DNA of 64,000 bases from Paracyclopina nana (taxonomy: Eukaryota; Arthropoda; Copepoda; Cyclopoida; Cyclopettidae): assembly GCA_019096065.1 (NCBI GenBank), contig JAGUCH010000003.1, forward strand, positions 9,734,001-9,798,000. The letters run 5' to 3'. A program made the translations under genes and the position numbers. Every line of letters begins with the position of its first letter. Positions within the stretch are counted from its first letter, which is position 1. Shown here in pieces: positions 1 through 64,000 of this stretch. Below the pieces are notes generated by a model. That model saw only the letters and a program-made list of their open reading frames with translations, was not told the origin of the DNA and searched no databases.

Positions 1-444
1 ATATTGGCAGCACTGAGAAGAAGTAATGACAATTGCTAGTAGTCCTCCGCGGCCTTTACACAATATGAAATGGGCCAAAATTAGACAGCTTGAGCAAATG
101 ATAAAAGTCAGCAATTTTTTTTTCGGATTCCTCCTATATAGTATTTTTTTGTGGGTGCACCACAAATAACACACAGAAAAATAATGGTGGTAGACTTGGC
201 TTTTCCAATTTTGGCACCATATGTTTTGCAAGCAAACACACAAAAAGTGTAACCTTCCTTGGCGCATGATGATTGGGAAATTGCTTTCTGAATTGTATTT
301 TTCAATTGTTGGAAGCCGCAAAGCTTTTCTCTGAATATTTCGTGTGAGTTTTGCAGCTTTGTGCACATCAAGACTTTCTGCTTTTCTGCAGCAGGCCACC
401 ATGTGTGTGTTCATCTGCGCAAACTCTCGATATTTTTCCATTTA
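1..444. other. Non-coding DNA, nothing recognised
   Basis: No exon, RNA gene or clear repeat was recognised. A single repeat-type end (TGTGTTCATCTGC) lies near 408-420 with no partner in reach. The short open frames have no protein-like features. Confidence 0.4.
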
Positions 445-666
445 GGCCCTGTTCACCTGCATTATTATCAGCAAAATAACGTGTGATATTATGATTAAAT
501 TTGCAAATATCTGGTATTTGTAAAATCATTTTTCAGATTTTGACTTCGGAATCGGTCTATTGGTACCAAAAGCCATCCTACACCAATATAAAAATTCTCA
601 GTTTCTCAGTATTTCTCTTCAATATTTTGCCAAAATAACGGCCATAATAAGCAGGTGAACAGGCCC
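445..666. repeat. 222-bp MITE-like element with TTA target duplication
   Basis: The ends are a 16-bp terminal inverted repeat: GGCCCTGTTCACCTGC on the left and the complement of GCAGGTGAACAGGCCC on the right, with one mismatch. Both ends are flanked by TTA (442-444 and 667-669), which reads as a 3-bp target-site duplication. The interior is AT-rich and non-coding. A 3-bp TWA duplication with G-rich termini is typical of PIF/Harbinger-type non-autonomous elements; that assignment is inference. A lone left end of the same family appears at about 59885. Confidence 0.75.
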
Positions 667-2305
667 TTAGTTTCATCAGTTTCCGGAACTGAAAGTGCAA
701 TCAAAAGAAAACTACTGCTTATTCGTCTCATCACTTCAATATTTAATTTCAAAGTAAAGCTACACCCAAAACGATTCAAAATACTACATAATGCACAAAT
801 GCTAATATAGTATGGTTTTCGCAATGTTCGGGCTAGAAAGGTTTGCTCGGGGTTTGTCAATTTAAAACCCTAACGTCCTTTGTTTGCGCTCCCGCTCTAG
901 ATACAAATAAATATTTACCATAAATAGTACTCAATTGCCAGAATGCTTCTGTATGGGATTGTCTTTGGTTTGGGGCTGTCGCAAGCAGTCAAGTGTACTA
1001 GTACACTAGCAGCGTACTGTATCTGAGTACAAGAAAAGCAAAAACTATTACACATCAAGATCTATCTCTTTTGCAGCAGCTAAGCTTAGAAAAAGCGCCA
1101 TTCCCTATAAATAACGTTAGCTGCGGTTCAAAAGCAGGAAATTGACCCGTTTTCTCAGCTGGTTCAGCTGTCACAGTGAAAAGTCCTTTTGCATCACTTG
1201 GGCTGCTGCTTGGTAACATATATAGATAAAACTAGTACATGGTTTAGCCTGTCTCTGGCACAAGATTGAGCTATTCCAGGAATTTACACTGCATTTTGCA
1301 AGATATGCTCTGCTTTCTACATTCACAGCAGCCATTTGAGTGCTACAAAAGTTTTTATTTATATACCAAGCTGTACAAAGAGAATTTATATGCAATAATT
1401 CGACTTATTCACATATGTTATTACTGAGATGAGAAAACCTTGAAATTGATGTAAATCGTGCAAAATTATCCTCGAATTATCCACCCAAAAGGGCATGTGA
1501 CCTTGTTGTCAGCATTGGAATAAGCCTGGTAATTAATGAGAACAAATTGCTGTATAACCTTTATACCAGTTTGAATGTATACGGCTAAAGTTTCTGGAAG
1601 CAATGTTGTACGGAGATAAAGCGAGGCTTCTGAGCTTTTTTCCTGGTGGTGAGATTCCCTTCACAACTTTTTTCCCAGTCTGAAGAAATTCTCATGTCAC
1701 ACTTGAATACCTCAGCAGTAACTTGGCCTTGAATTGGAAAGCAGCAAAAGCTACATGGTATAACTATATCCCCACCAGCCAGTTTTATGGTTGCTGCTTC
1801 TTCTTCAAATTGAATGAAAGCACACTGGGGACCCTGGCCATAAAAACCCCCTGTATTTATCAACATTTATTATTGTTATGGCATGCATGCACCTGGTGTG
1901 ATATTTCTCCATCGGCCACAATACAGCATAAACATTGGGTATGTATTTCAAAATAAATGGCTGATTTGTAGTATTTTCAAAGTGGCAAAATTACATTTTT
2001 CATTGAATGGCTTTGGCTAGATCAAACATTTGTGGCCTTTGATAACTGCCAATGTCTTGAATCAATCATTGAAGCACAGCAAGGGAAACCAGGCAGTAAA
2101 TTTTCATTGGTTCATAAAAAATCTTATGGGAAGAGATTTAAATTGAAGAGGAAAAGGCAGGCGGAGTCGTAAATTCCCTCTGAACTAAAGTACATTTTTT
2201 TCACTTCGCATGCCTGTAAATAAGGGAAAGCTTCGCCATACAATTCAATGCTATAAATACACTTGGCTTTTTATCAGCCAAAAGCAGCAATTCAGCTTTA
2301 TTCAC
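667..2305. other. Intergenic, no gene recognised
   Basis: AT-rich sequence with short chance reading frames on both strands. No splice-bounded coding exon, RNA gene or strong repeat was recognised. Confidence 0.4.
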
Positions 2306-2685
2306 TAATGCTCTATTCATCTGTATGATATACAACGTTTTTCCTTGGATGAAAACGAAAGTCAGCACCATAATGACGCCATTTTACTTTTTGTCGTAAG
2401 ATACATATTTTTGGCAACGTATTCAACGAAATTTTGAAAGTAAAGAGCCTCCATTTCCATCAACCAATTTCAGTTTCAGTTTCTCAAACTCAAAGTGAAT
2501 CCAAATGAAGAAAATATTCGTACCATGATTTTAATTAAAAAGACTCATTAAAAGTCACTTTACTTTTTTCCCATCGGAGCTAGCTAATGAATACATTTTT
2601 AGCGGTTTTTGCCCATTTCGGGGACAAAAGTAGGTTTTATGCTATATTTAGTTCATTAAAAGGGAAGCAGATGAAAGAGTGAGCT
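2306..2685 (+). repeat. Family A hairpin element, probably complete but diverged
   Basis: The left end resembles the family terminus (TAATGCTCTATTCATCTG) and the right end is GCAGATGAAAGAGTGAGC. Internal marks are GTAAGATACATATTTTTGG near 2396 and a degenerate CAGTTTCTCAAACT hairpin near 2477. Ends are less certain than in younger copies. Confidence 0.5.
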
Positions 2686-2990
2686 GGTGTATTGGCGACT
2701 CGCGTGGTATGGCAAAGAAGAAAAAAGAAGAAGAGATGGAGGCTGCATTCGAAAGCGTTGGCTAGGAAAAGTGCTTTCTTTGTTTTACTTTGACCAGTCT
2801 TTGGAGGAAAAAGGTCCCTCTAGGGGGTTAATGATGATGATCGCCTCCAGAGCATTTTCTTTTAAAAGTCACTTTGTTCCCCATTCATGCCAAAAATCGT
2901 TTTTTGCTTCGCCTCCAAAGAAGGACCTGATCCTCTTTGCCCTTTTGGCACTCACAATTGCTGAATTTTACTTGCTCTCCAAAATGCACT

Positions 2991-3154
2991 CAATGCGATG
3001 TTCATCTAAGCCTGAAATACAAATTTTGACGTTTAGCAACATTTCTATAGATAAAACGTCCGATTCCAGTTAAATGTGCCGACAACACAATTGATGACAA
3101 TTAAGGGAGTGATTTTGGAAGTGTGATATTCATCAATAGATGAACACCCCATTG
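2991..3154. repeat. Family A element, short 164-bp copy
   Basis: Terminal inverted repeats are CAATGCGATGTTCATCT at 2991 and AGATGAACACCCCATTG ending at 3154. The central hairpin is missing, so this looks like an internally deleted copy. Non-coding. Confidence 0.6.
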
Positions 3155-4254
3155 AAGCATCCGCCATTGTAGTCAAGGCTGTAGCAGGAAAACTTTGGCC
3201 AATTTTGCAAATAGCTCAGCTAGCTTTTGGCAAGAGGGGAAAATAGTTCAGGTGGAAATTGATGTGAATTTGCATTGCAATTGGCAAATCTTGACTCCTA
3301 CGTATACTACTACATATAGAGCATCTGAACGCAACCTGAAGTGAGATGTAGCAGTTGATTAATAATTGATTGGAAAAAGTTTGTATTTACAGTGATGAGT
3401 TGCTCTTTTACTTTAGCATAGCAGAATACATATATAGAATACAAAAGGCAGCTTGCAGCTGCAGTGCTTACATCTGGTCAAGTGCATATTACAGCAAAGA
3501 GGTCACATTTATGCAAGGCTAATGCCAAGACCATGCTGTATTAGTGCTATGTATACATAGGGTGTAGTATGACATTATGATAATCAAGATTGAATGGCTA
3601 ATTTGCATGGTGGTTGGTCACCCCAACAATAGTACTTCATAGCAGCTATACACAAGAATACAAATGAATACAGGATATAAGCAACAATTTGGGCCTTCAG
3701 TCCTTCCTTAGCCACCACCACAGCTGAGATGTAGGCTGCGATAATTGGATTACACGACGTCAGATGTGACAGTTTTGGAAAGGAAAGGATTTTTTTCAAC
3801 CACAAGAAAGAGCTCTTTGAGTTAGCAGCAGGAGCAGAACGAAGGGGGATTTTGTGTATTTCTCCTATGAAGTAGTGCAAGGAGAAAGCCCTGGCTCCTC
3901 CAAGTTGTAAATGAAATTTCTCACAACATCACCTTTTTGCTTGGATACATCATTTTTCCTCATTGGCTGGAAAATGATGATGGACAGCTTGGCCAAAAAT
4001 AAAGTTTGCAAATTGCAGCAGTATTTTGTAGGCAAAATGATCAATATTTAGCGGAGTTAGGTGAGCGATGTATTCATGTCAACGAATACATTTTTTTTTC
4101 ACAACGCAACCCCGCAATAAAAATCATGGCTTTTTGACATCTTTCAAGTCTGGGGGTGCGTGACTTCAAAAAGGAGCTACTATGAGTAGGCTTCCTTTTT
4201 CAGTTAAAGCCCCCTACATAGAAAAGGTATCAAAAAGCCACGATTTGTTTTGAG
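3155..4254. other. Intergenic, no gene recognised
   Basis: AT-rich DNA with chance open frames only. No RNA gene or clear repeat ends were seen. Confidence 0.35.
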
Positions 4255-4408
4255 GGGAAAGTCTTCAAGTCAAATTTATTTTCAATGAGACTGGATTGTT
4301 GCCGTCCAATGTTATTTTCAGTCAGTCCAACTGAAACTGCTTTTTCAAAGTACGATACAGCTGATGACGTCAAGATTTGGAATAATCAGTAGATGAACAG
4401 AGCATATG
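4255..4408 (+). repeat. Family A element, right half
   Basis: Carries AATGAGACTGGATTG, the hairpin TTTTCAGTCAGTCCAACTGA (from about 4317), a GACGTCAAGATTT block and a right terminus GTAGATGAACAGAGCAT ending near 4408. No matching left terminus was found. Confidence 0.5.
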
Positions 4409-4811
4409 CGAGACTAAATGATCATGGTAGAAGTAAGTTTTGAGAAGATGATGCATCGCAGTTCAGACAAGCGAGTCAATGCTGCAGTCAGTTTTTTTAG
4501 CCATGGCTTATGTATCCACTCCATATTGGCCTTTTTGTATTGTAGTACTATATACATAGCATTAGAGATGGATCATACGGGGTCCAGCTTTGTTTTCTTC
4601 CTAGTACAGCAGCACATCTTTTTTTGACGCAAACTGCTCCGGATCAAGGTCAAAAGTCATCATCATTCTTTGCTAATATGGAACAAGCCCTTTTGTGTTT
4701 GCTGCTTGTGATGGGCTATAGGGAAAGATGATACAAACTTCTACACGTCGGTGCTTGCTTACGATAAAGTTACCCTTGGATAACCAACTCCAAGTAGGAG
4801 CTACTTTATCC

Positions 4812-5118
4812 TATGTGCTGTTCATCTGCATATGCTATTTATTATTATTACAATATTGCTTTTACCGCATTCTGATGTAAGATACAGTAATATTAAGTTT
4901 AGTTCAATGTGTGAGCATATGGTGTTAATCCAAGAAAATTTTTATACAGTATTTCCATCAAGACAATTTTAATTGCTTAAAAGCTGTTAGATAAAAAAGT
5001 TTTAAAACAAATGTATTCAAATCAAATAAAGCCTTATAATGAGACTCAGGGTCTTTCAGTCTCCCAAAACTAAAATACTTTCTCATTTTGAGCTATTTAG
5101 AATGTTCAACGCTCCATT
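4812..5118 (+). repeat. Family A element, nearly complete
   Basis: The left terminus TATGTGCTGTTCATCTGC is at 4812. Inside are GATGTAAGATACAG, ATTCAAATCAAAT and TAATGAGACTC. The hairpin arm TTTCAGTCTCC near 5055 is followed by a decayed partner. The right end GTTCAACGCTCCATT is degenerate. Confidence 0.55.
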
Positions 5119-6417
5119 TGCTAAAAAAAGGACCTTTTGAATTTGGCATTCTACATTCGCAGCTACCTTGACTGACAGCCAAGGGTGGCCTTTTTTGGCC
5201 TTTCAAATTGCAATTTCACTCCTTTGCATCTGCTCTCCCATGGTCAACAATGTAGCTCACAAGTAGCTGATTACGTAATCTGATTGAGCACAATTGATTA
5301 GTCTGCTGCTTGGTAACAGCCAAAAATGTATTCCCTACATTACGAGCTCATCACACAGCAAATTCCTTGAGAATTGGGAGCAGAAAAATGATGGGAAGAG
5401 GGAGGAGAAATCTCTGATATGGCTGCGAATGTGAAATCAGACTTTGGCACAGTGTCAATTTGACTTTGACGGACAGTTGGAAGAAAAAAAGATGGAAGCC
5501 AGAATCGATCCTGGCTACGAAAACTGGTATCTATGAAAAAAGCATCCTCATTAAAATGTGGTCATTGGCCATGACCTCAATTCCCTCCAGAGCTCCACAG
5601 CTGTAGTGTAGTTCTATGTGATGGCAAAATAGGCCTCAGTGGTGGTGTAACAGATGGCAATCGATTCCCTTCTTCTGTGGTTTCGATCCCTGATAGTGTG
5701 TACCAGTGTGTTTGTATCAAGCTGCTTTGGGTCAACCATGGAGTTTTTGCCGGAAAAGGTCAGCAGCGACTGCACAAAGCCTTTCGTTTTTATTATCATT
5801 CTCCAGCATCAGAGTAGAACCAGCTGGTGGTATATCATGTGGTGGTATACTCTTCTTCTTCTTTCATAGCAATAATAATATATTACTTGACCTCAGAGAC
5901 CAGATTTTCAGCAAGCTTATTGTCAATTTTTTCTTTGGTATGGTCCATTACAGCTGAAAAGCTACCTTCAAGGCTAAACAGGTTATTTAAGCTAAATGCT
6001 TTTAGGGCGAGAGAGTGGTATTTTAGATTTTGGCGTCATTTTATGAAGTGGTCAAATGTGCTGTATCTGTTGATGTATTCAACTGTGTAATGAAAAAGTT
6101 ATGTAACTCAGCTGTATTATTCTTAGATGAACTTGAGAATTAACAAGTGTTTACTTTACTTACAAGAAGAAGTATAGTGATATTCCACAATATAAGCTCT
6201 CATATTTCAAAATATTGGCTTTTGCTAAGCTAAAGTTTTTCAGTGGCCCCTGTCAATATCAAGGACAGCTGAGTAAGAAAAAACAGCCCTACTTGCAAGC
6301 CACCATGGTATATGGATACTTCTGTACGAGGGGCGGTCCATATTTGTCAACTGATTCTTGACCATGGACTTTTTTTCGCGCAAAAAATAGCCAAGCAAAC
6401 TTCATCATTGAAAAGCA
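5119..6417. other. Intergenic, no gene recognised
   Basis: Several overlapping short frames occur at 5600-6090, but none shows splice boundaries, a signal peptide or a recognisable domain. No RNA gene or repeat ends were recognised. Confidence 0.35.
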
Positions 6418-6641
6418 CCATGCTCTGCTCATCTACCTACATTTATGAAAAATTGACACTTATGTAATCAGTTGAAATTGGGCTTATGAAAGTTAAAACC
6501 AAATGGGAAGGTTGCAATCAAATTACTTTGAGATTTGTCCAAAATACATTTTCAAGCCATAAAAATGTATCTGACGACAAACGTACGTTGTCGTCGATAG
6601 AAAAGTTTTTCTTGTAAAAAAGAAGATGAACACAGCATGAT
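6418..6641. repeat. Family A element, about 224 bp
   Basis: The left terminus CATGCTCTGCTCATCTACC and right terminus AGATGAACACAGCATGA form an imperfect inverted repeat. Internal block AAAATGTATCTGACGAC matches the reverse form of the family motif. Non-coding. Confidence 0.6.
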
Positions 6642-6900
6642 AGTGCAGTTTTTGCTGCTGCTGAAACTTTTTCAAGTATGCAAAGACCTGGTTCTCAATC
6701 TATATAGTTGAGCTATACGTACGACTACCCCACAAAACAAAAAGTCTGTAGTAAATCTGTAGTAAAGCCAGTTGGAAAATCAATCGTGTCCAAATTGATT
6801 AATTTTGATATACATCAATTCATCTATGTCCATAGATTACTCGCATGTTATTTTTTTCGCTCTATCATAATTAGTCTTTAAGATATTCAATTTTAAAAAA

Positions 6901-7021
6901 TCAGGTTTTGCAAAAAATTTTATGAAACGGTTGAGTTACGCTTTTATGTATATTCTTGTTACAAGAAGCCTGATTAAATATACGTAGTAAATCAGGATTA
7001 AATTAGGATTAAATCTGGTTA
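6901..7021 (+). repeat. Internal direct repeat, copy 1
   Basis: Starts TCAGGTTTTGCAAAAAATTT and ends with AGGATTAAATCTGG. It matches 7642-7752 closely over its whole length. Both lie in the same orientation inside the 6728-7774 element. Confidence 0.75.
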
Positions 7022-7641
7022 ATTTAAATCTAATTTAGTTAACTGTTTAGAGATGGCTCTGCTTGCAATTCAATAATTAGTGGAATTGTTCTTATCAATA
7101 ACTTTTGATGGTTTAAAGATTTCACAAATCATCATTGATATATGTTGTTTAGAACAGCATAAAAACTGAGTTAGAAAGTATCATGCTTGTTATTTTTAAA
7201 CAAAAACTGAGATTTTTAGAATATTTCAATATTTTATTTCATGTACCTCAATCACTATAATCCACTCTATTTATTTAATCAGAACTTTCTAGGTCTATAA
7301 GGCTTACATACAAAATGAGTCTATAGAGTGAAGTGACTCTACAATTTTCAGGCTCACTTTAAAATTCAAAATATGAATCAACTATCTTATTTATTTTCAG
7401 GATATAAAAGCATATCATCTTGTAAATTAATTGTGAATTAAAATCTTTCAAATATCTCCCTAAAATGTAAATTAGTTACATTGAATTCTCAAAAAATACA
7501 CATATAAAGCATTTGCTGATGGTTTTTTAAATCAATTTGAACTACATTTAGTATAGATTAAGTTAGAGAAAAAACTAGTATTAATGTATATTTTATCAGT
7601 ATTCTGTACAAGAAATACTTAAAAAATAGATACAAGAAGCA

Positions 7642-7752
7642 TCAGGTTTTGCAAAAAATTTTATGAAACGGTTGCGTTACGCTTTTTTGTATATTCTTGT
7701 TACAAGAAACCTGTTTAAATAGAGGTATTAAATCAGGATTAAATCAGGTTCA
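7642..7752 (+). repeat. Internal direct repeat, copy 2
   Basis: Second copy of the 6901-7021 segment, placed just inside the right terminus of the element. Differences are scattered substitutions and a short deletion. Confidence 0.75.
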
Positions 7753-7776
7753 TTTTGAGTTTTGTTTTGTGGGGTA

Positions 7777-8488
7777 TCTACTTAAAAAAGTATTGGCGTT
7801 CGTAAGCGAAGCATGACGTATATAGGAAAGAAGAGGAAGTGATCTGAAAACTCAAAAAAAATCTTCCTCATAAAATTGAATGCATATTTCATGCATGCTT
7901 CAACTACCTAGACAATGGAAATATTAAAGAAAAGCACAATTTCTCCTCTTCAGAGCTGCATTTCAGTCAAAAAATTAACATCAAGTCTCATTAATTCGAA
8001 ATTCAAATGCTCCAGAAATGTAGTATTAATTATGAAGATGTCACACTTTAAAATGAAAAATTACAATAGCTTAAAAAGGATACATCAGAGATGTATTTCT
8101 CAAAATGATTTAGGACTCACTTGTACCAGAATACAACAGAATACAGTCAAGAAGCTGTAAGCATTCGCGGTCCAAAGCTGAAGCCCATTTGGATTGATTG
8201 TGATTCTCTCAAGGATAACGAACCACTAACAACAACTTAGTAGTAGCAGCAATACAGCAGCAACACTAGCTCTATAGTATAGAGCTACTTACTTAGTAGC
8301 TGGCAAGATTAGTGAGATTGCTCTTCCTCTCCATACTTTCTTGCTTGCTTCCATGGGATGCATATAAAGTGCATTGTTGTGGCAACAATCTCAGTACTAT
8401 ATAGCACCAAGATTTATAAGGCCTTATTTCATGCTTCGAGGGCTAAACTGCCTTAGATGATAGTATAATACATGGTATAGTACTAGTG
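7777..8488. other. Spacer between two transposable elements
   Basis: About 0.7 kb separating the two related elements. One open frame (7915-8160) is lysine-rich low-complexity and not recognisable as a protein. Otherwise I see nothing here. Confidence 0.4.
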
Positions 8489-8979
8489 CCCAACCAGACA
8501 AACGGTCCGTATTTTCTCGGTCGTTTCTCCATTTCGAAATTTTTTTTAAGATTTTTAAAAAAATTATATCAAATTATTAATTATTATAGTTGTCGACTAC
8601 AGAATATCATATTTAGAAATCAATATAATCAATATCTTTCAAGATATGATTTTTTAAAAATTGTCGTTTCACTCAATTTTGACCAATATATAATTTTCTT
8701 AAGATTTTATTTTTTCTTGTTTTAATGTCATCCCAGATGACAGCAAAGTGTGAATGAAGATGAAAATCATTATTTTTTTTTAAAATTAATGATTTTTACA
8801 CTTAGTATTTTTTCTGTATTTAATTAGTACTTTTGTGTGTAAATGCACTTGTACTTCTCTTTTATTTTTTTCACTTTTTCCCTCTTTGTTAACCCTATAC
8901 AATTCCATTATTGAAATCAGTATTTATTGAATATAACATACATTTATATATTAGTACTATTTCTTACTACCAATATAAT

Positions 8980-9133
8980 AGCCCGGTTCCAACATGGTAA
9001 ATCAGCATAGTCAAGAGACGTAACTTGACTTTTTAGCATAGTCAGGTCACAGCTAGCTCCCGCGCTCAGCTCGACCTGACTTAACTGGTTTACCGCACTG
9101 CACTATGCTGATATCCCGTGTTGAAACCGGGCT
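8980..9133. repeat. Nested 154-bp MITE with 6-bp target duplication
   Basis: Termini are AGCCCGGTTCCAACA and TGTTGAAACCGGGCT, one mismatch in 15. TATAAT flanks both sides (8974-8979 and 9134-9139). Subterminal TCAGCATAGT motifs are also inverted. It is GC-richer than its AT-rich host, indicating later insertion. Confidence 0.7.
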
Positions 9134-9143
9134 TATAATTAGT

Positions 9144-9872
9144 CTGTATTTTATCCGTCCGGAATGCTAAGTATATGCAATTACTCAGTCAGTATTAATG
9201 CTGTCATTTCACTTAGAGGGCACTACATAAGGTCGGTTTGCTAGATCGGTATGAATGCCATATCCGACTGTGCTCTCTTTCTGTAGCGCATCAAAAAGTG
9301 CCTAGAAAATTCGCTGTATTTTATCCGTCCATAATGCCTAGTATATGCAATTACTCAGTCAGTATTAATGCTGTCATTTCACTTAGAGGGCACTACATAA
9401 GGTCGGTTTGCTAGATCGGTATGAATGCCATATCCGACTGTGCTCTCTTTCTGTAGCGCATCAAAAAGTGCCTAGAAAATTCGCTGTATTTTATCCGTCC
9501 ATAATGCCTAGTATATCCAATTCCTCAGTCAGTATTAATGCTGTAATTTCACTTAGAGGGCACTACAAAAGGTCGGTTTGCTAGATCGGTATGAATGCCA
9601 TATCCGACTGTGCTCTCTTTCTGTAGCGCATCAAAAAGTGCCTAGAAAATTCGCTGTATTTTATCCGTCCATAATGCCTAGTATATCCAATTCCTCAGTC
9701 AGTATTAATGCTGTCATTTCACTTAGAGGGCACTACATAAGGTCGGTTTGCTAGATCGGTATGAATGCCATATCCGACTGTGCTCTCTTTCTGTAGCGCA
9801 TCAAAAAGCGCATAGAAAATTCACTGTATTTTATCCGTCCAGAATGCCTAGTATATCCAATTACTTAGTCTG
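9144..9872 (+). repeat. 170-bp tandem repeat, 4.3 copies
   Basis: Copies begin with CTGTATTTTATCCGTCC at 9144, 9314, 9484, 9654 and 9824, an exact 170-bp period. The last copy is partial. Copies differ by only a few substitutions, so the array is young or homogenised. No long frame runs through it. Confidence 0.9.
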
Positions 9873-10330
9873 TTCATTTAAATCTAACTTAGTAAACAGT
9901 TCAGAGATGGCTCTGCTTGCAATTCAATAATTAGTGAAATTGTTCTCACCAATAACTTTTAATGGTTTTAAGATTTCAAAAATCATCATTAATAGATGTT
10001 GTTTAGAACAATATGAAAATTGAGTTAGTAAGTATCATGCTTCTTTTTTTATACTAAAACTGAGATTTTTAGAATATTTCAATATTTTATTACATGTACT
10101 GCAATCACTTTAGTCCACTCTATTTTTTCCTAATCAAAACTTTTAATGTCTAACGACTCATATATGAAATGGGTCATTAGAGTGGAGTGAGCCTGCAAAT
10201 TTCAGGCTCACTTAAAAATTCAAAACATGATGTAACATAGTTTTTTTCAGGATTTAAATGCATAGTATATTGTAAATTAGTTGTGAATTAAAATCAGTCT
10301 TATATCCCCCTTAAACAAGAAGTATAAAAT
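9868..10330 (+). repeat. Segment homologous to 7014-7480
   Basis: Both segments contain AGATGGCTCTGCTTGCAATT, GAGATTTTTAGAATATTTCA and TTTCAGGCTCACTT in the same order and spacing. This is a shared internal part of the two elements, in direct orientation. Confidence 0.8.
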
Positions 10331-10999
10331 AAGTTACATTCTGAAATTAAGTTTAGATTTAATATGCAAAAAATTTAAGAAAATATGTTCAGTTTCAGGT
10401 TAATTATATTTTTAATGGCAATAACTACTGTTTAATAGCTTTCTTGAAATATTAAAAAAATACTTTTTTATGTTTACATACAATTTATTGTAACAAATGT
10501 GTATAATTAATGCTGAGTTTACAAAATTATTTTAGTTCTAATTCATGTTTTACAAATAAAAGTACTATGTCAAAACTTATATACAAAAATTAAAATATCA
10601 TATAAATAAGTTTTTTACTAATAAAATACAGATAAAATACATGCTTCAATTTACAGGAATTTTTTAAAAAATGACCCCATAATAAATAAGTTTGAAGTCT
10701 AACAAATTGGGAATTAATACTAATTAAAATATTTTATCCTCATTTTAAGATTAACATATTTCATAAACTAATGAATAAATAATAAAAAAATTAATTCCTA
10801 CGGCATCATTGGAATGCAAGCAATACATTTTCCATGATTTCAAAATCATAGCATCAATTTTTAAAATTCCGTATTTCGCAAATCATATGTTTACTCAAAA
10901 CGTTACACGTTTCTCGGTACTAATGACAGATCGAACTAAAAAAAAACCTGTAGTAATAAAGTATTAATTGACAACTATTTTTCAGTTTGTCTGGTTGGG

Positions 11000-13699
11000 T
11001 GGTAAAATGTGAAGGTTACCATTATGCCACAATATTCAATGTTCACAATAATTGATACTAATGGTGAAATTAATTATGGGGGAAAAAAGTCCAGATGCCA
11101 ACTGGTATACACATCCTATTTTCTACAGTACAATGGCCAATTGTAATTGGTTATTATGCCACAGAAATACCATATTAATCATGGTTATATTGCTATGACG
11201 GTGTGCTGTTGCTAAAGTAGGAAAGGGCCATTTTAATTAGGCTACAGCAACAACATGGTGGTCACGAAACGTAAAACTAGCAATACATATCAACTACAAA
11301 TAGTATGCAAAAGTGGCTTAGTGCCAGGTCAGCTCTAGTTTTGAATTTAAGCTCATTACAATGGGATTAGTTAGGAATCCTATAGCTTTTCATATATACT
11401 ATAAGTAGTGAGCACTTGAGCCTGTCTTTCCACATGAAGAAGATATACTAGCATGCATGGTTATTCTTTTAATAAAAGAAGTAGCTATACAGCTTTCCAT
11501 CTTCGGAAGGATTTGTCCTGCCATTTCCTGCAGAAAGTACTTTTATTATCAGAAAAGCAAAAGGAGATAGAATAACCACGTGGTTTTGTTTACGTTTCTT
11601 CTGTTGACGCTTTTTAGCTTCGCTTCGGAACTTTCTGCACTTGTCGCAACCTTTTAATGTAGTCAACCATGAATTATCAATTTTGCTTAGCTTCCTTACC
11701 TAATTTTTTGTACAATTTGGTTTAATTTGATTTGAAACAGAAATAAGGTGATAGAGCATTTTTTGTTCTTTTCTCAGAGATTTCTTTTGTGACTTTAGTT
11801 GATGAAGATACAAATATGTCAAGACCCAGCTCCCCTAGGGACATTTTCAGTTCCACTATAATACAAAGAGAAGACAAGGAGAGTAAGGCCTCTTTATTAT
11901 TATGAGATTAAGCTTAATGTCGTTTGTGTATTTCTGAGAGTCAATGCTTTAACATAAGTGGAGCTTCAAGAGCTCTGAATTTGCTTGGATTTCGACCCCA
12001 TTCCTAATTCTCTGAATACAAACAGAGAATGTAGTGTATTTCTTGGCTGAGCAGCAGTAAATGTTCAGTGTTGTGAGAACTCTGACTATATGGTTTAATT
12101 GTCCCTTGTGTGTGTGTGCATAATCATAAAAAAAGCGTAGAACTCGGAAACTAAACCGAGAATTGCTTTACATTCCATGTATTAAAGGCAGCTGGGAGAA
12201 AATTCAAAGTGGGACAGAAAAAATTGAATTATCTGGAGAAAAGGTCAAAAATAGTGCTTTTTCTTTCTATTCCACAGGCATGATGTGAAGTCAATTGAAG
12301 ATGAAAAAAAAGACTGCTGACAAAAAGGACATAGAAGTGTGGCCTTTTTTGCATGGGAGCAACTCCCACTGTGTTAGCTCCTTTAACTGCAGCCTTCTTC
12401 TTCCAAAGGATGATGATGCCAAGGCCACAGAGAAGAGAAGAAGTGAAAAAGAGCAATGATATTTACCAGTGATTGATCCACCATTGAAAAAGTGTCATGC
12501 CAACATCATCAGCTGAAGAGGATCCTGAAGAAGAAGAAGAACAAAATGTGATGGTTTCTAGTTTTTTCCCCCTTATCTTTTGAGGCGTGCACAAATTGCA
12601 ATGACACTCTTCTTCCAATAGATTTGCATTTTTCTAACCCAGCCAAGCCAGCAGGGAAAATTGAAAAGTATGTGGAGAAAAAACAGAGAGTTCCATTGTT
12701 TGTGTGGACAACAAGAAGCTCAGGCTGTATTTTGGCTGTATTTGGTGGCATCTCACATACCCTGCTGTAGCATAGTAGTAATGGCATAAAGCTTTCACAA
12801 AAATGATATGCTGATGTAAAAGCACATATACACAAGCAGGGACAATGCATTTATAACATTTGTCAAGTCTTATACTTTCACCAAAAGAGAAAGATCCATT
12901 CTTCCCCATTCAGATTACTTTCTATTACTACACTCCATTTATAAAATTGAATCAAAGTTGGCTTTCAGAAACTGAAAGTGGACAAATTCTTTCTTAGCAT
13001 AGCCAATATTCCAATTGGCTTGTTTAAGGAGCTTTTTCTGACTATTCTGGACTTTTGGTCCACCCCCCAAAAAAAAAAAAAAATGGTCCACTTGACTTGC
13101 ACTTTCATTTGGCAGAAAACTATAAAGATGGCAAAATGTAATAATGTGTTTGCATGATGCCACTACAACTACTAAAATACAAGCCCACATTGGACTAGGA
13201 GGGAACCACATCTCTCTCCCACTTTATGAGCACAACCACACAATTTATTTTTTAAAAGCTCCCAATCAGGCTCAAATTGGCCCAATGCTCTGAATAAAAT
13301 GTATGTTTGAATACAGGGATTTTATAACCATTTAGTCCCCAGTGTGCTATGCAAGATTTTATGTAGTTTGTGGTCTCCATGGCTTTTGGTCTTAGCTGCT
13401 ATCATAAAGTTTTTGATGAACATCGTAATTTCCTTTCTGTAGCTCCAGCAGAGAGTTTAGGTCAAAATGTGGGTTGCTCAGCAAATGAATACTTTTTTAT
13501 GCCAAACACTATCACACCCTAACCTAGATAACTAGGTTTTTCTTTTGTCTCATAAGAGAGAGAGGTAGGAGTGAAGCACTATAAATTTCTATCAAACCTT
13601 TTAGAAATTCGTCTTGGATCTAAAAGCTTTTGAACGAAAAAGTTTGGACCAGGACTCTTTTCATCTGTTTGCTTTATTGAAACCGTTGAAAGTAGGCAA
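11000..13699. other. Intergenic upstream of the Ly-6-like gene
   Basis: No gene was recognised. Points seen: a palindromic AACCACGTGGTT at about 11574-11585, a hairpin TTTCAGAAACTGAAA at 12963-12977 that may be a relic of repeat family A, and an A-run at about 13068-13083. Short frames at 12229-13211 on the minus strand show no domain features. Confidence 0.4.
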
Positions 13700-13773
13700 G
13701 GCGCCGTGGCTTAGTTGGTTAAAGCGCCTGTCTAGTAAACAGGAGATCGTGGGTTCGAATCCCGCCGGGGCCT
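13700..13773 (+). tRNA. tRNA-Thr (anticodon AGU)
   Basis: A 74-nt cloverleaf. Acceptor arm GGCGCCG pairs with CGGGGCC, discriminator U73. The anticodon loop CTAGTAA puts AGT at positions 34-36. The T arm is GTGGG-TTCGAAT-CCCGC with an intact B box GGTTCGAATCC. A T7 run right after the gene (13775 on) is a Pol III terminator. The acceptor stem has a G4-G69 mismatch, shared with the identical copy at 36544-36617. The gene lies about 370 bp upstream of the Ly-6-like start codon on the same strand. Confidence 0.95.
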
Positions 13774-13963
13774 ATTTTTTTCTCCTTAACTCCTTGAACT
13801 AAAAAAAAAATTGCTTCAGAGGAGAAGCTAGGAATAGATAGATGAGCACGTCCTTGATGAAGAAAGTACTAGCAACCATCAAGTGTGTAAGAAAAGCAAA
13901 AGTGGATGGCAAAAAGGCAAAGAAGAAGACGAAGGAGACGACGAGGGAGAAGAAGGAAGAGTC

Positions 13964-13970
13964 TATAAAA
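13964..13970 (+). promoter_or_regulatory. Candidate TATA box of the Ly-6-like gene
   Basis: TATAAAA lies 172 bp upstream of the ATG at 14142. Initiation about 30 bp downstream would give a 5' leader of about 145 nt. This favours the start at 14142 over the in-frame ATG at 13842, which lies upstream of the box. Position is the only evidence. Confidence 0.4.
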
Positions 13971-14141
13971 TATCGTGCCCCAAAGTGCCATAACGTGGAC
14001 CCATTAACCAAGATGATAGCTTCTAAGCACCAGAAGACAAAAAATAATGATAGGCGGACAATTGACGACAGCAGACACGAGTTTCGATTTAGGAATTGCC
14101 TCAGATTCGTGCTGACCCAACTCTTCACTTTGGGTGCTCAA

Positions 14142-14208
14142 ATGTCACCAACAACCCTGAAATTATTGCTCACAGCCATGACTATGGTCTCAGTTGCCTC
14201 TGAGGAAG
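14142..14208 (+). CDS. Ly-6-like gene, exon 1 (signal peptide)
   Basis: Starts ATG TCA CCA and encodes 22 residues plus one base. The donor is GAAG|GTAAGA at 14208/14209. The reading frame stays open upstream to an ATG at 13842, giving a lysine-rich extension. I chose 14142 because it places a hydrophobic signal sequence at the N terminus and lies downstream of a TATA box. The 13842 start remains possible. Confidence 0.75.
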
Positions 14209-17200
14209 GTAAGAAACTTTTCTCATTTTTTCACTCTCTCAGGTCAAGGAGCAGTGGGAATCATCTTCTATTTTTGCTATTTTTAGACTTTTAAAAATAG
14301 AGCCCTGCTTTTCCTGCCAATTAATCCCAGATGATTCGAGTATCATTGATGGCAGGCTTTGCATAAGCTGCAAATCTCCCATGCAAATTGAGAAGCACCA
14401 CCATTGTGTGCACTATTTATATGTATGAAAAAATAGGGATTAGTAGAAGCAGCAGTCAATAAATGGCTTATTGAGGAGCCTTTGTGTTTTCTGGCAAGCC
14501 ATAAAAAGATTGCAGATTGCAACAATAAAACAGAACATTTGCGGAGCTGCTTTCTCTGGCTTTTGGCACACTGTGCTGCCAAAGCCCAAGGCTATACACA
14601 ATTTTAACTGCAAACTCATTATGCTTTGACCCTGCTCTCCTCCCCTTGCACAATGAGACGAGAAAATAAAGGCCTTCTCCACTTCTTCAAAAGCCACTGA
14701 ATGGCTGAAAGAGAAGAAGAAAAGTTTCGCCTTTTCACCACACACAGCACCAATTTCAAAGAGGGCATAAGAATAATTCCTTTTTCAACAGTGACATTCA
14801 TTGGCAACCTTAAATAAGGCAATTAAAAATATTAGAAATGTTCACTAAGGCAAAAGCTTAAAAAATGTGGACACTTCATTTAGTTTCCTCTTAAACATTC
14901 AAGTGTATTTAATGTGACGTTCATCTATAGAACGTCACATTAAATACACTTGAATGTCACATTAAATACTGAAGCAGCTAGTATGGATACAGGAGGAAAC
15001 TCAATGAAATGGCACACAAACAAAGAGCAAAAAAATAATATCTGAAAATTGCTAGCAACATACAGCAGCCTTTTTTTGCACATTGGTCTTGTTGTCTTGT
15101 TTTAGCCAAAAGCAATATAGATAGTCGTGAGTTTTCGTGGCAGGTCCTAAAAAGGAGAAGTATAGCATTGGTGGAAACCACTCGTGATTTTTTACTTTCA
15201 ATCGTGCGTGACTTCCCAGGTTTGGTCGACAAATCGTCGCCAATGATGAAATCGACAGTGGCAGCTTAAAAAATGATGGAGGATCTAATAAAAAGCCTTG
15301 ACCTGAAATGGAATTTATAGCAGCCAAAAAAAGGAGGGAATTGCCTTGTTAGTGGCCGGCTATTTTTTTCCGCCAAGGAAAAAAGCATGTTTTCATTCTT
15401 TCATTGGTGTAATCATAGGCTCCCATTTTGCAGCAAAAAAGTGCTTTTTAAAAAACTTACCACTCAATTTGAAGGTTATATTTGAAACTACTTTCGTCAA
15501 TGCTTGTAAAAGATCAGGAAGCTTTTTCGTGTTGCTCAAAAAAGTGCCAATTATAGAGCAATTCCGTAAGTAACTTCAATTCGTTAATTTTTCGCCCAAA
15601 ATCGCCGATTTAGCGGGGTCGCCCAAAATCCCTTGCTAATAACGCTGCGCTTGTTTGTTTACGTTTTACGCTTGAAGGGGGAAAACGCGTGTGCGCGCGC
15701 GAGTGCGCGGTGTTTCATTCCGAGAGTTCAATGCTACATAACCAGTTCGAAAACTAAGACAATCACAGTCAAAATCTAACAATCAAGTTATTAAGCTTCA
15801 TCTACCTATTTTTTTTTTTTTCAGGAATATAGCATTATTTTTTCGCAGGTTTTTTCTCATTTTTTCATCAATTTCACTACTGCTGATTATCACGTGAAGT
15901 CAGAATAAAATAAGCAAAAGTTGCCTTAGAATTTACTAACAATTTTGCGAATCTGGTTCTTAATGAAAACCGACCAATCAGACGGCAGATTCAAATGTTT
16001 GCTTGACTAGTGAGCGTTGGTCAGCGAAACTGCTTTTAAAGGGGATGTCTCAGAATCGGCATTTGGCGCGCGGGATTTCTCCACATATACATAAGAGGAC
16101 AGAAGCGAAGTTTAGCGAGCTGCTGCTGCAGCCTCGCTACTGACCTTTTGTACATGCGGAGAAATCCCGCGCGCCAAATCCCGATTTTGAGACATCCCCT
16201 TTGAAACGTGGGTTACAAAGAGCGATTCATTACCAAGCAATCGCGAATTCTAGACCTCTGCAAAGAAGTAGAGATGTGCCTTTGCAAAATTGGCAAACTG
16301 TGTGAAATTCTAACGGCCAAACTTATCGCTTCACATAGCTAAGAGACGTGTGGTAAAGTTTCACTTAAAATCTGGCCAGATACTGTTGAATTTAAAAGGT
16401 AAGCATACATATTTGGCAATTTGCTAAACATCTCTTGAAATAATTTGCAACCCTTCTGAAGTCCTCAATTCAAAAGCTACATAATTTCACATTACAAAAA
16501 GAAGGGCTATCCAGATTCAAAGTACTTGTTTGACTGGATACATTTCACCAACTAATGTATTTGGTGTAGCTCCAAGGATGCTTGGTGCTTTGGTGTTTTT
16601 GGCAGATTAAGGTTGTTACTTTGTTATCATTATTAGCAGACGACCAAGACCAGCAACGTCATGGCCAACTTTGTCTGGACACAAAGTTGTATCCAGCACA
16701 AAAATGTATTTTGTCAGTAGTTGGATGTATTGTGTAATTAAGAGCTCATCCAACTTTCAGTCAATTGTATAATTCATCAAGCAAGAAACTGGAGCAACTT
16801 TTGATGTACTATTTCAGATCATGCCTGTATTTTTTAGCAGACAAATGGCTTTTTAGCCCACAAACAGTAGAAATGTATTCACAAGTCTCCATGAAGATCA
16901 AAGAAGCTAGGAGGAATATGTCAAAAGGTGGTTTCCATGTCAAATGAGCTACTCAATTAACTTATTTTGCCGTATATTAATCATTAGTAAGGGGGTAAAT
17001 GAGTTTTGACATTGCTAGCAAGGATGTGTGACATGCTATTACTTATTTATATCAATGAGAGTAAGGCCCCCTGTCACTGTAAGCAATTTCCTTGCTTTGT
17101 GGGGCGAACTAAAGGAAAAAACCACCTTTCTTTGTGTGTCCTTCCACTCTGTGAAGGCTTTTTAAGGTCTCTTCTTCTTCATCCATGATTTTCCAGGTCT

Positions 17201-20200
17201 GATGAGGATATCCATGATTTATAGTGGCTAGCTCACTGCTTCAGAGCTTGATCAAGATCTTTTTAGTGTAATTGAATAATTCATTATGGGCATTAGTAAG
17301 TTGAGTAGTGTATTGTGCCAGAAGTGGGATTCGAGAACTTTTGAGCTATTGTCTTCAGATTGAGCTATTATACCTCAATTAGTGCATTGATCATCTGCAT
17401 ATTGTATCAAAATAATGCCGTAAGAATACATTTTTTGTCCATTTTCAGTTTAAGGTACTGAATTTTAATTGCTGAGGTGACAGCTGAGTCTCATTATGCC
17501 AGAGTGATTGGCCTTGAGAGCATGAGTAGACCAAAAAATTGTATCGAAGGGCTATTTTGAAAATGTCGATAAATTTCTCTCTTGGATGAACACCTTAAAA
17601 GGGGTTTCGGTATATTCCACTAGTACTCGTCATCAGTTGGCGACTGGTGGAGTTGGCCAAACACTCAGATCTCGTTCAAGGCATTCTCAAAGCATGAATA
17701 TGTTATGAGCCAACAGCAGCACTGAGAGCTTATCCTGCAAAGCCACACTTCAGTTCAACTTAAATATCTACGAGCAAGCCTGATAGGAAAGCATTCATTC
17801 CACTACTTGGTGGTTGTGCCAATAAAATTGATTGATACCCACTTCTGCCATGAAGTGTGGCACTTCATTTGATTACTTAGCACTCAGAATGAAGCTGCTA
17901 TGAAAGTGCTTCGACAATTTTGGCCTTTACAAAAAATTGGCAAATTAATGTAAAAAAGCGTTGTGGTAACCTTGGTAATAAACTAATGTGGTGTTAAGCT
18001 TTGAAATCAGAGCTGAATCGACATTTCGGCTTTTGTGGTAGGATACAATTTTTTGACCGAATACAGATCTTGAAACAAATAGCTCAAAACTGAGACTCGA
18101 TGATCATCCTTCATATTTGTTTTCAGTTTCCAAAGCTGAAACTCAACACAATTGTAAATTGTTGCTTTCGTTAAGAGTTTTCTTAGACAAAGCTTGAATA
18201 GCGATTGTGAAAGCATATTGCTAAAGTTCTTCCTGATTAATGATTTTGATGAAAAGAAAAAGTTGTAGTAGTAGTTATGCCAGTATTTTGGCATCATCAA
18301 TCTTTTACCCAATGAGAGCCATAGCTTTGCTTATTAATACTAAGGTCACACACATAGCAGTTAGTGGGCCTTCCTAGTACATCTTGATGATGATAATGAT
18401 GTCATCCTCTTGAAATGGCCTCAGTGCTGAGGACACAACCCATTAGGGGATTACTCTAAATGGCCTCCATAACTTCATTTACAGATAATTGTTCTTAACA
18501 CCATGTGGCCCATTCGGGCCCAATTGCATGCAGCCTTCTTGTAGAATGTTAAAGTCAGCTAGAAAAGCCTGGTGCCATTAATCACCCTGATTTTTCCTCT
18601 GTATTATGCGACGTTCATTAAAGCAGTCATGGACAATCTTGACGCAAGCCAACATAACACATTTGTGTTGAATTTCAGCTTGAGAAACTGAAAGCAAACA
18701 TGAGGGAAAGTCACTCAGTCTCATTAATCACTGATTTGTTTCGAGAAATGTATTCGGTCAAAAAATTGTGCCTTACGACAAAAACCAAAAGTTCGTCAAA
18801 TCCTTTTTTATGCAATTTATTTTCAATATTTTCTGTGTTAAAGCTGTTAGACAGTGACCAAGTTCTCTCAAGCTTGGATGACAGCTAACCTTGGCTATTT
18901 ATGTGTATGTAATTTGCAGCTGAGCTGGAGAAAGTTTCCATTGAAAATGGGCTCATGTTCAGTGCGCAAATTTGCTTGCTACAAAAGTTCTTTGCTGCAA
19001 GGTGGGCTTTCTTGACATGGGCAAAGGGCTTTTTAGTATTGTGAAGAATATGCTTAGGACATGACCGTAAAAGGTACAGTGGAAGAAGAAGGACTCTTTC
19101 CGCCATCGTGCCAAACAAAGCATCATCCTCTGAGTAGGTTCTGGTATGATGATCATGCAGATTGCATCTCTCAGTGAATAATGCTTTCCTTGCCCAGATC
19201 ATGGCAAAAGATACCAAAACTCTTCAGCTATCTCTATTTGACCACCAATTGAGTCCTCTCAGTTTCTAAAATTAAATTAAGTTTGCTCTCCAAAATTCTA
19301 AAAAAATCCACTGTGTACTGAGGAAGAAAAATTATTTTGGTGGCACTGCTAGTATGAAGCAAGGATGATTTCCCACGTCCTGTAGCAATAAATGTATCCG
19401 GAAATGAATGACCATTGCTTTTTTGATATAATGCCCATTAACTCATCCTTCTATAGTATATTACTTTTTGCGTCATTTTTCCAGTTTCCGGGGGCTTACA
19501 GTGCTACACAGACGTCGAAGGCAAGACAATCGTCACGTGCAACGAGTTGGAGGGCTTCAAGACTTGTTTCGTCAAATACAACGACAGTAAGTAAAATACA
19601 GCATAACTTTGAGCGGTGTTCACCTGCCACAAAATATGTTTCCAACCTTTTGGGTTCGTTTTTGGCATTTCAAAAATTGTGCTTACTTTGGCTTGGCAGA
19701 TGAGCAGGGCACATAATCTGCTCATATTTGTCCACGTCCTTTTTACTTTACTCATTTCAAAGTTAAATGGGAGCCAATAAGTCAGGCAGGCTTAGAAAAT
19801 GGCTAGTAAAAGGGAGAAGGGGCTGGCTGTCACACTCGGAGTAGGACGACACATTTTCTGGTCTTGTATGATTTAGCGAAGGACATTAACTTTGCTAAAT
19901 GTGTCAGAAAAAAGAGCCAAGAAACTAGAAAGAATAGGGGCTGAAAAGTGACACTCATTATGACATTTTCCATGGGCAAAATATTCCAAATGGAATTATT
20001 GCAAAAAAGTAGTGAAAAGAGAGTTGTGATTTTCCAATCCCCATCACATCTCAGCTAGAGAGTAAATAAAGAATGTGGATAGTGGTAGTTATTAGTCTTC
20101 CATGTGGCGTTCATCTGCTTTAGTTGGTTGTATTATAATTTTACTGTATTTTACTATATTTTACATTACTATATTTTTACTTTTAGTAGGCCTTTAAGTC

Positions 20201-23200
20201 AAATTATAAGAGTATCAGGGTCGAATAATTTAGATACATTTTTATGGAACTAATAAGAAAGTAATAAGACTCAATTCAATTGTAGCTAATTCAGTTTCCA
20301 AAACTGGAAGTGAACTCAAGAGCAAACCATTTGCCTATGTCTATATATCTCCTTCAGCTCAGCAGATGAACGGGGCATTATAAAGCCATATAATTTTTAT
20401 GACGGTGGTGGCAATCTGCAGGCAGAGGAACGCTGCAGCCATCATTCATTCATTGCTTTTGCAAGCCCAAGCCAAAGTAGAACAACTTAATCAGAGGGCC
20501 AATTGTGTATAAGGCCATTGGAAGGAGCCAACTAGGATACCCATATGCTCTGAATATGTTAAGGGCCAAAATTGGCCATTCCAGGTATGCACCGAGTTAA
20601 TATTGGATCCAAATGTGTGACAAACTTGGTGTGGCCATTAACTTAATCCCTCTGGAGGGAAATCTTAGCCTAAAATCAGCTAAGCTTGAAATGGTTTCGC
20701 CCATGAGCGATATATACCACCATTTTTGTTGCCTTGCAATTTTTTACCATGGTATATGCTCTGTAGTGTACCAGCAGCAGCGCGGTCATCATTAGCAGTG
20801 AAGCACGCTTCCCAGTCCAGCCTACGATGATTGCCCATGCACGAGTAATTCACAAAATAGTACAACAACAAAATCACGAGCACACCTAGAGTCTGACCCA
20901 TAAAAAGTGAAACTCTAGAGTCTGACCCATAGAAAGTGAAACTCAAGAGTCTGACCCATAAAAAGTGAAACTCTAGAGGCTGACCCATAAAAAGTGAAAC
21001 TCTAGAGTCTGACCCATAAAAAGTGAAACTCTTCTGTAAATTGAGTCTGATTCATGGAAACATGAATTTAGGTTGGCTTGTAGGCAATAGGCCGAAATTC
21101 AGGACTAAAAATGTGATATGTTCTGATTTGCATGCATCAGACTCTAGAACGAGTGAGGAGAAAATGTCTTCATTTTTGGCTGCTTCTTTGGTGTGATGAT
21201 GAATTTCCTGCATAGATGGTTTTTTCAGCTTTAAGCTTTTTCCAGAGAATCGAGGGGAAAAGCACTTGAAAGGGCTCAATGAAGAGAACTAGATAAGCAA
21301 TTCAAAGGCCTCAACTTGTGATATTATTAAAGATGATGATGGTGAAAGTCTTCAACTTTGCCGGAGTGAAAGCGTATTGATGGACCTTGAATGTAGTACT
21401 ATAGGCCTGCTTATTTCACATCCACAGCAGCTTATACTAATTACCAACCTTTACCAGTGCCAAAATCTTGGCTATGGAGCCCTGTTCCCCTTGGCAAGAA
21501 CAACATGCTTGCTTGGCATGAAAATGCCTAGATTCGTACCCAAGAAGGACATTTTTTCATCAAAGCCTTTCTTGGATATATTCCTCCTTTTCTAAAAAGC
21601 TACATAAATGCGGTAAAAGAGAAAGCCCTAGTGCTTTTCAATTGTACGACATAGTTTTCATCTTTTGAAAGAATAAAATGCATTTTTATTTTTTCGCAAA
21701 TTCCAGAGGGTTCAAATCAAATTGCACAATAATGATACTCGATTGCCAACTCTCCAATTTGCTTTCAGTCTCCAAGACTGAAACTGAATAAGAGTCCCTT
21801 TCGTCAAGACTTTTGCTCTGTCAACAGTACACTGAAGTATTTGAAATACAGTGCTGTATCGAGGGAGGGTGGTATACATAGCATCTTTGATCATGAGTCA
21901 TTGGTCTGCGTCTCAAGATCAAATGGCTGGTCTTTTTCTGCATGCTTTTGATGTGGATGATGCACACTTCGTTGCTAGAGCTTTATATAAGTGAATTCAG
22001 CCAGTGAAGCTTCAGGAATTCGTCTAGTGTAGGAATAGTAGTTGACTGGCTGGAAAATGGCGAACATTTTCTTAGCAGCATGCAGTAGTCAATTCCTTTC
22101 AAAATTCATTTCCCCAAAGGCATGGCTGTATAGTAGAGTAGTAGTAGCTTACAAGCTAGGCAGTCAAGTGTAGTAGTGGCAATACACATATACTAGCCTC
22201 GTAGCATGCGTAGAAGAGCACCAAAAGAGCAATATTGTGTGAGAATACCACTACTGCACTCTCATATCAACACTTCTCTCATAAAGTAGACGCGAGGTCG
22301 AGAATGCTGATTTCTGATTTTGCATGGCCATGGCCATGGCGGCGGTAAACAAAGCTTGCTCTGCATCAAGCTCCAAATTCAATAATCTTTCGGGCTGCTG
22401 TAGGCTTTCTATTTAATCAGATTGAAATTTTCACAATTCACGTCATAGGAATACATTTTAACTGACTAATTTCAGTTTGAGGGCCTGAAAGCAAAATTGG
22501 AAGATCACATTTGACTCTCATTAGTTTGAAATTTGACATTTTTCCAAAAAATGCTTCGAAGGGCAAAAAAGGTGAAAGCTAAGTTGTCGTCAAGAATTGA
22601 CCTGCACATGGTTTCATGGCCCACGAAAGCACTTTTTTGGGCACATTTATGCTGGAAGAAGTTCTACGTACCTCATGTAGTTATAATGACTTGACAGAAA
22701 GTTATGGAAATGCATAGAGTTCCCCCCAAAACTTGGTTTTTAACTTGACCCCAAGTTGGGCCATTGAAAATCTGTGCTGCTTGTTGGCAGTGTTACCAGC
22801 AGCAGCCTTCTTCTACCCATGTAGTTATAGTTTGAGGAGTTGTGGAAGTGAGGCACAAATTGTTATTATTATGGCTTTTGGTGGGAAAACTTTCCCTTGC
22901 TAGCTAGCTTGCTAGTTGCCAACTTTCAGCATCGGAACCATACAAGAAGAAGCCAGCTTTGCCATAGAAGAGTAGTGCTATTCCTTGCAGAAATGTCTTC
23001 TTTTCCAAATGAGGGCAAAAATTGGCATGTTGCAATATTATGGGAAAGTTGCACTTTGCAGCCACCAAGTTTATTACTGGATAATTTCGTGATGGTGGTG
23101 CTTGTTTTCCATTATGGCAAACCGACTAGCTTTTTTGTGTAAAATGCCGACATTCATTCAAATTGAGTGTGCTATTTGCACTTTCGGATACTGAAAGCAA

Positions 23201-26200
23201 AATAGAGTCTCATAACTTATCAATTTAGAGTACATCGTTGTATCAAAAAATTGTATCGGTTGACAAAAAGCAAAAACGTCGAGAATTGAATGCAATTTGT
23301 TGCAGCAGATGAGCAGCGCCTTGTTAATACAATGCAGGTAGGCCTATCTCTGCCTGGTTGCTTCGCAGAATTGGATTATTTTTGTTTGTGGCCAGCAGAC
23401 AGGAAGTCAATTCCAAATTACTTGTGTCCCTGCAGGTTTGCCTGCTAGCTGCTGCAGTAGCAAAAAAGGCACACCACTCTTTTTTTCATGCTCTCATTTC
23501 AATTACTTGCTGAGTAGATCAAGTGAGAGCCAGAGGAGTAATTTACTAAGAGCATGTTTACATGGCAAAAAGAGGGCTGTAGTAATCAGCTTTCAATTAG
23601 AAAGTCCTCAGAGCTAAATGGGCCCACTTAACCAGAGCGTAGAAAATGATTTTTGCTGGAGTTCAGCTGCTTCTCATTCGTATTCTGAGCACTCACTTCA
23701 AAGTCAACAAGCAATCTTCAGCATGCAAGACAGATGACTCTTTAGGGGATTCTCACAGTCCCAGATATATGCGAAAGTTGATGCAGTAATCGAAGAAGTT
23801 TTAAGTTCAACTACACATACATAGAGAGAATAGTTCCTTTTCTAGAGCATCATAATTTAGCACGGATGTTCATTGACTAGGCTACCCTCCTTTCATTTGA
23901 GTACATACTTGTTGTAAGATACATTTTTTGGGAGAATTGAATGTATTCAAGTCAAATGGAGAAGTAGTGGGACTCGATTGTTTACTGTCTATTTTGCTTT
24001 CAGTTTCTAAAACTGAAATTGATTTCAAAATGTAGATACGTTCAGTTATTCTCAAAATATACAAAGAGAGAAACTTTAAATTGAAGAAAACCATGCTTTA
24101 TGGAGCATTGTAGTGTATAGTTAAACTTGGCTCGATTTTAACGAGCTAATTTTCAAGAAATGCTTAACTACCTTGCATAATAAAGTGAATTGCCATTCTA
24201 TGCAGTGCTCATAAAATCTTGCTGTATTATACGAGCTAGGAGAGTACAAAGGCAGCGCTACTCTCCTGTATTATATGGCCTTTCACTCATATTTATGTCC
24301 GCACATAAAAAAATCAAAACTCCTTGTTGTTTCCCCATAAAAAGGCAACACTGCTTACATTTTATGGCAGCTGCAGCTAGTAAAACATAGGGGTGAAGAA
24401 AAGCACTTTTTTTGATAAATTCCTTTTGCTAGGAAGGGACAGCAGCAAAAGTTTACCTATATACTTGATGGGGATCATCAAGAGCTGAGAGAAAGTTTTT
24501 CACCTCCTGAATGGCATGACAGATAGTAATTCTGCGTTATATTAATCTAACAATAAAAAAGGATTTGTCTGGGCATGAGATAGCATCATCAGGCATTTTC
24601 TAAGCTACATAAAAAATAGGGTTAACCAACCTTTTGTCAAATAGGCTTTTAATGGGAATTCTTCATATGTGTGTACGTATTTAAGAGATTTTGACCACAC
24701 CGATACATTTTTTTAGAATACTCTGTTTTCAAATACAAATGGTGAGCACTGGGACTCATTTGAATGCTTTCAATTTGGCTTTCAGTTCTCTAGACTGAAA
24801 CAACCTAGATGAACACCGCATTAGAAGAGAGCAAAGTTCGTCTTTTATGGCTTCACTCTAATCATCTCCCATAACTTATCTTTCACTCTCACGACCGAAG
24901 CCTACTGGAGAGGAAACTTTTGCACGAAAAACAATTTGTCTTCTCAGCTCCTCACACTGTTTGCCCACACTGCCTTTTCATATTCTTTTGTGAAGCTGAG
25001 CTGGAGCTACGTAGGAGTACAACAAAGTGGGAACATGTCTTCCATGGGGAGGGGGAATTTACCAAGTAAAAAAGTCTGATGTGTCCCTCAGGGCTACACA
25101 CATCCATTACTGTTAGCAAGCATGAAACAATTTCAGCTCTTTGCATAGATATGATATGATGCCTGCATCTGAAAATATAAAAAAAAACGTGACTAGCTTT
25201 TTCTGCATCCGCAAAGCTCAAATAAAAATAGTGACGTAAACTAACTATGTTAGTTGAATTCAGTTCTGGAAACTGAAAGCCACATTTGAAGTTGCCAATC
25301 GAGTCACATTAGTTTACAACTTGGTTTGAATACATCTTCATGCTCAAAAAATGTATTCGACAAATTAATCTTGCTGTGATTTAATTATGGAATTGAAGCA
25401 GATGATCACCTCATGAAATGCAGTGAAACTTGTACATTTGGTAAACTGATGCAAAGTATAGGAAAGTGGGAGAGAGGTAGATGTGCACATTCATGAGATG
25501 GCTTTCATTCATGGCCAAATGAGGTTAATTAATGCAGCACTATTTGCCCTCTACTACAATTCTCTATAATCTGGGTCAAACAAAGGTTGATGAAGAAGAA
25601 GATGGTGGTCAATGGGGCTTATCATCTGCTTATGATAACAAACAGCAAATTGGCATGCCAGCTGTTGTACTGCTCTGTTGCTTACACTTTTTCCACTTAT
25701 CATATCTTTGGCTCATGGCCAAAAAACACTCGTGTAATATAGCACTTTTGTGATGAGTCACCAAACTCAGTTTTTGTCAGGCCATCGTGATTGATATGCT
25801 TTCTTGAGCTTGTCATCGATATGTCCTACCATCCGAATTTGGAAGACTCCATTAGCAGATGATTGCAATATGCATAATACTCAATATGTGGAGCCCCCCA
25901 AAAAAGAGTGTGGTTATGTCAACCTTCTGTGCAACATCATTACTCAGAGAAATAATAATAATTTTCCCAATAGAAAGTACAATATGCATATGCCACTATA
26001 AATCACCAACAAAATACCCATATTTTAAGAAAAATGCATGCTTCAATTTTTTATGTAATGAGACTTTTTACTTAGCTTTGCTTTTAATTTTCAGTCTCCC
26101 TAACTGAAATTGTTTTTTAGATGAGAAAGCATACTTTCGATAAGATTTTCATGGCCTGAAAAGATGAATACTTAGCTAATGTTTTCCAGCCTATTTATAT

Positions 26201-29200
26201 GTCATACACCAAATATGTGATGGAATTTTAAATTCCATTTGCGAGATGAATGGAAAAAGTTGCGACCTTGGCCCAGTGTGCACAGACGTAAAAAACTTGT
26301 GCCGACGTGTATAGCAGCAGCTTTTGTCCTCCTCGGAAAAAAGGCCAAAAAATCGTTGATGGAAGGAAGAACCTGGCCTTTTTTCTTCCTAGCTTTGTTC
26401 TCATTTTCGTTATATTTTCTACATGTAGTATGGCAATGCTAGATTGAATATTTCTCACTCTCTCAAGAATATTTGCCATGCTATAACGGCTGTTGGCATT
26501 GGCCAGAATGTTTCTTGAGCATCTTTAACACCTGGGACCAACTGAAATCTCAATTCTCAGGAGAGACTTCATATAGGGCTGCTCTGCTGAGTTTTGACAC
26601 CCAAGTCTCAAGAGTCCCACCTAAATCTCAAGCTCCAGAAGATTTGTAAACACAGCTGGTGCATTCATACCACTCAGGAGGCGTTCATCTGCTTGCAAAT
26701 CTTAAAATCGATTTGAAAAAAAATGTATCTTACAACAAGGCCACCGCTTACAATTTTTATTTCAGTATTTTGGACTGATCACAAAATTGAAGGGTCATAA
26801 GTGAATCTCATTTATGAAGCATTTGTTTTGAATCAGAAAATGTATCCGAATACGTACGAATGCTAAAGTATTGTCAAAATACATACCTAACTTATAGCTG
26901 TAGCAAAACTTGAATGTGCAATAGTACCACGCTGCCATAGATGTACACGCAGTGTATCCATTAATTGGGAAAATGTCGAGCTTCTCGTACCACTACATTA
27001 TATGTATCTCAGCTTGCTTGGAGGGGGAATTAGATGCTACAATGCAATCCAATGCGCATAATGGAAAATGACCTCTGAGCTCTTACTTCTCTGAAAATCT
27101 GAATTAATGGTGTCCTTTTCATATAATGTCATTCATGGCATTGAATGAAGTCTATATGGCTGGGGGAGCCAACCTTGATACAACTGTGATGTTGCTACAT
27201 TTCCGATGAGATTAGTCCCACCACTGTATTCGTCCTGTGTGGAAATGATGATGTCATCACAGTTGTTGTTGGCCTAATGAATGCGTCGTCAGAGATCCTC
27301 CCAATCTCAGCATTAGTACAGTGATTACCACAGGGAGGAGGGCAAAAAAAGGGGGAGGAGTCCTGACCTTCATCGATGCAGGCCTTCAATTAAAAAAGGC
27401 CACTTCTTCTTCTTCTGCAGATGCTGTACTTCTTCCTATACAATATACAGAGTGTCCCTTCCAAACCCTAACGTGATCGGGGCTGTTTTGCTAATGTGGT
27501 GATGGTTAGGCTCTCTGTATTCTGGATACATTTGTTAAAATGACAATATTTCAGCTTTTGCCGTAAGATACATTTTTATGACTGAGTGATGTTCTCAAAC
27601 CAAATGGCTCATCAATGAGACTTTATTGGGAGCTTTCAATTTGGTTTTCAGTTTGGGAAACTGAAAGTGGCCAAGAAAGCGCAACTTTCTTGTGGACAGG
27701 ATTTTGCATTGACTTGATCTTGTTTGATGAAGAGGAAGCTCATGATTATGACATGCACTTTTAATGAAAGAATTGCCTTGAAGGCAGATCTGAATGAGAG
27801 CCCTGCACACTGTGGCTTTCTCATGGGTACATCCCATTAACAATGACCTTTTTCTAGTACGCAATGCGTCTTGTGGGTCGACATGATGTGATGGGTTCTA
27901 TTTTCTCTGTGTGAATGATTGTCCACCACCACAAACAAGCTGGTCTCCTCCTTTTAAAAGCTGCTGTGGAGTCTTTTCTGAAAATAAATAGCCTAATGTT
28001 GCCACTACATCATGAAAAAGGACACAACAATTGCCAGCAGTGTTTCCTCAGAGCAAGAAGAAAGCAGCTCATTTTTCTTTATTTTTCAATACATAAAGAA
28101 CTATTTCGTTTTGAGGCAGCAAAGTTTATGTATGGCTGCAATTGCACTTTCTGAGTGTGTCAATGCAGATCAAGAACTTGGCAGAACTCTGTTCAAGTGG
28201 GCTTTTGCAAATGCACTTGTTCCACTATATACTCTAAAAAGCTACTTCCCTTCCCCTTATCAATACTGGCAAATCTGGAGTCCTATCATCAACTTTACAG
28301 CCTTGCTTTGGAGTAGCCTATCAAAATTGAAATCTTGCATTGGCATGCCATCCAAGTGAAAATGTGTACATCTAAAAAACTTGTTGAATATCTTCATGCA
28401 TGCTATGAAGCCATCAATTACACTGTTGTGTATTGTAGGCCAGGCCAGGGAAATAGGTGGAGAAAAAAGATTCTATGAAGAAGGCCAAATGCAGCTGTAT
28501 CAAGACTGGGATTTGGGCTTTGAAGCTCTCTTTCAATGCAATCTGTTTGGATTGAAGAGCCTTTTAAAAAAGCAATATAAGACTCGTCAATCCACCGCGA
28601 AAGTAAACTTGGTTTTGCAAAACGCTGTTTGTCTTCCAAACTCACTCGGGTGTTACGTAACAACCACGTGGTTCTGAGTCCCCCCGCTTCCGGTTCGCAA
28701 AACACATCACCACGTGCGCGCGCGCGCAAAAATGTAAACAATCAACATAAACAGCACGTGACACGTGGTACCAAGTGGATTTGCAAACTAGTTTGAATTA
28801 GCGGAATTCCGAATGTGGTTTATTGTGGTGAATTATTAATTCTGTGGCTCTTTTGGCCTGATGTTGCATGTATCCAGGATTGCGGCCTGCGGGGAGGAGT
28901 GGTGCAAATTCATTTTGCTTTGATAAGATCTGATGGCGCCATTTCAAAGTATGTAATGGCAACTCAAAGTTGGCATGTGGCCCAAGCCAATTCCAAGACA
29001 ATCATATCTCATCTTGTCTCCCTTTCTTTCTTGCAGGCAAGTTCATTCCCTCAGCCTTCCCATTCGGGGTGCTACATCAATATCAAGGTAATTTCTCAGC
29101 ACAGCTTAAAATTATGTAATGGTATGCACAAAACTGCAGTTGTAGAACCAAACAGATTAAAACCTACTAGCTGTGTGCAGTTTGTACTGAAGCAGCCAGA

Positions 29201-32200
29201 TTTGGTTAGCTAGCATATATGCTTCATTTACATAATGTTCTACAACCACCAAGGACCATTCTATCTATCCAGCAAATCACTCTCTGCTACCAGTTGGGCT
29301 GGCTGCCTTTTTGCAAATTAGTTTTCAGCCCGATTTCCATGGAAGCCAACTGTGGTGCACACTGTGAATTTTTTGAGCTGAAAACAACCACCCTATGTCT
29401 TTATCATGTATTTGACGTGAGATACAATTTGATGGTTACTGATCAAGTGTAGCGAGTGATCAGCATTGGCTCAGTATTCAGTATTTCAAACTGAAATCAC
29501 TTCTTGTAGGCATTTTTTAATTGATTTGCACAGCGATACTTTTGTTTTTGCTGTAGGATACAATTTTTGTAATGCCATTTATAGAGTCTGAGACTTGGCC
29601 AACTTCTTTCAGTTTCATATTCAGTATTCCTATTTGAAAATGCATCGTCATCAATTTGATCCCACTTTTCTCTTGTTGGATTGTATTTTGCTGTATTTTG
29701 CACTGTATTTGTGATATGGTGCACAATCCAATTGGGAAGCCCTAATTGAAAACGTCTCTCTCTTTGAGCCCTACAGGGCCTTGGTCATTTCTTTATCAAA
29801 TAATAGAGTCTCCGGAAGGCAACTTCACCTTTAAGCCTTTCATGCCAGTCACTATTTTCTCCTGGTTAACTGGCATACTACTTTAAGTGCTGCATTGCGA
29901 CAGAATCTCTACGAAAACCAGATGAAGAACCTTTGCTAGTATGCTTACTCCGAAAGTAATACACAAGTTACCTGAAAATTAGCACAGCATTTCATGGAAG
30001 TGCATTTCTTTTACATTCCTGGCCTGCAGGCAGGTTTTTGCACAAAATGGAGCCCTTCACTACTTCTTGGTTTTATTTCAGCAGTTGACCTCTAGGAGGT
30101 TGGCAAGGAAATGAAAAATTACTTTGAAAATGTGAAAGATCAGGAGCCATAATTCTTTGAAGTGATTTATTAGCATTTGACTGGATGGAATAGATGCTGA
30201 CATCAAAGACCAATAATCCTTTGATATAAAGATGAGGTGTTGTGAGGCAGAAAATTCACCTTGACTTTTTTATCATGGAGGAAAATTGTCGAGGGCCAGC
30301 AAGGAAAATAGCTTTTTTGCCATCCATCGTCGTTGCTGATTGAGCAGTTCTTGCTGGCCTAGCTAACAAAATCTTCTCCCCTTATATAGAAAATCGAGGC
30401 CATAAAATGTGACCACTTCATGCCTAAGTGTCATAGTAAAGAAAATAGACCATTTCGGAAGCTAGCAAGCAAGGCCTGATTTTGAAGGAATTGTTGAGCA
30501 AGAAGAAAACTTGTCAAAAATCCCTGGAATTTCCTCGAGCATGGATTGTCAAAACAATCCTCGTAGTATTCGAAATACTTACGAGTAGTCCATGCAATCT
30601 CCTCCAAAGTTTGCAAAGTGATGCACAATGATGACAATCTTTCTCCTGCCTGAAAGTCATCCCTGGTCACTTTGGGTCCTCAACTTTGATTATTAGGAAT
30701 AACTAGGTAAAGGCGTCCATAAATGGACAGCGGGGGGCGGGTCTACGGTTTTGAGCAAAAGTTTGTACTAATTTTGTACCATCATAACTGTTAATTATTT
30801 TTCTCTACCGGCAACCGAAAATCCCTGATAAGGTTTCAATCTCAAAACAGTTCTCAGTTTATTTCTCTTCCAAGGCTACCACATAATAAGCCATTGGAGG
30901 GACAAACTTTTTCGATAGATGGCGCTTTTTGGGCAAGTATATTTGGAAAACGCGCGCGAAACTTGTCACGTGATAAGGAGAGGCTATTTGAATGGCTCAT
31001 AAGCAGAGCCAGGCTAGAAAAAATTGGTTTCAGCAATGAAAAGCTTGGAAATTTGTGTGAGTTGCATATGGTTATATGGCTTGAAAGGGTGCCATTTTAT
31101 CTGTAGAATATGTCATATTAATAAAGTTTTAAGAATTAGGGCTCCAAAAGCCAAAAAATAGCCCATTTGTGATCGCCAATGTAGTGCAGCCATGTGAAAT
31201 TTACTTGCTTAAGATTCCTGGCTAGATGGCGCTGCGAATCTAGCAACTTTTTCTTTTTTCTATCCAAGGTTGATCGATTTTAGGACTATATGTTCTCATA
31301 GTTGATCCAAGAACGGTTTGTCTTGTCGATCCAAGTACAGTTCATTTTTCTTATCTAACACAATTCATGTCAGTCCTGGTCTATCCAAGGACTATGTGTT
31401 ATAACAGTCGATACAAGGATGATCTGTCTCGTCAATCTGGGGACTGTCCATAGCAGTAGTTGATCCATGGATGATATGTTTTGTCAATACAAGGCCAGTT
31501 TGTCGTAGTCTATCCACAGATGATCCATTGTCGATTCAAGGGTAGGAGTCCATAGAAGCCACAGACCCGCCAAGTGAGCATGTGTTGACTTGGGTCACTT
31601 TATGATGGATCAAAATAGTAGGTTGAGTCCATCTTTGAATTTCAACCTGGGATTTTTGGTGATTGTTAGAGAAAAATGAATCCCTATCACCCTCAACAAA
31701 AGTTAGACCCCGTGACAAATCCCTGATAGGTCAGTAATAATTAGAGAACCTCGCAAATAGCTTATTCCACAAATTTCTGCAGCCAAGTTTGATGAATAAT
31801 CAATAAATTAATTGTTTCTGATTAACCCTCTCAGTCAAAATTGAAAAGTAGCTGTCCACATTGGAACTAGTAAATTATTTGGGAGCCCTGTGTGTATACT
31901 TTCAGCAGGCAACGTGAAATTTGGTAAGTGCATTCCTCTCATCATCGTGCATGATCATTATTGGCACCATTTCTTGATTTTCCGCCAAATGACAGACTTT
32001 CATTTTTCTCTGCTCCCAATTAACAAAATGAGCTGAATTTTTTGATTGTGACTCTTATTTTGCCAGGGCTACAATTTGTACGTATAAGCAACTTTTTTCC
32101 CAATTCTGATCCCCAAGGGTACTTGTTTATAAGCATTTTTAGTATATTTGCAATATCTCCAGCAGGCCTTAGCCAAATAAGCTGATCACTGTGACAACAC

Positions 32201-35200
32201 TGACTATGCTAGTCTTTCTGATTACACTAAAGACGCTGGATGATGTAAGAGACATTATTGGACCAATCAAAATCAGGTGCAAATTTCCAATGACCAATCA
32301 GAAGTAAGTATTTTGTTGTCGTTGTCTGTTCTTGCGAAACAAGACAATTTTTTTAAGGGTCGTGTTAAGCATAAAGTTTATCATATTTTGCAAAACAAAA
32401 TCGCTGCTTCATCTTTTGAGACATTTTCCGCAAAGAAGATTATGAAGCAACATTTTAAGCCTACAAAAGGATGAGTTTATTGATGAACATATTGAAAAGC
32501 TCAGTTTTATGGCGGCTTGTACTTTTGCACCAAGAAAATGTCATGCCGCTCTTACTTCATCTAGCCTCTTAAGATTACACTGTACACATTAAATATACTG
32601 AGTAGCTGATCTGGATAAACACTTTGAAACTGATAATGGGTGGCCATACTTGTATTGCCTAGAACATACAGGGTGCAGCGCTGAAAATGCAACCGTGCTA
32701 CAGCCAATTCGGCCGGTTTATTTTCTACTTCAGAGCAGCCCGCTGTGTGCAGTTTCGGAGCCTCATACTGTACAATAGTGTCTGTAGATAGACTACAACA
32801 GATAGTCCAAAGATTGACAGTAAAAACTTAGTCCTTGGATTGACAAAACAGAACTGTCCTTGGATCGACTGCTTTGATGTAGAAGAGTCCTTGGATTTAC
32901 AGTTGAAACATACAGTCTATGGATGGGCTAGAAGGATGAACATGATCTGCCACCCCCAAAGATACTATGTTATTCTAGTCTATCCAAGGATGATAGAGAA
33001 CAGTATCATAACAAAAACATGCCATGGGCCTACAATTTTGAAGAATCACTTAAGGTTAAAAATGATAGTTATAAAGTTATGGGGAATGCAAAATTAGGGC
33101 TCCACGCAAAAATTCACTTCATTTGGCCAAGGCTTGCTAGAGATATTGTAAATATACTAAAAACGCTTGGTACAAGTACCCTTACCAAATCAAAAAAAAG
33201 TCATTAATACAAATTGTAGCCCTGGCAAAATGGGAGCCGCAAATAAAAATTCAACTCTTTTTGTTTCTTGAGAGCAGAGAAAAATAGAAGTCTGTCATTT
33301 GGTGGGGAAAAAATGGCCCAAATAAAGATCATGCACTATTGGGAGAGGAATGCTCATGCTAAATTTCAGGTTGCCTGCTCAGTATATGCACAGGGCTTAC
33401 AAATAATCATACTAGTTCCAATGTGAACGTCTCCTTTTCATTTGATTCTGCTAAATGTGGAGGGTGGGCCTTCGGCCCACTCCCTAATTACTATGTAATG
33501 GCAAGCCTATGGCCTGCCCTAAAGTGTTCAATTACGAAGAAGATAATTAGATTCCCGCTAAATGTGGAGGGTGGGCCTTCGGCCCACTCTCTAATTACTG
33601 TGTAATGGCAAGCCTACGGCCTGCCCTAAAGTGTTCAACTAAGTTGCAGATAATTTGATTCCGCTAAATGTGGAGGGTGGGCCTTCCGCCCACTCCCTAA
33701 TTACTATGTAATGGCAAGCCAATGGCCTGCCCTAAAGTGTTCAATTAAGTAGAAGATAATTAGATTCCGCTAAATGTGGATGGTGGGCCTTCGGCCCACT
33801 CCCTAATTACTATGTAATGGCAAGCCTATGGCCTGCCCTAAAGTGTTCAATTAAGTAGCAGATAATTTGATTCTGCTAAATTTGGAGGATGGGCCTTTGG
33901 CCCACTCCCTAATTACTATGTAATGGCAAGCCTATGGCCTGCCCTAAAGTGTTCAATTAAGTAGCAGATAATTTGATTCCGCTAAATGTGGAGGGTGGGC
34001 CTTCGGCTCACTCCACAATTACTATTTAATGGCAAACCTACAGCATACCATTGAAGCTTCATGTTAATTGGCAGGCCTACAGCCTGCCCTATAGTGTTCA
34101 ATTAAGTAAGTAGCAGATAAAATTGAGGATAAAGTATGTGTCTCAGGTGGCTCACTGGTAGAGTGCCTGGCTGCAAAACAGACTGTACCAGGTTCGAATC
34201 CCGCAGGAGTCACAGAGAAATTTTTCCATTTTTCTGGACCACAATTTACTTCCTGGTCAATATCCTGGTCGATATCCTGGTACAGTTTCCTGGTACAGTT
34301 TCCTGTCTGGAAATTGGATTCTGACATAGGTCACAGCGAAATGTGGGGGGCGGGCCTTCGGCCCGCCCCCCAATAATGTGTCTTTGATCTGAAAGCTGTA
34401 TTTCAGTGTCTGGAATACTACAACAAAATGTATCTTACGACAAAAATGATAACATCGTCAAAGCAAAGGCAATTTTTATCTGACTTAGGTGAACACCACA
34501 TTAGTCTGTTTTTCTTCAACCTACGTAACGCTGGGGAAAGGCCTGAGTTTTTCTTTGGAGCGGAAATTCTTCTTCGAGAATCAATTCAGCCCTCGATTTT
34601 GTGCCTCACTGGCTTTTTGCGCATTGGTAGACACAGGTAGAAGTAGTATACAGCAGCTCGCAAAATGGACATGTTGCAAATTTATGGATGTGTTGTAGAC
34701 TCGCGTCACCCAATTTCCAGAAGTGAAAGCCAAAGCTGCTTTTCCTATTTCAGTAGAAATGAAAAAAGTATCCTTTGGGTACTATTTACAATACATATAC
34801 GTACTACGAAGGTTTTTTGCTAGCGAAGGAGTGTACCAGTTCGTTGTGTAATTAGGGTAGAAGTCGTATACCAAAAAATGTATTGTGTCATGTATCTTAA
34901 GGGAAAACAAAGGTACGAAGCGCAATAATACATCACGAAGAGCTGGGAGCTGAGTGTATCATACATGTAACCTTCTTCTACAACGGATCACAGAGGATTA
35001 TCCTTTGGGTTATACGACTAGTACGATATATACCAGCTGTAGTATACCATGCTCCCCAGACAACTTTCATGGCTGAAGGAGCCGATTTTTTCCCAGTGTG
35101 TGTAAAATTGCATTGTTGTTGTATTCTTTTGCTGCCTCTGTATTCGAATACATTTTGGATTCGATGTGTATCCTGTCCCGTAGCCAGTCATGTTTATATT

Positions 35201-37094
35201 GTGGCCTTGTCTTTTGATTCGATTACGAAACACGTCCTCCCAGTTTGGCGGAAGAATTGCTTTCTCGGCAAATTGCTGAGCTGCACAAAAAGCTTTCCTG
35301 CTCATTTCATAAGCAAGCTTTGACTATCTATAGCCAATAATCTGGATACTTTACTGCTAGGCTGCATATACATACTACCATTTTATCGGGCTTTCGATTT
35401 TTGAAATACTACTACACTAAATACACTAAAGGAAACCTTCTTGGAAAGAGCTTAAGAGGGAACCCGACCGGAAATTGGACAAGGTGCTTCTTTACTAATG
35501 CGGCGTTCATCTGCTAAATAATAATTTTTCTAAGTCCTCGATTTTTTCGGTTTTTTGCACTTAAAAAATACTCAATGATGACTTGCATTTCTCATTTATT
35601 GTGACTTTTATGCATTGTTGCGCCAAGAAATGAAAAGTACATGCAAAAAAGCAAAGTATTGTCAAAAACTGACATATCAGATTCGCTACGAGTAGGTGAA
35701 CTCCACATTATTAATGAGGCTTGTTGACAACCAGGAGAGACCATGTGTAGTAATAGAGGCAAAGCCTGATTGGCATTCCAAATGCACCCCTCTACTAGGT
35801 AGTGGTTATAATAACATTTATTGCGGTTGAACCAGATGGCGCTCTTCTCTTTTGATTACACGCGTGAGGATGTTGAAGAAGCAGCAGTAGTAAAAATCCC
35901 ATTTATGAAACTCACACAAGAAAACAATATCTTAAACCATAAAATCAAATAAAACAACCAATTTTACTCTGCACTTCTTTAGGTACTTTTGAATTAGTAA
36001 TATGTTCTTGTCTTTTTCGCAATTCACATTTGATAACGATATCCTTGATTTGGCTTGGCAGATGAACAACACATTACAGTGAGCTCAATAATGGCGTTTG
36101 TCAGTGTTTCAATATGCTGCTGTAAGAAATGGTGGAGGGAAGCAGAGTATGGTTTATAGCAAGTATGCTATATAGGGTAGAAGATAAATAGTAGACTTCC
36201 TATCTGGATTCCAAGTAGACTTCTAGCCGAGCTAATAATAATGGTATAGAAATCTGCTGCTGCTGCTGCTGCTACAACTTGCTACAAACTCTCGAGCCTT
36301 TTGCACAAAAGCTTTTTGCGGCCTGATATGCGATCAGCAGCCATGTATAAACATTTCCCCTTAACTGACTTTGTGTATATGTGAAAAATGGGGCCTCGAG
36401 AAATGGAGCGAGATCAAGATTGCCTCGGCTCTATTCTATATTCACTGCTGCTGTAATAATGGCGGCAGTCAGCCTTGTAAAGAGGGAAATGTCTGCTTTT
36501 TTCATATCCGACAGTTAACACCTGCTAAAAAGGAAAAAAAAATAGGCCCCGGCGGGATTCGAACCCACGATCTCCTGTTTACTAGACAGGCGCTTTAACC
36601 AACTAAGCCACGGCGCCTTAACTACATTATGTCGGAATTATTCAATCTCTACATTTGTATCAATTCTTTATTTGAGCTGAATTATGCTTAATAAAAAAGG
36701 CTTATTTTTTGCATATTCAAAGTAGCATGAAATTGGGACCTTCAGCAGGCTTGTGCAAACTACATTCAAAAAAGCTCAATTATGCGCATTATACTGTAGA
36801 TTAATGATCTTGTACTCATCTCAAATAGTATCCAAATCTGTTTCAGAGGCCGCAGTTGTGGGACGTGGATGCTCTACCAAGGACAAGGTGTTCTACAAAG
36901 AATGCGAGACGCATTCTTACGGAGACTCACTGGAAAAAATGTGCTTCTGCTCGTTCCAATTGTGCAACACATCTCAGTCACTGCTCAACAATAACAAAAA
37001 GTGTCATTGGACAGTTGTCTTGGTCATACTCGTGGTCTTACTGCAAAATGACTTATTCTGGGTCCCATGGGAGCCGTGGCCTTTCATCTACTGA
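14142..37094 (+). CDS. Secreted/GPI-type Ly-6-like three-finger protein, three exons
   Basis: Exons 14142-14208, 19485-19586 and 36847-37094 join into a 138-residue protein. Both introns (5,276 and 17,260 bp) are GT-AG and phase 1, so the frame is continuous. Residues 1-20 form a signal peptide (hydrophobic core LKLLLTAMTMVSVA). The mature part has eight cysteines, opening LQCYTD and closing MCFCSFQLCN, the cysteine-plus-asparagine ending that marks Ly-6/uPAR domains. After a short linker comes a hydrophobic stretch (WTVVLVILVVLL) near the C terminus, suited to a GPI-attachment signal or membrane anchor. Family members act at the cell surface or as secreted ligands; the partner here is unknown. 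The second cysteine of the usual LxCYxC opening is absent. A paralogous last exon lies at 46326-46645 on the other strand. Confidence 0.8.
14895..14957. repeat. Perfect palindrome built from family A termini
   Basis: Arms 14895-14922 and 14930-14957 are 28-bp perfect inverted repeats around a 7-nt loop. The inner part of each arm reads AATGTGACGTTC followed by ATCT, the family A terminus. It looks like two element ends brought together with the interior lost and a shared flank duplicated in inverted order. Confidence 0.9.
15590..15720. promoter_or_regulatory. CpG-rich patch in intron 1
   Basis: A short GC- and CpG-rich stretch (AACGCGTGTGCGCGCGCGAG near 15685, preceded by TTAGCGGGGTCGCC) in otherwise AT-rich, CpG-poor DNA. 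It may be an unmethylated regulatory patch or a repeat remnant. No transcript evidence is visible. Confidence 0.25.
16038..16202. repeat. 165-bp element with 45-bp terminal inverted repeats
   Basis: Left arm 16038-16082 (AAAGGGGATGTCTCA...) and right arm 16158-16202 match at 43 of 45 positions. Both include GGCGCGCGGGATTTCTCC. The spacer is 75 bp. No clear target duplication was found; a TTAA/TTGA pair just inside the arm ends is possible. Non-coding fold-back element. Confidence 0.85.
17379..17599. repeat. Family A hairpin element, complete copy
   Basis: Left terminus TTAGTGCATTGATCATCTGC and right terminus GGATGAACACCTTAA. Inside are CCGTAAGAATACATTTTTT, the hairpin TTTTCAGTTTAAGGTACTGA (17443 on), GAGTCTCATTA and AAAAAATTGTATCG. 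Confidence 0.7.
18020..18200 (+). repeat. Family A element, partial
   Basis: Shows GGTAGGATACAATTTTTTG, ACTGAGACTCGATGATC and the hairpin TTTCAGTTTCCAAAGCTGAA (18121 on), in the forward order of the family. Ends not found. Confidence 0.55.
18604..18801 (-). repeat. Family A element, one end present
   Basis: Begins TTATGCGACGTTCATT. The hairpin TTTCAGCTTGAGAAACTGAA is at 18673, followed by CAGTCTCATTA and AAAAAATTGTGCCTTACGAC, the reverse order of the family. Confidence 0.6.
19485..19586 (+). CDS. Ly-6-like gene, exon 2 (first half of the domain)
   Basis: The acceptor TTTTTCCAG ends at 19484 and the donor GTAAGT starts at 19587. The 102-bp exon is phase 1 at both ends and encodes a segment starting SGGLQCYTDVEG with three cysteines. 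It runs open only in the frame that continues exons 1 and 3. Its GC content is above its surroundings. Confidence 0.8.
19610..19716. repeat. Short family A element just after exon 2
   Basis: About 107 bp bounded by GCGGTGTTCACCTGCCA and TGGCAGATGAGCAGGGCACA. No central hairpin; probably an internally deleted copy. It starts about 25 bp from the exon 2 donor. Confidence 0.6.
20101..20380 (+). repeat. Family A hairpin element, complete copy (280 bp)
   Basis: Termini CATGTGGCGTTCATCTGC and GCAGATGAACGGGGCATTA. Contains AAGTCAAATTATAAG, TAATAAGACTCAATTC and the hairpin TTCAGTTTCCAAAACTGGAA near 20290. Confidence 0.75.
20884..21031 (+). repeat. 29-bp tandem repeat, five copies
   Basis: GTCTGACCC (GGCTGACCC in copy four) recurs at 20891, 20920, 20949, 20978 and 21007, an exact 29-bp period. 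Each unit carries CATAAAAAGTGAAACT and the palindromic junction ACTCTAGAGT. Related single motifs (CTGACACATAAAAA) occur near 39024 and 49830. Confidence 0.9.
21705..21800 (+). repeat. Family A element, partial
   Basis: GTTCAAATCAAATTGC, AATGATACTCGATTG and the hairpin CTTTCAGTCTCCAAGACTGA (21762 on). Ends not found. Confidence 0.55.
22445..22580 (-). repeat. Family A element, partial, reverse orientation
   Basis: Hairpin TTTCAGTTTGAGGGCCTGAA at 22470, then TTTGACTCTCATTAGTTTGA and CCAAAAAATGCTTCG in the reverse order of the family. Confidence 0.55.
23143..23326 (-). repeat. Family A element, both ends visible
   Basis: Left AATGCCGACATTCATT, right GCAGATGAGCAGCGCCTTG. Internal TTTCGGATACTGAAA hairpin relic near 23182, GAGTCTCATAAC and AAAAAATTGTATCGG. 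Confidence 0.6.
23857..24060 (+). repeat. Family A element, left part
   Basis: Left terminus TTAGCACGGATGTTCATT, then TTGTAAGATACATTTTTTGG, ATTCAAGTCAAATGG, GGGACTCGATTG and the hairpin TTTCAGTTTCTAAAACTGAA at 23998. Right terminus not found. Confidence 0.6.
24700..24823 (+). repeat. Family A element, right part
   Basis: GATACATTTTTTTAGAATAC, GGGACTCATTTG, hairpin TTTCAGTTCTCTAGACTGAA (24780 on) and right terminus TAGATGAACACCGCATTA ending at 24823. Confidence 0.6.
25250..25413 (-). repeat. Family A element, right terminus present
   Basis: Hairpin TTCAGTTCTGGAAACTGAA at 25259, GAGTCACATTAG, AAAAAATGTATTCGAC and terminus GCAGATGATCACCTCA. Confidence 0.55.
26030..26120 (+). repeat. Family A element, hairpin fragment
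   Basis: TGTAATGAGACTTTTTAC followed by the hairpin TTTTCAGTCTCCCTAACTGA at 26089. Flanks decayed. Confidence 0.45.
26677..26885 (-). repeat. Family A element, left terminus present, rearranged
   Basis: Begins GGAGGCGTTCATCTGC. AAAAAAAATGTATCTTACAAC is followed by a hairpin TTTCAGTATTTTGGACTGA (26760) and later TGAATCTCATTTATG and AAAATGTATCCG. The mix of orientations suggests two overlapping copies. Confidence 0.45.
27540..27680 (+). repeat. Family A element, partial
   Basis: GCCGTAAGATACATTTTTAT, CATCAATGAGACTTT and the hairpin TTTTCAGTTTGGGAAACTGA at 27647 in forward order. Confidence 0.6.
28620..28770. promoter_or_regulatory. CpG-rich cluster of E-boxes, ETS and bZIP palindromes
   Basis: Four CACGTG sites lie within 103 bp, at 28665-28670, 28711-28716, 28755-28760 and 28762-28767. 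TTACGTAA is at 28653-28660, an ETS-type CGCTTCCGGT at 28685 and a GCGCGCGCGC run at 28716. The surrounding intron is AT-rich and CpG-poor. Such a cluster suggests an enhancer or an alternative promoter. Open frames begin close by on both strands (plus from 28815, minus from 28741), but neither resembles a known protein. Confidence 0.45.
29405..29500 (+). repeat. Family A element, partial
   Basis: GACGTGAGATACAATTTG and hairpin TTCAGTATTTCAAACTGAA at 29478. Confidence 0.45.
29535..29660 (+). repeat. Family A element, partial, adjacent copy
   Basis: GCTGTAGGATACAATTTTTG and GAGTCTGAGACTTGG followed by TTTCAGTTTC. The hairpin partner arm is decayed. Confidence 0.45.
31262..31555 (+). repeat. 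Degenerate GATCCAAGGA minisatellite
   Basis: Repeated phrases of the type GTTGATCCAAGAACGG, GTCGATCCAAGTACAG, GTCTATCCAAGGACTA, GTTGATCCATGGATGA. Spacing is irregular and units are diverged. Reverse-oriented phrases (TAGTCCTTGGATTGAC) recur at 32785-33000. Confidence 0.6.
31857..32186 (+). repeat. Left arm of a large inverted repeat
   Basis: CACATTGGAACTAG opens the arm. The whole segment matches the reverse complement of 33112-33425, including CAAATGACAGACTT, TTTTCTCTGCTC and CCAGGGCTACAATTTGTA. Arms are about 320 bp, diverged, with a 925-bp spacer. Confidence 0.75.
32785..33000 (-). repeat. Inverted GATCCAAGGA minisatellite block
   Basis: Phrases such as AGTCCTTGGATTGACAAAAC and CTGTCCTTGGATCGAC are reverse complements of the units at 31262-31555. 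It sits inside the spacer between the two 320-bp arms, next to the right arm. Confidence 0.6.
33112..33425 (-). repeat. Right arm of the large inverted repeat
   Basis: Reverse complement of 31857-32186 with scattered substitutions and small indels. It ends with CTAGTTCCAATGTG, directly before the 106-bp hairpin array. Confidence 0.75.
33444..34110 (+). repeat. 106-bp tandem array of hairpin units, six copies
   Basis: CTAAATGTGGAGGGTGGGCC-type starts fall at 33451, 33558, 33664, 33770, 33876 and 33982, a 106-bp period (107 once). Each unit carries two hairpins: GTGGGCC-TTC-GGCCCAC and, 30 bp later, GGCAAGCCTATGGCCTGCC. Copies three and five have unpaired changes in the first stem, so the fold is not strictly maintained within the array. 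The last copy is diverged. Confidence 0.9.
34138..34214 (+). tRNA. tRNA-like element (Cys-GCA-like), probably pseudogene or SINE head
   Basis: Acceptor-like GTGTCTC pairs with GAGTCAC (one T-T mismatch), discriminator A. The A-box-like TGGCTCACTGG and perfect B box GGTTCGAATCC are present, and the loop CTGCAAA would put GCA at the anticodon. The anticodon and T stems each have two mismatches, and the spacing before the D arm is too long. A TTTTT terminator follows at 34220. A degraded tRNA or a tRNA-derived SINE head is more likely than a working tRNA. Confidence 0.5.
34252..34310 (+). repeat. Short tandem duplications downstream of the tRNA-like element
   Basis: TCAATATCCTGG / TCGATATCCTGG then TACAGTTTCCTGG / TACAGTTTCCTG. 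Two adjacent pairs of 12-13 bp repeats. They may form the tail of a tRNA-derived SINE. Confidence 0.6.
34345..34371. repeat. Perfect 12-bp GC hairpin, diverged array unit
   Basis: GGGGGGCGGGCC, loop TTC, then GGCCCGCCCCCC; every pair is Watson-Crick. The flank AAATGTG matches the 106-bp unit. Relative to that unit a T:A pair is replaced by C:G on both sides, a paired change. It is separated from the array by the tRNA-like element. Confidence 0.85.
34396..34503 (-). repeat. Family A element, right part
   Basis: TTTCAGTGTCTGGAATAC relic of the hairpin, AAAATGTATCTTACGAC, ACATCGTCAAAGC and right terminus TAGGTGAACACCACATTA ending at 34503. Confidence 0.6.
35496..35710. repeat. Family A element, complete ends (215 bp)
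   Basis: Termini TAATGCGGCGTTCATCTGC and GTAGGTGAACTCCACATTA. The inner hairpin has decayed. This copy gives the clearest view of the family terminus. Confidence 0.7.
36254..36273 (+). repeat. CTG microsatellite
   Basis: Six CTG units plus CT, in the intron about 270 bp before the antisense tRNA gene. Confidence 0.9.
36544..36617 (-). tRNA. tRNA-Thr (anticodon AGU), intronic, antisense
   Basis: Identical over all 74 nt to the gene at 13700-13773, including the G4-G69 mismatch. A T8 Pol III terminator follows the 3' end on the minus strand (36535-36542). Outside the gene the flanks are unlike except for the T run, so this is an independent locus. It lies in intron 2 of the Ly-6-like gene, opposite in orientation and 229 bp before exon 3. 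Confidence 0.95.
36847..37094 (+). CDS. Ly-6-like gene, exon 3 (second half and hydrophobic tail)
   Basis: The acceptor TGTTTCAG ends at 36846. The exon is phase 1 and ends in TGA. It encodes GRGCSTKDKVFYKECETH and CFCSFQLCN, five domain cysteines, then a polar linker with one more cysteine and a C-terminal hydrophobic segment. The core is almost identical to the paralogous exon at 46326-46645. Confidence 0.85.
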
Positions 37095-38676
37095 AAAGTA
37101 GTAAATCAGCCTCCTCAGCCAACACACTAGCCAGTCACAGTGATACACATATTGAAAGCAACCAAGAAGAACCAGTGAACAAAGCAAACTGACCATAACT
37201 GAAAAGCAGATAATTCAGAAGAAAGCATGAACCAGAAGCAGAAGAAAGTGAAAGCTTGCGAAGAATCTGAGCAATTGTTAAATTGAACCAACTTTAAAAA
37301 TATCATTGCATACTATCTGTGCTACATACTTACTACATAACTACTTCAAAGCTCCTCATTTCCAAGTGCTTATGACTTAAAATTAGTCTACAGTTTCGTT
37401 TTGACGAGATACTATTCTGGCCTTCAGTACAGAGGGCGCTCACCAAAAATACACCAAAATCAGTTGATCATTCAGTTTCTGAAATAAACAAAAATATATT
37501 ACACCTATTGTTTTTTCATGTCTCGCAGCTGCTGTCGTTGAAACTAGTTGCAGCCTTCAAGTGCACTTGACGTCCTTTTGTACTTCATTTACAAATAAAG
37601 CAAGATATGGTGGAAAATCAATTTTCCCCAACAATACATTTTCAGCTGCCAATTTCGATTTAGCAGAATATTCTGGAGAATGCTACTGAAAATGGATGAT
37701 GCCACTTGAAATATGGCCACATTAGAACTGGCTTTCTTCATTAATTAAAATATAACTGCATTTGTAAATGGGCTATTCCTTCTACTATTATACGAGCCAG
37801 AATGCTATTTATGATGCAATGAGCATGTGAAAGCTGCAAGGAGGAAATTAACGGGTTAGCCTCACTTATTTTGATTGCTACTCCGCTACCAAAATGCACT
37901 TGATAGATCGGTTGCACACATGGAAGACTGACTCTTAAAAGCAGACCACTGAGCACATTGCATAGATTCTTTGTAGAAGCACAAAAAAGTGCTCATTACT
38001 CAGAACTTGCTAAAATAAATCCAGCCATTTAAGAGAAATACATAGATGCAGTTCAAAATACATTGTTTTCTTGATACAAAATGAATGAATATTTTGCAAA
38101 TCTGAAGCTTTCCCATAATAAACTGAAAGCAGATGTTAGAATTATTGATGCAACTAGAGACAAACGGTTGTATTTTGAATTGCACATGATTCAATTAGGT
38201 GAATGATGATGAAACAATATAAGCATTATGAATAAAATACATTATTGCTTGAATACAGTTATTCCAAGGTCAATCCTGGATGAAAATCAGATACAAGTTC
38301 GTTCTTCCTCCTGAGGAGTTTTGCTCCATAGCAGTACCAATAAAAGGGGAGCCTAATGGCCTCAATTTGCAAATGACTGCTGCCAATGCAGAAGATTTAT
38401 TTTTGGAAAGTGGCTCTCAATAGTGGCACACCACAGCAGTTGGAGTGACGAAAAATAGAGATAAAACTGGAAAAAGAAAGAGAGTTGTGGTGGCCCATTT
38501 CAACACCATTAAGGCCACACAGGAAGCTTATCTTTCAGACAACGACCACCAGACTTCATCCCAACACCCCAATTTCCTTTTACTGAAGGAGTCAATTTAA
38601 TGTGGACCTTGGCTATACTATAAAGTAGCAGTGACCTACCTACTACTACTCTATATACACAACTGGCCTTGCCATG
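37095..38676. other. 3' untranslated region and start of the intergenic stretch
   Basis: AATAAA at 37483-37488 and again at 37594-37599 are candidate polyadenylation signals for the Ly-6-like gene, giving a 3' UTR of about 0.4-0.5 kb. The rest shows no gene or clear repeat. Confidence 0.45.
37483..37488 (+). terminator. Candidate polyadenylation signal
   Basis: AATAAA 389 bp after the TGA of the Ly-6-like gene. A second copy is at 37594. Position is the only evidence. Confidence 0.4.
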
Positions 38677-38926
38677 TTGATGCCCCGTTCATCTACTCAC
38701 CTCATTTCAAAACACTTTGCTAACTATTTTCAATTTGACGACATTTGTATTTAGTTGTAAGATACAATTTTTGGCTTACATTAGATTTCAAGTCAAATCA
38801 CTCTTTAATGAGACTCATTTGAAATCCCTGAATGTGGAATTCAGTCCTTGAAACTGATTATTGAATAGAATATTTTGCTTAACTTGTTCTTAACTGTGTT
38901 CTTATTGGTAGATGACCAGGGCATAA
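38677..38926 (+). repeat. Family A hairpin element, complete copy (250 bp)
   Basis: Termini TTGATGCCCCGTTCATCTAC and GTAGATGACCAGGGCATAA. Contains GTTGTAAGATACAATTTTTG, TTTCAAGTCAAATCAC, TAATGAGACTC and the hairpin TTCAGTCCTTGAAACTGA at 38840. Confidence 0.75.
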
Positions 38927-41239
38927 GTGGCTCTTCTGTTCCTGCTTTGGGTGTAGGGATTTTAATGAGGTGCCATTTTTCTTCTTGAATTGGTCATTTC
39001 CCACCTTTATGCTAATAACCCCTGACACATAAAAAGAGGTAAAGGCTTTCTCTCTCGATAACCAACTGTTGCTTTAATTTTAACCTGGAAGTAAACAAAT
39101 GATCCCAATTTTGAAATGAACACACACCATCTTTTCTGCTGGCCACCAACCAACCAAATTGGCTTATTTGCTCCTTCTCCCCAAACGCAAAGAATTATTT
39201 ATTGCCCAATTTATCACCAGAACTTCCTTAATGTAGAGCATAGTACATTGTAGCTTAGAGTTTGAATTGGGAGCTGAATGTTGGAGTTGTGATATAGCAA
39301 TAAAAAAGTGATGAAATTGGATTAGAAAAGTCAAGACAACAAATAGAGAGAGAGAAGGATATCCCAAATGATTTGTACTACTATATTGAGGCTTTGCTCA
39401 GAAGAGAGGAAAGTTTCTCGTGCTTTCCAAGTCCCAAAGCCTTGTAAACTTTTTGACAGAGATGGCCCTTTTTTGCCTCTTTCTGTGCAAATAATTAGCA
39501 TTCGGACCTTGACACTCCTACCCACGGTTTTCATCAAGTTTCTCCCACTTTCTTCACTCTTACCACCAAAAGCCTGCGATCATTTTCAATTATACCACTA
39601 GCAACTTTTCTGGTCAAAATCACCTTAGGCCAAAAATGAATTTAGAAAGCCTTACAATGGTTAGTAGATTTTGCCTAAAAAAATCATTGAGCACTATAGC
39701 TTTTTTATTTCACAAATATTGACTTTGAGAGAGAAAAGTCCCCCTTTTCGTGCTACGTACGTCTTTTTGGTCAAAAGTCCAATTTTTATCTAAGCTCCTT
39801 TGATGTTTGAAGTGACTGCTACTCGTGCACAAAGTCAATATTTAAGTCAATTGTTCAGTCGATTGCCAATATCTCACAAAAAGCTTATACCCCAATTCAA
39901 CACATATGTCCTACATTTGATGTATTTGTCAAGGTTGTGTGAGTAATTTTGGGTTAATTTGCGTTTATTTCATATGCTCTCCAGGTTGAATGGAAATTCT
40001 CCAGTTTTCAAAACTAAGAAAGGTTGGGTGATTTTCCCTTAGGAAAGTTCCTTTAGAAAGCGCTTCCTTTTCTTGCACATGAAGCTTTCTCTTTTTACTA
40101 CGGGAACATGTAGTCTCAATTGAGGCATTGTAAGATACAGTTGCTTACTTAGCATAATTGTTAAACTGGCCATGGCACAGTGGGCCACGGAGACCCTTCT
40201 TTCTCCATTTCAGCCAAATTATGAAATCCAGTTTCAAACACTTTTTTATCTTAAAATAGTTCGAATGGGTTCTTGGTGATCAGAAATGACCATTTAAAAG
40301 GCTCTAAATTCAATTCGATTTGTGAATTCATGATCATTTTTGAGAAGCATCCCGAATTTGCTAAAAAAAATCTAAGCAAAAAGAAATGTCAAAAAGTGGC
40401 TACAAGCTTCTACTGTTCCATTAGAACCATAATTTTTTTGTTGAAGCCTTAGATTAGAATTAGTCTAAGTATTTTAGGTCTCAAGAGAACAGGATTTCAT
40501 TAAAAATAAGGGTCAAAATTGACCCAAAAAGATGAATCTTCTATTTGCATGTAAAACTAAACTAAATATTAGCTGAACTTTTTAAGTCCAAGGTTGTCCA
40601 ACCCATAACACTGTCAAATTAGAGAAAAAGTAATATGAACGGGGTTGGATTGCAAAAAAAGTGCGTGAATTTGCGTAAGACTTTGCTAGAAAGAGTCAAA
40701 AGTTCCAGTTTTACAGTAATTTGGGGGCTTTGCTAATGCGCTGCCGATTTGACGAAAAATAAGAAATGGAGGAAAATGCTTCAACGGGGCCCACTGTGCA
40801 TGGTCGAAATAGAGAGAGAGAGAGAGACATTCCAAGATAAATTTCCATGGGTATGTAGTACAGCAGCAAAAAGTGGGCTTATATTTCCTTTTCCTCTAGA
40901 CAGCTGCCACCGGAGATTTATTGTGCTGTACAACACTTTTCAACTTAGGCCAAGATTTGTATCTGAGTTAGCTGCTACTGCTACTGCAACAACAACAATT
41001 TGCTTGACATGCCTTGAATATACGCAATTTTTTGCTGGTTGATTTATAATTGTTTTGTACTTGTACATGGCCGCCAGAAATGTGGATTATTTTTTCCCCT
41101 TTTGATGGCTCTAGTAGCAGAACAAGAGGCAAGTTTTTTTTGCAATACATCCCCCTTTTGGTTTGGGATGCCTATTGTTTCAGCCAAAGTCATAATTGGA
41201 AAGATATGCCATGATATCTGCCAAGTGGATGAAAATCTT
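38927..41239. other. Intergenic, no gene recognised
   Basis: A (GA)n microsatellite lies at 40811-40827. No exon, RNA gene or repeat end was recognised in the remainder. Confidence 0.4.
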
Positions 41240-41400
41240 GATGAAAATAAATATTTTACATTACCGTTTGATTTTCAGTCAGGGATACTGAAAATAAAAT
41301 TGAGCTATCGCAATCAAGTCTCATTTGCAACTAATTTGATTCGAATACACTCATGTGCCAAAAAATGTAGCAAAAATAAAAATTCCGTCAAATTGTACTT
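41240..41400 (-). repeat. Family A element, partial
   Basis: Hairpin TTTTCAGTCAGGGATACTGA at 41272, CAAGTCTCATTTG, GATTCGAATACAC and CCAAAAAATGTAGC in reverse family order. A 169-residue open frame spans this copy and is therefore probably spurious. Confidence 0.55.
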
Positions 41401-42299
41401 TTTTGTCAGAGCTTTACTGGTAACCATATACCATGCAGTTTGTGCATTTTTCAGCTATAAAAGGATGCAAACAATTGAATTCACTCCCAATTGGGTAGCT
41501 GTTGTGGTGGAAAAAATCTACATTTTCCTAGTTGACAATATGCATTAAAACTGCCAATTCTAGGCTGCTTTCTTTTCTCGGCTGTCCATTATTTGGTAAG
41601 GCATAAGAGCAGCTTTTAGCATTAGAGCCAAAGCTGAGCTGATCATGGGGATTGCAGATTGAGGGGATGAGCAAATCGAATGTATGAACTGTTCACTTGA
41701 TTTCCCCAATCTAAGGCTAACCTAACTAGCTGCTTTCCAGAAACTCCTCCCTTAATTCCAACCCTTTCTCAGATGATTTCTACCAGATTCCGCTGATTGA
41801 ATTGCGATTTTTGAAGCAGGACAGATTGTAGACAATTGTTGAATTGCCTGCAGCTAAGATTTGTAATGAAATATCTAATAGATCTCATTCCTCGTGGCTT
41901 TTATCCCAAAATGTAGCCATTCTGAAGAGCAAATGTAGCATGCTTAAAAACTCCATCTTCAAAGGAACATATGAACTGCACGAAATTACTCTAGAAAAAG
42001 CCTCCACTTTTCGAGGTCTATTTGGCATCATATGAAATTACTATAAGGTTGGTACAGTATTTCTTCAATGCTTTCTAATGCAAGGATTTGTGCCTCCATT
42101 CTTGAGGACACTATAATAATAATGGAGCTTTCTTCGCTGCTTTCACACACAGTGATTCATCATCATTTGTATCAAAACCACAGAGTGAGCATTTCCGACT
42201 TTCAAGCCACTTCCATAACAAAAGTGGTTTAACATAATGAGCTTATTGCCTAATTTGAAGCATTCACTCTACAACCTACAAGATCTATTCTACATAATG
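41401..42299. other. Intergenic, nothing recognised
   Basis: AT-rich non-coding DNA without recognised exons, RNA genes or repeat ends. Confidence 0.35.
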
Positions 42300-42470
42300 C
42301 AAGTATTTTGACGATGCTTGAATTTCTTTAAATAAGATACAATTTTTGGCAAAGCCATGAATTCAAATCAAATTTGTCTTTAAAGAGACTTGGCTGTACT
42401 CATTCAATTTTGTTTTCAGTTTCGAGAGCTGAAATTGATGTAATTTTTTTTTCGAATTGAACTTTTATTT
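42300..42470 (+). repeat. Family A element, partial
   Basis: AATAAGATACAATTTTTGG, ATTCAAATCAAATTTG, AAAGAGACTTGG and the hairpin TTTTCAGTTTCGAGAGCTGA at 42414. Confidence 0.6.
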
Positions 42471-44604
42471 TACTTAATACACATGCCTAGAAGTGAAATA
42501 TGCAGGCTGAGGGAAAAACTAGTTCATTTGCCATTAAAGCGTTGAGTAGGAGAAAAAGTTACTTAAGGAGCTAGATGAGAGTTGCAGAAAGGTTGAATGG
42601 CTTGACGCACCAGTGATCCTTGTGAGGAAGGAAAAAGTTTCTCTTGAAATGAGCAAAGTCTCAATGGTTAATGTCTCAAATCAGCAGGAACCTCAATTGC
42701 GAGTAGTTCATCATCAGGGATTCTTTTTGGCACGCAGACCAAGGAAGAAGCTAGCTGACCCATTTGTATAAGTTGAAAACAACCACACTGGGGCACACTG
42801 GCTGTTAAAAGCCACTCACTATACCTTTTTTGGATACATTCAGATGAGCTCGCAGTTTCTTTGAATACTCCTGCTTCCAAAGTCCAATACTTGATCTAGG
42901 AAAAGGGGAAAAAGTGGTGAAAGAGAGCATGGTGTAAAAAATGTTGGGAAATTGCTGCTTTCCTACTGAATTGACAATGAAGTGAAGTCCATGACCTTCC
43001 ATCACAAACAAATCAAGAGAAGGTTAGAGCTCACTTTTTTTATCCACCTCAGCCTCAAGCTGGTGCTGACCTTCATTACACAAGTTTCATTTCGTTTCCA
43101 CTTCAGCAGGAAAAGCCAAATCAGCGAGAAGTGGCAAAACAACAGACCACGTGGAATTTGAGAACTTTTTGCTCAAGGCCACCAAAGCCCAACATGGCAA
43201 CTTTTTATACTGTCTCATGCTACCAGCCTGATTGGAAAGTGTGTCGGCTTCCCCTTTTCTGAAAGTGTTTTCGATACAGACGATAAAGTCAGAAATTGCT
43301 GGACTGGATACATTCATGGATGTATCAGAAATTAGTCTAGCGCATTAGCTTTTATGAGAAAAGTTGCTTAAAATGTATCCGAAATTGGAATTTTCCAAGT
43401 TTCCGATACAGCTTGTGGCTTGTACCCGACGCAGTCACAAATGCTTTTCCCAATTTGGCTCAATATTTGCCTTGCTTTGATTAAAAAATCATTATTTAAT
43501 CCAAAATTGTCATGGAATTTTGAAAAAATGTATCGGATACATTTCAAGCTATGACCTTCAAAAATATTGTGGCATTTTTCTTTTTTGTAAAATACATCAG
43601 AAGCAAGTTCAATGCTGTTTCGGATACATTCACAGAGGAGCGTATTTAAGCTGAGAGCCAGCTAGATTTGCCCTCGTTTGCACACTAGAACAGAGAGTCA
43701 TCAAAGGATTTCTGTTTGCTTGATGGTTTGATGGAACGTAGCAGAGCTCGAGCTGAAGTAGAGAAGGAAGCAAAAAGTTAAAGAAGCTAAAGAAGAAGAA
43801 AAGGCTAAAAGAAGTCTGATGATGAGAAGTTTTTGACCGCTGTAAGACTTGTTCCCTTTGCAAATCCTTTCATCCCATGAGTATGCCTTCTTCTGCAAAA
43901 ACCACAGTAGGGAAGTGACCAGCAACTTTTAAGGCAGCATTAGATTTTTCATGGAGATGATGATCAGCTGTGCTATGTAACTGGGAGGAAAAGTGTGACT
44001 AGAGGAATGCAGCATTTACACGAATCAATCCTCTGGTCATCCATCTTAATGATCCTCCAGGAAGAGGAGGACCAGCGGAAAACTGGCCAACGAAGAAGGG
44101 TAATCGGGGATTTGAGCCAGTTCTGAAATGTATTCTTTATAATATAGTTTTAGTAATTTTTGCTTACATCTTACACTCATCGGTTTTTAAATCGAAAATC
44201 ATCAATCATTATTTACATATAAGGTTCATAATAATGCATTTTTTTCTCACTTTGTTGCAAATGGTACAACCAGTTTTTTCTTCTGCTTCTTCTGCAATAT
44301 CAACCAAAGATCCATTCACTACAATATTAAAGCATTTTTCGATGTCTTCAAAAATCTTCTTCAGTCTGAACAATGTCCTTTACAAAGAGAAGGAGCTGAA
44401 AATATCATGAAGGTTCTTCATCACTGAGACTTTTTTTAGTATAGCTGATTCACTCGTGAAAAAGGAGAGGGAGAAAAACGTAAAAGGTAATGGGTAAAGA
44501 AACCTCAGTTATGCCTCAAGAATGCCAAATTGTGCAACCGGAATCTAGACAGTCACGTAGGTGCCATAATTCAGCACACTGAGCACTGACTATTACAGCA
44601 AAAA
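42471..44604. other. Intergenic, no gene recognised
   Basis: Several minus-strand open frames (42668-43011, 43087-43317, 43630-43925) have no recognised domain or splice context. The phrase GGATACATT recurs about four times between 43300 and 43630, possibly relics of family A internal blocks. Confidence 0.35.
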
Positions 44605-44898
44605 AGGTGTTCATCTGCAAACTCCAACATGGATTATCCTGACGTTAAAAAAATTCAACTGTTGGTTTAATTTCAGTCATCAATACTGAAACCAAAAATG
44701 AAAGTTTACAATCTAGCAAGCTATTTGGTTTCAAAGCATTGATTTGCCAAAAAATGTATTTCACGTCAAACAACTGGAAACATTTTATGTATTTTGCATA
44801 GCTGGTGTTAATTTGAAAAAGTAGGTTTGTGGTAAAAAAATGTATCTTACGACAAAGCCAAAAGTGTCGTCAAAATAAAGTAGATGAACGCCACATTA
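44605..44898 (-). repeat. Family A hairpin element, complete copy (294 bp)
   Basis: Termini AGGTGTTCATCTGC and GTAGATGAACGCCACATTA. Hairpin TTTCAGTCATCAATACTGAA at 44671, followed by AAAAAATGTATTTCACGTC, a duplicated AAAAAATGTATCTTACGAC and GTGTCGTCAAAATAAAG. Confidence 0.75.
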
Positions 44899-44946
44899 AG
44901 CAGCTTTGAAAACGCAAAGCATAACGAGATGCTGTTCGTCTGGTTG

Positions 44947-44980
44947 ACGCCCCTTTGGGACCTTGTGAGGTCAGGGGCGT
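44947..44980. repeat. GC-rich bulged hairpin
   Basis: ACGCCCCT (44947-44954) pairs with AGGGGCGT (44973-44980); GACCT (44959-44963) pairs with AGGTC (44968-44972) around a TGTG loop. That makes 13 pairs with one 4-nt bulge. It lies 48 bp beyond the end of a family A copy. Function unknown. Confidence 0.7.
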
Positions 44981-45169
44981 TATGAGATAGCAGCTGTAGT
45001 GCACGAAGAATGCATGTGCCATTTTCTAACTGCATTCCCTAGGGTGAATGCACACCCACCCCAATATGAATTGCAAGTGAGAATACGAACGCCAAGAGCG
45101 ATTCATCTCATGCCCATTAACCTCATAAGAGCCCCAATTTTAGCCATTACATCAAGTCAACATCTTTAA

Positions 45170-45330
45170 CGTTGTAAGCGTCTCACTTCTTTGCTTATTT
45201 TCAGCCTTGCAAACTGAAAATGAAGCCAAGAGGAGGCAAACAAGTCTCATTAGCAAGTGATTTGATTTGAAAACATTGATTTGCCAAAAAAATGTATCTT
45301 ACGTCAAACATCTTTGATGTATTTACGTAA
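45170..45330 (-). repeat. Family A element, partial
   Basis: Hairpin TTTTCAGCCTTGCAAACTGA at 45199, CAAGTCTCATTAGC, GATTTGATTTGAAAAC and AAAAAAATGTATCTTACGTC in reverse order. Confidence 0.6.
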
Positions 45331-45889
45331 AACAGTAAAAGGTCACTGACACTCAAGTATTTCCTGAAAAATGACTGTTTTTACATGACAATGCTGCATG
45401 CAGACTGATTGCAGCCATTTTTCCTTGATGCTCAATCACGATGGCCACTTCAAGGGCTATTCATATGAAATAAAGAGGCTGCCATTTGGCAGAAAACAGC
45501 CTTCTTCCTCCACTTGAACATATGTGAGTACAGTAGTCATACGATGCTATCTCGAGCAAGGAACCCAGAGCCCAGAATACATGTGAAGGCTGAATACAGC
45601 TATCAACCTTTAACATGGGGCTTTAACTTTCCCCCCTAATTTGATTAGGCTTCAAATGATAAGCGTTTCTGCTACGTTTTTATTGACTTTTCCAGTTGGG
45701 CTAAATGGCCGTTTTCAGGGCCATTTTAAGCCTGAATTGGCATAAGCCAGTTTTGAGCCACTGAACTCCCAAAAGCAGATTACTTTTTATGGCCAACAAG
45801 AGAGATTTTTAGAGGCTGAGCCCATAAAAAATTATGAAAAAACCTATTTTAATCGGTTTCTTACTCTAACAATTTTGGCAACTTTTTCG

Positions 45890-46110
45890 AATACATTTTT
45901 TGAGGTAATTATGCAACCAAGTCAAATCACTTTTATAAGAGACTCATTTGCCATTTTTCAACTCTGCTTTCTGCTCCATAACTTGAAATAATCGTTTAAG
46001 CAAACAAAAGCACGGAAGTTCATATTTTCCTAGGATACATTTTTGTTTTGTATCTGAGTGATGAAGGAGAACCTGAATTAACTGATTTTTGTCAATTGGC
46101 AGATGACTTG
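45890..46110 (+). repeat. Family A element, diverged
   Basis: TCGAATACATTTTTTGAGG, CAAGTCAAATCAC, AGAGACTCATTTG and a right-end-like GGCAGATGACTTGTG. The hairpin has decayed. Confidence 0.45.
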
Positions 46111-46325
46111 TGTGTGTTAGCACCATTTCAATCCTCAATTCTCTAGTTTGATGGCTGCAAATAAGTAGTAGTAGGCATGAATCTTATCATATGTTGTAGT
46201 AGTGTCCATATCACTTCAGCTTCTTCTTGTTGTTGTAGTAGTTGTAGTAGTTCTTTTTCTGCTGCACTTTTCCTTTGTCTGAGTATCGCGAATGTCAGTC
46301 ACGATTACGCTTCATCAATCTCCAA

Positions 46326-46645
46326 TTACGAGACAGCTGGCTGAAAAGTCTCTCTGCTTGATCTTTGACTCTCTGCACTGCCAATAATAAGACTGGTTTT
46401 TGTGTTATCACAGGGGCAGGCTAATGTCCTTGAGTGGCAGCAATGGTTCAGCAAAAAAGCCAGAATTGTTGCACCAAAAATGAGTGAAAAACGAGGAGTG
46501 TGAGGAGAATTGGCTGAATTGCAGAGGAAGTATGAACAGAAGCACATTTTCTCCACTTGGTCCCCATAAGAGTGAGTCTCACACTCCTTGTAGAACACCT
46601 TGTCCTTGGTAGAGCAACCTCGACCAGTCACTTGGTGGTGGCCTT
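46326..46645 (-). CDS. Last exon of a paralogous Ly-6-like gene (partial)
   Basis: On the minus strand the acceptor CTCTTTTCAG precedes 46645, and the exon, phase 1, runs to TAA at 46326. It encodes GRGCSTKDKVFYKECETH and MCFCSYFLCN, matching exon 3 of the gene at 14142-37094 almost residue for residue. Differences over that core are mostly at third codon positions. After the domain the tail diverges: a hydrophobic LIFGATILAFLL segment, then a polar C terminus that would need a transmembrane rather than GPI arrangement. Upstream exons (signal peptide, first half of the domain) should lie at higher coordinates but were not found. The two genes are arranged tail to tail. Confidence 0.75.
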
Positions 46646-46914
46646 CTGAAAAGAGAAAAAAGGCCATTAGCTCATAATACTATCCTTGATTTATGGACAG
46701 ATGACTACTACTACTACTACTCTATAATGCTACAGCTGAGAGGGTTCAGTCTGCTCTGGTGTTGTGGCTTTGTTGTGATTAATGGCCTTTTGAAAAACTG
46801 CTAAAAGCTTCCCCCCTGCATGAGGAAAAAGTGTGCTAAATTGAGGCCTAACTCGTGAGTAGTTCATTCACTAGTTTTCACTGTCTATATCTGCTGATCC
46901 TCTCAGTTTATCGA
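46646..46914. other. Sequence upstream of the paralog exon (minus-strand intron)
   Basis: Presumed start of the intron on the minus strand. Contains CTACTACTACTACT runs near 46707. No second exon seen. Confidence 0.4.
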
Positions 46915-47080
46915 TGTTTTAGCTTTTGTCGTAAGATACATTTTTTTGGCAAAACAATGTATTCGAAACAAATCAATAAGAAATGAAACTCAATTGCCTT
47001 CTTCCAACTTTGTTTCAGTTCTCCAAACTGAAATTGAACTCAAGTGTGAATACCTTAAGTCAAGATTTTTATTTTAGTTA
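46915..47080 (+). repeat. Family A element, partial
   Basis: TTGTCGTAAGATACATTTTT, TGTATTCGAAACAAATC, AAATGAAACTCAATTG and hairpin TTTCAGTTCTCCAAACTGAA at 47013. Confidence 0.6.
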
Positions 47081-47389
47081 TCATGGCATATTAGTGGAAA
47101 TACTTCCAGCTCATGTTTTTTTACCATGGCATTAGAGTCCTAACCTTCGACAGAGCTGAGAGTCGAGTAATCATCATCTTTCATATCTGAAATCCCTCTA
47201 AAGCCTCCATATCCGTGTCATGTTTTCTACCTGCCCTTTGGCCTCAGACAACAGCCTTGACTTTGAGAGATAGATATCCTTTATCACAAGCCTTCTGCAT
47301 CTAGATTTTTCCCTGCTTCATAAAATGATGTATGTATTGGTAAAGCAGCAAAGCCATCATTGACTCCATCAGTGCACAATATTAATGTC

Positions 47390-47580
47390 TGGTTCATCTA
47401 ATAGCAAGCCAAATACAATTGTCGCATAAGATACATTTCCCAAGTACATTTTCAGTTTTTGGAACTGAATGCCAAACAGGAAGAAGATGATCGAGTCACA
47501 TTACTTTATGATTTGACTTGATCACATGAGTACGTCAAAAAATTGTATCTTATGACAAAAATGCAAAAGTCGTTAAATAG
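47390..47580 (-). repeat. Family A element, mixed copy
   Basis: Left TGGTTCATCTAATAG, GCATAAGATACATTTCCC, hairpin TTTTCAGTTTTTGGAACTGA at 47450, GAGTCACATTAC and AAAAAATTGTATCTTATGAC. Confidence 0.55.
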
Positions 47581-48239
47581 AAATGCTTTCTGTATTTCAT
47601 GCAGGCAGAGAGGAAAATACAAAAGTTTGTATTAAAAATCAGAGAGGCTGGCATAATGAGACAATATCCAAAAGGTGCCAAAACCAAAAGCTAGCTCTGA
47701 GTTTGCGAAAAGTTAGCAGGAGGAAAGGAAGTGAGAAGCTATTGCCAACTTTGGCTCCAGCTGAACTCAGATACACAAAACAAATGGCAAGGTAAAAGTT
47801 GGGCCAGGAAAATTAACCCACACTTGGGTGTCAGCCACAGCATTCTACTTAATACAACTGGAGCTGGCTCATTTTTTTCCCCACCTCGATCCAACTTTTT
47901 TGCTTGCTTCAAGCCCATGTGCTATGGAGCTTACAATTAGCCATTCGGCCCACGTAATATTCATTCGCATGTTTGTGCTTGTGTAAACATGGGAATACAC
48001 TCTCTTAGCTTTATTTTGACCGGATTTCCTACTCGCAATGAGCAGCCAACCATGGCTTTACTACTATGTATGTACAACCGTGTGGAGCTTGGAATGGCAT
48101 TTGAGAGGAGACCTAGCCAAAATAATTTCCCAAAATGCAACGGAATCCAAGATGAAATTCCATGACAGACATTGCTTTGCCTCAAACATTTCCTTCGTAT
48201 GTATTTCGATACATTGCGTACTACTTTGAAAGCAATACA
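47581..48239. other. No gene recognised
   Basis: Short overlapping frames on both strands without domain features. Probably intron or upstream DNA of the minus-strand paralog. Confidence 0.35.
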
Positions 48240-48385
48240 AGTCTTGACGTGCTTGCAAATTGCAAAGTGTTATAATCAAATCACTCAGTAATGAGACTCG
48301 ACTGTCATCTTTTAATTTTGATTTCAGAAATTGAAATTGACCACAAGCCTCAAGTATTTGCTCGAGTCAAGATTTTTTTGTCTTG
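48240..48385 (+). repeat. Family A element, partial
   Basis: TATAATCAAATCACTC, GTAATGAGACTCGACTG and hairpin TTTCAGAAATTGAAATTGA near 48322. Confidence 0.5.
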
Positions 48386-48884
48386 AATGTCCCTAAATTC
48401 TGCTGTTATGTATTTCTACTGTTTTTGACCTGAATCAAAGCCAGTTTTGTTTGGCCAGCATAATGGGAAAGGCTTGGCACATAACCAAAAAACATTAGCA
48501 AAAGTTTTGCATTTTTGGAATTTCATGCTGCACCAAGCCAACTAGCATGGCACGCAAGTCTCTCGTTTTTGTAATGCTCCTTACAACGGAAATGAAATCA
48601 AGGCTTTCTTCTCAGAGGCTCTTTCTTATGTTGCCTCGATCCAGCAATAATGCAGATGAGTTGTGATCGTTCAAAGTGGAAACCGCTGCTCAGTGGCTTT
48701 CACTTCTTCCTGATGCTCGCTGAGAAACTTTGAGTGCTAAAGTAACACCATTGGTTTCACCACCCATATAATGTGACCCAAATTTCCCCACACTTCAATA
48801 ACTAATTAAAGCCTTCCTTTTCTACTGTAAAATGGATTCAAAGAAGTCACATCTACTTAAAAGTATTTCTTACAATTGACGATG

Positions 48885-49050
48885 CTTTCACTTTTTCTCA
48901 TATGTTTTTTTGACGAACTTGTGTTTTCATTTCAAATGACAAACTAATGAGACTCGATTGTCCTCTTTCAATTTTGTTTTCAGTTTCCATAACTGAAATT
49001 GATCTCAAAAGTAAAGTGTTTCCTCACGTCAAGCTTTCGCTTTTGCAAAA
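48885..49050 (+). repeat. Family A element, good internal consensus
   Basis: TTTCAAATGACAAACTAATG, ATGAGACTCGATTGTCC, then TTCAATTTTG leading into the hairpin TTTTCAGTTTCCATAACTGA at 48977 and AAATTGATCTCAAAAG. This copy best shows the extended stem TCAATTT/AAATTGA. Confidence 0.65.
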
Positions 49051-50319
49051 GGCGATTCCACTCAGATACGTTACACTCTGTATTCATTCTTGAGTTTTTA
49101 TCTGGACATGATTATGACCAAGGATCAAGATTTATATCCATTATTCTTGATATGGCGAGCGTAATGGGTCCCGGAAGGCTTTCACGGAAGAGTGAATTTG
49201 GTTAGATGATAGTGCGGAAATGACCCTCTGATCATCAATTTATCGTTATTATCATTATTATAGTATCTTAGTGGTGCAAATACAAATATCTCCTTTTGAA
49301 AAAGAGTTCGTGTTTGCCAAATGGACTATGGTCATTTATCACTGCACTCGCCAAACCCCACTAGCTTCTGGTTCTTTTTCTGGTCACACTTTGGTGATAC
49401 TTCGTCCACAATATGAAGATGAAAATTGCCAGAGATGAAATGTTGAAAGAGAAAGAAGGCCTTGCATATATTTCAATTTGGCCCAGCCATGAAAAAAAGT
49501 ATTATAATATTGCGATAGAAAAATGATGAAAGAAGCCAGATCTGATAAAAGTGGTAGTTCTAGCACAATGAAGAATATTTCCAATTCCTTTCTTCCATTT
49601 CCAAACAAGAAGCTAGCTGCTATATGGCAAAGTTTTCCGTTTTTCTTTCCACCATTCCTTTGTTCCAATTTCATTTGCAGAAACTTTTTTTCACAAGCAA
49701 CCAAAGGGTCAAAACTTTTCTCCTTCACTCACCTGGTGCCAAACTATTGATGGTTTCAGACTAGGGAAATGCCTAATTGATTTATTGCAAAAGGCAATTC
49801 ATAATAAAATGCACTCCTTTTTTTAGAGCCTGACACATAAAAAATGAAAAAAGCCAATATAGGGAAAAGCTGCCAAATGTCATAAGTTTTAGTTTTTTAT
49901 GGGAAATTCCCACCTTTTTCCCTTTGTGCACATTTTGGCTTAGGTGTGATGACAAAATATGTTGTGTTGGCTAGGCATTTGTCATGGCACCTGAGTGACA
50001 TAAGGAGCCTCGTGGCCACCACGAGCAAGAAAAAGAAGAAGAAGATTGACGATGTTTTTGTTATTTTTCCAGGGCACAGAGCAATACGTCAAAGATGCAT
50101 ATGGATTACATTTGGTTGGATAAAGAAAGTAGTACAGTGCGTCTTCCCATGGGACACACACCACAACATGATCCTTTCCAGCCCCATCAAGAAATTGTAT
50201 TAGCGGGGCCACAGATATGGCGCCTATGGAAAAATGATGCCAGCCAGACCTAAGATGGCATCATTTATGCCATGGAGACCATGGAATTACATGAGCATGT
50301 AATAACCTTCAGCATGCGA
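49051..50319. other. No gene recognised
   Basis: Open frames at 49384-49728, 49982-50212 and 49946-50203 have no recognisable domain. A (GAA)n-like run is at about 50025-50044. Confidence 0.35.
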
Positions 50320-50490
50320 CAAAATACAACATAGTATCTTTGATTGACGTAAGGAAGTATTTTACGCTTGGGATGAATTTCAGTTTCACAAACTGAAAAG
50401 CAAATTGTAGGAATACAATTGCGTCTCATTCCCAAAGCATTTGATTTGCAAGCGTTGTTTGGCCAAAAATGCGTATCTTACAACAGACTC
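50320..50490 (-). repeat. Family A element, partial
   Basis: Hairpin TTTCAGTTTCACAAACTGAA at 50378, GCGTCTCATTCCC, GATTTGCAAGCG and AAAAATGCGTATCTTACAAC. Confidence 0.6.
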
Positions 50491-51389
50491 CGAATTATAT
50501 GTGTGTAGCCATCATTTTAACTATGTAATTCAGGTGAGTTCTACATCTTCTGGTTGGCTCAAGTTAATGAAATTATGGTACCATTAAGCAATATTTGGGT
50601 AACACCACCTCTTCTGCACTATGCACACTCATGAATATTTTCTGCACTTGCAATCTTTCACATTTCATGGATACTGTATCCACCCCAAAATATGATTTGC
50701 AGGGGGAAAAATAAAATGAACTTATTGAGGCTTTCTGATTTTGCCATAAGCATCCATTAGCTGTTCATTAATGCTTCTAATTACTTTTGTTGATGCCAGA
50801 ATGTGATCAAGATTAATTAGCATTAAAAGTGGGATGATGCTCTGTCAAATTTATTACAAACTTTTACTGCTTCGTCTTCAACTACTATGAAGTGTATCAT
50901 GTGTCAAAAGGATTTTGATCCAATACAGACCAAGAAGATGAATGGCTGTTTTTAAGGACTTTTGGCAGAGAGGCGGCCTTGGTATAGTAATAGTGCCTTT
51001 TATCTCTAAATGCTTGGCACAGCATGCTAAAAAGAGGCCAATTTGTAAACTGGGCCATTTCCGGATCCAGCTGCACTGCAGTGAAAGCACCTCCACCGTG
51101 GTAGTCAAATGGCTTCTACTTCTAATCACTGGAAAGGGGATTTCATTGACCTAGAGATTACCAAAAAAGGTAGAGCAGTGCCAAAAAACAGTGAAATCCT
51201 AAAAGCCATTTTTTGAACACTTCTTTTTTTGCAAGCACAAAAGATGCAGAATGCAACTACACATTTAACTCGATTCAACCTTTTTTCACTGTACAATTCT
51301 TTAGAGTTTGCAAGGCCTTTTAAAAGCACACTTTTATCTAGAATTTTCAATAGCATGCATTTATACTTTATAATAACGAAATACGTCAC

Positions 51390-51545
51390 TTTTCTTGGGA
51401 AATACGTTTTTGACTTGACAACTCATTTAAATCAATGATATCATGAAATCAATTCAATGATACTTGATTGTGTTCTTTCAATTACATTTTCAGTTTTTCA
51501 GACTGAAATTGATTGACAGATGTAAAATATACTTGCATACGTCAA
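51390..51545 (+). repeat. Family A element, partial
   Basis: GACTTGACAACTCATTTAAA, ATGATACTTGATTGTG and hairpin TTTTCAGTTTTTCAGACTGA at 51487. Confidence 0.5.
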
Positions 51546-51905
51546 TATTTCAATTGGATTTATTGATGAAAGATGGAAAATGGAGGACTGATGATGAAAT
51601 CATTGAAAAATTGTGGATGCAACTGAAATTACTTTTTTTCAATAACTGCTACAGCACGATTGGCTGCAATTACTCATGTGTATCCATGTATCCTGCCTGA
51701 TTTGCCGTGTAGTGGCTTTCTCGTTTGACTCATGATTTATTTGAGTGCCTCACACTCAACTCAGGGCTCATAGGAGACAAACGTTTGATGTTTTTGTCGC
51801 AGCCAGCAAAACAAGATCTCACTTCATACTAAGCAAGGCAGAGCAAGAATGTTAGCTGCTTGGTTGGTTGGTTGGTGTTTTCCCCTTTAGCCCCAAAAGG
51901 GAATT

Positions 51906-52277
51906 CTTTCACACATTGCATTGCAGCAGAGTGTACAACTGGGCTTTTTGTTGGACGGCAACAACAGCTTCTTCTTGGAGAATGAAGCAATGCAAAAGTC
52001 ATTTTCTAACCAGAGCACGTTTTGCTGCTTCTCCACCCAGATTACTCACGAATTTCACCTTAATCAATATGTACTGATACATTTTGCCCCAGCCAGGGAT
52101 CAAGTTTTATGGGACACCCAAATACCAGCTACTTATGCTTGCAATTGTACAGATATAGTGTATAAGCAGTCTCAATCCCTCGAGCAGCTTAGTTATGGTG
52201 CACTGCAACTGCTGTCATTAAGCCTCATAAGAAATAATACTGGCTGGCTTATCTCGACACAATTTGCTATTATGTAG
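51906..52277 (+). other. Open frame with possible acceptor, unassigned
   Basis: A TTGCATTGCAG acceptor-like site ends near 51926, and the frame after it stays open to 52277, encoding a segment with a CC pair and a CNC motif. No family was recognised and no donor was placed. It could be a chance frame or an exon of an unrecognised gene. Confidence 0.12.
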
Positions 52278-52479
52278 CCCTCCAGCAAAAGACTTCTACG
52301 GCTACACATGAAAATGGAGAAAGCATTAAAAACACTTTAGCAAGCTCTGCCTGGCGGGGGCAGGATATGCCATCATTATTAAAAATGGCCTTTTTTCGTC
52401 TCCAACATTCCAATACTTTTCCAATACATTCTACTACAATTTTAGAAAGCATTGCTACAAAGAAGTACTGCTTTCACTT

Positions 52480-52620
52480 TGACAACATTTTTGATTCTTG
52501 CCTCAAGACACATTTTTTGATACTGCCATGCATTCAAAGCACAGAGAAGTGAGATCCGATTGTATTACTTCAATTTTGTATTCAGTTCTCTTGACTGAAA
52601 TTTGAAAAAAAGGAAGGTTG
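52480..52620 (+). repeat. Family A element, partial
   Basis: CTCAAGACACATTTTTTG, GTGAGATCCGATTG and hairpin TTCAGTTCTCTTGACTGAA at 52581. Confidence 0.5.
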
Positions 52621-53089
52621 CTTTGCGTCACGAATTTCTTTGGCTCGGTACTTTATACTGAAAAAATTAGGCTGCAGCTGAGCAATTGATAACAAAAGAA
52701 GTAGAGGACTTTTGACGCTCAACTTAACACGAATTGTGCTAGATAGACATACTACAATTCCATAGAAACGTAGATAGACTTGACGAGTTGTCATTTCACA
52801 ATAAGGCTTTCCAGAAGAGAAAGCAGCTAATTTGGTATCTGGCAGTATTGGAAGAATGTCTTTGTTGAACAAAAAAGGCACACTTCAAAAGGATCATTTT
52901 TACTGCATGTTTCCCATGTGAACTTTGGCAAATGCTGAAAAGTACTACTACACCTGTTTCACACCCGTGGAAATACAGTCAAATGTATCCGAGCTCTGCA
53001 AAGTCTGGCATTTCCCAACGACTGAGCACATTCCTCACTAATTGTTGATGAGAATGAGACAAATGGGAGTACACAATGTTCAAGAGTCT

Positions 53090-53230
53090 GAGAAAATCTT
53101 AACGTCTCGCTAGTTTTGGCTTCAAAATGACAATTCAGTTTGAAGGACTGAAAATAAAATTGAAAGACAACATTCGATTATCACTGATCCATAAAAGTTA
53201 GTTTCGATACAGTTTATATAGTATTTCATA
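53090..53230 (-). repeat. Family A element, partial
   Basis: Hairpin ATTCAGTTTGAAGGACTGAA at 53133 followed by a CATTCGATTATCACTG block in reverse order; diverged. Confidence 0.45.
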
Positions 53231-54172
53231 TGTAAGCCTTCGTTTGATTTCTTTAAACTTTAAGTGCTGAGGAATACAAAATACATTTGAATACATTTTC
53301 TTGGTATTTCCCCCCACTGTGCATGGTGTACACTTTTTGAGGGTGGCTAGCCCCACAAATTACCCAAGTGACCACCATACTTGCGTTGCATCAATATCCC
53401 CTAAGAATCCTTAAGCTTATTTTCTGGCTGTTAAGTGGTCGTTAGGCACATCTCGCACTTCTAAGGGAAAATGGTTATGCGTTTAGCTTCACTTTTATAC
53501 AATGTACGCAGGAGTTCAAGGTAAATATCCACTTGATTCCTATTATGTTTGATCAACTGAAGATCATCTTGACTAGGATTGGCACCATTAAATCGTGATC
53601 TGCATACAATCATCTCCCTCTCATTAAGCTTCAAATGGCGTTTTTAATTGAAAGGAAATGGGCCTTTTTTGCCTTATCCAGTCCACCAAATGGAAAAAAG
53701 CTGCTCAGAAATGTGACAATTTCAAGCTACATTTAACAACAAAGAAGAAGTCGAGAGGGGATACCAAAAATAAAAACGACAAGGTTTGCTTTTTTCTCGT
53801 TAAATTCACTCATGTATTGTTTCTTTTTCTAGATTGGGAGAAAAGGAGAGCTTTTATTGCTTTTTTGTCATTTTGGCTTCCATTAACAGTAATGCGTCCC
53901 CAAAGAAGCAGATAAAAGGCCATGAAGGTGACCTCTCATTTTCGCATGTGTGGCTGTCAGGAAAGTGCCAAGAGATGTCCAAGATTTGATATTTTATCTC
54001 GCCAATGGATGACCGCAACCAGAGAGAAATGATGATGCACTGCCTCTCAATTTTTAACCTCACCTTCAACCACCAAAGAATTTTGCAATGGCCGGAAGTA
54101 AGCAAGTTGTCAAAAGTCAAAACTTTCCACTTTTGCCCCACCCTCTTTATTGACACTTGAGACTCCCAATTT
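53231..54172. other. No gene recognised
   Basis: Chance frames only (53658-53915 plus, 53854-54186 minus). No repeat ends recognised. Confidence 0.35.
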
Positions 54173-54390
54173 GATGAGGTGTTCATCTATTACAAGTTTC
54201 AATCAATTTGACCGATACTTTCCTTTTAGTTGTAAGATACAATTTTTGACCTAAATATATGCATTTACATCCAGCGGAATTCCAATGAGAATCAATAGTC
54301 AACAATCACTTTTGTTTTCAGAATCTGAAACTGAATTTTAGAAAGGAAGCAAGAAATTGCACTGAGTCAAGATTGATATTTTTGCAACTG
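54173..54390 (+). repeat. Family A element, left terminus present
   Basis: GATGAGGTGTTCATCTAT, GTTGTAAGATACAATTTTTG, CAATGAGAATCAATAG and hairpin TTTTCAGAATCTGAAACTGA at 54316. Confidence 0.55.
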
Positions 54391-54974
54391 GTTGTCTGAT
54401 TATGCAGGTAGAATACAATTTGCCCATTACTTATGAGCAGGGAAGAAAAGGTGGAAATAAGGGACAATAATGGTAATGCCAAGTTGGGGAGAGAATAGAA
54501 AAGTATATTTGCTCCCTTTTCCCCCAAATGGCATCAGCTTTTTAAGCCTGTTATGTATTTTCTGGTGGTGGCCCCAAGTGAGCTGAGATAAACTGACTTG
54601 TCAGTGTTTTCCTCTCCCTCCACCACCACTACGTACTACACACTGTCCTCAATGACACTTGCAATTTTAGCCAAAGTGGTTATTGGATGACAAGAAGAAG
54701 AAGGAGCCAATTTCAGTTGGTGAGTTGACAAAAAAGTGAAAAAAAAAACTTTTCCCATTTTTCCAAGTTTTTCCTCTAAGCTCAGCTCTTGGAACAAAAA
54801 TGTCAAAGCTGAAATTGAAAGGGGTACTTCGGAACAATCCGAGAAAAAAGATTCAATTGGATTGCTTGACCAAACACTTTTTTTGTCCACTTTTTTCTAG
54901 ATATACCCAAAACTGGAAATTTCTTTTGGTATGTAGATTTGTGGACTTCTTTTTCTGCTTCTTGTTAATTTGTG

Positions 54975-55090
54975 CTTGCAATTTCAGTTTGAGTTACTGA
55001 AAACAAAGTTGGAAGTAGGCATCATTTCTCTAAGATTTTACTTGAGTTTATGATACTTTCAAAAAAATGTATCTTAAATCAGAAAACTAA
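54975..55090 (-). repeat. Family A element, partial
   Basis: Hairpin TTTCAGTTTGAGTTACTGAA at 54982 and AAAAAAATGTATCTTAAATC in reverse order. Confidence 0.55.
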
Positions 55091-55559
55091 TAACTTATAA
55101 CTGTTGATGTGAGGTTTTTTAAGCTCATAGGACCTTTTTTTGGAAGATCATTTCTATTTTGTGAATAATGTTGTAGTAGCTATGTCATCAGCTGATGTCA
55201 ATTGTCTCTTGGTAGAGATTTCTTTTGTTTTGGATCAGTCACTGCTCAGCTACAGCAAAGCAGTCAGTGCTGGTGTACTAAGCACAAAAGAGATGGATGA
55301 TGAGGCAATGTGAAACCAAGATGTCCATGCCCCAATACCCAAGAAGCAATTTTCCTCCAATTGTCCCCTCAATACAGCCATGATCATAAATTGCCTCATT
55401 TTTGCTGGCTCAGAGATAAGAGGCAAACTTGCAAACTTGCTTTAAAAGTTGACTAATTTTTGCACCTTTTTTCTAATTTCTTGCAATTTAATCATGTGCA
55501 CTTCATCAGATGATACAATTATCAACCTTTCATTAGGAATGTTAAAAGGCATTTTTGGG

Positions 55560-55660
55560 GATAACAAAGCATTCAAATCAAATGACTGATATATGAAAAT
55601 TGGCTGTCATTTTCCAATTGATTTTCAGTTTTTTAAACTCAGTCAATGTATTGAAGTTAA
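55560..55660 (+). repeat. Family A element, partial
   Basis: ATTCAAATCAAATGACTG and hairpin TTTTCAGTTTTTTAAACTCA at 55622. A 123-residue frame begins inside this copy and is probably spurious. Confidence 0.45.
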
Positions 55661-57189
55661 ATTACTTGATTGGCCTTCACCCTTATTTTGTTGAGAATTG
55701 GTGGTCATTCTCTGGGAGGTTCCGATATTCAATCTTGTTGATTGCTTGTTTTCGCAAGGATGAGGACGTGAAACAATCAATTTTCCTTGAATACTGGAGA
55801 ATACAGGAGAAAGAAGACATGACTGGCCAATCTATTAAGTCACCATTTATCTCAACCATACGCACTACTGGAGAATTGGTGACCATTAGATGCAATGGAA
55901 AGCCCTTCCTTCCTCATACAGCATTACCACTTCTTGAAAGCAGTGCTCAAGAACACTTTTTTATTGTGTAATTAATTGCGTGAAAGCTTACCATCATGAA
56001 ATGGGCATTTCATAGCTATGTTTGGCCTGGCTGTAATAAAGTGAAGCATATACTAGTTCTCCGTACAGAGAAAGTCCCAAGATGAATGAGTCTTCATTGG
56101 GACTGATTACTGCCATTACAACCACCATTCCCCGCATTAAGACTGCTACATTCTTGCAAGACCTCCTTTATGTCTCTCTGCTATGCACTTTGTGCCAGCT
56201 AGCCTTGAATCTCCCAGAAAATATTGTCATTTATTGCCACCTTAATTTATCTCTTTGGTTCGCAAATGGGATAATTTTATACCTGCTTTGTAAAATGGCT
56301 TTGAATGTACCAAGGGAATGTATTCATTCTAGAATACATTCAAATTGGAAAAAAATACCTATCTTTGGAAATAATAGTATTTTTCTTCATCTAATCAATT
56401 TCAGTCACTGGAAACAAAATAGAAAGCAACAAATAATGTCTTACAAGCTTACTTTAAGTTAAAATCTAAGGAGATAATATAAAAAATTGATTCCATTATA
56501 CAAAATGAGAGGCTAATGTTGTAGTATTTATGCCAGGATAAGCTAGAAAGGTGCTTTTGACCTTCGTTTGAACGACTTGCTACATCTCATATTTAGGCTG
56601 GAAGCCATTAGAGGATTGCACCTTGTGAAGAAAGCCCAAGAGGAGCTTCGGGACCAATGGCAGTTGTCTTAATGAGCTAATGAAGTGCTTTCACTTTTTA
56701 TAGCAGCGTGATAATAAAAGAAGCTTGGGCCAGCAGCAGCAGCAGCTTTTATTTCACAAGAAAAGGGGGGTCAAAAGTCCAATCGCGATGGGCCACTTTT
56801 GTGAAAGTTGGGCACACATTCGTAATACTTTTGGCATCGACAGCAGCAGCCTCAGCTTTCCCTGGAAAATGGCTTTGAGGCTACCACGTTCGTGACTCGA
56901 ATTTAAGAATTGCTTTCACGATTGCAGGTTACGACTACACACTTGCTGTAGTATTAGTAGACCACCCACATCAATTGTTGTTGTGGCATTCTTGCCTGCT
57001 ATTGAAAAGCAGTCACAATAGCATGCATTTTACATTTTAAGCACATTAGATACCTTTAGAAAGCAATTAGCTCTTCAGAGGATTCTACAGAACTGATAAC
57101 TAGTGAGTAGCTGAATTAGGTATTCATCGAAGAGATATTATGCTGAATAAATCAAAATGTGAAGCAGAAATGTCAATTTCACATCACAC
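55661..57189. other. No gene recognised
   Basis: A weak hairpin relic (TTTCAGTCACTGGAAAC) lies at about 56399. A CAG run is at about 56730-56746. The frames 55600-55971 and 56082-56462 show no domain features. Confidence 0.35.
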
Positions 57190-57250
57190 CGAATCACCAT
57201 GAAAATGTATCTTACGTCAAAAATTAAAATGTCGCCAAAACAAGGAGGTA
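57190..57250 (-). repeat. Family A fragment
   Basis: AAAATGTATCTTACGTC and AAAATGTCGCCAAAACAAGG only. Confidence 0.4.
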
Positions 57251-58854
57251 AGCTTTACAATTAGCCCCTTAAAATGATTCTACTGTCCATGGAAATGAAA
57301 CCTTTATGTATGTATAAATATAGGAGATGTGGTGGTCTGGTAACAGTAGGAAGTAGGTTAATCTGCACACACTACGATTGGCAGATACAGAAGAGTTTAC
57401 GAACAGCTGGAGGCTATCGAAGATGAACTCTTGCAGTACATTCTATGCACAAAAAGGCTGGCTGTCCAATTAAACAAAAAACGACTTCCCATCAGGCTCA
57501 ACTCAGTTATATACACTTTGAATACATAGGATGTAAAATACAGATGAAAATTAAACTAATTGAGGCCATATGAAGCAGTTATGATAAAGATCTACCGGCC
57601 CCAATTACATATACCCATTCCCTTTAAAAACTTCTTCTTATAGAAGGGAGATCTAATTTTAGATGGTAAATAAAAAAAAGTCGTGAATGGAGGAGGGCAA
57701 TTTTTTCCTGCTTCTGTTTGCACATACCAAAGATGCGCAGGGGCAAATTGTATTGGCAAAGCTTGTTCAAAGCCCTAAAACGACGATGCTGCTTGTGTCC
57801 CAAAGAGCCTTATACATGTATTTAGATCAATCATTGGCCCATAACCTCTAAGGATACATTTTTGGCCTTAGCTCAGGAATACATCTACGCGTAATGCTCA
57901 GAGTGACCTTAAAATTGAGTAAAATCCTGGCAAGTGTGAAGGATGCCAATAAAAAGCTCAATGGTCCTGAACTGGGTACAAAATACTCCTTAGAAGGCCA
58001 AAAGGCTGTTCAAATGCAAATTGAAGGCTGCTGCGCCTACTATGAAAAAGGGGAGCCCAAAAGGCCATTCTTTCGAATTGACTTTCAAGGATAGTTCTCG
58101 ATCTTGGTTAACCTTTTCCTAATTAGAGAGACTTTCCACATCAGTCAAATGGAAAAATTATTCCACAGGCTTGAAAGTGCCTAATTTGAGTAGGAACTTT
58201 CCCTCTTGATTCATTAAAAGTTAAGCACACTTTTCAGCTACTGCATAATCAAATATTGCAATGCAGAAAAATTATGCCAAAAGTTGGGCTCAACTTTTGC
58301 TTACTTGGCCAGCCAAAATACTAAGTGTGCAAGGCATGAATAAGACCTTCTCTTATAGCTTTTTGCACTTAAAAGGCTCTTTTGGCAGGGCTCTGGCCAA
58401 AAAGGCCAGGAATGGTGGGCCTTTTAGTGAGTTCTGTGTGGTGGCCTTTTTATTGTCTGGAATTGGCACCATCATCAAGAGCAAGAGCTAATGACAACAT
58501 TGGTAAAAAGAAGACTCCAATCAAGACTTGATCATCCAATGCTGATCCAACATTAATTCTGCTGCATCCACCAGAGGATTGACTCCCAAACTTGCCAATA
58601 AGAAGACCAAAGGTCACTGGGTCATATTTGTACTGGCTGCCACATCAAGCCCCTAGGCCATATAATAAAGACCAAGGCCACAAGTAATCATTACTAATAT
58701 TAAAACTTAGGGAAACTTATTAATAGCCAGCTGCAGAGCATTGCCTGAGGCCAAAATTAACAATTGGATGTATCTGAGGATTGAAAGCTGAGTATTTTAA
58801 TTTTTCAATTACTTTGGTCAAAATGAAGCACTTCCAGTATCTGCTTAATTAGGT
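57251..58854. other. No gene recognised
   Basis: Short frames (57894-58094, 58261-58491) have no recognised domain. No RNA gene seen. Confidence 0.35.
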
Positions 58855-59110
58855 GAATGTGGAGATCATCTATATGAAAAGTATCTGGTAAAAGCTTGAA
58901 AAATCTTGACGACATTGGGTGTTTAACAACAGGGTTCAATTTCAGTATCGACAACTGAAAACAAAACAGAGTGAAACCAAACGAGTCTCATTAGCTTGCC
59001 ATTTGATTTGAAACCATCAAAGAGTCAAAAAAATGTATCATACATTGCTAACCAAAACATCGTCAAGACGTACTAGGCTATTGCTAAGAGCAGATGAGCA
59101 CTAGAGTGTG
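58855..59110 (-). repeat. Family A hairpin element, complete copy (256 bp)
   Basis: Termini GAATGTGGAGATCATCTA and GCAGATGAGCACTAGAGTG. Hairpin TTTCAGTATCGACAACTGAA at 58940, CGAGTCTCATTAGC, ATTTGATTTGAAACC and AAAAAAATGTATCATAC. Confidence 0.7.
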
Positions 59111-59670
59111 GTGAGAAAAGTCCATGATGATGGCATGAACTACTTCTTCAACTTTTGCAATATTGGGTTGATGCACACACATATAGTAGCAGCAGAAGTC
59201 TACTTCATAGTTTTAGAGCCAGTGCTGCAAAACGCTCTGGCTACTTGGAAATGCGAGCATTTGTATGCGCCAACTCAAACACTTTTGGCGGAAAATCTCT
59301 CCCTAGCTGCCATCTGCTTTTGCTTCAATTTCCTTCCATGCAGTAAGAGGGGCTCAGAGTAGAAAAATTAAGACAAACTGGCAAAAGATCTCCTTCCACC
59401 TTGGAGCTCTTTTTAATCTCAGCCTTTTCATCATACTTTTGTACTCTAAAGGTCATTCTCACACCAAGAAGATATGAGAAAGTGTGGTGAAGCACCCACT
59501 TCATCTCAGCTCCTTTCCCTCCCACTTTTCTCCCAGCTTTTTACACACACAAATAAACTCATCATCAAGTTTCTCTCATTTCAACCATGTACAAAATTCT
59601 ACAAATGCAAAAGGACTAGCTTCAAAATACTCCATCTTTTATGCACTGGGTGCAACCGCTCTATTGATAT

Positions 59671-59723
59671 ATAGATCACAAAGATCATAAAGATCATAAA
59701 GATCACTGATCTTTGTGATCTAT
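59671..59723. repeat. AGATCA-rich hairpin
   Basis: ATAGATCACAAAGATCA (59671-59687) and TGATCTTTGTGATCTAT (59707-59723) are perfect 17-bp inverted repeats. Between them AAGATCAT is tandemly repeated. Diverged copies of the motif follow to about 59860. Confidence 0.85.
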
Positions 59724-59884
59724 AAATGGACATTTTTTGTTAATATTTAGATTATAGTGGTGGACGCGCTAGCAAAGCTGATCTATGTATGGACATTTTC
59801 TATTTACAGAAAACAGAGATTCATATTTAGATCACAGTCAGTGTTTATGATCTGCACATTTTTTTCAAAAGTCTAGGGTAAACT

Positions 59885-59940
59885 AAGGCCTTGTTCACCT
59901 GCAATAATATTAACAAAATTATGTGCGACTTAAGCTTGTT
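59885..59940 (+). repeat. Left end of the 445-666 element family
   Basis: AAGGCCTTGTTCACCTGC followed by AATAATATTAACAAAATTAT matches the left end at 445. No right end follows; the copy is interrupted. Confidence 0.55.
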
Positions 59941-59978
59941 CTCATAAAACTCAGTAAGGCAGGCGGTAAGCAAAGCAA

Positions 59979-60278
59979 GGCACTTTGGAAGCTCATAACT
60001 CAGTAAGTATTGAGCCGATTCGAACCAAATTTAGAGGAATTCATAAGAGCATATTGAAGAATGTTCATGCAAAATTTCATCCGGATCGGAGGTCTCTAAG
60101 GGGGTGGCTGATTTTTCTCCCTTGCTTAACTGATTTGCCTCACTTTCAGTAAGGCGGCCTTAGCGTCCTCCAATCAAGATGAAAATTGGTATGAAGATTC
60201 TTCAATAAGTTCTCATGAATTCCTCCAAATTTGGTTCCAATCGGACGAGTAGATGCTGAGATATAAGCTCGCAAAGTG
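59979..60278. repeat. Inverted repeat with about 120-bp arms
   Basis: The left arm (59979-60100) and the reverse complement of the right arm (60160-60278) share CGAACCAAATTT / GGAACCAAATTT, GAGGAATTCAT and TATTGAAGAAT in order, with many substitutions. The 60-bp centre contains CAGTAAGGCGGCC. The right arm abuts the 9-mer array directly. Confidence 0.75.
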
Positions 60279-60284
60279 CAAAGT

Positions 60285-61072
60285 GAGGTGAGTGAGGTTG
60301 ATGAGGTGAGTGAGGTGAGTGAGGTTGATGAGGTGAGTGAGGTGAGTGAGGATTGTGAGGTGAGTGAGGTTGATGAGGCGAGTGAGGTGAGTGAGGTTGA
60401 TGAGGATTGTGAGGTGAGTGAGGTGAGTGAGGTTGATGAGGATTGTGAGGTGAGTGAGGTTGATGAGGTGAGTGAGGTGAGTGAGGTTGATGAGGTGAGT
60501 GAGGTGAGTGAGGATTGTGAGGTGAGTGAGGATTGTGAGGTGAGTGAGGTTGATGAGGCGAGTGAGGTGAGTGAGGTTGATGAGGATTGTGAGGTGAGTG
60601 AGGTTGATGAGGATTGTGAGGTGAGTGAGGTTGATGAGGTGAGTGAGGTGAGTGAGGTTGATGAGGTGAGTGAGGTGAGTGAGGATTGTGAGGTGAGTGA
60701 GGTGAGTGAGGATTGTGAGGTGAGTGAGGTTGATGAGGCGAGTGAGGTGAGTGAGGTTGATGAGGCGAGTGAGGTGAGTGAGGTTGATGAGGATTGTGAG
60801 GTGAGTGAGGTTGATGAGGATTGTGAGGTGAGTGAGGTTGATGAGGTGAGTGAGGTTGATGAGGCGAGTGAGGTGAGTGAGGTTGATGAGGATTGTGAGG
60901 TGAGTGAGGTTGATGAGGTGAGTGAGGTTGATGAGGATTGTGAGGTGAGTGAGGTGAGTGAGGTTGATGAGGTGAGTGAGGTTGATGAGGCGAGTGAGGT
61001 GAGTGAGGTTGATGAGGATTGTGAGGTGAGTGAGGTGAGTGAGGTGAGTGAGGTTGATGAGGCGAGGGAGGT
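60285..61072 (+). repeat. 9-bp minisatellite, 87 units of four types
   Basis: The array is exact 9-mers: GAGGTGAGT (about 41), GAGGTTGAT (25), GAGGATTGT (14) and GAGGCGAGT (7). No unit is shifted or shortened until the final GAGGCGAGG. Because 9 is a multiple of 3, one plus frame and all three minus frames stay open for about 800 bp. The resulting frames (EVS/EVD repeats, or PHSPHQPH repeats on the minus strand) are not evidence of a protein. The plus strand is strongly G-rich and almost free of C. Confidence 0.95.
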
Positions 61073-61670
61073 ATGAAGAAATGGAACCAGACGACGACCA
61101 CAAGTAGGTCACGACGCCCGATCTCTCTTTTTTGGCTCTACGCGCACGCCGCTGGTATATGTTACTTCTACCTGCATTTTTACTTCAGTATGCTAAAGTT
61201 TGCTTCGCTCACTTCACCCTAGCAAATAAAGTATACTCAAACCCGTTTCATCACTCTTCTACTCATAAAACTGTTCGAACCCAGTTCTTCACCTCCATTT
61301 CATCATAGTTGGCTCCCACGGAATTGTATCAAGATCACTAGTGGAAGTGAAGTGCTTTTTTCCAGAGCGGGGGAGAAATAATATCATCTAAAGAAGACCT
61401 AGCCAGTCTAATTTGGATCGACTCCCTCAACAAAGTCGTACAGTGCTCCATCACTCCATCTGAACCATAAAGGTAACCTTGCCTTAGACGAGATTAGCTA
61501 CCTCAAAAAAGGACACTTCCGGCTACGCGCCCATATAAGTTAAAAGAGGCCCTTAATTCAGAGTCCCGTGTTGTGACTTACAGCTCAAACAAAGCCCTTA
61601 AGGCAATCTGGGCGGAGCATAGAAGTTCTTTCCTATCAACAACTTACTTTCACGTACATTAGGTTCAAAA
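61073..61670 (+). other. Probable LTR end and leader of the retrotransposon
   Basis: A GC-richer stretch between the minisatellite and gag. It holds AATAAA at 61225-61230, a putative primer-binding site at 61310, a purine tract AGCGGGGGAG near 61367 and CATATAAG near 61532. An LTR ending close to 61305-61309 would fit these. The LTR start could not be placed because the other LTR is outside the window. Confidence 0.4.
61310..61327 (+). promoter_or_regulatory. Putative tRNA primer-binding site
   Basis: TGGCTCCCACGGAATTGT begins with TGG, the complement of the tRNA CCA end. It implies a primer ending GGGAG-CCA with discriminator G, the identity base of tRNA-Asp; the first eight bases fit typical animal tRNA-Asp. 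It lies 80 bp after an AATAAA and about 340 bp before gag, as expected just inside a 5' LTR. Confidence 0.35.
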
Positions 61671-63563
61671 ATGGCTGAATCTGGTGCTCATCATCATGAC
61701 CACCACGAAGAGACTTTAGAGAACGCCATACAAAATGAGCTACTAGGCATTGCAGCTCGCATGGCCGTGCCTCCAAATGAAGTTTCACAAGATCGCAGAG
61801 CAAAACTTGCCACCAACAGGAAAATTGAGAAGCTTGAGAGAAACCTCCTCAAAATGCAAGAAAACGTCGACACCAGCTTCTCAACCATCACCAGAGCATT
61901 GAATGATGTTCATGAGTCAAACAAGGCCATTCTACAGCGCATGGAACCATCTCCGGACTCACCTCCACAAGACCAACCTGAGCCAAGAAGATCTCGCCGA
62001 TCAAGTGTGACATCCTCCATCAGAGGAGACTCCAGAGCACCATCTCCTCATGCCAATGCTGGAGTAGCCCCACTCTTCCAAAGCTTGGCTTATGGAACTA
62101 GCAACCTTCTCCAAGGGAAAACTCATAAATATGAAAAGTCCCTTAAGGATCTGAAGGAATATGCTCGTCACAATTCAGTCCAAAACAGGGTGGAAATGGA
62201 ACGAGATATTATCGCAGCAGAACTCAGGAACGACTTCCTTCAACTCATTCCAAAACTCATCCAAACGCAAAGAATTCCATGCCTGAAAACCGTCCCTTTC
62301 ATTCCTGGATCAGATACAAGAGAGTCCAACACGCTTTTTGTCCAACTAAAAAGAGAAAACTTGAAAGAGTTCCCAAGGTTGAGCAAGGCAAGCCCAGATG
62401 TGAGGCACATTATTGAAGCTATGGCTGAGCGACACGCAGGCGAGCTAACAGCCAAGCAGTTTGCCAACCTCATTATACACCAGACTAACTCTCAACTCAA
62501 GGACACTTTCACCAACATTTTCAAGAGTCATGATGATATTAATGAAGCTATCAAGGAAATCCTTGAGAGCTATTGTTGCAGCAAGAGACCAGACGAACTC
62601 TTGTGCGAGTTTTATGACTCCAAAATTGACACGAAAAAGGTCGATGACTCGCTAACCAAGATAGTCAAAAAGGCTCGTTTGGCCTTCCCAGAACAAAGGA
62701 ACGACGCCTTGACTAAGTTAGTTATCGATCATGTCATTCCCCAGCTGCCTTCAGAGGTACAAAAGGCAGTTAACCTTGAACGGACAAAGATTGCGGAACT
62801 CCAAAAATATCACCCTTTGTTCCACTCCATGGATTTGAACACGTTCAAAAACATGGTTACATCCCAACCTTCCATGACAAAAAGGGTAGTAAAAAACTTG
62901 GAAGCGGCCCCTCAAGCCATAAATAATGAGCATACCACAACCGCAAGCATAAAAACCGGTTCTTCCAACCACTCCAATGGCCATTTCGCTGCTAATAATC
63001 AAATCATCTCTGAAATGAAAGAAACGAACCAGTTATTGATGAAAACCGTAGCTGCACTTGAAAATCAGCCCAAGACTTACCCAAACGAAAAGGGAGGATA
63101 CAACAGACCTCAAAAGTCTAAGCTGATTGTCTACAAAATTTCAGACCCCAAATTTTCTGAAATAGCAGCCAAGTTTGACAAAAAAGGCCCTCTTATGAAT
63201 GTTCTTCTCATGGAAATCGATTCGTATGAACGAAACACCAGAAAGAGAGGCCCAAAGCTCAAGATGCTGGATGATCCACATTCGCGAATTCCCTACAAGT
63301 TTGACAATCTTGGACGCATTATTCCTGAAAATGCACCAATTGACTTTCCAGTATTTGTTGAAACTCAACCGGGAAAGTATCGCATCTCTTTGAAAACTCT
63401 TGAAAGAATCTCTATTTCTTGTGCGAGATGTGGACATTTACTGTGTGGATTCAATGCTGAAAATTGCATTTACAAGAGCTCCACTCCTAGCTTCAATGCA
63501 TGCTCCAAATGCATGCAAGGTTTCCATCTTGATCACCAATGTCGAGCAGTTCCTTTAAACTAG
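61671..63563 (+). CDS. Retrotransposon Gag-like protein, 630 residues
   Basis: An intact frame from ATG (context AAAAATGG) to TAG. The N terminus is histidine-rich (HHHDHH, residues 7-12), followed by a predicted coiled coil at about residues 40-95 and a Ser/Pro/Arg linker at about 95-130. A mostly helical region, about 150-400, would be the capsid part. Near the end, residues 611-624 form a canonical C-x2-C-x4-H-x4-C zinc knuckle, preceded by a second cysteine cluster (C584, C587, C592, C599) without the histidine. Gag assembles particles around element RNA, and the knuckle binds that RNA. A protease/pol frame follows in the +1 frame. The Ty3/Gypsy versus BEL/Pao choice cannot be made from this part. 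Base composition is GC-richer than the surrounding DNA. Confidence 0.8.
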   Translation: MAESGAHHHDHHEETLENAIQNELLGIAARMAVPPNEVSQDRRAKLATNRKIEKLERNLLKMQENVDTSFSTITRALNDVHESNKAILQRMEPSPDSPPQDQPEPRRSRRSSVTSSIRGDSRAPSPHANAGVAPLFQSLAYGTSNLLQGKTHKYEKSLKDLKEYARHNSVQNRVEMERDIIAAELRNDFLQLIPKLIQTQRIPCLKTVPFIPGSDTRESNTLFVQLKRENLKEFPRLSKASPDVRHIIEAMAERHAGELTAKQFANLIIHQTNSQLKDTFTNIFKSHDDINEAIKEILESYCCSKRPDELLCEFYDSKIDTKKVDDSLTKIVKKARLAFPEQRNDALTKLVIDHVIPQLPSEVQKAVNLERTKIAELQKYHPLFHSMDLNTFKNMVTSQPSMTKRVVKNLEAAPQAINNEHTTTASIKTGSSNHSNGHFAANNQIISEMKETNQLLMKTVAALENQPKTYPNEKGGYNRPQKSKLIVYKISDPKFSEIAAKFDKKGPLMNVLLMEIDSYERNTRKRGPKLKMLDDPHSRIPYKFDNLGRIIPENAPIDFPVFVETQPGKYRISLKTLERISISCARCGHLLCGFNAENCIYKSSTPSFNACSKCMQGFHLDHQCRAVPLN

Positions 63564-64000
63564 CTCGGCCCTTTCCAAAACAGCAACTGTAAAAGAAGAA
63601 ATATCATTAGTCACATTCTCAGACATTTCACTCGCAGACATTGACACTGAAGATGATGACAATCCCACCATTTCCTCTTCAATCGAACCTGACTGGTTAG
63701 ATTCAGATGCTGCCTTGGAAATCGCATCCTCATTAGACTATCAAGAAATTTCGCAAGTCTCCAAAGTTCTTACTCCAGATATCATTTTAGAAGGACTCGA
63801 TCTTCCAGTGATCAACGAAAGTCCTCTAAAAACAGCTTTGACAACAGACTTTGGCCTAAAAGTTGACTTCACTGTCGACTCAGGTGCACAAGTCTCAATT
63901 CTCTCCGTCAAAACTTTCCAAGAGCTTCCTAAAGACAAGTATTCCCTTTCTAATGAAAAACTCACATTGGTCGATGTACAAAAGAATGAAATACCACAAT
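63559..64000 (+). CDS. Retrotransposon protease/pol frame, 5' part, cut by window end
   Basis: The frame opens directly after TAA at 63556-63558 and runs open to the window edge. It has no own ATG near the start. An acidic, Ser-rich leader of about 105 codons precedes an aspartic protease motif V-D-S-G-A at 63874-63888, followed by hydrophobic residues as in retropepsins. It overlaps the gag stop by five bases and is +1 relative to gag. Reverse transcriptase and integrase would lie beyond the window. Confidence 0.75.

Follow-up and report, generated by a model that had tools for sequence, protein, structure and literature searches.

Hundreds of old copies of one short element family, here called family A, crowd a few chromosome-end domains, and mutation has altered these copies along almost their whole length but spared a single 21-base palindrome, a pattern suggesting that the cell has retained them as sites for protein binding. 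The explanation favoured here, with a probability of about one half, is that PHIS-type MITE copies have been selectively kept in the chromosome-end domains as co-opted sites for a dimeric protein. When binding sites carried by transposons have been co-opted, this is usually demonstrated copy by copy near genes. The two most unusual features, confinement to a small number of chromosome-end domains and palindrome arms that stay conserved amid largely scrambled bases, lay outside the view of an initial sequence-only reading of the window, i.e. the whole 64-kb stretch of DNA analysed.

Family A units in the window

The sequence-only reading proposed a single family of hairpin-bearing elements, and one oriented family was indeed recovered. 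With 22 of the 32 earlier-listed copies as input, an nhmmer profile detected 36 units in the window that score 20 bits or more, and 31 of the 32 listed centres lie inside such units, while the centre at 29488 gave only a weak profile match (12.8 bits). With up to three mismatches, TTTCAGTTTNNNAAACTGAAA, GTAAGATACATTTTT and TAATGAGACTCGATTG were found 30, 42 and 20 times in the window, compared to 0.17, 5.9 and 0.62 times in dinucleotide shuffles, and GTTCATCTGC with up to one mismatch was found 27 times, compared to 5.0. The copies align outside the hairpin, with word order and spacing constant in nearly all earlier-listed copies and about 200 bp around the palindrome conserved across the family, which argues for one family rather than independent motifs. 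A local density above one per 1.5 kb was also confirmed, with 14 units within about 12.2 kb (17.4-29.6 kb). Copies do populate positions 2306..59110, the range first assigned to the family, but the family reaches far beyond it, the same profile detecting 102 units of at least 20 bits across the 258 kb of contig C3 examined. The features are listed below by window position and strand, with nhmmer scores in bits.

46907..47046, +, family A unit, top score; palindrome 47013-47033; 110.0 bits
27540..27679, +, family A unit; palindrome 27646-27666; 108.1 bits
47439..47578, -, family A unit; palindrome 47450-47470; 101.5 bits
18019..18154, +, family A unit; palindrome 18121-18141; 100.2 bits
18660..18801, -, family A unit; palindrome 18673-18693; 100.0 bits
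45186..45311, -, family A unit; palindrome 45199-45219; 97.3 bits
58932..59067, -, family A unit; palindrome 58940-58960; 96.1 bits
50366..50498, -, family A unit; palindrome 50378-50398; 95.2 bits
48874..49012, +, family A unit; palindrome 48978-48998; 95.1 bits
23905..24030, +, family A unit; palindrome 23998-24018; 94.4 bits
42307..42440, +, family A unit; palindrome 42414-42434; 87.6 bits
38732..38858, +, family A unit; GTTCATCTAC left end 38687-38696 (end match); 83.0 bits
41264..41394, -, family A unit; palindrome 41273-41293; 82.9 bits
17430..17574, -, family A unit; palindrome 17443-17463; 80.5 bits
21688..21794, +, family A unit; palindrome 21763-21783; 79.7 bits
25251..25368, -, family A unit; palindrome 25258-25278; 79.4 bits
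54206..54349, +, family A unit; palindrome 54316-54336; 76.2 bits
24691..24802, +, family A unit; palindrome 24780-24800; 71.2 bits
22462..22594, -, family A unit; palindrome 22470-22490; 70.2 bits
4225..4342, +, family A unit; palindrome 4316-4336; right end 4389-4398 (end match); 68.4 bits
51385..51520, +, family A unit; palindrome 51488-51508; 59.4 bits
2374..2506, +, family A unit; palindrome 2474-2494; 58.7 bits
52478..52609, +, family A unit; 56.9 bits
44662..44773, -, family A unit; palindrome 44671-44691; GTTCATCTRC ends 44609-44618 and 44880-44889; 53.9 bits
54973..55090, -, family A unit; palindrome 54982-55002; 52.4 bits
48274..48347, +, partial family A unit; 45.2 bits
20109..20371, +, family A copy of 263 bp; exact GTTCATCTGC at both ends; profile match 20226-20322; palindrome 20289-20309; 37.9 bits
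55519..55639, +, family A unit; 37.7 bits
6495..6595, -, family A unit; two GTTCATCT-type ends (205 bp); 37.5 bits
26757..26878, -, family A unit; exact GTTCATCTGC at 26683-26692; 36.1 bits
23178..23281, -, family A unit; GCTCATCTGC end 23305-23314; 31.7 bits
53134..53189, -, partial family A unit; 30.9 bits
26043..26113, +, partial family A unit; palindrome 26089-26109; 30.0 bits
29532..29644, +, weak family A unit; 27.6 bits
45887..45971, +, weak family A unit; 27.1 bits
34382..34462, -, weak family A unit; 21.7 bits
29476..29496, no strand, palindrome-like site from the motif scan (earlier-listed centre 29488); weak profile match, 12.8 bits

A search of the plasmid collection gave no match, and Rfam gave two matches in the window, both tRNAs.

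Element ends, origin and genomic distribution

With at most one mismatch, GTTCATCTRC was found to the left (-200..-100) of 22 of 108 units and inverted to the right (+50..+100) of 16 of 108, over a background of about 1 per 50-bp bin. The earlier description of a MITE with a terminal motif is supported as to a single MITE-like family, but the ends are retained by a minority of copies only, and the defining combination of a short, non-coding element with common terminal inverted repeats is found in a minority. Two-ended copies with at most three palindrome mismatches (n=22) are 188-292 bp long. In end-keeping copies, searched over 110-210 bp to the left and 35-75 bp to the right, the left end is 127-207 bp and the right end 38-70 bp away from the palindrome, and the hairpin that had been called central is therefore off-centre.

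The left-end flanks of family A favour TNA (T at -9 in 20/29, A at -7 in 18/29). An exact target duplication is present in 2 of the 22 two-ended copies, and two of three bases are duplicated in five more, one of which has a family B left end. Family B, a related family in the window with similar ends, has TTA/TAA (TWA) target duplications, exact in 4 of 7 cases. Because of the inverted ends, the TNA flank preference, the TWA duplications of family B and the presence of DDE_Tnp_4 genes, the most likely origin of family A is a PIF/Harbinger-type (PHIS) MITE, and the shared ends, TNA flanks and related family B also support the assignment to a single MITE-like family. PIF/Harbinger and other PHIS elements are described as having short TIRs and inserting at AT-rich 3-bp targets, TWA or, in NuwaII, TNA (PMC4482050). 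DDE_Tnp_4 genes are present here (25 matches in the genome), and the TWA sites of family B fit the description. By contrast, the duplications of family A are mostly decayed, none of 10 DDE_Tnp_4 loci searched among the 25, with 1.5 kb on each side, is bracketed by family A ends as an autonomous partner would be, and an internal conserved palindrome is not among the PHIS features described in that account. The idea that a larger transposon carries the units as its long inverted ends was rejected, as convergent and divergent neighbours have no fixed spacing.

Exact palindromes number 392 genome-wide, compared to 2 for the control, and the motif is common to several contigs, with domains at both ends of some. 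In C3, no palindrome occurs before 9.43 Mb, and a dense run around the window follows. None of the 69 directional sites is farther than 2.13 Mb from a contig end, a zone containing 43% of the genome, and family A orientation is random (49 plus, 46 minus). Family B occurs along C1-C3, with its own enrichment in the C3 domain of approximately eightfold per Mb (14 of 36 among the C3 matches listed), so the clustering of family A is partly general. The telomere repeats in this genome are TTAGG, which makes the animal probably an arthropod.

Conserved palindrome and diverged surroundings

In the 21-base palindrome, TTTCAGT-N7-ACTGAAA, the arms are nearly fixed and the centre is variable and non-covarying, and in 88 of 90 cases exactly 9 nt separate TTTCAG from CTGAAA. 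The sequence-only reading regarded a hairpin as the conserved feature, but the inner pairs are at chance level (pairing in 76, 48, 42 and 26 of 88, compared to expected values of 76.0, 49.8, 42.9 and 30.4), and the compensatory stem changes of a structured RNA were absent from them. The conserved entity is the palindromic sequence with its fixed 7-bp gap, not base pairing.

Across 76 exact palindromes, column identity is 0.68-0.74 in the words, 0.56 in N7, 0.42-0.48 between words and 0.36-0.39 in the outer flanks, and the internal motif exceeds the rest of the element in conservation among paralogous copies. GC shoulders are also seen around the units, and may merely reflect the absence of adjacent AT-rich units. 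Among 50 exact-AATGAGACTCGATTG sites (of 59 listed genome-wide), chosen blind to arm state, 27 match 13-14 of the 14 arm bases at the offset predicted for them; 36 match 10 or more and the other 14 fewer than 10, and arm loss is thus not rare. When copies are picked by the two left words the outcome is bimodal, the arms being mostly intact or gone; 18 of the 25 copies with 22-23 word matches have 13-14 of 14 arm bases, and 4 have at most 6. The word AATGAGACTCGATTG is itself lost in 15 of 72 exact palindromes, and arm identity is slightly lower in copies with the most diverged right side (0.90, compared to 0.96). Identity between words is 0.48 in end-keeping copies and 0.49 in copies without an end, an equality not predicted by simple insertion and decay.

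Linkage between columns is sparse, with 32 of 4108 pairs at p<0.01 and few signs of subfamilies. In simulations involving two runs each and an assumed decay of 15%, one source per copy yielded 32 and 34 of approximately 5500 pairs at p<0.01, matching the data, whereas 5-40 sources yielded 77 to 1193 linked pairs and did not; column linkage is thus as expected if nearly every copy had a private lineage. The copies do depart from a perfect star: the spread of pairwise identities exceeds that of column shuffles (sd 0.0655 vs 0.0389), the 20 closest pairs have a mean identity of 0.72 vs 0.57 in the one-source-per-copy simulation, and two pairs on other contigs (L039, L043) are close local duplicates. 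Indel-free spacing was considered as proof of selection, an argument weakened since family B likewise has few gaps per substitution.

Explanations for copy retention and known parallels

Under the favoured explanation, the starting point would be a PHIS-type (PIF/Harbinger-like) MITE of approximately 190-290 bp with GTTCATCTRC inverted ends, and selection would retain those copies that had settled in a small number of chromosome-end domains. Each copy would supply a rigid composite site within approximately 95 bp, comprising a T-tract, TTCAAATCAAAT, AATGAGACTCGATTG, CTTTCAATTTTG and the palindrome, the last being the strongest part, with two fixed inverted half-sites and a 7-bp centre of any sequence, the form expected for a dimeric DNA-binding protein. 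Protein binding at the palindrome is what we infer from this form, and selection on individual copies from paralogous copies only. Hundreds of putative sites would make a domain-wide protein platform rather than separate gene promoters; the function of the chromosome-end domain is a guess, with candidate roles in organising chromatin, in silencing or in the handling of chromosomes at meiosis. The copies amount to a natural mutagenesis experiment, in which nearly all bases between words are randomised and the arms are not, and from which the required site would be directly readable. If binding occurs, a single protein with its motif would be enough to define the chromosome-end domains, and a selfish-DNA origin would be testable in a compact genome.

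Neutral survival is a less probable but serious alternative, in which an ordinary old MITE persists in presumed gene-poor chromosome-end domains with slow DNA loss, the words and arms having been conserved in source elements for transposition and the resident copies decaying freely. The inverted ends and TNA flanks, the enrichment of family B in the same C3 domain, the random orientation and the excess variance in pairwise identity are all in keeping with it, as is the decay of the end words to about the same level as the other words. However, free decay with arm identity at 0.93-0.96 in arm-keeping copies would imply young copies, and youth is contradicted by the scarcity of ends noted above (22 of 108 on the left, 16 on the right). 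Alternative paired ends, sought for copies lacking GTTCATCTRC, were not found in 80 units: the two flanks of a unit resemble each other no more than flanks paired by shuffling do (mean 9.19 vs 9.23), and the absent linkage would need about as many source lineages as copies.

It is unlikely that the units are promoters or bodies of small non-coding RNA genes. At Ruby-motif piRNA loci in C. elegans, a composite oriented motif drives a short unique RNA, and family A resembles these in its rigid oriented composite of several words, its clustering in domains and the differences between copies outside the words. Against this, within the 250-320 bp examined there is no position-specific signal past approximately +60 or left of approximately -110, no Rfam match at E<=1 was obtained in 5 loci, and covariation is lacking. 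tRNA-like Pol III boxes were also rejected, as TTCAAATC, which we take to resemble a B box, is too near any A-box-like word. A hairpin transcript, whether a precursor of miRNA or siRNA or a structural RNA, with TTTCAGT/ACTGAAA as its functional stem is very improbable: a 7-bp stem could form in most copies, but with inner pairs at chance and an almost invariant outer stem, sequence rather than pairing has been kept, and no Rfam match to the units was obtained. An introner-like element, with GTAAGATACA ... TTTTGTTTTCAG as an intron of approximately 90 nt, is scarcely credible despite two splice-like ends at near-constant spacing in aligned copies, since copies occur in both orientations, nine window frames tested against Pfam gave no coding match, the CAG belongs to one palindrome arm whose opposite arm is equally conserved, and an intron would account neither for the word AATGAGACTCGATTG nor for the right side with TTACGTCAAG.

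A non-exhaustive literature search found no description of this palindrome or array. For the preferred reading of co-opted protein-binding sites, the nearest parallel would be the CERP2/CELE2 MITEs of Caenorhabditis, described as carrying m1m2 motif pairs bound by HIM-17, a transposase-related protein (Carelli et al. 2022, PMC9757741). In that description, a motif pair at limited spacing reached thousands of copies through transposition, the motifs are more conserved than neighbouring sequence, many copies lie in closed chromatin, and the co-opted copies are germline gene promoters with divergent or tandem m1m2 pairs (PMC9757741). The motif carried by family A is likewise more conserved than its surroundings, but it consists of one palindrome with a fixed 7-bp gap, crowded in chromosome-end domains.

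A bolder proposal, which we consider doubtful, is that an old MITE family was co-opted wholesale, such that the chromosome-end domains would be hundreds of individually maintained palindromic protein-binding sites with a pairing-centre-like role. A selfish element would then have been recruited into the machinery of the chromosome, serving a whole chromosome region. In the meiotic pairing centres of C. elegans, HIM-8/ZIM motifs cluster near one chromosome end. Family A differs in having a single motif common to contigs and domains at both ends of some. It resembles them in its hundreds of dispersed short-motif copies in a domain near a chromosome end, and its location, as motif clusters near contig ends, fits such an array.

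Units of family A and their palindrome

The sequence read comprised 258 kb of contig C3 (9,600,001-9,858,000, including the window at 9,734,001-9,798,000), 60 short stretches, eight contig ends and the loci returned by searches. The genome totals 92 Mb, and its ten contigs include nine with lengths between 6.3 and 17.8 Mb; repeats of TTAGG, the arthropod telomere unit, lie at four of the eight ends read, which makes an arthropod source probable. Each motif listed in the sequence-only reading is far more frequent in the window than the shuffled expectation, and 31 of its 32 proposed hairpin centres proved to be profile-supported units of the MITE-like family A. With a profile built from 22 listed copies and a threshold of at least 20 bits, the 258 kb yield 102 units, 36 of them inside the window, with strands mixed (49 plus and 46 minus among units of at least 25 bits). 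The best 60 of 84 flanked units have a constant order, namely TTTGACGA..., GTAAGATACATTTTTTG, TTCAAATCAAAT, TAATGAGACTCGATTG, CTTTCAATTTTG, the palindrome and ...TTACGTCAAGATTTT. Among the top 70 enriched 10-mers of the 258 kb, only those of family A reach at least 20 of the 2-kb bins, the others occupying at most nine. The closest unit-to-unit matches within the 258 kb are about 80-86% over 63-144 bp, and two pairs on other contigs (an inverted pair at locus L039 and neighbours at locus L043) are closer than any of these.

The site formerly called a hairpin is a palindrome, TTTCAGT-N7-ACTGAAA, conserved as sequence and not as structure. Among 104 units scoring 25 bits or more (from the 258 kb and loci L002, L003 and L005), 90 carry TTTCAG...CTGAAA with at most two mismatches in 12, and a gap of exactly 9 nt separates the halves in 88. 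This gap differs in sequence among units and lacks covariation, opposed bases pairing in 76, 48, 42 and 26 of the 88, versus 76.0, 49.8, 42.9 and 30.4 expected.

Within the 258 kb, divergent neighbouring units are never less than 666 bp apart (n=30), convergent ones approach to 219 bp (n=31), and the left-side distance between neighbours exceeds what an end-to-end element length would need. At locus L071 (C7:6783961-6784630) the family A word AATGAGACTC is tandemly amplified (CATTAAGCAATGAGACTC...), and no more than 9 of the 14 palindrome bases are present where the palindrome would be expected.

Arm conservation and the level of proposed selection

Since the first copies had been selected by the hairpin, the arm test was repeated blind to it. 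Among 87 copies found by the left half of the profile, a short downstream search recovered all 12 arm bases in 42 and a single mismatch in 20, while shuffled flanks gave none below two mismatches. A second blind set, picked by two left words at fixed offsets (140 hits, versus 19 in reversed sequence), has arms that are mostly either 12-14/14 or chance-like. Of the 80 copies that match 20 or more of the 28 word bases, 52 have 13-14 of 14 arm bases and 13 have at most six, and most hits with 18-19 word bases (n=60) are chance-like. Once copies with fewer than 8 of 14 arm bases are excluded, 66 two-word copies remain, and their mean identity to the consensus reaches 0.93 in the arms, 0.83 in the selecting words, 0.58 in N7 and 0.51 on the right side. 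An exact 15-mer word lists 59 copies genome-wide, of which 50 were scored, on seven contigs and including three from the L071 array; the arms retain 13-14 of 14 bases in 27 of these, 10 or more in 36 and fewer than 10 in 14. Palindrome listings place an exact palindrome at the predicted position in six of the nine unscored copies, so their omission did not favour the result.

The reverse test started from 76 exact palindromes, part of them at loci retrieved through the word, and oriented them by a different word. Beside them AATGAGACTCGATTG is 0.75 identical and is lost in 15 of 72; where it can be recognised, its offset is unchanged in 47 of 48 cases; between-word columns are at 0.42-0.48, N7 at 0.56 and the outer background at 0.36-0.39.

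Conservation of the words at the level of active transposon sources would leave subfamilies. In 68 ungapped units (out of 81 oriented, out of 109 palindrome sites), 32 of 4108 column pairs are associated at p<0.01, versus 41 expected. Simulations (two runs each, 15% decay assumed) gave 999-1193 associated pairs with five sources, 642-649 with 10, 258-282 with 20, 77-93 with 40 and 32-34 with one source per copy. This low linkage, matched by one source per copy, makes most divergence look private to each copy, with the arms held throughout these histories, which argues for selection on resident copies. Several observations cut against a simple version of this reading, whose main rival is that an old MITE left a neutral graveyard. 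Pairwise identity is more widely spread than in column shuffles (sd 0.0655 versus 0.0389) and the closest pairs are 0.72 identical versus 0.57 simulated, which means that the copies are of unequal age or partly related; between the words, copies retaining an end have diverged at least as much as end-less ones; arm identity is slightly lower in copies with the most divergent right side (0.90 versus 0.96); and arms or word are lost in about one-fifth to one-quarter of copies. The scarcity of indels in family A is weak evidence for selection once set against the related family B.

Origin and chromosome-end domains

A minority of family A copies have a left end GTTCATCTRC 127-207 bp from the palindrome, and a minority its inverted complement as a right end at 38-70 bp; the six bases that follow are TGYNNT, and the flanks beyond favour T.A. 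Family B, to whose ends those of family A are related, ends in GGCCCTGTTCACCTGC, with TAA or TTA duplications in four of seven copies, as in the following:
Window about 445-660: family B MITE, TIR GGCCCTGTTCACCTGC, TTA duplication

Duplications of PIF/Harbinger elements are given as TWA, and those of the NuwaII group as TNA, in PMC4482050. Family A most likely belongs to this superfamily as a MITE; its own duplications are exact in 2 of 22 two-ended copies with no more than three palindrome mismatches, and agree at two of three bases in five others, one of which carries a family B left end. The genome contains 25 matches to DDE_Tnp_4, the transposase domain, and no autonomous partner of family A was found among the 10 of these loci examined. 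At locus L058 (around C1:16.62 Mb), positions 2969-3346 hold a 140-bp inverted-repeat element with GTTCATCTAC ends, alongside both a copy of family B and a DDE_Tnp_4 match, not far from the C1-end domain.

Exact family A palindromes (392 genome-wide, versus 2 for the reversed pattern) are almost confined to chromosome-end domains. Among the 100 listed (up to C3:10.06 Mb), the five on C1 all lie beyond 16.70 of 17.77 Mb, four of the five on C2 lie at 0.90-1.12 Mb and one at 16.10, and C3 lacks them up to 9.43 Mb but carries a dense series thereafter. In a complete directional subset, all 69 sites lie no further than 2.13 Mb from a contig end, and C3:9.56-10.24 Mb accounts for 27. The exact 15-mer is similarly distributed apart from matches near C9:2.72-2.75 Mb, at C8:2.30 Mb and at two interior positions (C2, C6), the interior two lacking a palindrome where one is expected. 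CGTAAGATACATTTTT gives 88 matches at no more than one mismatch, versus 12 in the control, its interior matches being scattered and at about chance level. As an internal control, family B ends have 766 matches (385 + 381) at no more than one mismatch, and the 100 listed span the whole of C1, C2 and C3. The density of family B likewise rises in the C3 domain, about eightfold per Mb (14 of 36 C3 matches listed), so transposons in general gather there.

The best explanation appears to be that MITE copies were co-opted wholesale: they would have supplied a composite site whose palindrome would suit a putative dimeric DNA-binding protein, and copies within the chromosome-end domains would have been retained. 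Confinement to crowded domains may recall pairing centres. The nearest documented case, as portrayed in PMC9757741, is CERP2/CELE2 with HIM-17 in Caenorhabditis, from which family A differs by its fixed-gap palindrome and its confinement to crowded domains.

Other features of the window

Additional features, by window position
8974-9953: tandem array of 170-bp units
13689-13787 and 36530-36628: two tRNA-Thr(AGT) genes in opposite orientation
19486-19590: short exon-like stretch between splice-like sites, Cys-containing frame LQCYTDVEG...TCFVKYND
20886-21031: 29-bp tandem repeat (CTAGAGTCTGACCCATAAAAAGTGAAACT)
33342-34084: tandem array of 106-bp units with GGTGGGCCTTCGGCCCAC-like inverted repeats
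60167-61100: long array of 9-bp units, one frame of which encodes SEV/DEV-type repeats
61671-63999: uninterrupted frame of 630 codons ending in a CxxC/H-rich tail, then an overlapping frame

The exon-like stretch (34 aa), which has no match in Pfam, is reminiscent of Ly6/uPAR domains. The tRNA genes, 96% identical over 99 bp with flanks included, are a young duplicate or a tRNA-derived repeat. The frame overlapping the 630-codon one has a weak, below-cut-off match to a gag-type aspartyl protease, and the region is probably the start of a gag-pol retroelement extending past the window edge.
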